Shown piece after piece: positions 1 through 64,000 of a DNA stretch of 64,000 nt. The translations under genes were made by a program, and so were the position numbers. Position 1 is the first letter of the stretch, and every line of letters begins with the position of its first letter. The notes below the pieces were generated by a model. That model was not told the origin of the DNA, did no database searches, and saw only the letters and a list, made by a program, of their open reading frames with translations. The stretch spans positions 124,001 through 188,000 of the forward strand of contig JAFCMP010000457.1 in the NCBI GenBank assembly GCA_017506865.1, given 5' to 3'. Source of the stretch: Tribonema minus (lineage: Eukaryota > Sar > Xanthophyceae > Tribonematales > Tribonemataceae).

Positions 1-150
1 GCGGTGCTCAGGAGCCGCCACCTGGCAACGCTCAACTGCCGCCACCTGGCAGTGCTCAGGAGCAGCCTCCGCCACCTGGCAGCGCTCAGCAACTGCCGCC
101 ACCTGGCGGCGCTGAGCAAATTGACACGGAGCGGCCGCCGAGTGACGTAA
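1..150 (+). repeat. Proline-rich PPPGxAQ repeat inside the first MON2 exon
   Basis: The first 120 bases encode about four imperfect copies of a PPPG(S/N/G)A(Q/E) unit, in frame with the conserved helix that ends the exon ([14 protein letters not shown]). The repeat probably sits in the disordered linker that precedes this helix in the family. It is cut by the window edge, so the full copy number is unknown. Confidence 0.6.
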
Positions 151-3100
151 TGTCCGCGGCTCAGTCGCGCGGCGCGCTGCGGGAGATGGTGGAGGGCTGC
201 TGGGGGGGCATCCTGGCGGGCGTGAGCCATGGCCTGGGGCATCTGCAGGTGCGCTGCGCGCTTGGAAATAGCCAGTGTGGCGAACAAAGCTCGGGTTGCG
301 CAATGCTTCGATGGAGTACGTGTGGTGCGCATCTGAAACGGTACTTGATGTGCAGTTGGTGGTTGCTGCATGTCTCGGGCGTACTGGCGGGCGTGAGCCA
401 CGGCTTGGGGCGTCTGCGGGTACGCCGCGCAGTTGGTGGTGGTGCCGCCGATTTCTTGAAGTACACATTTTTCTGATGTGCTTGCCAGTACCGGATGTGC
501 GCATGTGACCTTGACTTAGAGCCTTGGCTGGGGCATCTGCAGGTGCACGGCGCGGTTGGAGGTTGTGCGCGTGCGCTGAAAATACTGGTGCGCCATTCAG
601 TACTCGCAATTGGCTCAAGCAATTGGCTGAAAGTACACCGATAAAAGTACTTCAAATACCGGGTTGAAGTTTACTGTTGCGTACTGGAGCACAGCGCTGG
701 GGCACCTGCATGTAGGCTGGTGTGGCCTGCGGCTCACGAAGTGCCATTGTAGTGCCTGATGAAAAGGAGGGGCTAGGATAAAGTACCAGAGGGCGGTGCT
801 CGCTTGCTTATTTAGGGTTAGGGTTAGGGTTAGGTTTAGGTCCAGGCCTTCCGGCACTGACCCTTCATGAAACTGAGTGTGCAGACGTTTTTGTAGTGCC
901 CAATCGGCATCATGTGCATGTGCAGCTGTATTGTTTCATCACAACTACATAAATACGCATACATTTCAAATTAGGCACTGACGGCGAGGTGTGCAGCGGT
1001 GGTCAATTAACTGCTGGTAGCGTTGTTCCGATGATCACACTTCTATTCTCTTTTGCTTGAGAAGCAGCCTCCTATTCCATTGACAGCACTCAAAACAGCG
1101 TATTTCAAAAGCAGTCCATGCACTGTGGACTTGACCTGTGCGCAGGCTCCGCTGGTGCTGGAGCCGACGCTGCTCGCAGCGGAGCGCATGGCGATCGCCT
1201 GCGGCCTCATGGGCATCGAACAGGGCATGTAAGTATTGGCCTCTCTCGAGTTTGACTTTGTGAGTATTGGCCCTCTCTCTTTTTTTTGTTTTTTTTTTAC
1301 TTTGTGGGCATTTGAACGGGGCATGTATGTATTGCCCCTCTCTCAGATGTTGGTCACGCATGCCTGTTTCTGTGTTGAACAGGTTGTGAACTCAGCCGAC
1401 CGCTCAATTCATTGCGCCCCCGAAAGTGCTGGCAGCATTGCCTGATGGGCGTTGAACAGGGCATGTGTGCACGGAAGTGCTGACGCGCTCTCAGTGCCGG
1501 CGTGCCATGCCCCCGAACCCTAACCCTAACCCTAACCCTTGTGGCGAACGCAGCAGAAACGAAGCCCTCCCAAAGTAGACTCCCGTCATTGCTGCCGTTC
1601 ATTGCCGATGATGCTGCCCCCCAAATGACATGAAGGCGATCGATTACGTGGGCACATGTCAATGGTGGTGCCAGCGTGGGCCCGTGGCGCCGTGAGGAGC
1701 AAGCAATGCACGCAGATCTACGCACTTCGAAGTACAGAGATTTCCAGAAACACACAAACAAATCTTTAGAATGCCAATGAATGTGTTCATGAACTCAAAG
1801 TATGACAAATGCTTTTCTGGTGCAATCCTGTATGTGGCGCGGAAGAGAGAACCCTTCGTTGCGCGCCAGCCTCAGCTGCACGAATTTGCAACTGCGCGGT
1901 CTGCTCCAGACTTCAGCGATGCTGTTATTTTGGGAGTAGCTCAAACTCCGCATACTAAGCTCTGCATGTGCCTGTCACCGTTGTCTGGCGGCGTGGCCCT
2001 ACAGCCGATCATGCGTCATTTGCCTGCGTACAACACGCACTTCTGAAGTGCTGCAGTACTCCTACTGTTGCAATGCGCTGGACAGTACACGAATCTGTGA
2101 AGTCTTTGGGAGTACGAGGTTGGGCCTTCGTGCAGGAAAACGTGTCTGCGGACGTTGTGATCACCGTTCGCATGCGCACCGACGCGCTGAATCTCATACA
2201 TTCACACAATATACTGCAAAGTATACGGCTCATGCGCAAAGGTGTCTGTGTTGGTGCTGGCGCTGAGGCAGGTATGCCTACATGACTGTTGTTTGCATGC
2301 TCACAAACATGCTGGAACTCACAAGTGTTTACCCAACCTCACGATGTAGACACCGCGAAACATATGACTCATGCGCAAAAGTGTCCGTACCGTGCTGGGG
2401 CAGGTATGCCTACATGACGTGCCTGTGCCGGCTGGCGCTGCCCTCCTGGCACAGCAGCGGCAACAGCGGCGGCGGCGGCGGGGGCGGTGCCGCTGCATCT
2501 GCAGGTCAGTCGCTGAAGCCTGTTGAGGCTACACCCTTCTTGCCTCAAGTGCTGCTCGTTTGCCGCATCAGCGATGCTGACGGCATTGCCGCAGCTGATG
2601 GCACTGCCGTAGCGGTGACAGTAGGAGACACCGCTGCACTGGACGTACAATGTCGGTCAAGGCGCTGCCCCTGATGATTGCGGACTGGTATGACAACTAC
2701 AGTCATGGACATGGATTGCATCAACTCTGTGCATGCAGCCTGGTCTTGCCACACCTGCGCTTGCTATCCGCCATAGGCTCTGGTGCTGCCATTCTGTCTT
2801 CAGATGCCCTCGTGTGGTTGTCTGCACCAGACCGCACAGTGCTGCTGCCGCTGATGGCTCAAAGCCGCAGTCGCTCAGTTCAGCAGACGCGCAATTATCC
2901 CTGTCTCGAAGTTGTGCGACCCACATGTAATTTTAGGCAGTGCCGCTGCTGCAGCTTGGGCTAGCGAGAGGGGGGGGGGGGGGGGGCTCAGTGATGTGAC
3001 ACGTGAGGCGCGTTTGCATCACTGCTACAGCTCTCTATTTGGACAGTGTTGCTCGACCGCCTGCATGCCTGCACACCTCAAGACAAAACACTACATCGCG

Positions 3101-6100
3101 TGCGTGCGTCTGCCGCATGCAGCCAGCGCCGCCGCGGCAGGCGGCGGCGGCGGCGGCCCCGTCCTGTCGCATCGGCATGTTTGCGCTCTCGCGACACTAC
3201 TGCGGCTCATGCACCGCCTGGGGGACCTGCTGGGGTCGGGGGCATGGCACTCGAGTTTGGATGTCATCGATCAGGTAAACCGCGCGTGCGACGCGCCGCT
3301 GCGTTCGGTCTCACCTCACATGCTGCTCGACTGTACTCTGAAGTCTTGCTGCTGTTGAGATCGTGGTGAGCTTCGATTCAGTGCAATGCCGCCGTGAAAT
3401 CACATTTCATGAGGACGCTTCTTGGCGTTACCTGCTTTGCAGGGATTGTGGTGAGCTTCGATTCAGCGCGGTGCCGCCGTGAATTAACGTGTTGATGAGG
3501 GCCCTTCTTGACGTCGCCTACTTTGCTGTCTGCAACGCAGCTTCAGTCTGGCCAGTTCCTGGCTCTGGTTCAGGTCTGTTTGAAGGCTGCTGATCTGCAG
3601 CGACGGCAGCTTTGTTTTCTTTGCTGTAGAGGTGCAGGATTCATGGTCGGGACCGCGAAAGGGCCTTGGCCGTCGGCAGTGCAGCTTTGTGGAGAGCAGT
3701 ACCTACACCAAAGACATACTTACCGACAATAGATGATGGAATCATGAATCACGACTCAAGCAATCTGAACATGGATTCAGTCATACTTCCGAAGTAGTAT
3801 AAAACAAATCAAAATACAAGTGACGTCTGTGCCAGTCTCTGTCTCTCGGGTTTCTCAAATGTTTGAGCACGGATGCACTGCCGTGCGTCTACTGCGATCG
3901 GGTGGCGTGCTGGCGGCAACTACATGCCATCAAGCTGCTGCCGCATCGGTCAGAGGCCGCTTGTTCCTGGTCACGCACGCCATGCACCACCGCCACAGCA
4001 CAGTTCCACCACGTAGTCAGTACATACATGCCGCTGCACATGCGCCATCCCACCATGCTGACACCGCGGTGTTCGCCAGCTGCTACTCGTACAGCAATCT
4101 GATGAGTTGGGAGAGCGGTACCTGGTGATGACTGCAAAGTCGTCTGCAACAGTGCTCAGAACGGCTGCGCACCGCTCCTGCTTCACAACCGCTACTGGAG
4201 CACCCACCTGACAGCGCATAGCGCCACCACCGCGCCAGAGGTAAACGACCAAGCAGCCAAGCGGACACACACCTCACGATAGCATGCGTTGCCAACAGAA
4301 GAAGGAAATTAAAAACGCGGTGCGAACCCCGCCCCCTGTGCGCACGCCCCCCCCTGCACGGACGCCACCACCGCCGCCGCAGCGCCACCCCGCACTACCG
4401 CAGATACAATAAATCATCATCAGGTACCACAAGGACACGTCATGTATATGCGTAGTATTGCTTGTTTGCGACCATGCCTTCCTCTTACGCCTCCTCGCTG
4501 CGACTGCGTCCATGCCTCCGCCCGCTGCAGCTGGACGGAACGGCGGTGGCGGGCGAGGGCTGCGAAGCCGCCGCGGCAGCGCTCAGGGCCGCCGCGGGCC
4601 GCTTCGTGGGGTTCTCGCAGGCGCTGCGCGGCCCCGCGCTGCACGCGGCCATGCTGGCGCTCGCGTCGCTGTCCGCGGGCGCGCTGGCGCAGGTATGTAT
4701 GTATGTGCACTACGGTAGCATGTTTTTTTTTTAGCTTGCTGAGATGTGCTGCTAGTGAAGGCGTCGCCTGTCTTCCCGGCATGTGTGCGCGCAGGGGGGG
4801 GGGGGGGGGCGAGGGGCAGTGGCTGTGAATGGTGGTGTGCTGAGCAGCGCTGCCTTGTGCGCCTGGAGAATTGCATTGACAGAAGCGGGTGCTGCCGTCA
4901 GGCACCACGCGAATTTACCTGTATACAGGGTGGCCAGCGCCAGTACCCACTACCGTTGATGTAAGTGCACCCTATGTTGCATTCCGGTATTCTGACCAGG
5001 TGTTGTCTGGATGGTGCAGTCTCTCCATAGACTGGGGGCTCTGTCGTGAAATGCACAGATTATGCAGTGCCCTGAGCGCTGCTGTTCTTCGCTACTTGCT
5101 GACCTGCGGTTACCTTTTTTTGCTTTCTTGCGTGTGGTCCGCGACCGGCGTTACTTCTGCGGCCGCACCTGTGCTGCGCTCCTGAAACTCAGGAATCGCT
5201 GCTGACACCGGTAAGTGGTCATAAGTCCTAGTGTTAGGGTTGCATTCTGACGCCTGCTCGTGTGGCATCAGTCATGCGGTCGAACCTCAAGGGAGCGGCT
5301 CTGAGCTCCGGCCGTACGCATTGGTGGACGCATCCGAGATGTATTATCACATTCATTCTCAACATTCAAGAGCAACGTTCGCAATCATTGAACCATCATG
5401 AGACGCCCACGGCTATTGAGGTATCGAGGCGCAACACGCGCTTTCTGTGTCAACGTGACACCACAGCGGCTTCAGCCCTTTGTCTGTGAACGTTGTTGGA
5501 CGTCCTTCAAGTTTTCAGACATGGGACGGCGGGTAATCCTCGAAGCCTCTTTCGAAAGCCGCAATTCATTTTTTGCCTGCGTCTTGAAAGCGCAAACAGA
5601 AGCTGCACGCAATGTTGACAGGTCCGGCCGTTATCGCCAAGCTCGTCGATTGTAGCGCAGCGGGCTCGTCTTTCCACCACGATGTCCACAATTGAGTTTG
5701 CTGGCCCTGTGCTGAGCGCTGCTGTGTGGTGCGCTGAATGCATCGTACCTTCGTCCTGAAAATGCAGACAGAAGCCGCGCGCAATGTTGACAGGTCCTGC
5801 CGATATCGCCGTGCTCCTCGGTCATAGCACACTGCACTCTCGTTGTCATCACATGATGTCCACGAGCGAGTTCGCTGGCCCTGTGCTGAGCGCTGCTGTG
5901 CGTTGCGCTGACACGCTGTGACCACGGAAACAGGATGCGTCGCCGGCGGCGCAAGGCGGCAGGGGCGGCGGCAGGGAGCGCGAGCACACGCGCGCACTGA
6001 GCTCTTCGGGCATCGCCTCGATGGCAGCCGCGCAGTCTCAACAAGTGAGTGACTCTTTCTGACTCAGACTCATTGGACCTGACTCATTGCGCATTCTCAA

Positions 6101-9100
6101 CAAGTGAGTTGACTCTCCCAGACTCAGAATTATTGGACTTGACTCACCACGACCCTGAGTGAGGGCGGTCATTTGGCGCATAGATGCAGGCAATGGGAAA
6201 TGAAGTGGTACTCGGAGCTCAGAGGTCACTGATTGATGAGATGTCGATCGCATCTTGGATAGCTGCGATGACCTCCCTATTTTTGCATTTGCTTGCATAA
6301 CGCCATCTTGGAGTTCTTGTCTGATCATCACTACAACGCGAAGCTAGCCTATATGATTGGCACCCATGCCACACCTGCATTTGTGTGCCCAGGTGCTGAC
6401 GTCAGCAGCAGTGGCACGATGCCATGTGTTTGCCGTAAGGTTTTTGAACACACTGCACCAAGTATACTGTATGACACTTACATATACGCATGCAGATGCC
6501 ATGTGTTTGCCGTAAGGTTTTTGAACACACTGCACCAAGTATACTGTATGACACTTACATGTACGCATGCACGTATGTGGGTATACTTCACTCAACTGCA
6601 TACTGCTGCATATTACGTATGGTAATGTGCCAGCTTGAAGCCAACCGTCATGCTTCCCCCGCATTGGACACAGAACGCACCCGTGTGCACCGTGAGGATT
6701 GCGGATCCGCTGCAGCAATGGCTGGGCTCCAAGTCCGGCAGCAGCTTTGGAGAGGCAGGGTAAGCGCGGGCCGCAGCAGCTGTCTTGGCGCTCTGAGGCA
6801 GCCAGCGTGACTTGACTTGGCAGTTTCCTGAAGAACAGGGGCATGACGACCATGCACTTTAGATATTACTGACGAATGAAGACAGTAATTGATTCACTGT
6901 GTGTGCAACGACGGGAGCCATCCCGTCACTTTGTCGTTCTGCAGAAGCAGTCGAATTGCCTGAGTCGAGTGCGACCGGCGGCGACAGGACGTGCGCTTAT
7001 CTGGTCTCTTGTGCGTGCGATAAGGGGAGCACTGCTGCAGGCACCGTAAGCAGAACTGAGAGGTAGAACCCTGCCGCCCAAGCAGCTTCTATTTTGGCCC
7101 TGTTTAGGCGCTGACAGAGTAGACGATGGCCTCCTCATGTGCAAAGCCAGTGCGTTTGTACACGTTGGCAGCATTGATGTATGCACATGTACCGCCTAAA
7201 ATATAGAAGCTCAAAAACGCACTCTGACCAGAAACGCACTCTGATTGATGTCAAGTACTTCACAGTATTTGTCTACTTTGAGATACAACCCTTTTTCATG
7301 CCTTGATTAAAGGACAACATGTCAGCTGCTGGAATTGCAGAGATCAAGAGTGGGTCATCATGAACCAGCCACCATCACCCTGCAAGCTGCAGCAGAGTCG
7401 CTGCTGAGTCTGTGACACAATGCTGCCCAAAGCAAACCATCCTGATGATTTCAGCAGCAGTGCTCAGCGACCTCGTACACGTTCATGCGGGCCTGCGAGG
7501 GCTGACATCACTCATCAGCGCTCAGCAAGCGGGTGCATGCCTGCCTGCCGGGGGTGATGTCACGCGTCAGAGCTCAGTCAGCTAGTACATACCTACCCCT
7601 GGCCGGTACACACGCGCGCTTCGAAGGAGTCCGTACCTGCGGCTTGCACGACGCTGTGCCCGGGAGCGTTGTTGCAGCCGCGCGCATTGTGCCTTGCGCG
7701 GTCTGTACACGACCTTGAAGTATGCGCACCCTTTAACTTCAAGATGTGCGTTGCCGCGATTGCACACCTGTTCGCTGCCTGCAGCTTTGCGACCGCATGC
7801 GTGGTGGCTTGCGCGCACGCCAACAGCCATCGCCTCGGCACCATCTGGGACGTCGTGGCGGGGCACCTGAAGACGCTGGCCGCCATCAACAGGTACGTAC
7901 ATACGGTATGCTGCTTACGAGCGGCGGCAGTGGGTTTGCGTGAGCCAGTTTGGAGGCCGTACGTGAATCGTTTTCCTTTTCGTGAGGCTAGCTGCCTTGA
8001 TGGAAGTTGAGGTAGCGATAAGCGTAAGGGGTACACCTTGTGACCCTGCATGCGCACTTGCAAGTCATCATTGCCTCAAAGCACGGGGGGGGATCTGCTG
8101 CTCCATAGCGGGCTAGTCCGACTGCAATATGCGGCTTGACTTCTCTTGAGGAACTTGCTGCCAACTTAAACAGCAGGAATTCTTGTTTCCCGCAACTGAT
8201 GTTGTTTAATTCGGCAGAAAGGACATGCACCTTGCCCCACATGCTTTCGCCAGCGCTTTGTGTGCATGCCCTACCCTGCAGGCACTGCACTCATGTCTGT
8301 AAACGCGCGATCACCTTTTTTGCTGCTGCTCACTGCTCCCGCATGCCCTATCCTGGTTGCTTCAATGCGCAACACGCTCGAAAATGGATTCAGGTGTTCT
8401 GCTCTCGCTTGTCTGAAACAGGCGTATGGATTGCCGACTGGCTAAGGGTTGTGTTGTACTGTGAAGTATGTGCACGCACACCCTCTCGCGCACCAATGTT
8501 CCACGTACTCTTCCCTAGTATTAGGGGTAAACACCTGCTCGCATGTGCTCGTACTCTCATTGGTGCTGCCGCAAGCCTCTGCAACACCCTCTGACTGCCC
8601 TTGCCCCGAACATGGAGCTGCAGGGGGCCTCTGCAACACTGTCTCACCCTAATCCTAACTCTAACCCCAACCCTACTGTTGCTGCCGCTGTCGATAACCT
8701 AACCCTATCCCTATCCCTAACCCTAACCCTGACTGCCCCTGCCCCTGACATGGTGCTGCACGGGCGTCACCCTAACCCTAACTCTAACCCCCACCCTACT
8801 GCTCCTGCCCCTGATGATGCGCGTGACTGGCGTGTTTGTGCTTTCACGGGCGTTGCAGCAAGCCGCTGCGCAATGCGCCGGTGCGCGCTCTATGCCAGCC
8901 TACCAGCTGGTGCTCTGCTGCAGCTACGTGCCTACACTTTGCTGGATGGTACCGGTCAACAAGTGATGCACGTGCTGCGTCCTCCCCCTGGACTCTACGC
9001 AAAAAGTACACACTCCAAGGCCCGTTCTTCAATTGCCTCTGCCCCTGACGGTGTGCCTGATGTGCTCATTGGCTTTATCGATTCTGCAGTAAGCCGTTGC

Positions 9101-12100
9101 GCGACGCTTCGGTGCGCGCTCTGAGCGATCTCCTGGTGCAAGCGCTGCTCAACGGCAGCAGCAGCGCGCCCAAGGTGAGCCGCGCCACGCTGTTCAAGTT
9201 TTCAAACGCATCGTAAGACGCACCACCGCATCATTCAGCGATCGTACGGTCTCGGCGGTGACTGGCAGACCAGAAGCCGCAGAAGAGCAAAATGTGGGCA
9301 ACCCGTGCTCCTTGCTGTTTCAACGGCAAACGCGCTTGCTGTTTCAACGGCAAACGCGCTCTACAGCGGAGGCGTACAATACTTCGTGAGTACCTGTGAT
9401 GCAGTTCTGCAATGTCATAATCAACCGTGCCACGCTGTTGAAGTTTCAAAACCGCATCAGGAGACGCTCCACAGCATTGTTCAGCGATCGTACGGTCTCG
9501 GTGGTGACTGGTACGCCAGCACAGCCGTACAAAGCGTCTGTGTGCAGCGTGCCTCTTGCTGTGTCAACGGCAAACGCGCACTAGGGCACAAAGGGCTACA
9601 ATACTTCCTGAGCTCCTTTGATGCAGCTCTGTAGTCATAAGCATACTTCAATGCGTACGTTGTGACACATGGGTAGGCCAAAACCTGCAGTTCCACAGCA
9701 AAGTCGCTGCAGCAGCAGCAACCTGTCAAAAGTGTGGTGGCTGGTGTCACGTACAGCTTAGGGCATACTATATCATACGTCACAATGAAGTCCCATAAGA
9801 AGTATTCTTATTTGTGAGATTGCCGCCCTCAGCTCATTAGCAGCGAGTGCCCATACTGCCGTACCGGTTCTACTCATGGTGTGTATGTTCTGCCTACTGT
9901 CGTTCTGCTCATTGCAATGTTCCTGACGTGGTTGGGCGTGTGACAGTCGTTTCCCAGCCTGAACTCTTCCTGTACCCTGGGCCTGTTGAGCCTGCTGCCT
10001 GTACTTATTTCTTGCTGCTGCCGCGATGCGATGGCCGTTACGCATGTGTCTGCTGCGTGCGCCTGCACTGGCAGGGTCCAGCAACGCGGCGCGCGTCATC
10101 AGGCGGCAGAGACGAGCTCAATTTGGACTGGGTTTTTGTGGTTGACTTGCCAGGTATGTCCTGTGCAAGATCCTGAGCCCTTCCTGAACTATCAGGAGTG
10201 CTCCATTTTCCAACAGTACACCTACTTCATGCAGCAGCCACAGCAGGCACAAGTGTGCTGGAAAGAAATGGCATCTAGAGCTTGCACTCCTCAGGCGCCA
10301 GTGGACACAGTCGCCTTTTGTTCTAGGCCTAGGAGAAGCACTGCATAAGTTGTATCCGGAGATGGTTCATGAGTACACAAGCGTCAGAGAACGGTTTGAG
10401 GTGAGCTGCACAACACAAAGCACAGGACTCACAGATGATGCCACCCTCAGCCGCCGCCACACGTTTGCAGCCAAGTGCCTAGCTCAAGCTGCAATCACAC
10501 GCTGTTGCTGCCAGTTACCTGCGCTAGCTGCATCGCCTGCTCAGTGCTGCATATCGCCATGCGCGGAGCGCTGATTGCTTGGCTCAGCCTGCTCGCACAA
10601 ATGATATACGACCATACGCAGCGTTCGCCGCACGTGGGCAGTTCCGTGCCCGTTGCCGGCCATGATCACAAGAAGCGACTGGTTTTCACCCGCGCCAACA
10701 CTGTTTCGCATTGGCTGCGCGGCGCAAGCTGGTTTGCCTCTGAGACCGGCCTCAGCGTTGCTGACGCGCTGTGAGTGCAGGGCGGAGCAAGGCAGTCCCA
10801 TGCGTCCATCACCTGAGTCATTGTCAGTGTACGTGCGCGCAGTGGGGCACACGTCGCTGCTGCTCCTCGCCTTGTGCTAGGCGCTGACTGCCACGCTCGC
10901 TGCTGCTGCTCGTTGCCCCCCGACGCAGCGGCGGCTGCGCCACCGGAACATGACGACGACAAGGTGCGTTCATACCAACTTGTGATGTTATTATTAGCGC
11001 TCCTGTTCCCTTGTAGCCATCCACAGCACAGCAGCGCATCACCGCAGCCAGCACAGTTTGCGCTGCGTTTATACTGCTCTGCCCTCACAGCGCGCTTTTA
11101 GTAGAGGCTTCTCTGTCGTTGTAGTGGTACGCGGCGGCGCGTCACTGCAGCCAGCACTGTTTGCCCTGCACCAGATCACCGCGTGGTCTGGTTCACACCG
11201 ACCTCCCCGCGCAGGGCACACACGCGCGCTTTTGTTATTCTGTGGCGGTTATCCCCGCAGCCGGCAGTGCTTGTCGGTTTCCAAGCTCTTAGGGCTTAGT
11301 GCAGACTAAGCTGCTGCAGAGGAGTATACCCTAGGTATGGAGACGACGACAACAAAGTGCGTTGGTACTGCTCTGCCCTCACAGAGTGCATCTAGGCTTC
11401 TTTGACTCGGTAGCTGTACGCAGCGGCGTGTCAGGCGCAGCCCGCACTTGTTGCCCCTGGGCCCGATCGCCACGTCATCAGGCGCGATTACGTATGAGCT
11501 GCAGATGTGAGATCAACCCATATCTGGATCTGTCGGGCGGTGGAGTGGGCGGAGTGGGCTGAGTGTGCTCATTGCAAATTTATAAGTCACGCGACCTCTT
11601 GGCACGAAGCCACGCTTTGGCCACAGGGTTTTGCGAATCAGCAGTTTTAAAGTGCTGTTCCCCGCTTGAAGCTTTGCCATCATGGCAAAGTGACATCGTC
11701 AGGTATGTCTGTTCGCCAGCGTGCTGAATCTTAACTGCCGTGCAATTCAGCATACTTCTGAGTGTATCATGTCCATCAGCAGGTTCGTCTACTGTCTATT
11801 ATCATGAAGCGCTACTAACAAGTCCAGTGAATTAGCGATCTGCACACCGAACAACGCTCACGTGCATGGGTGGAATTGCTGCATTAGCGCCTGTATACGC
11901 GCCATGTGAGGGAGTTGTCAAGTAACTTGCGCCAGCAAGAGCGCCTTCACATTGCATGTTTGTGAGTGCTTTAGTGCATGAAGCACAATGCAATGGCATG
12001 TGAGATACCTGTACTTCAAAAGTGTTGACTGTCCACCGTGTGCCGAATTGCAGGCGCGATTGCAAGCCTCGTTGCTCAAACTGCGTAGAGGCACTGACAT

Positions 12101-15100
12101 TGACCGTCCGCCGTGTGTCATGTCGCAGGCGCGGTTACAAGCCTTGCTATTCGACGCCGTGGCTCAGTTGGCGCAGACGCCATACATAGATACCCGGGAA
12201 GCCACGCTGTCCGCGCTGCACAACGTTCTTCAGGCAAGCCTCGCGTGCTGTGCTCATTATTTTCTCAGTCAGTGGCACTTAGGGCGTGCTACAGAGGGTA
12301 TGCTGTTAGATTGCCTGGTTCTCATGCTGGATCCCTCAGCGTTTCTGGGCATGTGGAGGTTACCATTGAGCCTGCCAAGCCTCTTGACCTCGACTTTGAT
12401 CTCACGACATATGCGGCAGATTTGGCTGCATGATGGGGTCAGGAGGGCCGGTGGGACGGCCGCACATTGCTGGTGCCTACGACAAACGACTTTCCAGAGC
12501 TCGATGCCATTATTCTTCCTGACTGCCCGGACTCAACCTCTCTTGGGTCACTTCACAATGTATCAGAGATAGACATGTTCAAGTTCATGAAGGGCGTGGA
12601 GAACATAGAAGTGAATTGCCCAAAGCTGACTAGCATCCTGGATGCTCTACCTCTCGCTGACAAGAACACCCTGTACTATGCGGTGTCGCCTGCTGTACTG
12701 AATGACTTCAAGCTCAGCGGCGTAGTCAGGGGCAACAAGGAAGAATGACCCACTCGTGCATTGATTCAGCGGCCATATTTCGGACGTGAGAGGTGACTCG
12801 TCGCAATGCATCGGCGACGGACAATCAGGGACAACATTGCGCTTTGGTGATCGCGCAGTCGTTCACTCATTAGGTTCGCCAGCAGGCTCTTTGAGTCGTG
12901 CGCGACGTGCAGCACGGCATCAGGCGGCACGCACGCGTGTTTCGGCCGCGCATGTTCGTGTGCATTGCACTGCGGTCAGCATCTCTGTTAATGCTCCCAT
13001 CGTTCATGTGCAGGAGCCGCTGCAGTGAAATTCTGCCACCTGCGCGTTTCATGCACGCATGTTCCCGACTGGGGTCGCTGAAACTGTGTGCTCTCAGTCG
13101 TGTGGCATGGTTGTGTTTCCATCATCAGCGGCACTCGTGAACGCGCTGTGATCATTGCCGCTGCGACTGTCTGCTCTCAGTCGTGCGGCCAGGTTGTGGA
13201 CAGGGCCTGGGGCAGCATCCTCTCGCTGCTCACCGCGGTTGCACAGGCAAGTCACCAGTTACACCATCCGGGGGCCGTATGTACCAGAGAGCTACTTCTG
13301 AAGCAATTTTCCTGAAAATTGCTGCCGTGCTCTGTGAAATTCATAAAGGTGGTGTGCGGTCGTACCTCTGGCCAGAGGTCTCTGCTGCGCTTATGGTGTG
13401 CAAAGGTTACACATACCTGGTTTTTTCCTGCTGTAGTGGCATTGCTCACTCATAACTATGTTTGGCAGTTGCACAGGCAAATAACCAGTTGCATCAGGAG
13501 TGTGGGGCCCCTACCACACTGCTGGTTTTGCCAAAATTCTGAGTCTACTCAATAAGTCACATGCAAGGTGCTGTGTGTAGACCGTTGCAATGTTCGCGCT
13601 GACTGTCGTTGAAAAACTGTATCCGTCTCTTTTATGTACGCAGCGAAATCACTGACTCACAACTACATGCGATAGCTGAATCATTCGTTGCTCACACGAT
13701 TTGCGGCATGCAAGCCGGACATCATCGTCTCACAGTTGATTGCTGCTTTTTTGCAGACTTGAATGGTTTGCCATCTCAGCAGCATGATGGTCTTGTCGAT
13801 GCATCTACACACACGCTGTGGTAGAGAGCTGCAGATTTTGTTGTTGCCACAGCTTGCCCTATGCCGATTGTGTGTCAGTTGTGCTCTGACCCTGTTGCTA
13901 ACGAAGCTCAGCCTGTGCCGCGCCGGATTTAGACTTGCATGTGAGGGTCAGCGCTGAGTTTTCTAAGGTTAGGGTTAGGGTTAGGTTTAGGGTTATGGTT
14001 AGGGTGCTGACGCACGGTACACCCACATGCGTGCTTCTCTACTCTGTAGGAAAACAGTTCAGCATGTTTCCTCAACGATGCGCGTCTCGTCATTTCCCTG
14101 ATAATTTCTGCAGTCAGCACTGAGGTTTCATGCTGGCCCGCATGTGCAACTTGCGTGCTTCTCTACTCTTAAGGAAAAGTTTCACCATGTACACCCACAT
14201 GCGTGCTTCTCTACTCTGTAGGAAAACAGTTCAGCATGTTTCCTCAACGATGCGCGTCTCGTCATTTCCCTGATAATTTCTGCAGTCAGCACTGAGGTTT
14301 CATGCTGGCCCGCATGTGCAACTTGCGTGCTTCTCTACTCTTAAGGAAAAGTTTCACCATGTTTTCTCAGCGATGCATGTCTCTCGTTACATCCCCAACA
14401 GTCTCTGCAGTTCAGCGCAGAGGGTTCATGCTGACCCACATTGTGCATCCACACGCATGCTTCTTCACTTTGTAGAAAAAGTTTCAGCATGTTTTCTCAG
14501 CGATGCATGTCTCGTTATTTCCCTCATAATCTCTGCAGTCAGCGCTGAGGTTTCATGCTGGCCCGCATGTGCAACTTCCGTGCTTCTCTACCCTTTTGGA
14601 AGAAGTCTCAGCATGTTTCTCAGCGATGCGCGTCTCATCAGCATAAATTCTCCCGATCATTTGTGCAGGGGTCCTGCAGCGGGGGCGCGGGCGCCGGGCA
14701 GCAGTGGGGGGGCTCCTGCCTTGCGCTGGCCTTCACCTCGCTCAAGCTCATTGTGGATGACTTCTTGGACAGGGTACCGCCGGTGGAGGTGCCGACGCTG
14801 GTGAGTCACCCGGCACTCTTGTCAACTTCAATATTTCATTCCTTTGTCTTTTGTAAAGTGGTGAACATTCTGGCTCATTGTGGACGACTTCTTCGACCGG
14901 GTACCGCCGGTGGAGGTGCCGACGCTGGTGAGTCATCCGGACCTGTTGTCAACTTCAATTCTTCGTTGCCCTTCTCTGTCTGTAAAATGCTGAATATTCT
15001 GGCTATACTGCAATGCTCTGGTGGCATCTTACGTCTGCGCGCAGAACTTTTGGCTCAGGCCCAACCCCGAGCGATCGCTCGCGCATAATTCATGGACTGG

Positions 15101-18100
15101 GAAGGGTTTCAAATTCCTGCCCGCTGCTGTCTGTGTTTGCGTACTTTGCGCGGTACACAGTCTGCTTTCATTCGCAGTTACATTGTGAAGCGGTGCGGTG
15201 CAGCGCCGCATCCGCGAGAGATCATCAGCAAGCGCGCGGAGCCTCGTACGCATTTCAATTGCGCGCTGTATAAATCAGGATGTGCAGAGCTTCGTTGCGC
15301 GCTGCTTGGGATAATCTGATGCAGCGTCTCCAAGCTGTGTGTAGATGCCAAACCCTCAGCAATACCCAGAGCCGAAGTTCGAGCTGCAAGCGCACATTGC
15401 TCATTGCTGCGGCCGCCTGCACCGCACCTGCTGACCCTAACCCTAAACGTAACCTGCGCAGGTGCGGTGCACGGGCACGTTCGCTGCGCAAGTGGAGAAC
15501 GTCAACCTGAGCCTCACTGCCGTCGGCATGCTGTGGACGGTGTCGGACGCCTTCACCAGCACCAACACAAGGCAAGTTGGAAAGTGCCGTTATTGTTGGT
15601 GCTTGGCAGGCCTGCGCCTCGCTTTGTTAAGGGCCTTGTGGAAGCGTTTCTCAGGCATGAACTGCAGTTTTTTTTGCTGACACCAAGTGTCCGTTGATGC
15701 TGTTTAAACTGCTCACTTGCCAGTGTAAGGCCTGCGATTGCAGTGAACGTCTGCGTGCGAATTGTCTCTGCGCAAGTAGTCTAATGGTGCCAGTGTCATT
15801 GGGCATGCGTGATCTGTCATGCACTGAGCACGGGTCCTTCCTGTCTGGAGAAGGCGTTCGTAGGAAAGGCGCCTGTTAAATGATATGTTCAACCTGCGGA
15901 GCCATGCTGCCATGAAAGCGCCTGCAGCTGCAGGCACATGAGCCCTGCTGCTTCATCATTCTGCGTGTTCTGCTTGCCCAAGTCTTGAGCTGGCGTTAAG
16001 CGCACATGGCATGCTGGCAGTGAGTGTGCGCTCTGCCGTGCGTACGCCACAACTGAGTGGAGAAAGATAATCCTGGGGGTACGCCATGAATGGCGCCATC
16101 ATTCAACCTTAAATATCCACTTTTGTCAACAGCACCAACGCGTGCCATGACTCTGCAAACTATCATCGCACATATTTGTAAACCCTCAGCAGTTGTACTT
16201 GTCGCCGCCGAGAGTTTATGATGTCTCTGCACATCTCTCTGCTCTCAAAAGGCACTCCCATCACATGCACTCGCAGCTTCCGAGCAACCCATTGTCTGCC
16301 CTGACATGAACAAATGCCCTGCAGGTTGAGTGCTAACTTTTATTGATCGAGCACTGCCACATGTCAATTCATGTGCAGGGTGGATATGTGGAGCGCCATG
16401 CTCACCGAGCTGAGCCACCTGGCCAAGGACCAGCGCCCTGAGGTAACGTCGAAAGTGGAAGCTACAAGTAATTTTCTAATAAACTTCAATTCACACAGCG
16501 CCGCGGCCCCCGCAAGGCCACAACAGATGCTATAACTAGTGTTCCTGGGGCCCTCAACTCAGCACGATGCACCGCGATAATCTGTCTCTGACGTTCAGTG
16601 AAGGACACTCCTGTGATACCGACAGTCACTCGCTATAGACCATGGCTTGCGCCCTCGCAAAGAAGCAGCGTGAGGGGAGAGCCCCGATCAGCGACTGGGC
16701 GGGCGCCAAGAGGCCACTGAATTTGCCGCATAACACGCACGCTGTGCAGCCCCCCCGCTGCCACGCATTGTTCTGATTGGTGCGCAACCGGCTGTTGAGC
16801 GCTGCTGCAGGTGCGCAACTGCGCCATCAACACGCTCTTCTCGGCGCTCATCGGCAACGGCAGCACGTTTTCGGACCAGCAGTGGCAGCAGTACCTGCTC
16901 GAGGTGAGACACGCCCACTCACGCCTGCTCTGAAGCGCTGTCGATGTTCATGTTGAAGTTGTCATGCTTTACAGTTTTCATCTCAGGCGCCCGTGTTGAA
17001 GGCGCGTGCGAGTGTACGGCTAATCAGTTCAGCACCACACCCCTTTTGTTCGCGCAACTATGCCGGGACCTCAGGGGTAGCTAATACTGCACTAAGGACG
17101 CACGTCGTTGAAGCGCAGAGCCGGCTGTGTCTGATGCCTGCCATTGGCGCCGCTTCGCATACATGTGATGTGTGATTAGGTCATGCGTTCCTGCGGTTGC
17201 CGCACTGCCGTGCTGTGTCTCTCGATCTGCTGCTGCGACAAGCGCGAGAGCAACAGCGCGAGCAGGGTTATGCCAGTGTGATGAAGTGATGAGCAAACAA
17301 CCAAATTTGGATGAGTCGTTTGATGCCCAAAGCGCCGGCAGCACGGACTGCATGTTGATTTCAAAACTCGTTCCGTTCAAGCGCATGCGCCGTTTTCGCG
17401 CGTGCCCTCAGGTCACCTTTCCCCTGCTGGGCGAGGTGCTGTGCTGCACGCGGGCGGCCTCGCATGACACCGGCGTGGCACCCGAACTCCGTAAGGTTAG
17501 AATTTAGTGGGACGCGATAGGGGTTGAGCTGCTCTGCCAGCACTGCTGCTTGCGCTGGTAGATGCGAGAGAGTGTGTGAAGTGCCCATTTCTTGAAGTAC
17601 ACGCAGGTACGCTTTGTGACGTGCTGCGCCGGCGTGCACCCCCAAGTCAGCAACTGCTTTCCAGATACTCGTGTGAGCACTGCCGTGCTTGGATGAGCGC
17701 TGCGACACTGGCCTGTGCACGCCTGCATACATACCGCATGCATGCATGCCCGGGTGCGCCTGCTGAGCGCTGATGCGAGGCTGGTCGACTCGTCCCGCTG
17801 CGCCCGTCAACGCGCATGCGAACGTTCTCACAGGGCCCGCAAGCTTATCATGCCGTGCCAGTACTGTTTTTTGCGTCGCGCGCATGCTGCCACACGTCAG
17901 CGCGTCTGCGGCGGCACCGTTGCCTCGCGTCGCATGCGCTTCTCCTCTGGCCATCGTTGTGCGTTTGCGTTCCCTTTCCTTTTTCTCAGTTTCAGCCTGA
18001 TTATTATTACTTGAAGTATTTGTTTTTTCCTGTCTTCCATTTTGTTCTTGTTTGCGTGGCAGGGCGTGCGCGCCGTTATGCACCACAGCCGCGACACGGA

Positions 18101-21100
18101 CCGCAAGCAGTGGAGCGAGACGAGCGTGCTGGCGATGCAGGTGCAGACTTCAATGTGAACTTCAAACCCCAGCCTCGACGCTAACTTTCAAAGTGAGCAC
18201 CTGACTGCTTGTAGGCCTACCTACCTTGACCCTGTGGAACGCTGACGCCGGCGGTACGGAAAGTTTCATGCTGCGGATGCTGGTACCTACGTTGCGGCTG
18301 CAGCGCTTCCCTTGCTTTCCGATGTTCTGCGGCCTTCTTCTCTTTGAGCGCACATGCTGCTTTGTGCCTTGTAACTTGCGACTCGGGACTTCTCAGTTTG
18401 TGCAGAGTCAAAGCCATGGCCACCTGCCTTCTGAGTCCTGACTCCATGCAACTGGACACTTGCGACTTATGACTTGTGACTCGTACGACGTGAGTTTGTC
18501 CCAAGGCATGTGCGTACTCATGCTGCCACGTCCATATGTACCCACTTGTGCGCGCCGCATGATGACAACTCATGAATCGTGACCCACGACATCCAGGCCA
18601 CGTGATCATGGCGACGTGCGGTTGTGACCCGCTTCAACTCATGACTCGTGAATCGCAACTCTTGACTCGCGCAGGGGCTGGGTAGGCTGATGCGCAGCTT
18701 TGCGCGCGTGCTAGGTGGGCGCCCGTGGTTCGTCGCCGTCGTCTGGCCGCAGACGCTGGCGGTTTTCAGGGACGCGTGCTTGCTGGGGGCGGCCGAGCAG
18801 GTATGTGTGGATACTAAAGCCATTCAGTCTTGTCCTTTTGATTCAAAACTCGTTTAGGGCGCAAAAACGCCCAGACGGTGTGAATGTCCAGCTTGCAACA
18901 AGACGTAACACGTGTCTAGTGAAACCTGAAAGCGCCTCAATGCGCATTGACGATCACTTCTGACATCGCCAACTGGTCATCTACTTCAAGAAGTACGTAG
19001 GTTAGGGGGCAAGCACTAGGGTTTGGCACGATGGTCTCGCGCGGCCCATCCGTCCCCTCGACTACTTCAGGTGCTTGAAGTGTGTACTTGCCTCGACAGC
19101 TGAGCCAGCGACGCTCACAATCACAACGCTCAGCTCAGCGTGGGCTGAGACGCACGCCCTAAGTGCCGGTCCCGCGGCCTTGGCTGGTGGCTGCTTGCAA
19201 GATTGCACAAAAGCAGGAGGCAGTTGCGTGTGATTTGCGCTGCGTGGGGGCCGGCGCGTGCTTGCCATGCCATGCCGCGGGCGCCTCTGCGCTCACGTGC
19301 AGCAGCACGCAGCCTCACATCAGCCCATGTTCATATGCCTGCCTGTACTGCCTGCGAACGCATGCGGTGAATTGCGCGCCTGCCACATGTGTTTCCCATT
19401 ACCCGCTTCTCAAGTGCTTCAGGGTGTGCCAGATTGCAGCGCACATTGCTTCTTGTCTGCAGCGCATACATGCCACATGCATGGTGGACCTCGTCACTGA
19501 CCAGACTTCTGCGCACCCTTCTTTTTCTGGCTGAACGCATGCAGGAAGTCGCACTCGCTGGTGTAGACGGCTTGTCGACGCTGGTGCAGCTGATGGGGCG
19601 CGACGGCCTGAGCGCTGCGCAGGTGTGATTAGGTTTAACACACTAGCGCTAGGGCTAGGGTTCGATCAAGTGCTAGGGCTAGGGGTTGGGGCGTGACGGC
19701 TGAGCGCTGCGCAGGTTTGACAACTAGGGTTAGCACACTGATGCTAAGGCTAGGGCAGGGTTTAACAGGCACACAGATGCTGCTTAGGGCTAGGGTTTTG
19801 AATGTCTGAAATGAGGGCAGGTGCAGCTGATGGGGCGCGACGGCCTGAGCTGCGCAGGTGTGACAACTAGGGTTAGCACACTGATGCTAGGGCCAGGGCT
19901 AGGGCTAGGATTTCAACAAGTGCTCTGGTCACGGCTTTAACCTTCAGAGTGAGGGTGGGGCGTGATGCCGAGGGTCCCTGACACAAATGCTAGGGCTAGG
20001 GCTAGGGCTAGGGCTAGGGTTTCAACAAGTGCTATGGCTGCGGCTTGAACCTCTAGAGTGAAGTTGGGGCGTGACGGCCTGAGTGCTGCGCAGGTGTGAT
20101 AACTAGGGTTAGCACAGCTGCCACTCGGGGCTAGAGCTCAAACCTCTGGAGTGAGGGCAGGCGACTACGAAAGTCAGCGCACATTTGGTCTTATAGGGCT
20201 GGGGCTTGGACCAGCGCGCTTTTGGCCGGCGCTCCGCACTTGGCCGGCGCTCCGCACACATTCGTAACGTCCGGGTCAGGGTTAGGTTTGTTCCAAGTCA
20301 AGTCCAACACCGCTCATCTGGCAGTCTAAAAGAGCTTTGCAGAAGCATCGAAACTTGCACAGCCTCGTATTATTTCTAAGAGTACTTCATCTTCCGAAGC
20401 CTGACGGCGCTCGCCGGGCCAACCGTCGCAGGCGCGCGTCAGCGCCGACATGTCGGTGGTGAACGGCGCGCTGCACCTATCACTGCCGGCATGATCACAA
20501 CTACTTCTGCATCTTCGATAGGTGCTCCATGTATGTCATGCTTTCCCACATTAATCACTCGTACAATGCTGACGGCGCAGGCCTGGCCGTCTCAATGATT
20601 CATCACTTGGAGTATGTGCATCATCATCTCCCGCCGCAGGTGCGCGTCAGCGCCGGCATGTCGGTGGTCAACGGCGCGCTGCAGCGGTCGCCTGCGGCGC
20701 CGCCACCGGAGCCCTTGCAGAGCGGCGACGGCGAGGGCTTTGAGGAGCAGCGCGAGGGCCTGTGGGCGCAGGCGTGGCGCGCGATGCGCGACGCCACCAG
20801 GTGACTCTCCCACCACGATGATCCAAATCACGAAGCAAAACTCTCGAGCGCGCAACAAAATAAAATGCTACTGCAGATGACGTTTTGAGCACCTGTGGCG
20901 CGCGATGCGCGACGCCACCAGGTAGGCGACTCTCCTACAGCAGGCGTAACCGCTATGTTCGCTGCAACAGCGTGGTGCGCTCGGAACGCAGCAGAGCCCT
21001 GGCAGCATTTTTGCAGTGCCGGGTTCAGGGCACCACAAGCTGGCGGGCAATGAGCGATGCCACCAGATGACATGTGTGTCAGGCGTGGCTGCTGTTGCTG

Positions 21101-24100
21101 CAGTAAGTGCAGCGGCGAATAGGCCTTGTGCACCCCCCATTGCATGAAGAAGCGCACAAGTGATAGCTCCAACAAACATTGCGCAGTGCCCCGACGACAC
21201 AGAACCTTGCCACTTACCTCGTGGAGCGCACGACGAGCCTGGCAAAGTTGCAGCGCGCTTGGCTCATTCGCGGTCAGGCGATGTGATCACACGGTCACTG
21301 AGACACATGAAGGCCGCACGAGCGTCACCTCTGACACCATGCCGTGTTCTTCTGCAACACTTGCAGTTTCGAATCGGACGAATTCGGGGAGGTGGCGGCG
21401 GCGTTTGCGCGCGCATACACGCAGGTCCACCGCTCCGGCGCCGCGGCCGAGTTTGCAGCCGCAAATGGCAGCAGCGCTCAGCACGATGGGTGAGCACTGC
21501 TGCGTGTGCGCGTCGCGCACGCGTGTGGAGCACTTGCATGCAGCGCACGTTTGCGTATGTAAGTATGTATGCCGTGCCTCGCGAGCAGCGCGTTGTTGCG
21601 CACCACTGGTCACGTGCGTGCATGCAGAGCACTGTCCTGCGTAGGTAGGGTCCGCGATGTATAGCGCCTTGGTGCCTCATGCTCCCCATTGGAGCCTGTC
21701 ACCACATGCGAATGGTTTGCGCGTACTGAGTGGACTGTGCCGTTTTGTGCGTGAGCCACCGCTGCTCTCTGCGTTGAGATACTTGACTTCTTGAATGCAT
21801 CTAGTTGTTGTAGGTAGGTGAGCGAGCACTGGGCTGCTGCTTCAGCTGCGGCCGTGAAGTTGCGGAGCTTGTGATCACACCAGAAGCGGCTGGCTGCTTG
21901 GCCGCAAGTGTGCGCCGAAGTGCATGTCGCGCGCACTGCGATGGTGCGCTCACACGTCATCGTCCATCGCGCACTCTGAAACGCTGTCCGCGTGCCGCAA
22001 GAAGCGACACGCCGCCACTACAAATTGAAGTTCTCGTTCAGTGACAGGGGGTCATGATCCTGTAAGCGTATTATTTCGACCTTGTGCTCAGCACCCTTGC
22101 AGCTCCGCTTCAAAGCGCATCACTCTTGCATGTGCTGCGCACCAAGGAGGCCCTTTATAAAGCATCATTAGTAAGCGCCCCTCTCCCCCTCCCCCCGCCT
22201 CTGGCGACAACCCAATTCTTTTTCGCAGCTCCGCCGCTGTGGAGCTGCTCGACGCGTTGGACTCGTTGATGGTGCCGCGGCGCGCGCAGCCGCTGCGCGA
22301 CGGGGATGGGCCTACAGCAGGGGGGCAGCTGCGGCGCACGGGAACGGGGGGACACACGGTATGCGTGTATACAACATGATTGCACAACGTCAAGGGTATT
22401 GGTACAATAGTACTTGTGATTCAAAGTTCAAAGCAGTAGCAAACGGCCGGAGCGGGGCAGCTGCGGCGAACGGGACGGGGAGACACACGGTATGCGTGTA
22501 TGCATGATCGCGCTGCTTTGAAGGTTGAACTTAGTACTTCTGAAGTAGCACTTTATGATTCACAGTTAAAAGCAATAGCAGGCGGCCGTAGCGGGGCAGC
22601 TGCAACGGGCGGCAGCGGGGGCACACGGTATGCGTGTATGCATGCAGGATTGCACAGCTTCAAAGTGTTACTTAGTACGTCACAAGTGAGAGTTCAAATC
22701 AGTAGTAAGTGGTCACAGCAGTGCCGCTGCGGCAGACGGGAACGGGGGGGCACACGGTGTACATGTTTTCAGTATTGCGCTACTTCAAAGTATGGAATAT
22801 AGTAGTACTTTACGATTCAAAGTTCAAAGCAATAGCAGGTGGCATAACGAGGCAGCTGCTGCGGACGGGAACGGGGGGACACACAGTGTGTATGCATGCG
22901 GGCTTGCACAGCTTCAAAGTATCACGGTTTGACCGTCTCGTGGCGCCTGTTGCTGTGCACTCTGCAAGTGTGCAGGCAAGTCATGCGTGTACACACGGCC
23001 TCGACATGCTTCAAAGCGCAGCAACACACACACGCAGGGTCGTGGATAATGTCATGTGTTGAAGTATACTTATGTGCTTCGGCAGTGGAAGTACTTTGGA
23101 GCACACGCAAATGCCTTGCTGCGTTCACTGCTCATCTCAACGGCGCTCCGCATGCATGTATTTGCAGCTGACAACGGCCCAGCGGCTGATACTGGAGTTC
23201 ATCAAGGACGAGGTCTGTGGCTGCTGGGACAGGGCCGTACGGCTGTTGGCCAACTACGCCTTTGGACCCGCGGGCGTGTCTGAGGCATGCGCACGCGAAG
23301 CGGCACAGGTCAGTGCTCCGGCCTGTATTAGAAGGTACTTGGGAGTGCACATTTGAAGGAGCAACCGCCGCAGCTGCTTTACAGTATTATTGAATGCCGC
23401 CAAGTACCAGCATTGATAATGCGGAACGCTGGGCGACCGTAAGGCTGAGGGCAAGCTGCGCCTGCTGCGCGTGTGCGTTTCGTCGTGCTGGCCTGCGCGA
23501 AGCGACCAGCTTTGCACTGTTGCTCCACTTCACAAACTTCTGCACAAACCTCATGTTTTCAGGCGTGTCCCCCCGACCCCCCTGCGTCACTCCTCGCTGA
23601 TCCCTCCAGTGTTGACATATTGATTTGAGGGCACCCTCCTACGGATGCGCTGTCGGCCACGCTCTCTCGGAGTCAGCAGCACTAAACCCCTACAAGAACT
23701 CAACCCCCCCCCCCCCCCCCCCCCTCTTCGCCTTCTTCTCCCTCATCTCTCAGGTGCTAATATCGCTGATGGGGGGGCGTGTCCCTGCAGAGGCCCGCGC
23801 GGCCGCTCTCCCGGGCCTGCTGACCCACATGTCGCGCCCCTGCGAGGCTTTGCTGAGACCAGAGATGGGGAGGGCGGCGTCAGTGCGTGCCGCCGGCCAG
23901 CCCATACAGGTGCAGCAACAGTTCTCACATAGGACCGATATGCTCTTCTGATGCTAAATCACCCACCCTGCAGTCAATGTTTTGACTCCAAACCACCACC
24001 TCAATTCCGAGGCACACGCTTTCTGGCCACCGAAGTGCGTCTTCTAAGGCTGGCCCACTTTGCTCCCCATCCTTGCTGCGTTCAGCTGCTGTCACAGTTC

Positions 24101-27100
24101 AGCATTGCCGTTTGGCGCCCAGCGCACGTTTTCTGTTGCTCTTGAAGGCACAGTGAATACAGCCTTTTGCTACTGACATTGTCCTAGTGCTTCGCTGATG
24201 CTCAACATCGTGCAAACAGCTGCCTCCCCCCCTTCCCCCCCCCCTCCCCGCCCCGCTTCCTCAGGTGTGGACGCACTGGCCGGCGGCGCCGCGCTATGTG
24301 GCGCTCCTGTCGCAGTTCCGGATGCTCCTAGTCACGGGTCTGCAGCAGGGCGCGCCGTCGCAGCTCGCGGCGTGGGGCGTCGCGACAGACAGCCTCAGGA
24401 GCTTTGGCGTTCCGTGGGCACAGGTACGCCCCCCCCCCCCCCCCCCTCACCCCCCCCCCTTGCTTATGAAAGTACCCCCTACGCCGCCCTCCCGCGGGTA
24501 TCTGCGTCATGACCGCCTCGGCAAATGCTTGCGCCGCGGCGTACAAAGACATCATCACTTGGCAATTGGCGGTGGTGCTCATGATCTTGAAAATGTTTGT
24601 AACATAGTCAGACACTCTGCTCGCAGTACTGGACTGTAAAGAACTGAAGCGGTCTGAAGGATGCTCCTCGTGCAGAAATCAGCGCCCCCGATGCAGCACA
24701 TGGGCGTTGTTGCCACTGCAGTGGAGCGCGCTGTTGCCATTTTGTACAGAAAGTGCAATATGCCTGATACACATTGTCACCAAGGTGCACCAGGCTGGCG
24801 CTGACATTCAGGGTCGACACAAACTGGCCCCATACCTCAAAATATAGAAGTGTGCATACATGGCCCTATACATCCCAACCTGAACGTGCACAAACATTGT
24901 CGTTGGCGTGACTGACGTGTCAATTCAGTATCTGCCAGGGTCATGCTGATCATCACAGGCATGACGCACTGGGGGCGACCTTGAATGACGTGTCACTTCG
25001 GCAACTGCTAGGGTCACGCTGACAGCCAGAGGCATGACGCACTGGGGGCGACCTTGCGTCCATCTGTGCAGGGTCTGCTGGCTGGCGAGCCGGGCGGCGA
25101 CGGCAGCGGCGGAGCGGAATATGCCAGCCAATGTCTCATCTCCCTCGGGCACATCACTGCTGGCGTCAAGCATGCGTGCATGGCTGGTAACGAACCAAGG
25201 TAGGTCGGTTGGAACTAAGTTGTCGCCTGGGGCGCGTGATGTGCGCTGACGCTGTTTGACGGAATCGTAAACCTGCCACAGAGAAAATGCATGCTCTCTT
25301 CAAGTGAGCTTTGCACCCTTGGGAAGCACAATGTGAACAGTACAAAAACCACTAGCTTCAGCAACCTATTTATAAAAAGGATTTGTCTTTTTGAATGTCC
25401 AGCAGTAGTAAAACCCCTCGAGTGGAAACGCCCCGCTGCAAGGTTGATACAGCAGCAGCGGTCAAAAGCCTTTCGCCAGCAGTAGCACGCATGCCCTTGA
25501 TCCAGTAGCCAGTGGTCTGTAAGCAGCAGCAGCACTGATTTCTACATCAACGTAAAGGTCGCTTTTTACACACATCGTAATTCGTGTGCGACATCACATG
25601 CACACGTCATGGCGACAGCTTCTCACATGCATGTTCAAACCCCTGATCCTTTCCTGTAGTCTCGAAGCACCACACCGACGTTGCAGTGTTCGCACTTATG
25701 ACTACATATCATTCCCATGCTGCAGTGGTCGCTGGCACTGGTGACTGAAGTTCAACTTGCCTCTCCGCGTTGCAGCGCTGTGTTGCCCGCGGTATGCCAT
25801 GCGCGCCTTGCCCGGTTGCTGGACGTGCTAGGTGACATCGCAACTGCCATGGCTGGGCCCGCGGGCTGCGTCGCCGGTGAGTTCTCACCTCATACTTCAA
25901 GTACGATACTTCAATCACTGCTCCAAAGTGTAGTTGTAGCACTCGCTGCATACTCTTGCGCCCTTTCAAAATGACTTGGTTGAAGCCAGATATGTCTCAT
26001 CAGGCCGCACTGCTGCACACAGGTGCACAAATGTGGTAGTCTCACTCGATACAGTATGTATGTAGTCTTCTTACTCTTGAAAGTGGCTTGGTTCACGGGT
26101 GCGTGCGCCTGTGGCATTGGGCGAGCCAGCTGATAGTTAGTAAACCAGTTTTTTCATGTACAGATATTTCAGCGGACACGGATGCAGGCCGCGCCAAGGG
26201 TGCGAGTTGTCTGACACTTCAACTAAAACCTCAATTGTGTGCGTGTACGTGCAGCGGATGGGCGATGCTTCAGTGAGGTCATGACCGAGCTGTTGGCAGC
26301 TGCGCAGGCGAGCACTGACGCTGGGTGGAGCAGTGTTCCCAGGGCCCTTCAGCGACGCGCAATTTGGCAGGTCAGCAAACTGCTCCCCTCTCACCACTGC
26401 CGGGTCAAAGGTAATATTTGTCAGGGTTGAAGTGAGCAGTGCATTCTGTTGTGCATTTCATACGCCGTCAGCGTTGGTGGAGAGACGGTACCACAGTCTC
26501 TGCCGCGTTGGCAGGGTGGCTGTGCTCGGGCGAAGCATCACAAGCGGCAATTGCACTTGTAACTACATACTACCTGCCTACACAAGTGGCCGCACACGCC
26601 GGCCCCTCCCCTGCACGCAAGATGCCGGCTTGAGCAGCATGTTGCGGACAGGAGCGGCGCCGTGTCACCAGCGTACAACGTACGGCGGGCACACACTATT
26701 GGACTGAACCGGCAAGAAGAAATCATGTACCTCACGTGCCCAGCGGAGATGTCATTGCGCTGTGGGCGCATGCGCGGGCACGCGACCTAACCCTAACCCT
26801 AACCCCCCGTTGGACCTGACCCGGCCCGTGACAGCACTGGCACCCGGGCCTTTACCCTTCGCGCAGTGTGTCGCACACACGATGCTGCAGCAGTGCATAT
26901 CACTTGGCCATCGTAGAAGCATCTGCTGTCTGCTCAGGGCTGCGCACGCTGACGCAGCCGCCTCAGAGCGTGAACCTCACTTCGCCGAGCGCAGCGTGGC
27001 GGGAGTGTCACTCCGGGCCACTTCAGCCAACACCCAAAACGAACTTCAGCAGTTCAGCATTGTATGGCGCGCGGCGGCGCCGATGATGGCAATTCGATGC

Positions 27101-30100
27101 GTCCAGCGCTTGACGTCAGGGGCAGCCACCAACGCTTCCACTGAGTTGTCGTAACGGTATTGTTGCTCAAACCTGGTTGACTTGCTTGAGTTTAAAAATT
27201 GAACATGGGCCTCGTCTCCCGCAGCAGTCTGTGAACTCAGCATTCTGCTGCCATGCCGCTGCCGCTCTCGTGCAGACACTGCGATGCTGCCGCGCCGTGC
27301 TGCTGTGCCCGCCGCATTGCAGACTCACAGCAACGCCGCGTCGCCGCTGCTGCTTTGCGTCTGCGGCCAATGTTGCTGTGCCCGCCGCACTGCGTGACTC
27401 ACAGTGACGCTGTTTCGTCGCTGCCGCTTTTGCGTCTGCGGCCATGTTGCCCTCCGCATTACGTGACTCAAAGTAATGCTGCGTCGCTGCTGTTGCGCAC
27501 TGCGATGCGGCCACGCCGGGCTGCTCTGGCCGCTGCATTGCATGACTCGCAGTAACGCTGTGTCGGCGCTGCCGCTTTTGTGCGTGACTCGTACAGTAAT
27601 GCCGTGTCGCCGCTGCCGCTGTTGCGCAGACGCTGCGGTGCTGCCGGGCCGTGCTGCTGTGGTTTGCGGACATTGACGCGGTGCTCGCAGAAGATGTCAG
27701 CGATCTGGCACCGCTCAGGTGCGCCGCACGTGATGACGAAATAAACTAGCATCTCGCTGGCTGTTTGCCTGGCATTGATCTGTACTTTATCAGCTCAAAG
27801 CCACAACTGTAGCGGCATGCCATGATAAATTTGGATGGCGTCTGGGCACAGTCGCTTTGTCTGTTGTGCCACTGGTGTGCCACCCTTTGATGGCACGTGG
27901 GAAGCATTGGGAGTTTTTCAAGTTCAGGGAGTCACCAAGAGTGGATACTTGCGCGGCATGGGAGGTCTTCAGGTGCTGTGACGTGTTGGCACACGAGCAT
28001 CTCGCGTGTCGTGTGTACAGTTGGGCATGCAGCGCTCTCAAAACTTGTCAGAGGCGTCAGGTTCACTTGTTTATATCGAGTTTCAGACATAATCTGACAT
28101 GCCTCATCACTATTCCTTGCCACCGAAGCCCAATTGCATCCGCAAGTACCTGTAGGGCTGCAGAGGAGAGCTGCCTCCTGGCCCTAGCCGCCATTGGCCA
28201 GCTGCATAGTATTAAAATTGGTACGCAACAATCTTTTGCTCCAGTACTAGTGCACATGAGCCATAACCCACGGCTGACGCACCCTCCAACGACTCTTCAT
28301 CTCGGCCGCCGCTGAATCGTGTGTGTGTAGTGCTGCGGAAGAGCGCTGCCTCTTGGCCCTGGCCGCCATCGGCCAACTCCATGCGGCTGCGCTGGCGCAG
28401 GACGACGAAGAGCCGGAGGGCATGCTTGACGCCGTCGCGGCGATGGTGGAGGGCGACTACGAGGCAGCAGGTGACACACCGCAGTTGAAGTAGCATGCAT
28501 AGTTGAAGTTGGCTGACAAGTGTCAGGTAGCGAGGACCGCGCCAGATGTTGAAGTTTATCCCACGGAGAGCTGCCAATTGCCACTCCCTTCCACCTGACG
28601 AAGTACTGGCGAATTCGTGCAGAGCACAAGGCTCTTCCTTTTACGCATTTGGAAGACCCAAGCAATAGATTGCCGACGACCGGGGTGGTGGCCATAAAGA
28701 GCACGACAGTTCTGTACTTTCATTAATTCTCGCTCAGGGCGCGACAAAGCCCAGATGAATGGTTTCCTAAGCTTGCTGCAGCTTGCTGTACGGAATCTAC
28801 ATGTCGTGTGACAGCCTGAAAGTGTCTCAATGACAAGTACTCAAGTACTCAAACGCTGCCGCCCCCAAAGTTCTGTACTTCTGAAGTACACCATGCCTGA
28901 GTTGCGTGCAGAAGACGCGTGAGGCGATGGGTCCGGTCCACTACAAACCTGTTCAACAATGTTAGTTCCTTTAATCGTCCCTTTACCTATTATGGTTTTA
29001 GGTGTATTTGCAAGTTCAATCCAAGCACTAATTTTTTCCACTCTTGCTGCGGCATATATTGCGGAAGCAGTAGAAGGACATGACGTTAGGGTAAGGGTTA
29101 GGACTAGGTGCCGTCAGCCTCTCATGCACATTGCTCGCCGCTGCTCAGCCGACGTGGCAGGGTCACTGGGCGCCCAATGCGAATCGCCGACACATGTCAG
29201 CCCCACAGCAACCTCGCCTGCTGCCGATGCTTAGCGCGAGTTTCTAGGCATTGACGCTTTCAGACGTGCGTGCAAGCGCATCCACTTGAATTGGGTGACG
29301 CCTGCCGCACGACAAACCTGAGCATCACACTCTCGCAACGCCACTAGCGTTGTCGTGCGCGATTTGCCTGGCGCGGCTGCCACGGGCGCCGGCGCTCGCT
29401 ATTCGCTGGCGCTCGCTGTTCGATGCTGCGCGCCGCCTGGCGGCGAAGGTTGTTTACTGCTGCAACACACGTACAGCATGCCCCGCATGCACGCCACACA
29501 CACACCTACACTTTTTGCTACGGCGCTCTAGACAACGCTCAAAGCGCGCCATCACCGCCGGCCCTCTCTGTCTCTCTGTGCCGGCTCTCTCTCTCTCTGT
29601 GCCCGCTGCAGACGGGTCGAGCGATGACGCGTCCCCCCCCGACGCAGCCTTCCAAAACGAGCCCTCAGCGCCGGCTTCGCAGCAGCAGCAGCAGCGGTCG
29701 CGCAGCAACTCGCCACCGCCGTCCAAGGGCGACGCCAGAGCGCTGCTGCAGCAGCAGCACAGGCGCAGCAGCGGCGGCAGCACCGCAGCGTTCCGCCACG
29801 TGGAGGGCGCGCGCGGGTACCTGGTGGTCATGTGCCCGCTGCTGCTGCGCGCGCTGGCGACGCGCAGCAGGCCCGTCAGGTGAGCGCGTGACAGTGCTCA
29901 GCAGGCTTGTTGAAGAAGCCCCGCTTGCCTCGCAGTTTTGCGCCCGCCTTTTTGGTGAGTGGTGCTGCTGCTGTTGGTGCTGCGGTCAGGCAGTGTGCAG
30001 GTGGCCGATCAGGTGAGTGCGTGGTAGAGCGCAGCACTGTGCTGACGCAACAATGCTGCTGATTCTACTTCAGCAGTGCTGGCATGCACAGCAGGTCTGC

Positions 30101-31138
30101 CTATCAAGGTCCGTCGCGGCGCTCAAGTGTTGTTTTCTGATGCCGCCAAGGCGGTGGCAGCAGGGCTTCTTTGCGCCTTCATCCGCAGGATACATTTGGC
30201 TGCCATGGATTACTTGTGTTGTTTTCTGATGCCGCCAAGGCGGTGGCAGCAGGGCTTCTTTGCGCCTTCATCCGCAGGATACATTTGGCTGCCATGGATT
30301 ACTTACTTGTATGCATTTGGGCGAGCACTCAATCGCGCATCTCTCCGCTATGCACTATTTGGCATGGTCTCCATGCTTTCAGAACATAGCTGTACCCACT
30401 GCGGCGCCGCAGCAGCGCTCGCTTGAACAGCTCTATAAATATCCGCTTGGCCCAATGGTGTTGCACACTAATGATGCCGATGGTTTGCAGTGATTGCGAC
30501 CCTGATGCGACCACTAAGCATGTTGCACTGCACACCTGCGCTTCCGCACGAGTCTATTGGTACATGCAATCACACCACAGCAAGTGTGGCCACCGATGCC
30601 GCAGCATCAGAAACGCTGGCGGACATCTGCGAGCTGCGAGAGCGTCATGTCGGGATGCAGTCTATTTGAACTTTTTCACTGCTGCGACAGTATTCCGATG
30701 CGTGACATGCACACGAATCCATCTCACATTACTGCTCTTATGCGGCCAAGCGCTGGTGGGTCGTTAAGGGCAGCCCTTCCATTCTAGCCTACCAGCTACC
30801 CTGCTGCAGCTGCGTGCCCTACACTTGCTGTACGGCACCAGTCAAGAAGCGATGCACGTACTGCTCCCCCCTCTGGACTCTCCGCCAAAAATACACATTC
30901 CAAGGCCTGTTCCCCCTTCGTCCACAAAAGGCCTCTTCCCCCTTCATCTCACAATGTTGACCGCGCCGCGCTCGCATGCGTCAGGGAGGCCGCCGCGTCG
31001 CTGCTGAGCACTGCGGACATACCGGGCACGATCCGCGGCCTGCAACTTCAAGTGGAGGCCATGGCGGCGACCATCGCGCGGCTCCGTGGCGAGCGCGACG
31101 AGCTTCGCAGCAAGCAGCTTGCAGACTCGTTCTTCTAG
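1..31138 (+). CDS. MON2: MON2-like trafficking scaffold, multi-exon, 5'-partial
   Basis: Large HEAT-like protein of the MON2 family, relatives of the Sec7 ARF-GEFs without the GEF domain, acting at the trans-Golgi/endosome. Exons: <1-221, 1146-1228, 2404-2504, 3123-3274, 4531-4692, 5934-6044, 6674-6759, 7785-7892, 9090-9174, 12129-12233, 13181-13246, 14669-14800, 15462-15571, 16379-16442, 16811-16903, 17412-17495, 18063-18140, 18675-18800, 19545-19622, 20640-20800, 21367-21489, 22092-22170, 22229-22358, 23168-23308, 23754-23909, 24265-24423, 25072-25199, 25776-25876, 26255-26370, 27630-27718, about 28337-28470, 29612-29879, 30985-31138 (stop TAG). Diagnostic pieces are [11 protein letters not shown] (exon 15462) and [19 protein letters not shown] (exon 18063), plus the matching order of blocks along the family. 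Phases agree except at 22170/22229 (one base off) and the start near 28337. Three introns start with GC. About 1,325 residues lie in the window; the N-terminal third is missing. The last exon is coiled-coil-like. Exon 25072 is the least certain. Confidence 0.88.
811..841. repeat. Interstitial telomere-like array (TTAGGG)
   Basis: About five TTAGGG/TTTAGG units in the intron after the first MON2 exon. Same orientation as the array at 13964. Confidence 0.85.
1307..1475 (+). repeat. Two donor-side exon-edge ghosts of MON2 exon 1146-1228
   Basis: The real exon ends GGGCATCGAACAGGGCAT before gtaagtattgg. Diverged copies of this exon tail plus donor recur at about 1307-1345 (GGGCATTTGAACGGGGCAT then gtatgtattg) and 1447-1475 (GGGCGTTGAACAGGGCAT then gtgtgc), so the intron holds two decoy donors. 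Confidence 0.75.
1515..1540. repeat. Interstitial telomere-like array (CCCTAA)
   Basis: Four CCCTAA units, inverted relative to the array at 811, in the same region of MON2 introns. Confidence 0.85.
2268..2295 (+). repeat. Acceptor-side ghost of MON2 exon 2404-2504
   Basis: The string ggcaggtatgcctacatgac occurs here and again at the real acceptor (2399-2418). The flanks are also related (catgcgcaaa...gtgtc precedes both), so about 130 bp spanning the 3' splice site was tandemly duplicated. Confidence 0.75.
3358..3510. repeat. Tandem duplication, about 84 bp unit, two copies
   Basis: The segments beginning tggtgagcttcgattcag at about 3364 and 3450 are near copies, both followed by a tgccgccgtgaa block. 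They lie in a MON2 intron. Confidence 0.65.
5580..5930. repeat. Tandem duplication, about 170 bp unit, two copies
   Basis: Two copies share cgcaatgttgacaggtcc, a gatgtccac block and ctggccctgtgctgagcgct. They sit just upstream of the exon starting at 5934, inside a MON2 intron. Confidence 0.65.
6418..6573. repeat. Near-perfect direct tandem repeat, 77 bp unit
   Basis: Two adjacent copies, both starting gatgccatgtgtttgccgta, differ at about one base (catata versus catgta). They lie in the MON2 intron before exon 6674. The near-identity points to a recent duplication. Confidence 0.85.
8644..8800. repeat. Degenerate telomere-like tract (CCCTAA variants)
   Basis: Three clusters of CCCTAA with variants such as CCCTAT and CTCTAACCCC, separated by a repeated ctgcccctgcccctga block. 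It lies in the long MON2 intron before exon 9090. Confidence 0.75.
8863..8893 (+). repeat. Acceptor-side ghost of MON2 exon 9090-9174
   Basis: A gcagcaagccgctgcgcaatg block followed by ggtgcgcgctct mirrors the real acceptor and exon start at 9086-9122 (gcagtaagccgttgcgcgac, then ggtgcgcgctct). Decoy acceptor about 225 bp upstream of the real one. Confidence 0.7.
8891..9030 (+). repeat. Dispersed repeat family 1, copy 1
   Basis: About 140 bp element starting near gccagcctaccagctgg and ending ccaaggcccgttc. Related copies are at 30784-30919 (plus) and 53597-53747 (minus). No coding capacity; it may be a SINE- or MITE-like element. No clear terminal repeats were seen. Confidence 0.65.
9187..9620. 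repeat. Tandem duplication, about 245 bp unit, with inner 24 bp repeat
   Basis: Blocks cacgctgtt(c/g)aagtttt and cagcgatcgtacggtctcgg occur near 9187-9260 and 9431-9510. Inside the first unit a 24 bp motif (tgctgtttcaacggcaaac...) is repeated twice at 9312-9360. It lies in the 2.95 kb MON2 intron after exon 9090-9174. Confidence 0.7.
9640..11990. other. Remaining part of a 2.95 kb MON2 intron, no gene seen
   Basis: No conserved exon was found between 9174 and 12129; the flanking exons join in phase 0 and match adjacent family segments. The stretch holds low-order repeats (for example two related cacgcgcgctttt blocks near 11090 and 11221) and several short open frames without recognisable homology. 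Confidence 0.5.
12036..12080 (+). repeat. Acceptor-side ghost of MON2 exon 12129-12233
   Basis: tgccgaattgcaggcgcgattgcaagcc-type sequence here repeats the real junction 80 bases downstream (catgtcgcaggcgcggttacaagcc). The upstream gtccaccgtgtg / gtccgccgtgtg is repeated too, so a unit of about 80 bp was duplicated. Confidence 0.75.
12345..12748 (+). pseudogene. Remnant resembling the C-terminus of RHS/Crinkler-type proteins
   Basis: One frame reads about 130 codons to a stop at 12746-12748, interrupted by an in-frame TGA at 12431-12433. Its base use is less GC-rich than nearby exons. Visible blocks are [19 protein letters not shown] and [16 protein letters not shown]. In RHS and Crinkler (CRN) proteins the C-terminal REase-like region commonly shows a similar 'lyvP.s.nfP.iDa' strand and a late 'lyFvvPp....F' strand; that is family knowledge applied by eye. 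The remnant lies within the GC-AG intron of MON2 between exons 12129-12233 and 13181-13246, on the same strand. No N-terminal targeting domain is present. It could be an unrelated transposon-borne gene. Confidence 0.4.
13456..13500 (+). repeat. Donor-side ghost of MON2 exon 13181-13246
   Basis: gttgcacaggcaaataaccagttgcatcagg repeats, in diverged form, the real GC donor junction at 13239-13270 (gttgcacag then gcaagtcaccagttac). Thus even the GC donor was copied. Confidence 0.65.
13964..14006. repeat. Interstitial telomere-like array (TTAGGG)
   Basis: Six TTAGGG-type units with TTTAGG and TTATGG variants, directly before the 171 bp tandem duplication. Confidence 0.85.
14019..14660. repeat. 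Exact 171 bp tandem duplication followed by diverged copies
   Basis: Units at 14019-14189 and 14190-14360 are essentially identical (start tacacccacatgcgtgcttc). Two or more diverged partial units continue to about 14660, sharing atgcgcgtctc and ctgcagtcagc blocks. It fills the MON2 intron up to the acceptor of exon 14669. Confidence 0.85.
14874..15005 (+). repeat. Donor-side ghost of MON2 exon 14669-14800
   Basis: The last 54 bases of the exon plus gtgagtca are repeated 127 bp downstream with only a few changes; ccgccggtggaggtgccgac is identical in both. The following intron text (tgtcaacttcaat... aatattctgg) is duplicated as well. The copy lacks an upstream AG, so it is unlikely to be a separate exon. 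Confidence 0.88.
15433..15450. repeat. Short telomere-like tract before the acceptor of exon 15462
   Basis: ccctaaccctaaacgtaacc lies 10 bases upstream of the acceptor and forms part of its pyrimidine tract. Confidence 0.6.
18830..18952 (+). repeat. Dispersed repeat family 2, copy 1
   Basis: Centre gggcgcaaaaacgcccaga is a small inverted repeat (GGGC...GCCC). It is followed by a block ending gaaacctgaaagcgcctcaa, paralleled at 28721-28832 and, inverted, at 37901-38000. Located in a MON2 intron. Confidence 0.6.
19626..20170 (+). repeat. CTAGGG minisatellite with donor ghosts of MON2 exon 19545-19622
   Basis: The intron is a mosaic of CTAGGG/TTAGGG-like units and repeated copies of the exon tail plus donor. 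Copies of gggcg(c/t)gacggcctgag...ctgcgcaggt are at about 19687, 19828 and 20067, with a broken one at 19957. Several are followed by the same gacaactagggttagcacac text found after one another, giving a period of roughly 130 bp. Confidence 0.85.
20430..20478 (+). repeat. Acceptor-side ghost of MON2 exon 20640-20800
   Basis: cag then gcgcgcgtcagcgccgacatgtcggtggtgaacggcgcgctgca-type sequence matches the real exon start at 20640 with few changes, 210 bp upstream. Both have an AG in place, so this is a credible decoy acceptor. Confidence 0.85.
20884..21068 (+). repeat. Two donor-side ghosts of MON2 exon 20640-20800
   Basis: The exon tail gtggcgcgcgatgcgcgacg ccaccag is repeated at 20895-20922, followed by gtaggc, and more weakly at about 21042-21066 (gcgatgccaccag). 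This exon therefore has ghosts on both sides. Confidence 0.85.
22359..22900 (+). repeat. Four donor-side ghosts of MON2 exon 22229-22358
   Basis: The exon tail (ggcagctgcggcgcacgggaacggg then gacacacg) plus donor gtatgcgtgta recurs near 22455-22500, 22590-22640, 22715-22765 and 22850-22900, with periods of about 130-150 bp. Between the copies a block with tacttgtgattcaaagttcaaagcagtag also recurs. Confidence 0.88.
23704..23760 (+). promoter_or_regulatory. Poly-C polypyrimidine tract and acceptor of exon 23754
   Basis: A run of about 20 C followed by a mixed pyrimidine tract ends at the CAG of exon 23754. Similar C-runs precede exons 24265 and 45101, suggesting C-only tracts are tolerated as polypyrimidine tracts here. 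Confidence 0.6.
24950..25070. repeat. Tandem duplication, about 80 bp unit, in a MON2 intron
   Basis: Two copies of ggcatgacgcactgggggcg accttg, each preceded by a tgacgtgtcaa/ttc block, lie directly before the acceptor of exon 25072. Confidence 0.8.
26785..26808. repeat. Interstitial telomere-like array (CCCTAA)
   Basis: Three CCCTAA units in the MON2 intron after exon 26255-26370. Confidence 0.8.
27276..27629 (+). repeat. Acceptor-side ghost array of MON2 exon 27630-27718
   Basis: The real junction is gttgcgcag then acgctgcggtgctgccgggc. Degenerate versions recur about every 70-90 bp from 27276 (cagacactgcgatgctgccg) through 27485 (gttgcgcactgcgatgcggc), each with ctgcattgc/gactc(a/g)cagtaa linker text. 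About five copies are visible. Confidence 0.8.
28161..28206 (+). repeat. Acceptor-side ghost of the MON2 exon near 28337
   Basis: ctgcag then aggagagctgcctcctggcc and gccgccattggccagctgca closely match the exon starting near 28337. This upstream copy has a proper CAG acceptor while the downstream, longer copy has gcggaag, so which start is used is uncertain. Confidence 0.75.
28721..28832 (+). repeat. Dispersed repeat family 2, copy 2
   Basis: attaattctcgctcagggcg, then a gcccagatga core, then ggaatctacatgtcgtgtga and a cctgaaagtgtctcaatg end. The inverted copy at 37901-38000 matches over about 100 bp. Confidence 0.75.
28957..29084 (+). pseudogene. atpI: Plastid atpI fragment inserted in a nuclear intron (NUPT)
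   Basis: About 42 codons of AT-rich sequence read as the C-terminus of the plastid ATP synthase subunit a (CF0-IV): [20 protein letters not shown] followed by [20 protein letters not shown]. In the intact plastid protein this is the last membrane helix pair, and the protein ends shortly after the GH. The frame is undamaged to that point, so the transfer is probably recent. The fragment lies in the MON2 intron before exon 29612 and is followed directly by telomere-like gttagggtaagggttagg. Upstream homology begins abruptly at about 28957. It cannot be functional alone. Confidence 0.85.
29088..29107. repeat. Telomere-like tract abutting the atpI fragment
   Basis: gttagggtaagggttagg immediately follows the plastid-derived sequence. 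Confidence 0.6.
30127..30304. repeat. Exact 89 bp tandem duplication
   Basis: Units at 30127-30215 and 30216-30304 (start gtgttgttttctgatgccgc) appear identical. The length is not a multiple of three, and the pair lies in the last MON2 intron. Confidence 0.9.
30784..30919 (+). repeat. Dispersed repeat family 1, copy 2
   Basis: From tagcctaccagctaccctgc to ccaaggcctgttc; related to 8891-9030 and inverted at 53597-53747. It lies about 65 bp upstream of the last MON2 acceptor. Confidence 0.7.
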
Positions 31139-32322
31139 GCGCAAGGGACCCGGCGCGGCGCACTGACACGGAAAGGGCAGCGCATCCCGCAGCGGCAACG
31201 GCGGCGGCGGCGCTCTCGACTGTCGCGATGAGTGTCACACGTGTCACAGCAGCAGCAGAAGCGGATATGCCGCATATCGACCCCCTCTCCCCCCTCACCG
31301 TGCCGCAGGTCAAGCTGTGATCTGCACTCGTTCACGGTTCTGGTGGCAGCCTCCTGTCAAAGGTTCCTAGGGACGCCGCCTGGAGCTGGTGTGCCGAACT
31401 TCTTGTGCTGCTGGTGTGTAAATTGAGTACACAACTTCATGGAAGCGGCTGTGTGCAGAACGGTGGCAGCCCAAGTGGGCGCTACTTCTGCCGGCCACAC
31501 AATCACAATTGCATTACCACAGACTTCACCCCTGGCCCCAGGTCATTGATTAATGTATGCTGGTGTCTGTTGTTACGAGTCACTGCAGCGCATAGCGTCA
31601 GTGGCCAGTGGCAATGAGTGTGATGCTGACTCTACAGCGCTGCTTGCCTCTCGCCTTGCCAACTGGGCTTTGTTTTGCCCCACAATTGCTCCGATCATGA
31701 CGCACTTGAATTGCTTTTAAGGTTTGCATGACATGCTGCATGGAGTGGAGTTTCATGTTTGGCATTTCGGCAATTGCCTCAACTTGAAGATTCTGTTCAA
31801 AAGCCGCAACTGCTGCTGCCCACTATACATGACGCAGCTTGAAAGAACTGAAATTGGGTGATGCAACCGCCACACTGACAGTTGCCGGACTGGGTGCCAT
31901 ATTGTAGGAAGTTCAACACTTTTCAACTGGGTGCATGCCAAGGGTGAGAGTACTTGCTGCCTTGCAATGTACTGTGGTACCCCGCCCAGAATTCCGGGGG
32001 CAGCAGACTTTCAACATGAGCATGATCATGACGTGCAATTGTGTGGCATGTGCCAAATGCTAACAGTTTGCTATTTAAGGGAGAGGACCCACTGCGAGTG
32101 AATCGAGACGTGCCAGTGGGTACGTGAACGGACAAACGGACGCGGGAAAAAAAAAAAGGTCCTGGACATGCGGGTGATTGTTTTTTTGTATACTTCGAAG
32201 TACATTTACGAAGAAAAGCAGCACCTGCACCTGCCTTTGTACATGATGTTGTCAAAGGCAATCGATGGCATAACGTTGGTGACCGCATTGCATTCTGCAC
32301 CCGAGGCACGTGCTGATGATGA
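31139..32322. other. Intergenic region between convergent MON2 and PPR-SMR 3' ends
   Basis: No convincing coding sequence. A tgtaa occurs about 280 bp after the MON2 stop (31417), but no family-wide poly(A) signal can be claimed. It contains an A-run at 32150-32158 and a tacttcgaagta palindrome at 32191. Confidence 0.5.
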
Positions 32323-35300
32323 TCATCGGGCATCGGGGGAAGGGACGACAACTACACCAGGCTGCAACAAGAAGAGGACGCTCTGGGACTTGAGGATACC
32401 AGAGACAGCAGCTACCATTTGGCCACCACAGTGGCCTGTGATGATGTATAGCGGCAGTTTGCATCTCCCGGCATCCTTCTGCCGCTGGTGAAGCTCATGC
32501 CGAATGGCAGCCCGACCCGTGCCTGACAGATGTAGATCCATCTGCAGCACAGAAGACAAAAGCATGGGAAAGCTCAGCTCCGCAGCTGTAAGTTTGGCAA
32601 GCTACAACACCAAGCTGTGCCCAATAATCAAGGACGCAACTTGTGAAGGTGTGGTCGAACTTCGAACTCCGAGAGCGTCGTTGTTGACTCATCACAGCAT
32701 GTAGCTGAGTGATGGTACAACAAAACAAATGGGCAGAGCTGATGCGGCTACAAGGGAGTGAGGAGGGACATGTATATGAAGCAGAAGCAAGTCAAATTGT
32801 GCCCACGTCAACAGGCTGCTGCAGTAGGTAACACCTGTCAATCAGGAAAGCCGGACCAGTGACCACAACAGGTATAGACCGGGGATGTCAAGGTCTCTGG
32901 TACTTAGCGCGGTAAGACAAAACCTATTCAAGTAAACACAAGACATGTGAAGGGACGGGGCATGACTTTCCCACTGCATTCGCATCGCGGTATAGGGCTG
33001 TCTCGTGCTGAGGACTGTTGGTCGTCGTTCTCACATTATGTCATGAAATCCGACGCCGGCATCACTTTCGAATTGTCAGTCAATGCCATTGTGCGCAAGT
33101 TCGAAACCTGCGTTATGCAATGCCTGATTCAGATAGTGAGAGTGTATTGACTACAGGCAAGCGGTTGAGATTGGGAAATTCACACTGATCCACTCAGTCT
33201 GGCAGCTCCGCAATGTCATGAACATGTCCAGTGGTGGATGAAGCTACTCCAGGACCTGTATGTGATTGACCAGGTCTTCAGTATCTGCGAATCAATTGAT
33301 GATCATTACAGTAGCTGCTGCTCATGCATTCAAAATGCAATCCACTCACCACAGTCCCCTTTGCCGGCTTGTTGCCGGAGGCATCTCTGTTGACACTGCT
33401 GCGCCATGGCCTGTACGGCTTGATTGTTCCCGACAGCAGCGCGTCATTGTACAACCGGTCTGCCCTCTTGACATCACCTGCCGTATCTGCAGCATGTATG
33501 ATGCTCTTCCACGTTGGAAGGCTTGGCTGTACACCTGCAGCACGCATCCTGCTGATGACATGCTCTGCTGCGTCCAGGCGCTCCGCCACAATGTACGCCT
33601 TCATGAGGCTGGTCATTTGAGAAAGGTGTCACCAAAGCAGCAGGCAAGCTGTCAAGCATATGGTCACGGGGCAATAAGCTGATATGTCACGCCACAGTTC
33701 AATTCAAGAGTTGAATAATGAAGTGGCAATGGATAGCAACTAATAAAGCGTGGCCGTTTGTATGCATGATGTTAGAGCATCGCAGAGCAACGAGCCATAC
33801 ACGCATGGTCGTGCCGTGGCTGGCTTTGGAGTTGCACGTGTCAACAATTATCTTATGTGAGCTTAGAAAAACCAGTACTGCGTGGCTGTCAGCATCATAA
33901 ATACAACTTTGATACCAGAGCATTGCAAGTCACTAAGTTACCAAGTGCATGTCTCTACAATGGCCAGCCTTGCACGTGTCATCAAGAGAATCTAATGGGC
34001 TCATAGCCACATTGCTCATGAAATTGGCAGAACATAATTTGTCATAGAGAAAAAACACTGCAGCGCACCTGCACGTACATCAAGCAGGTGCGGGTTGTAA
34101 GCAAGCGCTGAAATTCACGCAGTATCGTGAGCAGTTTGAGGCTCTGGGCTTACGGACAGTCAATAATTTATTGACATGCAAGGCATTGCCTGGCACTAAC
34201 CGCTCTTCACTGTAACGGTCCGGGCAACTAATAATTGACACTGCACAGCCTTTAGAACATACACGAACATAGCTGACCTCAGGCTGCCATTACATGGCTT
34301 CACAGCATTTTGATGGCGCAACCAACAAACCGCGACGTTCAACTTGGTAGTGCGTTTGCTGAGTTCCACCATCCAGGAATTGCACCATTAGCTGCACATC
34401 TGAACCCGCCGCATGAAAGTACAATTGTGATAAGGTCTTGTGACGCTGTGCAGTGAGAACTCAGATGCGCCACCACTTTGAATGGTGCTGTGCTGAGTCT
34501 GAGCATCGCTATTGCAGCTGAGCAGTTCTTCTTTAATCAAGCAATGGCAGCACCACGCTGCATCTTCTGTCGGTGCGGTGCAATGGCCGCTGCATTTCAC
34601 TTCTGATATGAGTACCGTTTACAATGCCATTCGTGTGCTGTGCCACATCATGACTTGATTGGTACTCGTGAATATCAGCCTGCACTGGGCAGTGTTTAAC
34701 TTAGCGTATAGAAGTATACGTACTTCTAATACATTTCATACACTGAACGCACCTGTTGAACACAACAACATCCGGCTTGACATTACCAGCTTGGCACATT
34801 TCTGCAAGCACTTTCTCAGACTTCTCCGGCTCCATTGCCGTTGCGTAGCAATTGATCCGTGAAGTGTAGCTCCTGGCATCAGGCTCCAGCTTGGCACATT
34901 TCTGCAAGCACTTTCTCAGACTTCTCCGGCTCCATTGCCGTTGCGTAGCAATTGATCCGTGAAGTGTAGCTCCTGGCATCAGGCTCCAGCTGGAGATCAT
35001 CCGGCTTGACATTACCAGCTTGGCACATTTCTGCAAGCACTTTCTCCGACTTCTCCGGCTCCATTGCCGTTGCGTAGCAGTTGATCCGTGAAGTGTAGCT
35101 CCTGGCATCAGGCTCCAGCTGGAGATCATCATGCATCTCCCTCCAATCTCCTGTACAATGCCGCATCGCCCCGCAGCACTAGCATGGGCCAGCATGGTGT
35201 TCATGTGATTCTATCAGGCTGCTGTCCGCTTATGCACATCTCCCTATACTTCGCCAGCATTGCATCCACCTCGCCTGCCCTTCCGATGGCGTCCAACAGC

Positions 35301-36827
35301 GTATTCCAGCTCTGCAAGTCCGGCACAATCCCCTGCAGTGCACAATGCGCCGGTCACAGCAGTCGCGTGCGTGCAGCAAAGTTGCATTCAGCCTCTTGCA
35401 TGACATTTTCAGATAAACAGCACGAGACATAGCACTCGACCACAAAGGGTAGGCATGTATACATAGGTTTGTGTGTGGTATGCTGGACGTCCCCCGCATG
35501 CGACAATATTCACTTGCTCAACTGTGTGGCACCAACACATTGCGGGTAGTACTGCAGTACGTACGGCGTACTACGCCAAAACATGACGCGTGCGGAAGTG
35601 TTGATGTCCGGAGTTGTCAGCATTCAAGAAATCCAGGCACAGTACCACGCGTTGTCTGAAATGATGTGCAGCCATGATTACAGTAAATGAAGTATGGAAC
35701 GAATCAAAAGATCGCGAAGTATATACACATCTATGCAGTATTGCAAGTCGTCTAGGATGTGCAGTGCCCACGGTTGCAATGCCCTATGCTCACATGACGT
35801 GATGCATGCAAAGTGAGGGCTGTGCTCAACAAGTTGATGCAGACTCATTGTGTGAGCCCTTGTTGAGCCCCTGTCCGGTGCTGCACTGCACTCTCACCGC
35901 ATGAACTCATCACACATGCATTGTCGTGATCACCTGGGTTGCCATCAGCTGAAAGATGGTGGAGCCGCTGCCCGGGTTGCGCTCTCTTGCACACACCTTC
36001 AGTGCAGCACCGAAATGCTGAACATCAGGCGCAAGCCCTTGGTCTTCCATGAGCTGCAACAGCTTCATGGCCATCTTGCTGCCACCTCTGCTGTCGCCAG
36101 CGTGCGTCCTGTCTTCGCTGCGCTCATCACGGACGCAGTGGCCGATAAGGTCAAGGTAGCTTACGCGATTGGGCCTGATGCCCAGTTTTGTCATCTTGCC
36201 GATAAGCTGTAGCGCATCGTCAAGCCGCCCCGCTTTGCCGCATGCTAGCAGCGCGGCACCGCATGCACGTTGAGTCCAACGGGTCCCATCCCGCTCCATT
36301 GCGCGCAACAAACTCAAGGCATTGAAATACCGGTGGATACTTGCGCGTACGGCAAATTCATAATCCTGGGCAGTCAAGGCACTCAAGGCGCGCAACTGCT
36401 TCATGGCAATTGCTGCGTGTCCGTGCTGGTGACTGAGCGCCATGGCCTCAAGCACCGCCTTGACTTCCAAAGCCGTGGGTTCACTGATGGCGTTGAAGAT
36501 GTGAAGAGCATCTTGCCATCGTTTTTGTTTGCCCAAGGCACGAATGTTACTGGCCGGTGAGACTGACGAAGGTGGCTTGCCCCTGCGTGAAGAGTGCTTT
36601 TGTCTCGTTGTGGAATTGCTGGCGATGCCGTGCTGGCGCGAGGCTCGCTGCAGTATGCTTTGTTGCTGACGGTGCCAGTGCGGCGGCTCATGTGCTGCAG
36701 CCCCAGGGTCACTAGCAAAAAATGTTGCTGCTCGTAGCTGCTGCAGGACACCACGAGTGGGTGGTGCACCGCTGCCCAGACATCTGGCTAGGTGGCGATC
36801 AGGGGCTAAGAGCTTCGCTAATAGCAT
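32323..36827 (-). CDS. PPR-SMR protein, multi-exon, frame-disrupted in the middle
   Basis: Pentatricopeptide-repeat protein with a C-terminal SMR domain, a class that binds organelle RNA. The first exon (36827-35934, 298 codons) starts with an arginine-rich, possibly organelle-targeting region and then helical repeats (KAGRLDDALQLIGKM). The next exon starts at 35332 (GIVPDLQSWNTLLDAIGRAG) and ends at 34753 (VKPDVVVFN). A later exon ends at 33350 after MKAYIVAERLDAAEHVISRM and KPYRPW; its start is unresolved. The last exon (32541-32323) is the SMR domain: MDLHLSGTGRAA (DLH motif), LPLYIITGHCGG and PGVVVVPS, then a stop. Splices with checked phases are 35934/35332 and 33350/32541. Between 35210 and 34753 at least three frame changes and a partial triplication occur, so the gene is either decaying or mis-sequenced. 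Exons may be missing between 34753 and 33640. Confidence 0.72.
34790..35147 (-). repeat. Recent partial triplication inside the PPR coding region
   Basis: Three copies of a 100 bp segment start at 34790, 34890 and 35019 on the plus strand. The first two are identical; the third differs at two positions. The spacing between the second and third is 129 bp (43 codons, in frame); between the first and second it is 100 bp, lacking a 29 bp linker and so out of frame. The unit encodes LEPDARSYTSRINCYATAME and its continuation. Confidence 0.9.
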
Positions 36828-37272
36828 CCTTGGTGTGGCACCACCACTTTTTCATCCACACACAAATTTACTTCAAACGAGAAGTATCACTTCAAACGTG
36901 AAGTATCCCAAAGCCTTATACGTCCGGAGGTAGGGGGGCGAGGTGCCCTAGCGCATATGGCAGAAAAGGTGTAAGTTGCACTCAAAGCGGGTCAGAGATA
37001 TCACCTCCAGCTAATGTTCTTACGAGCGTCACCTCTTCAGCCCCCTACTTCAACCTGGCTTCTGGTTGAGCTGCTTTGTTGGCAGTAATGTTGCGCAGTT
37101 GCAGTCAAGGGCAGCATCACTAATCTCTGATTTGAGAGGGCATCTGCACTACACATCCCGTCCCCACACTGGTGGGCTGAGCAGCAGTCCAAGTCAGTCA
37201 GCGCAGGCGCATGCGATCTAGGGCTAGGGCTAGGGCTAGGGCAAGGGGGTGGGCAAGGGTGGCTATGCTCAC
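36828..37272. other. Gap between the PPR start and the ABCG exon
   Basis: No exon continuing the ABCG membrane domain was recognised here, though about 450 bp is too short for the missing C-terminal half in this intron-rich setting. It contains paired acttcaaacg(a/t)gaagtatc blocks at 36871-36905 and a CTAGGG array. Confidence 0.45.
37217..37242. repeat. CTAGGG array
   Basis: Four CTAGGG units, the same variant as in the intron at 19626-20170. Confidence 0.85.
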
Positions 37273-37557
37273 CTCCAAACACGGCAAAGAGGGGGTTGCT
37301 GACACATGCCAGGGACTGTGTGTCCTTGATTGAGGGGCAGAATGGCCGTGAGCCCATGACCGAAGAAGGTCATGGCGGTTGTGTTGAGGAAGAAGAAGAG
37401 CCAGAACCAGAAGAACTTGGCAGCGTCGGCCTCAAAACTGGCCATCCAGGAGAAGATGCTGATGCAGAGGAGCGTGTTGAAGATTAGGTAGGGATCTCGG
37501 CCAATCGGCCAGGAAGTAGCCCAGGATGTACGGCTGCATGTGGTACATGCGCGCCGC
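37273..37557 (-). pseudogene. Exon of a PDR-type ABCG transporter membrane domain, two frame breaks
   Basis: Reads AARMYHMQPYILGYFLADWP, then a shift, then IFNTLLCISIFSWMASFEAD and AAKFFWFWLFFFLNTTAMTF, then a second shift in a CCCC run, then KDTQSLACVSNPLFAVFG before a gtgagc donor. This fits the ABC2-type membrane domain of pleiotropic-drug-resistance ABCG transporters (Y-x-pY helix, extracellular acidic turn, KFFWF helix). Acceptor and donor look intact. Neither the nucleotide-binding domain upstream nor the rest of the membrane domain downstream was found, and the PPR gene starts 446 bp further on, so this may be an orphan exon or gene relic. The two one-base shifts could also be assembly indels. 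Confidence 0.65.
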
Positions 37558-37900
37558 CTATCGCAAGCTTTGAATTCTGCAAGAGAGCCGCAAGTCCGAC
37601 TGAGTCAGTGCGCAGCAGTGAACTATGGTAACAGATGTGCTGCTCCAGATGTGCACACAAGCCAATCGGTCTGAGAAACCATGACAGGTAGAACTTGCAA
37701 ATGAATGATCACGCTGAGCACTGGCACTGATCTGCATGTTGTGCACCACAGAGGCAAGTAGCTAGGCAGTGGATGGTTAACTTCCGCCCTCACGCCGCAG
37801 GCATGAAGACTGCAAGCCCAAAGTATTTGTCAGGGAGTAAGTACTCGGAGGACCCTGAGATGCCATTTGGCGGCGGCGGCGTTTGAGTGGTTGTCGTTGC

Positions 37901-38000
37901 AACGCTTTCAGACTGTCATACGACATGTAGATTCCTTACAGCTAGATGCCAATCATCTGGGCTTTTTCGCGCCCTGAGCGAGAATTAATAAACAGTACTC
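37901..38000 (-). repeat. Dispersed repeat family 2, copy 3
   Basis: On the minus strand it reads ttattaattctcgctcaggg, a gcgaaaaagcccagatga core, ggaatctacatgtcgtatga, then gtctgaaagcg. It is the best match to 28721-28832. Confidence 0.75.
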
Positions 38001-38834
38001 TTACTGCCTTGCGCTGCACTTTGCTAGCCAACTGGATATATCGTGATCATTAGTATCAGAAGTTGGGTGTTGTCCATTGTGTGGAGTTGCATGGCACGTG
38101 TGCCTGCAAGCTTTCAACTTCAACAACAACGTCACTCAGAGGCAGTTGCAACATCTTTCAACTTGATGCCCCTGAAGTCGAGCGATCCTAGTTGTTGCAA
38201 GCAAGCGTCTGCGCAAAATTGCAGTCTGCCTGGGCAAATCATGGTGTGCGTTTGCACTTCGTCACACCATCAGTACCATGCAAGCAGATGCGCAATGCAG
38301 TTGTGCGCCTGTCCTCAGCTCTCAGCAAAACATGTTGACAACAATGACAGTGAAACAAGGGATGGGCGGGTGCGGGTAGCCAAATCACAGCAGCAGTGAA
38401 AACGTCGAGAAAATCGCGCGCGCGCACTTGAATGACAAAACCGACTGCCTTGTTACAACTGTGACAGTGCAACGCACAACATCTTCGCAACGGTATACGC
38501 ACGACCAGCGGTAAATGGGTAAGCCGCTAAACAAAGCATACAGCCACCAATCGCGCGCGATGGCTTGCGCCTCCGCCGTGCTGTGTGCCACACGGGCATC
38601 GCCTCGCGCTATGTACTCACGCGTGTGCGCACCCTATCCTGCGTGCGCGCTGCTGCGAAATATATATTCGGTGTGCAGGCAGTGTGCTGCCGCACTCTTT
38701 CCAAGGCCGCTAGCGCTGGCACTTGTGATTGTGGCGAACCCATCGAACTTCTGTGGCCAGGATCACCAGCCTTGATGCTAGTGGTCAGGCGGTCGTGTTT
38801 CTAAGGCCTGTGCACAGGGCCGTGAGTGAGCTTG

Positions 38835-38867
38835 GGGTTAGGAGCAACCCTAACCCTACTCCTAGCT
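38835..38867. repeat. Telomere-like tract
   Basis: ggggttagg then accctaaccctactcc, with a short inverted arrangement (TTAGG next to CCCTAA). Confidence 0.6.
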
Positions 38868-38897
38868 CAGGACCTCCTCGTCGGCTTGCTGTTGCGG

Positions 38898-41800
38898 TCA
38901 GAACACGGCCTCGTTGTCTGACATGGCCTTTGGTTGCGCCGCCTGAGCGTCCGCCTGAGGCGCGATGCACGCGGCGGCGGCAGCGCAAGCAGAGCAGTGG
39001 GTGAGCGGCGAGCGCATGACCAAATGATTATGGGCATGGCTCACTGATGAACAACTACTTGCCTGATTAGTCTACCGCACGGAGGGGGGCAAGGCGGGCA
39101 AGGCGAAGTAATTGAGAGACGTGAGATGCGCCTCGGCACACATGCACGTGCACACCAGCAGCAAGCTGCCCCTGCAGCTGAATGCTGATGCCGGCGGACC
39201 TCTTCCCCAAAAAAATTGAGATCAATCCTCGTGCAACAAGGACAAAGACGGTGCGAGAGCAGCGCATGGCCCACATGGGCCATGGCAAATACGGCGAACG
39301 ACCACCAGGCAACTTCAACTTGACAAATGAACAGCTGCTGGTGACGCACCTCCTCCTCCACCTCGCGCTTGCGCCGGTACGCAAAGATGAAGCCCATGCA
39401 CGGGCACACCAAGCACACCACGACGGCGACGTAGACGGCCCACATCCACCCCGGCCAGTACACCGTCGTCCCCCCGATCTCGAGGGTGTCGTTGCTGCTG
39501 GTTCCGCCAGTGGTGCCGCCACTGCTGCCGTTGGTGCCGTCCAACCAGACCTGCGCAGAGAGCAAGACGGGCATCACTTAGTGTTTGCAATCTTGGCGGC
39601 GGTGTGGCAACGCGCCGCTCACAGGCAGGGAGTGAGTACCCAGACTCAGAGCTGAATCACCCAGACTCATAATTGCCCAGAACATGTCAGTTGGAGTATC
39701 ACGGCTAGGCCAGTCTGCGGTGGCACGTCACCGCGCCTCATGCACCAACTTCAACAGGCGCCGCGGTGCCGCAGCCTGAAGAAAAGTGTCATAAGGACCA
39801 TGTCAATTACTGCGAGGCGTGCACTTGAACTCACCACGAGGTACCCCAGCGATTCCAGCGTGAGCTGAGAGGGGTCGGGCACGTTGGTCGCACCCGCATC
39901 CGTGAGTCCGGTGCTCATGGAGCGGAAGAACAGCGTCCTGTTGTAGTAGATGCCGTCCACCTGTCGTGTCAAGGCGATCAGAGCACGCAGTGGCAGAGTG
40001 AGCTCCTTCGTGCTGAGCGCTGCGACGCTTGTGCGATTCTTAAGGGGTGCGGGTGGGGTGGGGGGGGGGTACTGACCGCTGCAACGCCAGTATGATTCTG
40101 AATGTTGCGGGGCGGGGGTGGGGCGGGGGGGGGGGCGGTCAGAGAGGTCTTGAAGGAACGCATCCGCTGCTGCTGCCGATAAGTGTCAAGTGTGGCTCAC
40201 GCCCACAGTCTGCCGGCGGCGCACTGGCAGCCGCGGCGGTCAACCCTGGACCCGTCGCCGCCGATGAGCAGGAGCTGCAAGGTGCCGCAGCCGCACACTG
40301 CCCTCCCCGCTCCCCCCCCTACATCTGAGAACTGGCTGTGCCGCTCCGTCGCCTTTTCCGAGCTGCCTCATGCCATCTTCAAGTACTTGAAGTACCTGAC
40401 GTCGCGTCGTCGACTTCAACGCGCCTCGGCCCGCACTGCACACTTGAAGTACGCAAACGCGAGCACCTCGCCAGCCCACACGACCGCAAACCTGACAACA
40501 GGGGCTTCAATGCTCTCGCCTGATGCCAGCGTGGCGCTGTGTCAACTGCCGCCGTTGCGCGAGCAGAGCGCTGATGCGCGCGAGGCGCCTCGTGTTGCAC
40601 AGGCCTCGCCCCCTGTAATCCCAACTGCGCGCGACACTCTTGCCCGAGCGCTGGCACTGCTGCTGAGCGCTGCCAACCATAGCCACTGCGTTCATCACGC
40701 TGACGTGCACGCATCGCCCTGTGTGAGCGGTGTGCAAAGCCACAGCCCCCCCCCCCCCCCCACCCCCACACCCCTCCCAAGTCCAAATGCCCCCCGCCCC
40801 CCCTCCTCCTGTTCCTCGCACCGACCTACGCACTAGCCCCGACCCTAGCCCCGGACCAAGTGACCCCCCCCGCAGGCGCGCTCACCTGCATGACCACAGT
40901 GTCCATCGTGTCACGTCAACGAATCACGTCAACATGTGCACAAGAGGAGCGCATTGGGGTATGTAGGGCATGCACACTCACCTGCGCGCTCGCGATGCCG
41001 CTCGCGCTGTTGACCGCCGTGGCCGTGTTCCACACGCTGATCCGCGCCTGCCACGCCGCGTTGGCAGTGCACACGTCCACCGCGAGCGACGCCTTTACTG
41101 GTACGTCAGCGCTCAGCCCCAGCGCCGAGCGCGCCGCACCCTCGACCATGGCCTCCGTCGCGTCCGGCGCCGTGACGTCCGGTTTCAAGCAGAGGATGAT
41201 CTGAAGGGGGAAGGGGGGGGGGGGAGTTGAGCAACGTCACAAGTGTAGGGGCGTGCGCGTGCGTGTGTGTGTGTGTGTGTGTGTGTGAGGAGGGTTACAA
41301 TTACAAGTTGAAGTTGTGATGACGGGGCACGCTGGGCGCCCTTCGTCGTGCGTTTCCTTGTGCCTGAGCATGCTTGCAAGTCGCGTCACACACTTGACCA
41401 TGCGCCATGGCTAGACTCGCCATATGGGATCATCTACAGCCATGCGTTCAAATGAGGGTGCGGCCGGGGTGCGCAAAATTTCCAAGAGTGCTTGTGACCA
41501 GACAAGATGAGACGGTTTCTATTTGCTCTACTTGCTGCGCACGTAAAGCGTTGTTGTTGGCCAAATGCAGCGCGTGAACCGGGGGGGGGGGGGGGGGGGC
41601 ACTGAATCGACGCTGCAGCAGCATCTTGAACTGCGGCAAGGATGCAGAACAAACTGAATGGCCCCGGCCAAGGAATGGCACAAGGACTGCTGAGCTGCAC
41701 GTATACGCAGCACATACCGCATGAGTACAGTGTGCCATCCTTGCCTGCAGCGGTACTCACAGATGACGGCGGAGCGCAAGTTGATGCGTAAACTCTGTAG

Positions 41801-42665
41801 CGACAGCTGCTACGGCGGCTGAGTTGTTCGCCGCTTGCAGCAGCGGGAGGCAGCCAGTGAAGCCTTGCCACAACAGACCAGGCAGTCACACCGTACTTTC
41901 ACCTGACTTGCAGTGCTATTGAAGGTGGTACAGCAGGAGTGCAGACAGCAGTTGCGGCAGCCGTCGCCAGTCACACGGCCAGGGGGACTATTTATGAGCA
42001 CGGCTAGGCTTGTAGTGTGTTGAAGTTGATGTATCTCTTTAAAAATGCAGAATACCAATTTTTACATCGAAAGAGAATGGAAGGTGAATGCAATCTAACC
42101 GTGCACTGTTGTTTGAAGCTAAGAAACTGACTAGAATGTTCAGAGCAGAACCAAGGACCAGAAGTCACGGACTATTAGTGTCTATTCGTACAGTCGGTGA
42201 GCTTCCTGATACGCAACTTCTGTAACCGGCTATAGGTTTTCATGTCTCCAGCAAAAAAAATGGCGTGTGCAGCAAGAGGCCAGTGGGAAGAGCGCGGGTG
42301 AATTGAGAGCAGGCGTCGCTGTTTGCTGTCACGCGGGCTTCGGGGTACTACGAGTGCACAACGAAAGCTCATGTTCACAATGTCTTCAGAGGCAAAGCTT
42401 TGCATGCAATTGTCAGCACGCGACACACACACAGTCCGAGCAGTGTGCCGACGCTTTTGATCCTGTGCTACTTCTGGCACTGAGTGACATGCTGATGCAG
42501 TGGACGCACCTCTGTTTGTGTTGCAAAAGTGACATCTGCACTCGCAAGCTCCCTCTCATCGCTTTGCGCCGCCCTCACCGCCGCCTGCGCTTCGCCGAAG
42601 GCTGCACCATGCGCACTTCGTAATCCTGCCGCCGCCAGCAGCGCTATGGCCCCTACCCACCTCAT
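38898..42665 (-). CDS. Small type I single-pass membrane protein (paralogue A)
   Basis: Exons 42665-42510, 41200-40982, 39960-39835, 39550-39350 and 38954-38898 (stop TGA) join with all phases 0 into 252 residues. Residues 1-20 are a clear signal peptide (MRWVGAIALLAAAGLRSAHG). The ectodomain contains ALGLSADVPVKASLAVDV and LTLESLGYLVVW, with possible N-glycosylation sites (NGSS, NDTL). A membrane helix lies at about 203-225 (MWAVYVAVVVCLVCPCMGFI), followed by a basic RRKR stop-transfer and a short acidic tail ending NEAVF. No known family was recognised. The adjacent divergent gene at 43335-46901 has the same order of ectodomain blocks, WP(G/A)W before the helix and an acidic juxtamembrane tail, so the two are probably paralogues. 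Surface receptor or adhesion roles are possible but not shown. Confidence 0.72.
40000..40940. other. Intron of paralogue A, low-complexity
   Basis: Because exons 40982 and 39960 join in phase, this roughly 1 kb is treated as intron. It has G- and C-homopolymers (40056-40070, 40741-40760) and a tcaagtacttgaagta palindrome at 40379. Proline- and arginine-rich open frames here reflect composition. Confidence 0.5.
41262..41288. repeat. GT microsatellite
   Basis: About 12 GT dinucleotides in an intron of paralogue A. Confidence 0.9.
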
Positions 42666-43334
42666 CTGCGCCCCCCCCCTGCTCAGCAGCGCCTGCTAGA
42701 CTGAGCTTTGCAGTATTGGGTGCAATCACGAGCTGCGTCGCTCCTTCGCCTTCGCGCTGCCGCCTGCTGCCTAGAGTGGTTACCAAATGCTGCCTGCCAG
42801 TCGCTGCTGCTTTGTACCCGTCGCGACGCGCCAGACACACCGTCTCTTTATACGCTGCTGCCTGCGGCACCACACCTATGTAGTTCAGTAGCTGCTCGCG
42901 AATTGCAATCAAGTTCCAATTGGAGCGAATGGCTTACTCACTCACCTGTCAGCGAGTGGCAAGTCGAGTATTCGCGTTTCCCGAGAACTTTCCCGAGAAC
43001 TAGAAACGCTGGCTTTGTGGAGCCTTGGCAGGAAATGCAGCGGTGGTTGCTCTCGTATATGCTTATACCGCGCTGCAACAGGCACCGCACATAAGGCGAA
43101 CGAGCCCTGCGCTCGATGCCCAGTATACACCACACACGCAAGCGAGACAGAGCGACGATAACCAACGAGCAAGCCGAGGCTTCCACAGAGGCCATAGTCG
43201 ACAGCGGAGCAGCCACCGAGATCACCGAATCAGCCAGACAGCACACCGACACGAGCATTCGAGCAAAGCCCGCACTTCACAGGCGGCTAGGCAGTAGCAT
43301 CAGCACAGCAAAGATAGTGAGCACCCAGGGAACC
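42666..43334. promoter_or_regulatory. Shared region between divergent start codons
   Basis: About 670 bp separate the ATG of paralogue A (minus) from the first supported ATG of paralogue B (plus). No TATA-like box can be assigned with confidence. A further 5' exon of paralogue B could lie here, since B lacks a visible signal peptide. Confidence 0.35.
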
Positions 43335-46300
43335 ATGGCCGCCAAGGCCAGCAAATTAATGCAGATGTCGATGTTTAGCAGACCCGAGCCTGCGCGGCAG
43401 ATGCAGGAGCTCGCGTCACGGCAGCTCGCGTCAGCCACGAATAAACAGTGCACTCCCATTTCGTACGAGGCGCAGTTCAACATGTTCATCTGCCCAACAC
43501 AGGCGGGAGTCGCCAACTCAAACGTCAAGGCGGTGACGGAGTCGCACGTGCGAGACGCTGTATTGTCCCTGGACGCATTTGGTGAGTGCGCATGCCTTTA
43601 TTCGCATGCTGTTCAGCCTGGGCATGCGGATTAAAAAGCGCATGCTTGCAACCGCGTTTAGCTCTGTCTCTCGGGCGTTCCGCCATGCGCTAATGCGTAC
43701 ATCCGGTTCAACAACCATTGGTATTGCCAGATGACCAGCCACCAACATGTGCAGAGCCATTCAACATCCGTCAACATTAGACACAATGTACTGATTCATG
43801 TACGTACAGTGCTGTATAGCGTACATACGGCGCCACAGTGCCTCATCTTGCGCCTGTGTCTGCCTGTGAATGCAACTGCGCCTGCCGTACGACTGCGCCT
43901 ACCCTCCCACTGGGTGACGCCGCATCAGTACGAGTACCATGTCAAAAATCTCTGTCAAGTGTGTCTGCTTGTGTCGACGCATGCGTTGCTGATGTGACAA
44001 GACTCTGCAAAAACACAACCAGCGCTGCTGCCCTCTCACGCCGCGCGCACCACCAACCACTTGCCTCCCCGCTGCAGGCAAGCCGAGCCTCGACGCCGTG
44101 AGCGTCGGCTTCACGACGTACCGCGCGCCCTACAAGTGCGCCATCGCGGGCTCCACTCAGTGGTCCGTGAGCGTTGTCTACCGCGACCCCTCCTACTACC
44201 GCCGCCACCTCACCGCCGTCGCCACCACCGCAACCAACACAACGCTCAGCGCGGGCTACGTGGACCCGTCCTCCAACGCCGTCACGCGCGCGTCCGAGGC
44301 AAATGACTGGGTCACGTACTCGTTCCCCAACAACAGCACGGCGGACTTCAGGACGGCGTTCTACGCGGCGGTCGCGGCGGCAGCGGGGCTGCCCGCGGGC
44401 GCCATCACGTACAGCGACTTGCAGGTGCGTTTGGCGCGTGCGCTCGCTGCACTGCGATGCACGCCCATGAGAGAGGGCTCGTACTTTAATTCTAGCACAG
44501 GGCGCGAAAAAGCCCAGAGCTTGACTTTCTGATATTTGAAGTACCTGTGCGATCCGGCCATGTGAGTCATTAACCAGCTTATTTTGCAGCCAGTAGGCAA
44601 CATCGAGCTAGCATGACCTGCACTTGCGCACAAATGCTTCAGGTGATTGATGCGGCTTTATCACTGTGCCTGTGTGCAGCATCACTGTGCCTGTGTGCAG
44701 CAACCAGCATTATAAAGCGCTCTTGAAATCGTGCCTGTGCGCAGCGACCACCATTGCAAAGTAATCTTGACATCATGAATTTCAAGTGTGTAGATCGACG
44801 CGTCGCTCATGCCAGGCGCTTGCTGACTGCACTTGCCACAATACACAGTTCATTGCTCTCCTCCTGTTGCAGACTTGTGCTGCTATGTCACCTCCCCACG
44901 GTGCGATCCCCCCATACTATGAAGCACTTGAGTTGCCGCCGCGCTTAAGCCAGCCTGCCGTTCGCTGCCAACACTGCTCAACTGACATGCCCAAACTGCC
45001 GCTGCATTTCCACCACCATTACCACACACCATCATCACACCAAGAATGCAGCATCACTCAACTGACAACCCCCCCCCCTCCCCCCCCCCCCCCCCACCAG
45101 GTCCAGTCCTCCGGCTGGATTGCGCGCTTCAGCAGCTCCGAGGGGTCCGTGCCCCCCGGTTCGCTCGCGTTCAGCACGCCCACCATGATGAGCGTCGGCA
45201 TCGCCGGCAACGAGGTGTGGCCGGCGTGGGCGTGGGTGCTGTTCGCGCTGGCGGTGCTCGCGTGCGCGCTGCCGCTGTGCATGTTCATCCTCAAGAAGCG
45301 CGCCGCCGAGTTTGAGGAGGAGGAGGAGGGCTATGTGAGTGCACGCGTATGCATACGTACAGATTCCTGCCCCCCCTGTTGCATGTCGGCATTTTGTAGA
45401 GGGGCCCTTGTGTTTGCATGGCGCTGCATCGTGTGTTGTCGCGTCGGACTGCGTCTTGGTGCGGCGCATGGTCACGCGGGTGCAAATATTGAGCGCTGCA
45501 GATTGTGTGCGAGGATCACCAATGTGCACGGCCGCGCTGCCACTGTGCAGTGTACACTGAACACAACTGACCATTGATCATTCAAGCCACCTCGTGTTGC
45601 AGCACTCAGCAAGCATCACCACGTTGCATCACATGTCTCACGAGCTGGCAGCTCATGCGCGCATGAGCTGCCGTGCCTCAACGCTGAACATGGCCTTCTC
45701 AACCTGAAATACGAAACGAACCTGGAAAAAAATCCACAGCAATGTATGTGTACTCTTGACGAGTACAATCTAACCCTACATGAACTCAAGTCACATACCC
45801 CGCGACTAACGCGCATTGCGCGCCGTGCCTCAACGCTCAACAGGGCCTCCTCAAGCTGCGGAAGGAGGAGGGCCTGGAGAAGATCCACGGCAACGAGTTT
45901 GGCATCACCAACCTCGACTTTGACGGCAACTACAATGACTACGAGGAGCCCAAGATGCAAGACGAGTACGCCGGCGCCACCGCCGCCGCCGCCAGCCGCG
46001 CCAGCCACGGCCACAAGCGCATGGACAGCGCAGGTGGGTTATCCCCAGTACGTTTAAGCGTTTCACACATATGCTTTGCAATACTTTGATTTATAAGGGT
46101 ATCATTTTGACTGGTCCGCCGCCGCCGCCCGTGCCAGCCACGGCCACAAGCGCATGGACGGCGCAGGTGGGCACTTTGTCGCGAGTAGTTGAAGGTTATC
46201 CCTAGTACCTTGAGGGTTTCACACATGTTTTGCAATGCTCATCAAATAGGGAGATCAGTTTGTCTGATCCGCTGTCGCGCCGGCCACGGCCAAAAGCACC

Positions 46301-46901
46301 TGGACAGCGCAGGGTGCCGTACTTCCAGTAGCACTTGAACTCGTAGACTTGTGTCAAGGCAACAAGGGAGCCACACACCGCTGAAGTCCTGCAAATGTGT
46401 CCCACCTTGCAATACGCTCACAACCGCTCGTGTTCTGTTGTGCCTTGGCCTCTGCAGGCACCAGCACGGTGGACGTCAGCGCCACCGCGTGGAGCAACGA
46501 GAAGGGCAAGAAGTCCAACTTTGCGGTCGCCGGCCAGGTGAGACACACCACCGATGTATGTAGGTATGGCATGAAGTTACGAGGCGCTCTGCCTCGCGTC
46601 TTACTTCGCATTGGCTGCTCATTGAGCTTTGAATCCGCGATGGCGGTAAGAACCAGTTCTGCAAACTCACAGGTCCACGTTAGATCAAGTATGTTTTAAT
46701 CTGACCTATGGGGCGCATTAAACTCAAGCACTCACACATCAAATTCAAACACTATCACCATCATACTCAACCACTTCCTTGTTGTGTATGCGCGCCTACT
46801 CTGTGCAGGTCGCGGCGTTCGACATTGTCGACACCAAGGGCTCCATCGACTTCGACCACCTGCGCAACTCCATCAACGGCGCCAAGTACAACTTTGACTA
46901 A
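43335..46901 (+). CDS. Single-pass membrane protein (paralogue B)
   Basis: Exons 43335-43581, 44078-44424, 45101-45334, 45844-46033, 46458-46537 and 46809-46901 (stop TAA) join with consistent phases into 396 residues. The ATG at 43335 has a good context (aaccATGG), but no signal peptide follows, so an upstream exon may be missing. The ectodomain includes QFNMFICPTQ, LSLDAFGKPSLDAVSVGF and FPNNSTADFRTAF. A membrane helix lies at about 238-262 (WPAWAWVLFALAVLACALPL), then KKRAAEFEEEEEG and a tail of about 120 residues with acidic and His/Ser-rich stretches (NLDFDGNYNDYEEP), ending AKYNFD. Compared with paralogue A the tail is much longer. Family not recognised; a surface protein with a cytosolic scaffold-binding tail is an inference. 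Confidence 0.75.
44485..44535 (+). repeat. Dispersed repeat family 2, partial copy 4
   Basis: taattctagcacagggcgcg then aaaaagcccaga; only the core of the family is present, in an intron of paralogue B. Confidence 0.55.
45062..45100 (+). promoter_or_regulatory. C-homopolymer polypyrimidine tract before exon 45101
   Basis: Nearly uninterrupted C (about 28 of 31 bases) up to accag. It acts as the acceptor of the membrane-helix exon of paralogue B. Confidence 0.6.
46034..46320 (+). repeat. Donor-side ghosts of paralogue B exon 45844-46033
   Basis: The exon tail gccagccacggccacaagcg catggacagcgcag plus gtgggt recurs at 46131-46170 (only one or two changes) and, more diverged, at 46275-46314 (cggccacggccaaaagcacc). 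The intron text gtttcacacat...tttgcaat is also repeated, giving periods of about 130-150 bp. Confidence 0.88.
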
Positions 46902-48276
46902 ACCGCAAGTTCAAGTTCAACGTGTCCGCGGGGGTTTCCGCAGTGAGCGTCCGACTTTCCGTCTAGCCAGAGAGCTGCAAAGGGCTCCAAGGGTTCCCAA
47001 CAAGTGCGCACGGCCGGAGCGGCGGGCAACGTAAAGAGCTCTTCCATGTTGAAGTTCTGACAGTGGCAATACACACACACACGTTGCTTCGCGTTGATGA
47101 ATTCGTGCTGGGGTTCTGTGGTCCATAGAGATTATGCGAAGGGGAGGCGAGATGTTGATGTTGCGTGAGAGGGCGTTGTTGAAGTACGTTAATTAATCTT
47201 TGATGCGGGTCTCTCAGCCACCAGGAAGGTTCAATGGTGTTGAGGCGACAGTGACACGGGCCACAATATGTAAGTACCGGGAACGGCGATTGAGTGAGAA
47301 ATGGCGATTGATTGAGCAAACAGAAGTCCCCACGCAAGAGAATGCAGATATTCCCCCCGCGAGTTGAGATGGTATGTTTTGTGCCTGTGCCACACGCATC
47401 TTGCTGTTTTGACTGCGTTGCTGTGGTGCATGTGTGGACTTGCAACTGAGATGCTTACAATCCCTTTTGCTCGGATGTCGCCAACCGCGTGCAACATGCA
47501 GTAATGTAATGTATAGCACCACGATGCTTGATCGCGCGCCGATGCATTGATGGTCGCAGCTGCGAGCAAATGGCACCTGTGGCCGCTATGAGTTCTAGTC
47601 CAGTACTGCATGGGCGCAAGCAGTCGAAGTACGGAATGACACCCGCATTTGCCGTCTAGCCAGTATTATGTTTGAAACAAACAAGATCGTCGGCATTTTA
47701 GCACCGCCCGCACATTGTATACTTCTTGAAGTATATATGATACTTCTTGAAGTATTTGAAGTACTTCACATCTCAAACAACACGCAGAGCTCACACATGG
47801 CTGCTGCATCACTGCCAAGTTTTGTTTGCACCTGTACTGCATGCGAGAGCAGCAATCTCGGCTGCGGAGCACAACAACAAAGAGTGTCAGGAGCAGACGC
47901 ACAGGAGCAAAAGCAGCGGTGGCAGCAGCGTGCTTATTGTAGGGGCATGGCATTTTGCTGTCATCACCTTCCTTCATTGACGCGGCCGCACAATATCGCT
48001 GCAGCAGTGCTCAGCAGCTTAGCCAACGTACTGCCCAGTGCCTGCCCCCCCCCCCCCCCCCCCCCCCCTAACCCAGCACATTTCATCGAGCTCGAAAGGG
48101 GTAGGGGCTGCAGCAATGTGGCGTGCGCAGCCAACCGCCTTAAACCAGTTGCGCACTCAGCCAGAAATGGTGGCCGGTCGAACGATACCATGCCCAAGCC
48201 AGCACGCAGCGATCGTCCCACATCAACCTACGCAGTAGCTGGCCTCCTAGTGGTGACGGCCAGCCCTACCTTGGAC
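46902..48276. other. Intergenic region between convergent 3' ends
   Basis: No exon supported. It includes a dense cluster of tacttcttgaagtat/ttgaagtacttc palindromes (47717-47768) and a C-run of about 23 at 48046-48068. A plus-strand open frame of about 200 codons at 47668-48291 has no recognisable domain and crosses the C-run. Confidence 0.5.
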
Positions 48277-51200
48277 CTACTTGGCGGTTGAAGGCGGAGG
48301 GTCGGAATCGTCGTCGCTCTCGAGAACCGAGCGTGCGCGCGTAAATCTCTCCGCCTGTGGGCAGCACGGAAATTGGGCTCGTCAGCAACGCATGCGTGCG
48401 CAGATGTTCAGACGCGGCGCATCAGCTGCTCACTTCTTGAAGATGGAAATGATGCATCGGTCCTGGCGTTCCTGCGCCGCAACGATGGCAATTCGGCCTT
48501 GCGTCTATTGACACCGCTGCTTACAGCAACATGCAGATTCATCGCTGCACGTGAAACTTGACGCGTTGTGTCCGATACAGGACTCGCACAGTGCGCCGAG
48601 AGCAGGCGCTCGGCTCGACACACCAGTGCTAAGAGAATGCAATGTTTGCGCTACCGGTCCCTCAAGCAGAAAGTCCACGCCGGCGACAGCATGAAGGATG
48701 CATTTGGATGCCTTGTAGAGATGGTGGCAGAACACTCTGTGCACGACCAGCATGGAAGGGTCGCACAGATCCAGGTCGCTCCGCGCAAAGCACTTGCCAT
48801 TTGTACAGTCCGCTTCCTTTGAACAGTGCAAAAGCAGTGTCAGCCAAGTGCACTGCAAGGGCCCAAGAGGAACCTCTGCAGTGGCAAGCGCCAGAACTCA
48901 CCTCCTGGAGCCCTCTCGCCAGCGGCGGCGGCACAGCGTGCGGGCCCTCAAGCCCCCCACCGTCCGGACTCGCCGGCCGTGCAGCATCCGCGGTTGCCCG
49001 CTGCGCCGCCTGCGGGCTCGCAGGCGCACCCTGCGGACTCCCTGGCCGTGATCTACTAGGGTTAGCACTAGGGTTCAGGGTGTCGACGGGCACGCTCGCG
49101 CGCCGCGCAGGCCGCGGTGACCCTGGCCCGGCAGGTTCCGCCGCTGCTGCCGCTGCTGCCGCCGCCGACGTCGCCCCCGCTGCCTTGCCGCTGCCGGAGC
49201 CCCACGCGACGCCTGTGTCTGGCGCCGCCAGCGCCGCCGCCGCCGCCGCCGCCGCGGCGCTGCTGCCGGTGGACGCCGCCAGCGACTGCCGCCGCGCCGC
49301 CGCCGCGGCGGCGCCGGCGGCGGTCCCGAGCCACTCCTCGTGCAGCGGCGGCGGGTGCTGCAGCGCGCTGCTGCCGCTGCGGCGCCCGAGCGTGCGCGCG
49401 TAGAGCGGCAGCATGCCGCCGTGCACCGTCGCCGCCGGTATGGGCGGCGGCAGCGGCGGCGGCGACGCCGACGCCGCCTCGGGCAGCGGCGGCGACGCGG
49501 AGGACTTGGCGGCAGCGGCGTGGTGGGGGCCGCGGCGCAGCTTGTGCACGGCCGACCACCAGCGCGACCGTGGGTGGTCCTTAACTGGGGAGGTGGTGGG
49601 GGTTGGCTGCGGGCTCGTCGAGGTGGACGCGCCGTCGTTGCTCGACACTGCGGAGCGCGCGCACGCAAGCGCCAGGTGCAGGGAGCGGTCAGTATGAACA
49701 GCGCGACCGTTGTGGTGTCGTGAGAATTGCGCGGAGGTCCGGTGTCGAAGAAGCGGTGCCCGCGAGGACACAAATCTGGCGCTGAGGATAAGGCCGCGGC
49801 CGCACCGATGTGAATGTGTCATCATCAGTACTCAACACAGCGCGGTGTGTGTTTACAGCAGCCGCAACGAGTCCCATGCAATGGTGAGAGGTTTACTGCC
49901 CCACAACCTTGCGGTGAATACTGTAAGACCGTGACGAGGCAGCAATGCACGCCTGCAGCCTGTCAAAAGCTGCAGCTACAGTCCTACAAAAGGCATCATC
50001 CTTCCTTTTCCTTGCAAAGCTACAGTAATCGCATACTGAACAAAGATGGCAATGGCAGTTTCGCAGCCGCTCCCGGGACAAGCGGCTGCCCCCCGGCAGA
50101 CGGCTCTTCAACCACGCACCACAACCTCAACAAGCGACGCACCTTCCGACAGCGCCCCCGGCATAAAGTGCTCCCGCGCCAGCGGCGGCGACTCGTTCTC
50201 CTCATCAAAGAACCGCCTGGCCGGCGCCGCGCGCGCTGACAGCGACCCGTAGCTCATGTGGCTCGCGCTGTCGCGCCGCCCGCGCTGCGCCGCCGCTGCC
50301 GCCGCCGCCACCGGCGCTGCCGCTGCTGCCGCCGCCGCCCCCTCCGCCGCCGCCACGCCGCCGCCCATATGGATCTCCAGCGACAGCGGCGACGACATGA
50401 CGCGACTCATGGCGGGCCGGTGCGATGCGGCGACGGCGGCAGCGGCGGCGTCGTCATGGCGCAGCGCCGTCGCGGCGGCGGTGGCGGTGGCGCCGAGGTC
50501 GCTGCTGCCGCGGCCGTGGCGCGCCGACGCCGCCGCGGCGTACGGGCCGCGCGGGCTGAGCGCCGAGAAGAGGCGGCCGGGGTTGAGCGATGCCGCGACC
50601 TGAAGCGTCGGGATGGTGTGGAGGGATGCAAGCGGGGGGGAGGGGGGGGGTGAGTGCGCTGAGGGCGGAATGAAACAGTAGCGGCAGCTCGTTGTCAAAT
50701 ATGCGTAGTGGTGCTAAAGCGCTTACTGTCAAGCTGTGCAGCAACGTACGAAGGTGTCAAGCCCCAAGCCCACACACGCTTAATGCCGGCCGAGGCTGCA
50801 TGCTCGGTGCCATTGCCAAATCGCCCCTTGCGGGGGGTGCAATCTGAGCTTGGTGCACGAAGCCAACATTGACCTTCGGCCCACTGTCATGCCCTGCCGT
50901 TCGCAGCATCTCCCGTCAACACACGGTCAACCGTTGTACACTACCTTGCACATATCATCAAAACATCATAACAGGGGGGGGCTCACCTGCGCGCTGAGGC
51001 TGACGCGTCGCCGATCCCCCTCGTGATGCCCCCCGCCCTCCCCCCCGCCACCCCCCAGCCCCGTGATGGCAGGCATGACAGTCCCGCCAAACGTCACAGG
51101 ACCCATGCCGATGACTGGCGGCGCGCCACCACCAGCGTCGATAGGCGGCGGCAGGCGCGTAGGGGGCGAGCGCCGCGATGCGCGCAGCGACCCGCGCCGC

Positions 51201-54200
51201 ATGCTGGTGCCAACGGCAGTGGAGCCGTGCGCAGCCGCGCGCGCTGCGGCGCCTGCGATGGCGGCACAGTGCGAGAAATGGCATGAGATAATGACGGTAG
51301 GGGTTGAGGTGATTGGTTGTTGCGGGGGTGATACACATGGCGAGCTGCGCCGCACGCTGGTGCCGACAACAGCGGAGCCATGCGCCGCCGCGCGCGCTGC
51401 GGCGCCTGCGGTGGCGGCACAGGAGGAGAAGCAGCATGAGATGATGATGCTACTTCTAGAAGTTGAGGTGTGTGGTTATCGTGGGTGTGATGCACACGGC
51501 GAGCCGTGCCACATGCTAATGCCGACGGCTGACGAGCCATGCGTTGCTACGCGCGTCGCCGCGCCTGCGGAAGCGGCACAGGGACAGCGAGCAGCACGCG
51601 AGTTTGGCGGCGGCAGGAGCTGAAGCTGAACGTGGCTTGCGGGCTGAGCCATGTTTTGCTGCGTGCGCTGCTCGCCTGGACATGTGGACGTGGAAGTGAG
51701 CGCCGTTCAAGGGCTCTCGCTGTGTACACTCACATGCGCAGCGGCGGCAAGTGCCACGACATGTGTGGCAATCTTTAGCGCACGCTGGTGCTGTGGCGGG
51801 ACTTCGATGCTCTGCGCTAGCATGGGAGGATGACACGCCTTGCGGTTTCAGAGCTTCAACACCTAGGAGGCGGCGTCGCGCATGCAGGATTAAACACTCT
51901 CGCGGTCGCCGACAGCTGCTCTTTAAATGCAATGCGCGCATACTACATTTGCCGCAATGCTCCACGTTGTCTATTAGCAGCAGAATCATGACAAGCAGGA
52001 TGGGAGGGTGGCACCGGGATCAGGATCAATGCAAGTTCGCGTGATCCAATTCAGACAACATCAAAACACATACCGTGTCTGAAGCCAACAACACCCTCAC
52101 AACTGACAAGGCACTGTGCAATCTCTAGTGCACGCCCCTCACGCACATTGGAAATTCTGCCAGTCAGCGCTCACCTAGCATCTTTCTGCCAGCGCCGCCG
52201 GCGCTGCTGCTGTCGACGCTCGGCACCGGACTGGTGTCCTCAAAGCTGCTGCTGCCGCCGCCGACGCCGCCGCCGCCGTCGATCACCGGCGCGGACACCG
52301 CGTGATGCCGCCGGCTGCGCCACGGCAGCACCGCCAAATCGATGCCGAAGTCCGCCGTCGGACTCAACGAGCGCGCGCGCAGCTTGCCGCCGCCGCCGCC
52401 GGTCGGCAGCGTGGCGCGCAGGCCGCTGCGGTCAACGGAGTGGCGGCGCCGCAGCTGCGCCGGTGGCGGCGGCGGCGGCAGCAGCGGCGGCGACTTGGCG
52501 GCGCCGGCGGCGAGGGGGAGGGAGCTGGTGGTGCGCGCGTGCGTGGAGGTGGGGCGCCTGCGCCGCGCCGCCGTGTAGCCGAGCGATATCCACGCCTCCT
52601 GCCCGCCCTGGCGGCGTCACGCAGGAGGGGCAGGGGGCGGGGGGTGAGTTGCGCGCGCGACCAGTCCTCTGCCGTGAGGTGTCGTTATAGGAGTCACGGC
52701 AGCGCTTGCTTGGGCGTCAGCGAGGTGGATCGCACATGTGTTTTGCCCCGAGCCCGCCAACGCACATCCGCCACCCCGCATTCGCCGCCCTCGCGCCCAC
52801 CGCTGCCACGCACGGCACACGCCACCAGCCTACTTCAAGTTGCAGTTACCACACGCCCACGACTACCACGTGCGCCCGCAAAAAAACGCGCGCCTCACCT
52901 CCACGCGCGACAGTATGCTGAAGGCGCTCCACGCGCGCGGCTCGCCCCCCGCGCCCCCCCCCACCGAGTCCCACGTGTCGCTGAACCACAGGTCGCCGCG
53001 CCGCGCGCCGCCGCCGCCGCCGCCCACGCCGTCCGCCGTCGGCGGCGAGCGCGACGGCGGCGGCGTCGTGAGGCGCTTGGCGCCGATGCGCAGCGACAGC
53101 GCCGGGGAGCGCGGCGTGTACAGCGGCGGCGGCGGCGCGAGCGCGATGGCGGCGGTCGCGGAGGCAGGCGTCGTCGCGGACAGCGCCGGCTCGAAGGCGT
53201 ACGGGTGGATGGGATCTGCGAGTGTGCCGCGGGCGAGGCGATGGTGGTGGGTCAGCACATGGACTTCAAGTATGGTGGATGAAAATTGAGGGGGGAGGCG
53301 GTGGCGGCGGCGACGTGCCGTGGCCGCTGCCGCTGCAGGTGCCATCGTCGTCAGGGCAGGGTAAAACGTAGTCTGTCGTTACTACTGCCACTTCTGCTGC
53401 TGCTGCTGCTGCTGGAACATTGCAACCACATGCGCAACGAGCGTATTCGCCACGCCGCATCTCCCATGCCTCAGAGCGCCCTCTCTAAGCTGTCGGCTCC
53501 GCGCCCCGGTACCCCTACACCTAACTCCAGCGTGGAGTAGCGGTCTTGATGAGTCACCGAGTCACTGAGTCAGGGGAGATGGCTCACCTTGGAACGGGGA
53601 ACAGGCCTTGGAATGTGTACCTTTTGCGAAGCGTTCAGGGGGAGGAAGCAGCACGTGCAACACTTCTTGACTGGTACCGCCCAGCAAGTGCAGGCACGTA
53701 GCTGCAGCAGAGTACTTCAGAAGTACTAGTTGGTAGGCTAGCATAGAAAGCCCACCCACCCTGCCCTTCGTTGCTTTGAGGGGGTAGGGTCAGGTGATCA
53801 CGGGGGGGGGGGGGGGGGGGGTCAATTTAGGGAGATGCTGGGGTTCCCCCAGGTGGTGACACTGTCAGCGGCTTCGACCCCTTCCCCCCATACCAGCGCA
53901 ACGACAATACATCATTGCTAAGTTTATGCATGAGTTTTGTGTGCCAATCTGCTGCCTTCCCCTTAGCGTAGTAGTGAGACGGCTCACCTTGGAAAGGGGA
54001 GGGGGGGATGCGGCCGCGGCGGAATGCGCTCCGCGCGCGCGCCGCAACGTCCTCCAGCGCCGCGCGCATGCGTTGCCGCGACAGCTCTTCCCAGTCCTGC
54101 GCGGCCGCGCGCTGCTTGGCGGCGTCGAGGGGATACCTGTCCGCTGCTGCCGCCGCTGCTGCTGCCATTGCCGCCGCTCCAAGCCTGCCGTGGATCGTGC

Positions 54201-57200
54201 GCAGGAGGGGTGTATAAGGTAATAGACTGCGTTATGATTGACTACCTCCCACAGCTCCTGACTGGGCAAATCAGTTTGAATATGATTGGGCGACAGGAGG
54301 GGCGCGCCGTAAGAAACAATCCAATGCGACATTTAGCGTCGGTGGCCCTGTCTGAATGGGTACTTGATCAGTGGCGGCGACTGCTACCTCCAGCAGCACC
54401 AGTGCCAGTGCCGACGGCAGGGTAAGTGACACTGGCAGACTGTGCCGCACCACACGCGTCACATTTCAATGCAAGCTCGTGTGACCAGCATGCACGCCAC
54501 TTCTAAATGTCCCCAGACGCACAGCGTCCGCAGCGAAACCAAACCGAGCCCCCCGGCGGCTAGCGGCAACCATTGCGCGCAGTGCCCGCTTCAAGGCGCA
54601 CGCCGTCCCTGCTACACGTCGGCCACAGTACTTCAGTGACAGTGCACAACTTCACGTCAGTGCTCACCCCAGAGGCGCCAGCTGCGCGCCCCAGGGGCTG
54701 CCGCGCGCAGCGGCGGCGGCGGCGGCGCCGGGGGGCGGGCTGCCCTCGGCGGGCCGCGGCGCCGTGCTCGGCGGAAGGCTGGTGCTGTCGCGCCGCGGCC
54801 GCTGCGCATGGCCAGAGAGGAAGCGGCTCGCGTGATCTGCAGCGGAGAGGGGGGCGGTAAGAGAACGGCGTGCTGAGCGCTGAGCGACTGTATAAACTTG
54901 AATTTGTGGTAGGGGCGTCACCCTGCGATGGCAGCGCAGCGGCGGGCGAGCCTGCTAGTGGTGGTATGCGGCGCAAGAGCGCGCAGGGTGCCGGCGCGCT
55001 GCTCGCAGCTGCCGTGGTCTGTGAGTGGAGTGCGGTCGATCGATGCCATGACCGCTGCAAAGGCAAGCGACACCTACAACAAGCGCACCCCTCCGGAGGG
55101 CACCAGGAGGCTGAGGCGAGCATACGGGTGAGGTAAGGCACCCTAAATCAACGCATTCACAACTTGGTGGCGCTGCTCAGCTGCTGTCGCCTGTGAGCTG
55201 TGCTCGTCCACGTGTGGCCTCGGTAGGCTGCAACCCCTGTCAGCAGCCTGCAGGCAGGATTGTGATGCAAACGTGGTTCTGGTGGCGCCGACCGCGTGTA
55301 CCTTCAGGGGTGCCATGACACTTGAGCGCACGCCGCATTACGCCTTTGACGCCACTTCAAATGCAGATCAACATGTGCACTCCACCGAAGCGCTCTCTGC
55401 ATCTTCTTCATTGCCATTACACGTTCTTTGAGCTTCTTCGAGCTTCTTCTCGACGACAACGGCCTAATGCCTACATAATGTCACAGTCCTCAACTGCAGT
55501 CTGGATCGACAAACACAGTGCGCGCCACGCACCATGGGGCTTGAGCGGAACGTGCCCAAGCGAAGCGCGCGGGCGGCTGCGCGCGTCGCCCTTGCCCCCT
55601 GCCGCCGCTAGGCGCCGGTGCTCGGCCGACAGCAGCGCCCTGTGCTCCGCGCGCAGGGGGCTCGTGTCGGGTTTGCCGGGCTGGGGGCCCCCGCCCCCTT
55701 GCCGCAAGAAGTCCTGCGGTGAGGCGGCGCAAAGGCGAGTCGTGAAGCGTGTCAGTACGCAGCTGACTCTGACCCTACTCCGGGGGTGCGCACACTGAGA
55801 GGGACTGGCTGGCAAATGCATGCGCACGGGCACCTATTGCGGGACAGCCGCTGCCAGACGCACGCTGCAGAGGCTGTCGCTGGCGCTAACCTTGATCTTC
55901 ACGCTGAACCTAACCCTCTTTGCAAAGAGTCGAGTCTTGCACTGCTGCAAGCCATGCAAACGCTGCAGTTGCAGTTCACACGGCTCTGCGATTCACATGC
56001 AAGCACAAGCAAAGGCGTGCCGCTCGCAGCGCTTGCATGCGAATCTGCAGCAGCGCGCCGCGGCGTCGAGCGGACGCGTGCCGCGCCGGCGCTGGCGTGC
56101 CGCATCCCGCAGCGGCAGCTCAGCAGCAGCGGCCTCCGCTGCGGCCGCGCGCGCGGCGGCGCGACAGCGCGGCAGCGCCTTGCACACTATGCGCAGTGCA
56201 GCACGGCGCAGCCCGCATTCACAAAGTCAGCAATCAGCGCGCGGCCGCATGATACCAGAGTGGCGCCGCGCTCGCGTGTGCGCACTGTACGCATGTTCGT
56301 ACATACATACATACCTCCAGCAGCAGCGCGTTGTGGCCGCAGGCGAACGCGCTGCGCCGCCGCAGGTGCGACAGCTGCTGCGAGCGCGTGCTGCCGTGGC
56401 GCTGCAGCAGCGCGAGGCCCGCCTGCGCGACGGCGCACACCTCAAAGTGCTCGCCGGCGTGCGTCGCGTGCGCCAGCGCCAGCTCCAGCTGCTCCAGGCA
56501 CTGCACGTTTGCATAAGTGGCAAAGGTGGCGAACGTGACGCGGCGCGCCGCATATGCAAGCGCTCGAGTGCAGTTCAACGAAGTGCTCATGGGCGGGCGA
56601 TGTGAGCGCCTGCGCTAGCATTAGCTGCTCCAGGCGCTACGCGTGCGTGCGCACGGCGGGGCGGGATGGGGGGCTTGAGAGGGGGGATGGCGAGATGACG
56701 CGGCAGGCCGCATGCAAGTTCGTCTGACGAACTGCTGGGCACTGGACAATTTGCCGCTGCTGCCTCCACAGCATCACACAGCTGCATCCTGTTCAGGCCC
56801 ACGGACGAAACGGCGCCTATGCCTATCCCACTGCTGTGCACACCACCAACATTCTTGAGTGGACTGCGCAGACTGCGGGAAGCGAAGCCAGCTGCTGTGG
56901 GCATGAGCGCCACAGGCATCCACAGCAGCTATGCCAAAGGCGCCAACGCAGCCGCAAAGGCGCTGCTGGGTGATCCGCAGTGTGTGTTCGGAGACCTGCG
57001 AGTTGCCTTCGCTGCGCTGACGCACAAACTCTACTGCCACGGCAGGGGTGGTGGCAGAACTGCCACAGGTGGCGGTGGCGGTGATCATGGCGGCGGCGCT
57101 GTAAGAGCATGGCTAGACATATGCCTGCCTTATACCACCAAGCTCACCCGCAGTGCTGCCTTCCTGGCCCGCGTGGAGCATTGGTAAACGTCACGCCTAT

Positions 57201-60200
57201 GAGAACCAGATACCGTTATATTCCCCCGTTATATTCCCCCCTGAAATTCGTATATTCCCGCCAAAATGATTGCTCCAGCAGAACAGAGCACAGTTCATTA
57301 CTTTGCTGCAAAGCATGGCCAGCGCCGCTGTAGCCCCTGCTGTCAATTGGTTCCGTTTTCGCTGAGCTGCGGCTGCTGCCATGGGCAAGTACGACTGCAT
57401 GTACGCCGGCCATGGCTGCACCTCTGGCAGCAATCAGACTCACAAAGTGCAGGCGTGCGGTTCTTGCGTCAAGGAAGGCCGTGTCCTTGGCGATGGCAAT
57501 TCAAGTCTCGTAAAGCAAAGGCCAAAGCAGAGGAGAAGCGCAAGGCCAGCGGCAAGGGTGCAGCTCAGATTGCCATCAGCAATGGCAGGAAGAAGGCCAG
57601 GAGGGAGGCAGAGCTGAGGGAGGAGCAGCAGAGCGTGCTTGGCTCCATTCTGGACCCTGAGATCACTGACGAGGAGGCGAAGCAGATAGTGATCGACCAG
57701 GTTTACACCAACCCCATGGTGGCCGAGTTCATTGCTGCCTCCACCACCGACCAGAAGATCCCCGGCTACTTTGGCCTCACAGGAGGCACGATCAAGAAGG
57801 AAGCTGTCAGGTTTCTGTGGGCGAACAACTCTAGACCTGTGGTGCAGCCTATTGATGGAGCCTCGGACCCCCGCGCAGGCCAAAAGGGCTTCCTGACTGA
57901 AGCCAATGCAAGGGAGCTGGTGGAGTACACCCCCGAGCCCCTCTACAGCAGCAACAACGTTTTCAACGTCAACAAGGTGGAGTTTTGGGCGCAGAAGCTG
58001 CAGGACCATCTCCCTCTAGGGGTGAAGCTGTGGCGGGTGTGCAATGCTGGAGGAGGCGAGGACCAGCGTGCAGGCGTTGGGAAGCTGTACAAGATCTTCT
58101 TTACCAAGCTGAGAGACACCCCTGAGAACCTTCAGCTCAGGGTGGTGGAGTAGGCTTTGTGAGCCTTGGGGACAGGTTGTGCGTTGTACAGAGCAGTTTG
58201 CTGGACTTGAGCGGATTGCAGGCAGCTACAAGTGAGTTTGCTACAGCATTGGCAGACATTGTGCGCGGTACAGAACAGTTGGATCAATTTTGCGGGAGCT
58301 ACAGGCACGCAGTGTTCGGCCACGGCACCTAGCTAGCGGGCAGCAAGTGCGTTTTCATGTTGATGTGCTGTGAATTGGTACAACCCCTACGCTGACTTTG
58401 CAACACCTACAGCCTTGAGCTGTGGGTGTACTTCGTACCACACACATGCCATCACATATCTTGAGACAAAAATACAGTGCTTTTCAACTCCACTTCACTA
58501 GTGCACTTAAGTGTTCTGCCTGTGTGCATGTGGCATGTGTGCAATCCTGCCTGCTATGAGCCTGCTGCTGCTGTGCTGCATTGAGGGGACTGCCTGCTGC
58601 TGTGCCATGTCTGTATCAGTTTCACAAATTTGCACTAGACAGAAATGGTGGCATTGATGCCATGCAAACCAGGGGCCTTAAGGAGGGCGAGAAACGTCAC
58701 CCACTTTCATCTCTCTCTCTGAAGTAGATAATTTGTGCCGCACTAGGACGCATGTGGTTTGTTGAAGTGATGTGCAGTTACAGTGCTTTGGTATTGTAGT
58801 CGGTGTGGAGTGTTAGGCTTGAGCTGTCGGGAAGCAACAGTACCTGCACTGCAAGCGATCGGGTCTTCCCCGTGCTTGAACAATACACCTCACTGTACAT
58901 CCTTTCATTGCATAAAGACAACACTGAGGGAGCAGAATTTTTGGCGCAGCGTTCGTGCTTTGACATGTCACGGCTCTCCTTCATCTTGCCCCTAACAGTT
59001 CCAAAATATGAAAATATATCACACTGAAGTACCCACCTGCGAAACAGGTTACTCAGGGCCGATGGTCAAATGTACCAGCTTGAAGTTCAAACTTGAAGTA
59101 CGCACCTCCTCGTACGCCTCCGCGACGAGCCCCTGCGCCGCAGCCTTGGTCGCGTACTCCGCGACCCTGCTGTGGCTGGTCTCGGCCTTGATGCAGTGCG
59201 CGGCCACGTCGGCAAACGGCACCACGCCGCGCCCGCCGTCCTCGCGCACATAGCACTGCGCCGCCGCGTAGTGGATCTGAGAGCGCGCAGGGGTCGCACG
59301 CATGCTGCGCATTTATGCGTTTTCGAGCTAAGCTCTTGGCTTTCGCTGATGAGCACGATGCACGTTACGCATGCATGTATATACAGTATGTAGGGCACCA
59401 CGCCGCAGCTGCCGTCCTCGCGCATGTAGCACTGCGCCGCCGCGTAGTGGATCTGAAGTGCGAGACGCGCTCCGCACGCTTGTGGTTTGATGCTGCGCAT
59501 GTATGCATGTGCTACGTTCTTGTTGTTTCACTGATGAGCATGATGCACGCCATGCACGCATGTATTGTATGCATGCGCGCCTGCCGTCCTTGTGCCCGTA
59601 GCACTGCGCCGCCGCGTAGTGGATATGAGGATGCGGCAGGCGTCGCACGCTGCCGGCATTATGCTGTGCGTGTACGCGTTTGCTATGTTTGCGGACCGGT
59701 TTCACTGATGAGCACAGCGAATGCATGGTCGCATGGTGCATCAGCAGCGCCGCGCCGCCGCCGCAGTCCTCTCGCGCGTGGCACTGCGCCGCTGCGCAGT
59801 GGGTCTGAGCACGGGCGGCACGGCGTTGTCGCATTCTCCATGCGATACGGTGAGCGTACGTACAGGTACTGTAGCCGGAAGACTACTGGTAACAATCAAC
59901 AAAAAAACACACAATTTTCAGGTACATGAAGTAGCACACGCAGCACGCACCTTCCGCCTGTCCCGGATGGGGGTGAGATTGTACAGCGTTTGCTGCACCA
60001 GCGGGTGGTGAAACCGGTAGGTCACGCCCTCCCACTGGCCGTCCCCCTGCTTCGCCCCCCCCTCCCTGTCCCCCTCCCCCCCCAGGGCAACGGCCCCCCC
60101 CATCTCCCCGTGCAGTTGCTCCAAAAAGCGGCTGCTCTCCAGTTCCACCAGAGCGTCCCTGGCAGCGCGGCGACACGCGAACGCAGTCGTGTTTGTGAGG

Positions 60201-63200
60201 CCAAGCATCACGCAGGACAAGGCGATGTACTTTAACTATGTATGAAGTATGAAGCATTGAGTACAAGGCATGGCATGACAGACTGGCAGCAGCGGCTCAC
60301 GGAGCAGCTGCGGTGCAACTCCGTTTCAGCATCCCTGTGAGCGCTCAGTGTTACTACTATCGTACATGCGGCGTACTCTTAAGGGTGTCACTTTTAGACT
60401 GTAGATTATGGTATGATCTTACAGATGCCTCTACGAGGCGAGACAGCATCCATGCGACGCGACGCAAGATATCACTACTTGGAGCAGACAACGGTCACAT
60501 GCTCGTGGCCATTCGCACGCTTGACGGTTACGGCAGTTACACACACCTGACGGTCGCGACCAGCGGCCGCGGCAGGACGGCCACCAGCACCTTGAGCGAG
60601 AACTGTAGGCCTATGACGCTGGCGTGGCGCGCCACCAGCTGCTCCTTGGCGGAGAGGCGCTCCAGGCGATGTGTCACCATGTGCGCTAGGCGGAGGTTTC
60701 CGCCGCGCAGCTGCGACAACCGCAGGATTTTATACATGTTGACGTCACGCGTGTTTCGCACAAAAACGTACGGTTGAAACTGCATGTGTATCAGTTCTGA
60801 CCCCTGCAATCCTGCGCCTTCAGAGGTCTTTGAAGTGGCAGAAAGGCGGTTTAGGCGGTGGGTCATCGTGTGCACTAGGCAGGTTTCCGCCTCGCAGCTG
60901 CGACGGCCGCAACACACGTCAGTGTCAGGCGTACTTTGAAAGAGTGGTGGTACCGCACAGAGGTGTAGTCATGGAGCGTCGAGTGATTCAAACTGCACGT
61001 AGATCAGTTCTGATGTCTGCCATCCGGGTTCCAGGTGAAGTATGATGCTCCTTCAGAGATCATTGTGAAGTATGGCGCGGAGGCGCAACAGTCGGTGCGC
61101 GGCGCGAAGGTTTCCACTGCGCAGCTGTGGCGACACGACAGATGTGCATACATACCACTGAGTAGGGGCACCGCACAGATCTGCACCCAAGAGCACGAAG
61201 CGGTTCAAAGTGTACGGCTCATCAACTCTGACGACATTGGAAAAAGAAGAAGCGTCAACACGCCGCAGCAGGAACGCTTCGCTGACCTTGCCGCCGCCGC
61301 TGCTGGTGCCGCTGCTGCCACGATATTGCGGCCCATCCTTCGCGCGCGCCTCACAACATGGGAAAGTACACGCACGCTACACAAAGAGGTAGCAAGTACA
61401 CTTGCCCTGGCGCACGCGCACAGAGACCACTAAGACCATTGACCAAACCTCGCGCAACTCCAATACGCCTGTGCGCACCTCAAAAGATGCGCCGACCTTG
61501 CCGCCGCTGCTGCCGCCGCTGTTGCTAATGATACTGTTGCCGCTGCCGCCAGCGCTGAAGCTGCCCGCCGCAGCACCCGCCGCCGCCGCCGCGGCGCTGG
61601 CGCCGGCGGCAGCACCGCCATCTGCGCCCTCTGCTGCGCCCACGGTTGCCATGAACTGCTCCAAGGAGACCTCACGGCTGTAGGCGGCAATTTCAGCGCA
61701 CCTGCAATAAGAGCGGTCGCGATCACCATGGTCCGTGTGAGGTTGCAACTGCGGCATGATGCGGGTGCATCAATTGGACTACGCGGTGCACATTCGTTTT
61801 CAACGACACTGCCGTATCATACTTGAAGTGTCCAGTGCACGCTCATTTGAGCTTCTGGTCAAGGTCTTGCCCTGGGTATCGGTGCATAGCAGGTCATGTT
61901 TCGCGACATGATGCTCCAAGGCCGGTAAGCACGTCCATAGGAAATGTCAATCACTCTTCTTCCCAGTACAGCAGTTGAAGTAGTTACCACGTTTGCACCG
62001 ACCCATCCAGGCATGTGCTTCGTCCGCGATGCTCACTCGTCATCACCATACGCATGCGCGCGTGCGAAGACGATGCGCATGCTCAAAGTACCCTTTGCGG
62101 CATGTGCTGCAGGCGTCCATTTCACAATACCGCAAGTCAATCACTGCCTGGTGCGTACTGTATACCGTCAGGACAAGCACATGGTAGCACACAATATTTT
62201 TTAGGCATAGCAGAGTTGAAGTCCTCACCAGTAGGGGTTGCCGCCGCTCAGCTCCAGCACCCGGTGCACGACCTGCATGCAGCAGAGCATGGTGCGTCAG
62301 CCATTAGTGACGTTCGTTGCAGGAGTTCAGCAGAAATGCAGAAATCGTAGCCAGCAGTGGTAACCCGGCAAAACACAAATGCGTTATCGATCTCTTGAAC
62401 ACGCAGTACTGCCGTGTGCTTTGCTTTTGCAATGGGCTGAAGTCTACGCAGGCACAGGGATGCGCTGTGCGCAATGCCTTGTCATGACGTGGAGGTGGCA
62501 TGACGGGTGTGGGGGACTTACTGCGATGCAGTTGCTGAGTGATTGAGGTAGGATTGCAACACGCGCTGCCGCTGCGAACCATCACCACCAATGGGTCGTG
62601 GCTTGGCCAAGTTCTTTCGCCACCAACAACTTGCTGAAGCAGACGGGCAATGAAAGAGGCGCTGCTGCAAGTAATGTGAACAGCTGATTTGAGGTGCAAG
62701 ATACGACATGACCAGCTTTTGAGATGTGCGAAGTGCTAGTGTGGCTTCTTCGTTTTCACACAGGCTGAGCAGGCGTCAGCTGACTTTGGCCCCAGCTTTT
62801 CCAGAGACAGCCGACACGTCACCAAGTATGGCCTGTGCGCAACAGTGTCCTTGTGTGCAGCAGTCCTTACTGGTCCTGTAGCGCTGACCATCACATGAGG
62901 GCAGCTAATAGGCAACCGCGAGACAATCATATTCCACTACCTCGTGCATGTGTTCGGTGTCGTAGGGGCATCAGTTCAAGCCTTGGTCAAATCTTGAAGT
63001 TGCATATGCACGTGACTCACCTCGTCTGGCAGCGGCTTGCCTGCGCCGACGCCCATGGCCATGAGCGCCTCTGCCACTTCTGCATGCGTCAGGTTCCGCA
63101 GCTCGAACCTGCAGCAGCGTCGCAGCAACACTCAGCCTCAGACGAAGCCTCAGACGAGGACTTTGTGGTACGTTTCACAAAAACCCATGTGGCGCCACAC

Positions 63201-63898
63201 GTCACCACTGCAATGTGCTGTTGTGCTGTTGAGCAGGCGCAGTAGTGACCATAACCCTCACCTACCCTAACCCTAACACTCTCCCTAACCCTAATCATGT
63301 GTCATACGCGAAGGCTCATCATACTCGAGCTGGTTGTAGACTCGATATGCCATATAGTCCTGGCGCGTGGCCATCGCCCTCTGCTCAAAATACCTATACT
63401 TGAAGTAATTCAAGTACCTCAAGTACTGCCAATCCCTGCCGCTGTCACATTGCACCTTGCTTGTTGCAAGTGCATCAGCACCTTGCTTGTTGCAAGTGCA
63501 TCAGATTTGCAGCAGGCAACACATTCCTGAGGACATTGCCATTCCCAGCATAACGCACAGGACCAATTCATCACTACTGCTGTTCTTTCACTCCCTTTCC
63601 AATTCCGCCCCCGCCGCAGCCACACAGTCACGCGGCTGCGCGTCGCAGCAAGCCCTGACCTGGCCTCTCTGAACTCTGGCGCAGCCAAAAAAGCCAAGCG
63701 AATGCGCACATCACAGCGAGGCCTGACCTGGCGCACGCCCCCGGGATCTGCAGCAGGCGGAAGTAGTGCTGCGCGTTCCTGCGCACGGGCTTGTCGTACG
63801 TGATGTACGGGCTGTTGTGCGCAAAGCTCCAGCGCCGCTCGTCCATGGGCTGGCTCGTCAGCACAAAGAGGCACGGGCAGCGCCGGCACTGCGCCAGC
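48277..63898 (-). CDS. Soluble adenylyl cyclase-like STAND ATPase, 5'-partial, with long disordered tail
   Basis: Exons 63898-63728, 63108-63021, 62272-62229, 61701-61479, 60710-60547, 60158-59951, 59276-59106, 56500-56315, 55713-55533, 54836-54668, 54184-53988, 53215-52899, 52607-52175, 51252-50987, 50599-50143, 49647-48902 and 48354-48277 (stop TAG). All phases agree, giving 1,365 residues. Early exons carry the C-terminal half of a STAND/AAA ATPase as in soluble adenylyl cyclases: CLFVLTSQPMDERRW (strand and sensor), ELRNLTHAEVAEAL, LELSGGNPYWCAEIA, HRLERLSAKEQLVARHASVI, then YRFHHPLVQQTLYNLTPIRD and IHYAAAQCY leading into helical TPR-like repeats. The cyclase domains would lie upstream, outside the window, so catalytic identity is inferred. 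From 55713 on, about 947 residues are Ala/Gly/Pro/Ser-rich with scattered RRxS-like sites, ending in an acidic LESDDDSDPPPSTAK. It could instead be another STAND signalling protein. Confidence 0.68.
49058..49078. repeat. Telomere-like variant tract inside a coding exon
   Basis: ctagggttagcactagggtt lies within the exon 49647-48902, where it encodes part of the low-complexity tail; the frame stays open on the minus strand. Confidence 0.55.
51340..51595 (-). repeat. Two acceptor-side ghosts of exon 51252-50987
   Basis: On the plus strand, gctggtgccaacggcagtgg, a cgcgcgcgctgcggcgcctg core and ggcggcacag at the real junction (51200-51272) recur at about 51356-51422 and, more diverged, 51512-51582. 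The period is about 155 bp, and each copy is followed by a related block ending gcatgagat or similar. Each copy includes about 50 bases of exon plus the acceptor. Confidence 0.85.
53579..53602 (-). repeat. Donor-side ghost of exon 54184-53988
   Basis: The minus strand reads ccccgttccaag then gtgagccatc, matching the real exon end ccctttccaag then gtgagccgtc, about 390 bp further into the intron. It adjoins dispersed family 1 copy 3. Confidence 0.6.
53597..53747 (-). repeat. Dispersed repeat family 1, copy 3
   Basis: Minus-strand order: gctagcctaccaactagtac, a ctgcagctacgtgcctgcac block, ggtaccagtcaagaagtg, cacattccaaggcctgttcc. Matches 8891-9030 and 30784-30919. A cagaagtac insert distinguishes this copy. 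Confidence 0.7.
53800..53821. repeat. G-homopolymer
   Basis: About 20 consecutive G in an intron; similar runs are at 2970-2987, 4796-4810 and 41581-41599. Assembly length is unreliable at such runs. Confidence 0.85.
55886..55916. repeat. Degenerate CTAACC tract
   Basis: gctaaccttgatcttcacgctgaacctaaccc shows weak telomere-like repeats in an intron of the STAND gene. Confidence 0.4.
56623..56648 (-). repeat. Acceptor-side ghost of exon 56500-56315
   Basis: Plus-strand agctgctccaggcgctacgc resembles the exon start agctgctccaggcactgcac at 56488-56507, about 135 bp into the intron. Confidence 0.5.
56699..57187 (+). CDS. Intronic open frame, unknown
   Basis: Open for 163 codons up to a TAA, with internal ATGs (for example 56819). 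Seen in it: FRPTDETAPMPIPLL, SSYAKGANAAAKALLGD, a Gly-rich loop and ICLPYTTKLTRSAAFLARVE. No family recognised. It lies inside the 2.6 kb intron of the minus-strand STAND gene and 194 bp upstream of the next frame, so both may belong to one inserted element. Codon use alone does not prove coding. Confidence 0.3.
   Translation, partial: RGRPHASSSDELLGTGQFAAAASTASHSCILFRPTDETAPMPIPLLCTPPTFLSGLRRLREAKPAAVGMSATGIHSSYAKGANAAAKALLGDPQCVFGDLRVAFAALTHKLYCHGRGGGRTATGGGGGDHGGGAVRAWLDICLPYTTKLTRSAAFLARVEHW
57222..57262 (+). promoter_or_regulatory. Repeated gttatattccccc boxes upstream of 57381
   Basis: gttatattccccc occurs twice in tandem, followed by a related gtatattcccgcc, within 160 bp of the ATG at 57381. 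This is locally AT-rich and TATA-like, but assigning promoter function is inference. Confidence 0.4.
57381..58153 (+). CDS. Intronless nested gene, unknown function, one apparent frame break
   Basis: Begins at an ATG in good context with a small Cys/His-rich region (MGKYDCMYAGHGC and ACGSCVKEG), which could bind zinc. Near 57503 the frame must shift by one base to enter a Lys/Arg-rich segment (RKAKAKAEEKRKASGKG) and then a well-formed acidic/hydrophobic region (SILDPEITDEEAKQIVIDQV, PGYFGLTGGTIKKEAVRFLW, EYTPEPLYSSNNVFNVNKVE) to a TAG. Base composition is moderate, unlike neighbouring exons, and there are no introns. It sits on the opposite strand inside an intron of the STAND gene, suggesting insertion of a mobile or retroposed gene. 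I do not recognise the family. The frame break may be mutation or indel error. Confidence 0.55.
58154..59040 (+). other. Region downstream of the nested gene
   Basis: Two diverged repeats of a gttgtgcgttgtacagagcag-like block (58176-58196 and 58259-58277) follow the stop. Otherwise no gene was seen. Neither clear terminal inverted repeats nor a target-site duplication could be found by eye. Confidence 0.4.
59400..59812 (-). repeat. Three acceptor-side ghosts of exon 59276-59106
   Basis: The exon start (plus strand gcactgcgccgccgcgtagt ggatctga) recurs at about 59412-59455, 59583-59628 and 59763-59808, each with the preceding gccgtcct(c/t)gcg of the exon and followed by intron text including tgatgagca(c/t)(g/a). 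The period is about 175 bp. Each copy keeps a CAG/CAT at the junction, so some remain plausible decoy acceptors. Confidence 0.88.
60828..61240 (-). repeat. Two acceptor-side ghosts of exon 60710-60547
   Basis: The junction (plus strand ggaggtttccgccgcgcagctgcgac) recurs at 60880-60904 (ggcaggtttccgcctcgcag) and 61107-61130 (gaaggtttccactgcgcagc). Exon-side text (ggcggtg.gtca.c.tgtgc) and intron-side text (aactgca.gt..atcagttctga) are shared. The period is about 200-225 bp. Confidence 0.85.
63255..63296. repeat. Interstitial telomere-like array (CCCTAA)
   Basis: Several CCCTAA units with CTCTCC and CTCACC interruptions, in the intron between exons 63728 and 63108 of the STAND gene. Confidence 0.8.
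63460..63505. repeat. Short tandem repeat, 26 bp unit
   Basis: caccttgcttgttgcaagtg catca occurs twice in a row at about 63452-63503, in an intron. Confidence 0.85.
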
Positions 63899-64000
63899 CT
63901 GCGGCGTCACACGTGAAGTTGGAGAAGTTCGATCAGTATCAGCGAGATCATTATTACATGTGCTTGAGAGGAGCAAAAGTCTCTCAGACGTAAAAAAGGA

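Follow-up and report, generated by a model that had tools for sequence, protein, structure and literature searches.

Decayed local copies of exon edges in the introns of an algal genome, probably left by frequent small duplications

The growth of introns is mostly credited to transposons, and intron gain by tandem duplication was reportedly put forward by Rogers in 1989. In human duplicated genes, internal tandem repeats have been described at exon-intron boundaries, where they can make splice sites and novel introns (Genome Biol 2009, PMC2812944). Intron gain via tandem duplication has been reported for the potato RdRp (PMC4974935) and for Drosophila (PMC2891723). Introners are sequences with splice signals that fill introns and copy themselves into many genes (PMC9860276). 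Small tandem duplications arise in mammalian cells when CST and polymerase alpha-primase fill in staggered breaks that are then closed by end joining (PMC8355091).

The window analysed here is a stretch of 64,000 nt of intron-rich eukaryotic DNA (positions 124001-188000 of contig C457) from a genome of 158 Mb (554 contigs), and its introns hold copies of neighbouring exon edges, which we call ghosts. Like the human boundary repeats, these are local tandem repeats that straddle exon-intron boundaries. However, the human repeats are described as recent minisatellites with units of ~30 bp in primate segmental duplications (PMC2812944), whereas the copies found here are degenerate, lie mostly ~85-415 bp apart and occur at about one sixth of the eligible edges (43/254). 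As in intron gain by tandem duplication, duplication near splice-like sites alters the intron-exon structure, but the described systems make a new intron from exonic sequence, whereas here existing introns lengthen and show no register in the 131 testable introns. Ghosts share with introners (PMC9860276) that they are intron-filling sequences with splice signals, but they copy their own neighbouring exon edge. The CST/polymerase alpha-primase fill-in has in common with the present case that small tandem duplications arise from it in a general way; it is known from mammalian cells, with insertions below 100 bp (PMC8355091), and is proposed for this alga by analogy. Edge ghosts as a genome-wide feature are not described in the titles and abstract openings among the matches listed in the literature, which is weak evidence as subscription literature lies mostly outside that scope. 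We favour, with a probability of roughly two thirds (about 0.68), the reading that small local duplications are frequent in this genome and tolerated in introns, the splice site attached to the exon being kept.

Gene models and local copies

Exons were called with a self-trained HMM exon model (training runs of 259 kb and 241 exons), so that all gene models are computed and not RNA-based. Across 24 loci (289 kb, window included), the model called 267 exons and 234 introns, with a median intron of 546 bp; edge counts draw on a wider sample of 328 kb, again with the window. One locus that overlaps the window (L001) was left out, as was L028 from the intron list (it overlaps L027), while L026 and L029, which overlap by 997 bp, were both retained (L029 is without a called exon). 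The model sometimes labels a ghost as exon (e.g., 59399-59452). Independent support for the gene models comes from locus L022 (G000:C1:1000001-1010000), a myosin gene (Myosin_head, E 1.7e-150) that also matches PDB myosins. The genome as a whole has 96 myosin exon matches on 20 contigs and 132 kinesin matches, and a genome search for the RuBisCO small subunit gave no match, a single sign that the organism is perhaps not a green alga. The following genes were predicted in the window:

165-31135, plus strand: Mon2-like gene of 30 exons (HMM; Mon2_C match, E 7.8e-15)
35910-36851, minus strand: PPR protein (Pfam search)
38901-43092, minus strand: small gene (HMM; no Pfam match over the cut-off)
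43482-46898, plus strand: small gene (HMM; no Pfam match over the cut-off)
48280-63898, minus strand: 23-exon gene (HMM; the submitted 428 of its 1428 residues gave no Pfam hit)

A long open frame at 57531-58149 was called as an exon in the first HMM run and disappeared after retraining; its protein has no Pfam match.

A sequence-only reading of the window had pointed to 16 places where introns seemed to contain tandem copies of blocks spanning a neighbouring splice site. Local copies (at least 34 bits, within 800 bp) were found at all 16, versus 45 of 259 random non-exonic positions of the window (300 drawn, those in called exons removed). The relation to an exon edge stood for 13 of the sites, which lie at the edge of an HMM exon (1307, 2268, 8863, 14874, 19626, 20430, 20884, 22359, 27276, 46034, 51340, 59400, and 60828). 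At 12036 and 13456 a repeat is present but no exon was called, and the relation is uncertain at 28161, where the called edge shifted between HMM runs (28342 vs 28401). Two of the 13 involve low-scoring exons (19590-19622, score 4.6, and 27630-27680, score 6.9), and the pair linking 27276 to its exon edge is classed as low complexity. Four edge ghosts absent from that reading were also detected (377-436, 6089-6146, 45658-45706, and 53576-53600). The copies in the window are:

1146-1228, plus strand: exon of the Mon2-like gene whose donor edge is copied (HMM score 13.3)
1305-1344, plus strand: donor-side ghost of 1210-1247 (85% identity, 39.2 bits, offset 95)
377-436, plus strand: donor-side ghost of 206-265, exon edge 248 (83% identity; newly listed)
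2223-2286, plus strand: acceptor-side ghost of 2362-2418, exon start 2404 (78% identity, offset 139)
6089-6146, plus strand: donor-side ghost of 6030-6086, exon edge 6044 (86% identity, offset 59; newly listed)
8854-8891, plus strand: acceptor-side ghost of 9085-9122, exon start 9090 (84% identity)
12025-12069, plus strand: local copy of 12100-12144, no called exon (80% identity, offset 75)
13465-13496, plus strand: local copy of 13235-13266, no called exon (84% identity)
14873-15004, plus strand: donor-side ghost unit of 14746-14875, exon edge 14800 (86% identity, offset 127)
19687-20116, plus strand: three donor-side ghosts of block 19580-19660, low-scoring exon with edge 19622 (81-87% identity, offsets 93, 237, and 471)
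20423-20475, plus strand: acceptor-side ghost of 20631-20683, exon start 20640 (92% identity, offset 208)
20895-20938, plus strand: donor-side ghost of 20774-20813, exon edge 20800 (89% identity, both ends sharp)
22451-22922, plus strand: donor-side ghost array of block 22319-22393, exon edge 22358 (offsets 132, 271, 398, and 527)
27255-27580, plus strand: repeat units 5' of the low-scoring exon 27630-27680 (76-89% identity; 27255-27307 matches 27609-27661, the low-complexity pair)
28151-28207, plus strand: copy of 28326-28382, exon edge 28342 or 28401 (84% identity, offset 175)
45658-45706, plus strand: acceptor-side ghost of 45810-45858, exon start 45844 (86% identity; newly listed)
46116-46313, plus strand: donor-side ghosts of 45983-46167, exon edge 46033 (offsets 133, 70% identity, and 279, 89% over 38 bp)
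51340-51582, minus strand: acceptor-side units of block 51187-51257, exon 50987-51252 (offset 153; TRF period 159, 2.5 copies)
53576-53600, minus strand: short donor-side ghost of 53976-54000, exon 53988-54184 (92% over 25 bp, 37.4 bits; newly listed)
59394-59826, minus strand: acceptor-side ghosts of block 59218-59281, exon 59106-59276 (offsets 176, 71% over 455 columns and 92% over 63 bp; 348, 71%; and 528, 81%)
60836-60911, minus strand: acceptor-side ghost of 60647-60724, exon 60547-60710 (81% identity, offset 189)

Donor ghosts lie downstream of their exon and acceptor ghosts upstream, as had been claimed. This direction requires no mechanism, because tandem copying of a block that spans a boundary has to place the surplus unit in the intron if the exon is to stay whole. 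The suggested exon part of 20-60 bases proved roughly correct, with copies that extend 10-70 bp into the exon at 60 of 75 edges (10 bp being the minimum accepted).

Compared with itself, the window gives 57 repeat rows with copies under 3 kb apart and nine with a wider separation. Over the 24 loci (289 kb), 403 local pairs, a count that includes exonic and low-complexity pairs, were found versus none in a single block-shuffled control. The copies are exact in a few arrays (14017-14362, 30127-30304, and 34786-34991), as might be expected if the copies had been introduced by misassembly; this origin is very improbable, as clusters are mostly 72-92% identical (10-90% range) and at least one local pair is present in 23 of the 24 loci. 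Exact to near-exact tandem repeats of 100 and 129 bp occupy 34701-35210, in a minus-strand frame that appears PPR-like by eye, and mark either a recent repeat change or an assembly point.

An edge was considered eligible if the adjoining intron has 250 or 300 bp free of called exons, and later sets exclude low-complexity pairs as well as pairs separated by more than 500 to 1000 bp. For exons that score 15 or more, boundary-straddling repeats occur at 43 of 254 eligible edges (328 kb), and the counts are 31/180 for scores of 25 or more and 56/319 for scores of 8 or more. The density of ghosts is strongly uneven between places, as the myosin locus L022 has them at 11 of 18 eligible edges and ten other loci with myosin matches together at only 4 of 31; L022 is perhaps a local duplication hot spot. 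Overall, 24.7% of intron bases lie inside a duplication span or within 20 bp of one, spacers included.

Exon edges compared with intron interiors

The initial proposal went further and saw in the ghosts a mechanism that preferentially duplicates sequence over exon boundaries. In a naive permutation, 50 of 105 clusters span an edge, versus 24.9 +- 3.9 expected (left out were 15 clusters that span more than 2 kb or have two exonic copies, and 13 that lie outside predicted genes). This null takes no account of the conserved half of a pair at an edge, which keeps such a pair recognisable for longer. We therefore simulated duplications with random breakpoints, neutral decay, and conserved exons. 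Rate, age, indels, and unit length are free parameters, for which several settings were run, none formally fitted. Simulated interior coverage (27.9 and 29.3) roughly matches the 25.3 observed. The simulations yield more clusters than were observed (~101-115 per replicate vs 71), and thus comparisons of cluster fractions lean on the model.

Coverage at edges is 1.6 times that at points lying 60-240 bp into the same introns (43/245 edges vs 26.9 interior-equivalent; 1.22-2.14, locus bootstrap), and in a set of 167 introns the ratio is 1.58, or 1.72 without L022. Two settings of the neutral simulation gave pooled ratios of 1.09 and 1.10, with the top of 12 replicates at 1.67 and 1.39, respectively. 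Most edge ghosts thus require no targeting, since a neutral model with random breakpoints already gives ~1.1. For pairs of at least 85% identity, the observed ratio rises to 5.0 (14 vs 2.8; 2.13-15), or 5.7 in the 167-intron set, versus 1.8-2.0 pooled in the simulations. Pairs aligned over less than 0.6 of their offset are 3.8 times commoner at edges (2.11-6.27), versus 0.6-1.9 simulated. The fraction of clusters that span an edge is 41/71, versus 0.31-0.32 simulated, and after masking of exons 20 of 59 clusters lie directly against an edge, versus 0.15-0.17.

The edge ratios of 1.6 and 5.0, the roughly doubled cluster fractions, the persistence of the effect without L022, and a coverage maximum within ~30 bp of the edge favour a mutational process that itself prefers exon-intron edges and copies tens of bp from each side into the intron. 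We nevertheless regard such a process as unlikely. Some of the excess also arises in neutral models in which exons are conserved and duplications are old, and one old, indel-rich setting reached a ratio of 2.3 for all pairs, by chance and on few hits. Moreover, once exons are masked, intron ends are touched at 18 of 232 (0.078), versus 0.060-0.063 simulated, and the edges themselves come from computed gene models. A boundary-preferring mechanism is therefore not established, and what stands of the proposal is the residual excess of 1.58 vs 1.09-1.10 together with the roughly twofold cluster fraction. The remaining edge excess is ~1.25 to 2 times, depending on the statistic; it is weakly supported and may or may not outlast better annotation.

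The reach of the copies into the exon bears on the same question. In tandem-like edge pairs (31 edges, including two rows from locus L006 with repetitive exons), the median reach is 59 bp and 19% exceed 80 bp, versus a median of 86 bp and 53% above 80 bp when breakpoints are simulated at random (181 cases; KS p 0.006). A reach that is mostly below 80 bp is consistent with an edge-preferring process. Long ghosts, which could be mistaken for exons, may be weeded out, or the copying process itself may be bounded. It is conceivable, if doubtful, that splice junctions are hot spots of local DNA copying that seldom extends more than ~80 bp into the exon and that seeds intron growth, perhaps through breaks linked to transcription or splicing.

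Decay of the ghosts and form of the duplications

A dN/dS of about one half is the benchmark for a constrained exon compared with a dead ghost. Over 59 exon-ghost pairs the value is 0.44 (110 synonymous changes over 667 sites and 143 others over 1958 sites). It is 0.53 in the 22 pairs below 80% identity, 0.44 in the 18 pairs of 80-88%, and 0.28 in the 19 pairs above 88%; this last value is below the expectation for a dead copy and rests on few changes (17 and 14). Splice sites follow a similar course. GT is retained in 27 of 37 donor ghosts, with GT bases kept at 61/74 (0.82) vs 919/1106 (0.83) for nearby exon positions, and AG is retained in 22 of 24 acceptor ghosts (46/48 AG bases vs 648/706 exon positions). 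The ghosts thus do leave decoy splice sites, as had been noted from the letters of the window, and 39 of 58 decoys hold at least 70% of the score of the real site. The further suggestion that they provide raw material for alternative splicing is plausible insofar as these decoys still look usable, but the overall neutral decay speaks against their use.

Selection for ghosts as alternative or regulatory splice sites, or as exon ends, is suggested by the scores of these 39 sites, by the dN/dS of 0.28 in the 19 most similar pairs, and by differences that are exclusively synonymous at L034 (4/4), L017 (2/2), L010 (2/2), and L003 (1/1). The all-synonymous cases are however a selected subset, and others of similar identity have non-synonymous changes, including L022 at 4322 (one synonymous, three not) and L019 at 2588 (0 and 2). 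In addition, the exon parts contain 119 gap columns over the 59 pairs (one pair accounts for 63), splice dinucleotides decay as neutral bases do, and dN/dS, at 0.44 overall, reaches 0.53 among the 22 pairs of lowest similarity. A functional role is thus highly unlikely and unsupported overall, if less improbable for the youngest pairs (0.28), and the ghosts look like neutral relics on the whole.

Aligned lengths are mostly ~30-370 bp, and the arrangement is mixed, with some copies head to tail and others split by unrelated sequence. Among junction pairs below 85% identity, the aligned length is at least 0.8 of the offset in 40 of 90, and among those of at least 85% identity it is below 0.6 of the offset in 18 of 25. 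Many high-identity edge ghosts are sharp-ended blocks with unrelated sequence between ghost and exon. Intron-internal pairs of at least 85% identity are likewise aligned over less than 0.6 of the offset in 25 of 34, indicating that the spaced-block pattern is a property of the duplications of this genome and not of edges alone.

Origin of the copies and intron growth

Decoy splice sites occur in introns at many genes, and 34 of 196 introns have sequence that is not of low complexity in common with another sampled locus, as might be expected from introner-like or other dispersed elements that carry splice sites. We give almost no weight to this origin and reject it, as 56 of the 61 edge ghosts lack a match at any other sampled locus. 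The five that do match find their best counterparts in myosin loci, where related exons are expected; the same element was thus not found in many introns. Two introns searched genome-wide match only themselves (the search skips very common words). One of the five matching edge ghosts, beside a myosin exon of L032 around 772, is matched 12 times at other sampled loci, most closely over 44 bp at 100% in L036, and is possibly a dispersed repeat.

A known path to new introns is the tandem duplication of an AGGT segment within an exon (PMC4974935, PMC2891723), and its relics would have their donor and acceptor edges in register. Among 196 introns examined, 131 (60-985 bp) were testable, longer ones being unable to show register, and none of the 131 has a register match. 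The ghosts also include true intron sequence. This type of intron gain is hardly credible as their source and was rejected.

Telomere-like tracts of the TTAGGG type were considered as a filler or trigger of the duplications. The sampled 328 kb contain 53 such tracts, 43 of them in predicted introns and one in an exon, and those in introns of the window are:

812-840, about 1514-1539, 8698-8730, and 13967-14005: telomere-like tracts in introns

Of the 43 intronic tracts, 15 lie in or near duplication spans, versus 12.2 +- 2.9 by chance (p 0.21), and the tracts were rejected as filler or trigger. One striking case of a telomere repeat with a duplication is present in L017 despite the lack of an overall association.

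The copies lie near their source, in the same orientation, and with few exceptions the edge ghosts are not shared between the sampled loci. Together with the near-neutral decay, this supports the claim that introns grow by local duplication while the outermost copy of the exon is retained. Under the favoured reading of frequent, tolerated local duplication, the genome would undergo frequent small duplications in the same orientation, which may arise through replication slippage or through a form of break repair in which staggered breaks are filled in and their ends then joined. Copies that fall within an intron or span a single edge would be nearly harmless, as the spliceosome presumably stays with the outermost, exon-attached site, whereas copies that break an exon would be purged. 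The extra copy of the exon edge would then decay neutrally within the intron, which is thereby lengthened. Several observations count against this reading: the edge ratio of 1.58 is above that of the model (1.09-1.10), as are the ratios for pairs of at least 85% identity (5.0 vs 1.8-2.0) and for pairs aligned over less than 0.6 of the offset (3.8 vs 0.6-1.9). The exonic reach is below the prediction for random breakpoints, which selection against long ghosts could explain, dN/dS is 0.28 in the 19 most similar pairs, and sharp-ended, spaced blocks are not produced by simple head-to-tail duplication.

The growth of introns by small duplications is directly visible in this genome, where about a quarter of the intron sequence lies in or beside duplication spans, spacers included. 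A preference for edges, if true, would link intron growth to transcription or splicing. The decoy splice sites, in graded states of decay, are a natural test of how the spliceosome chooses the outermost site, and the dead exon edges provide a nearly neutral clock adjoining each exon.
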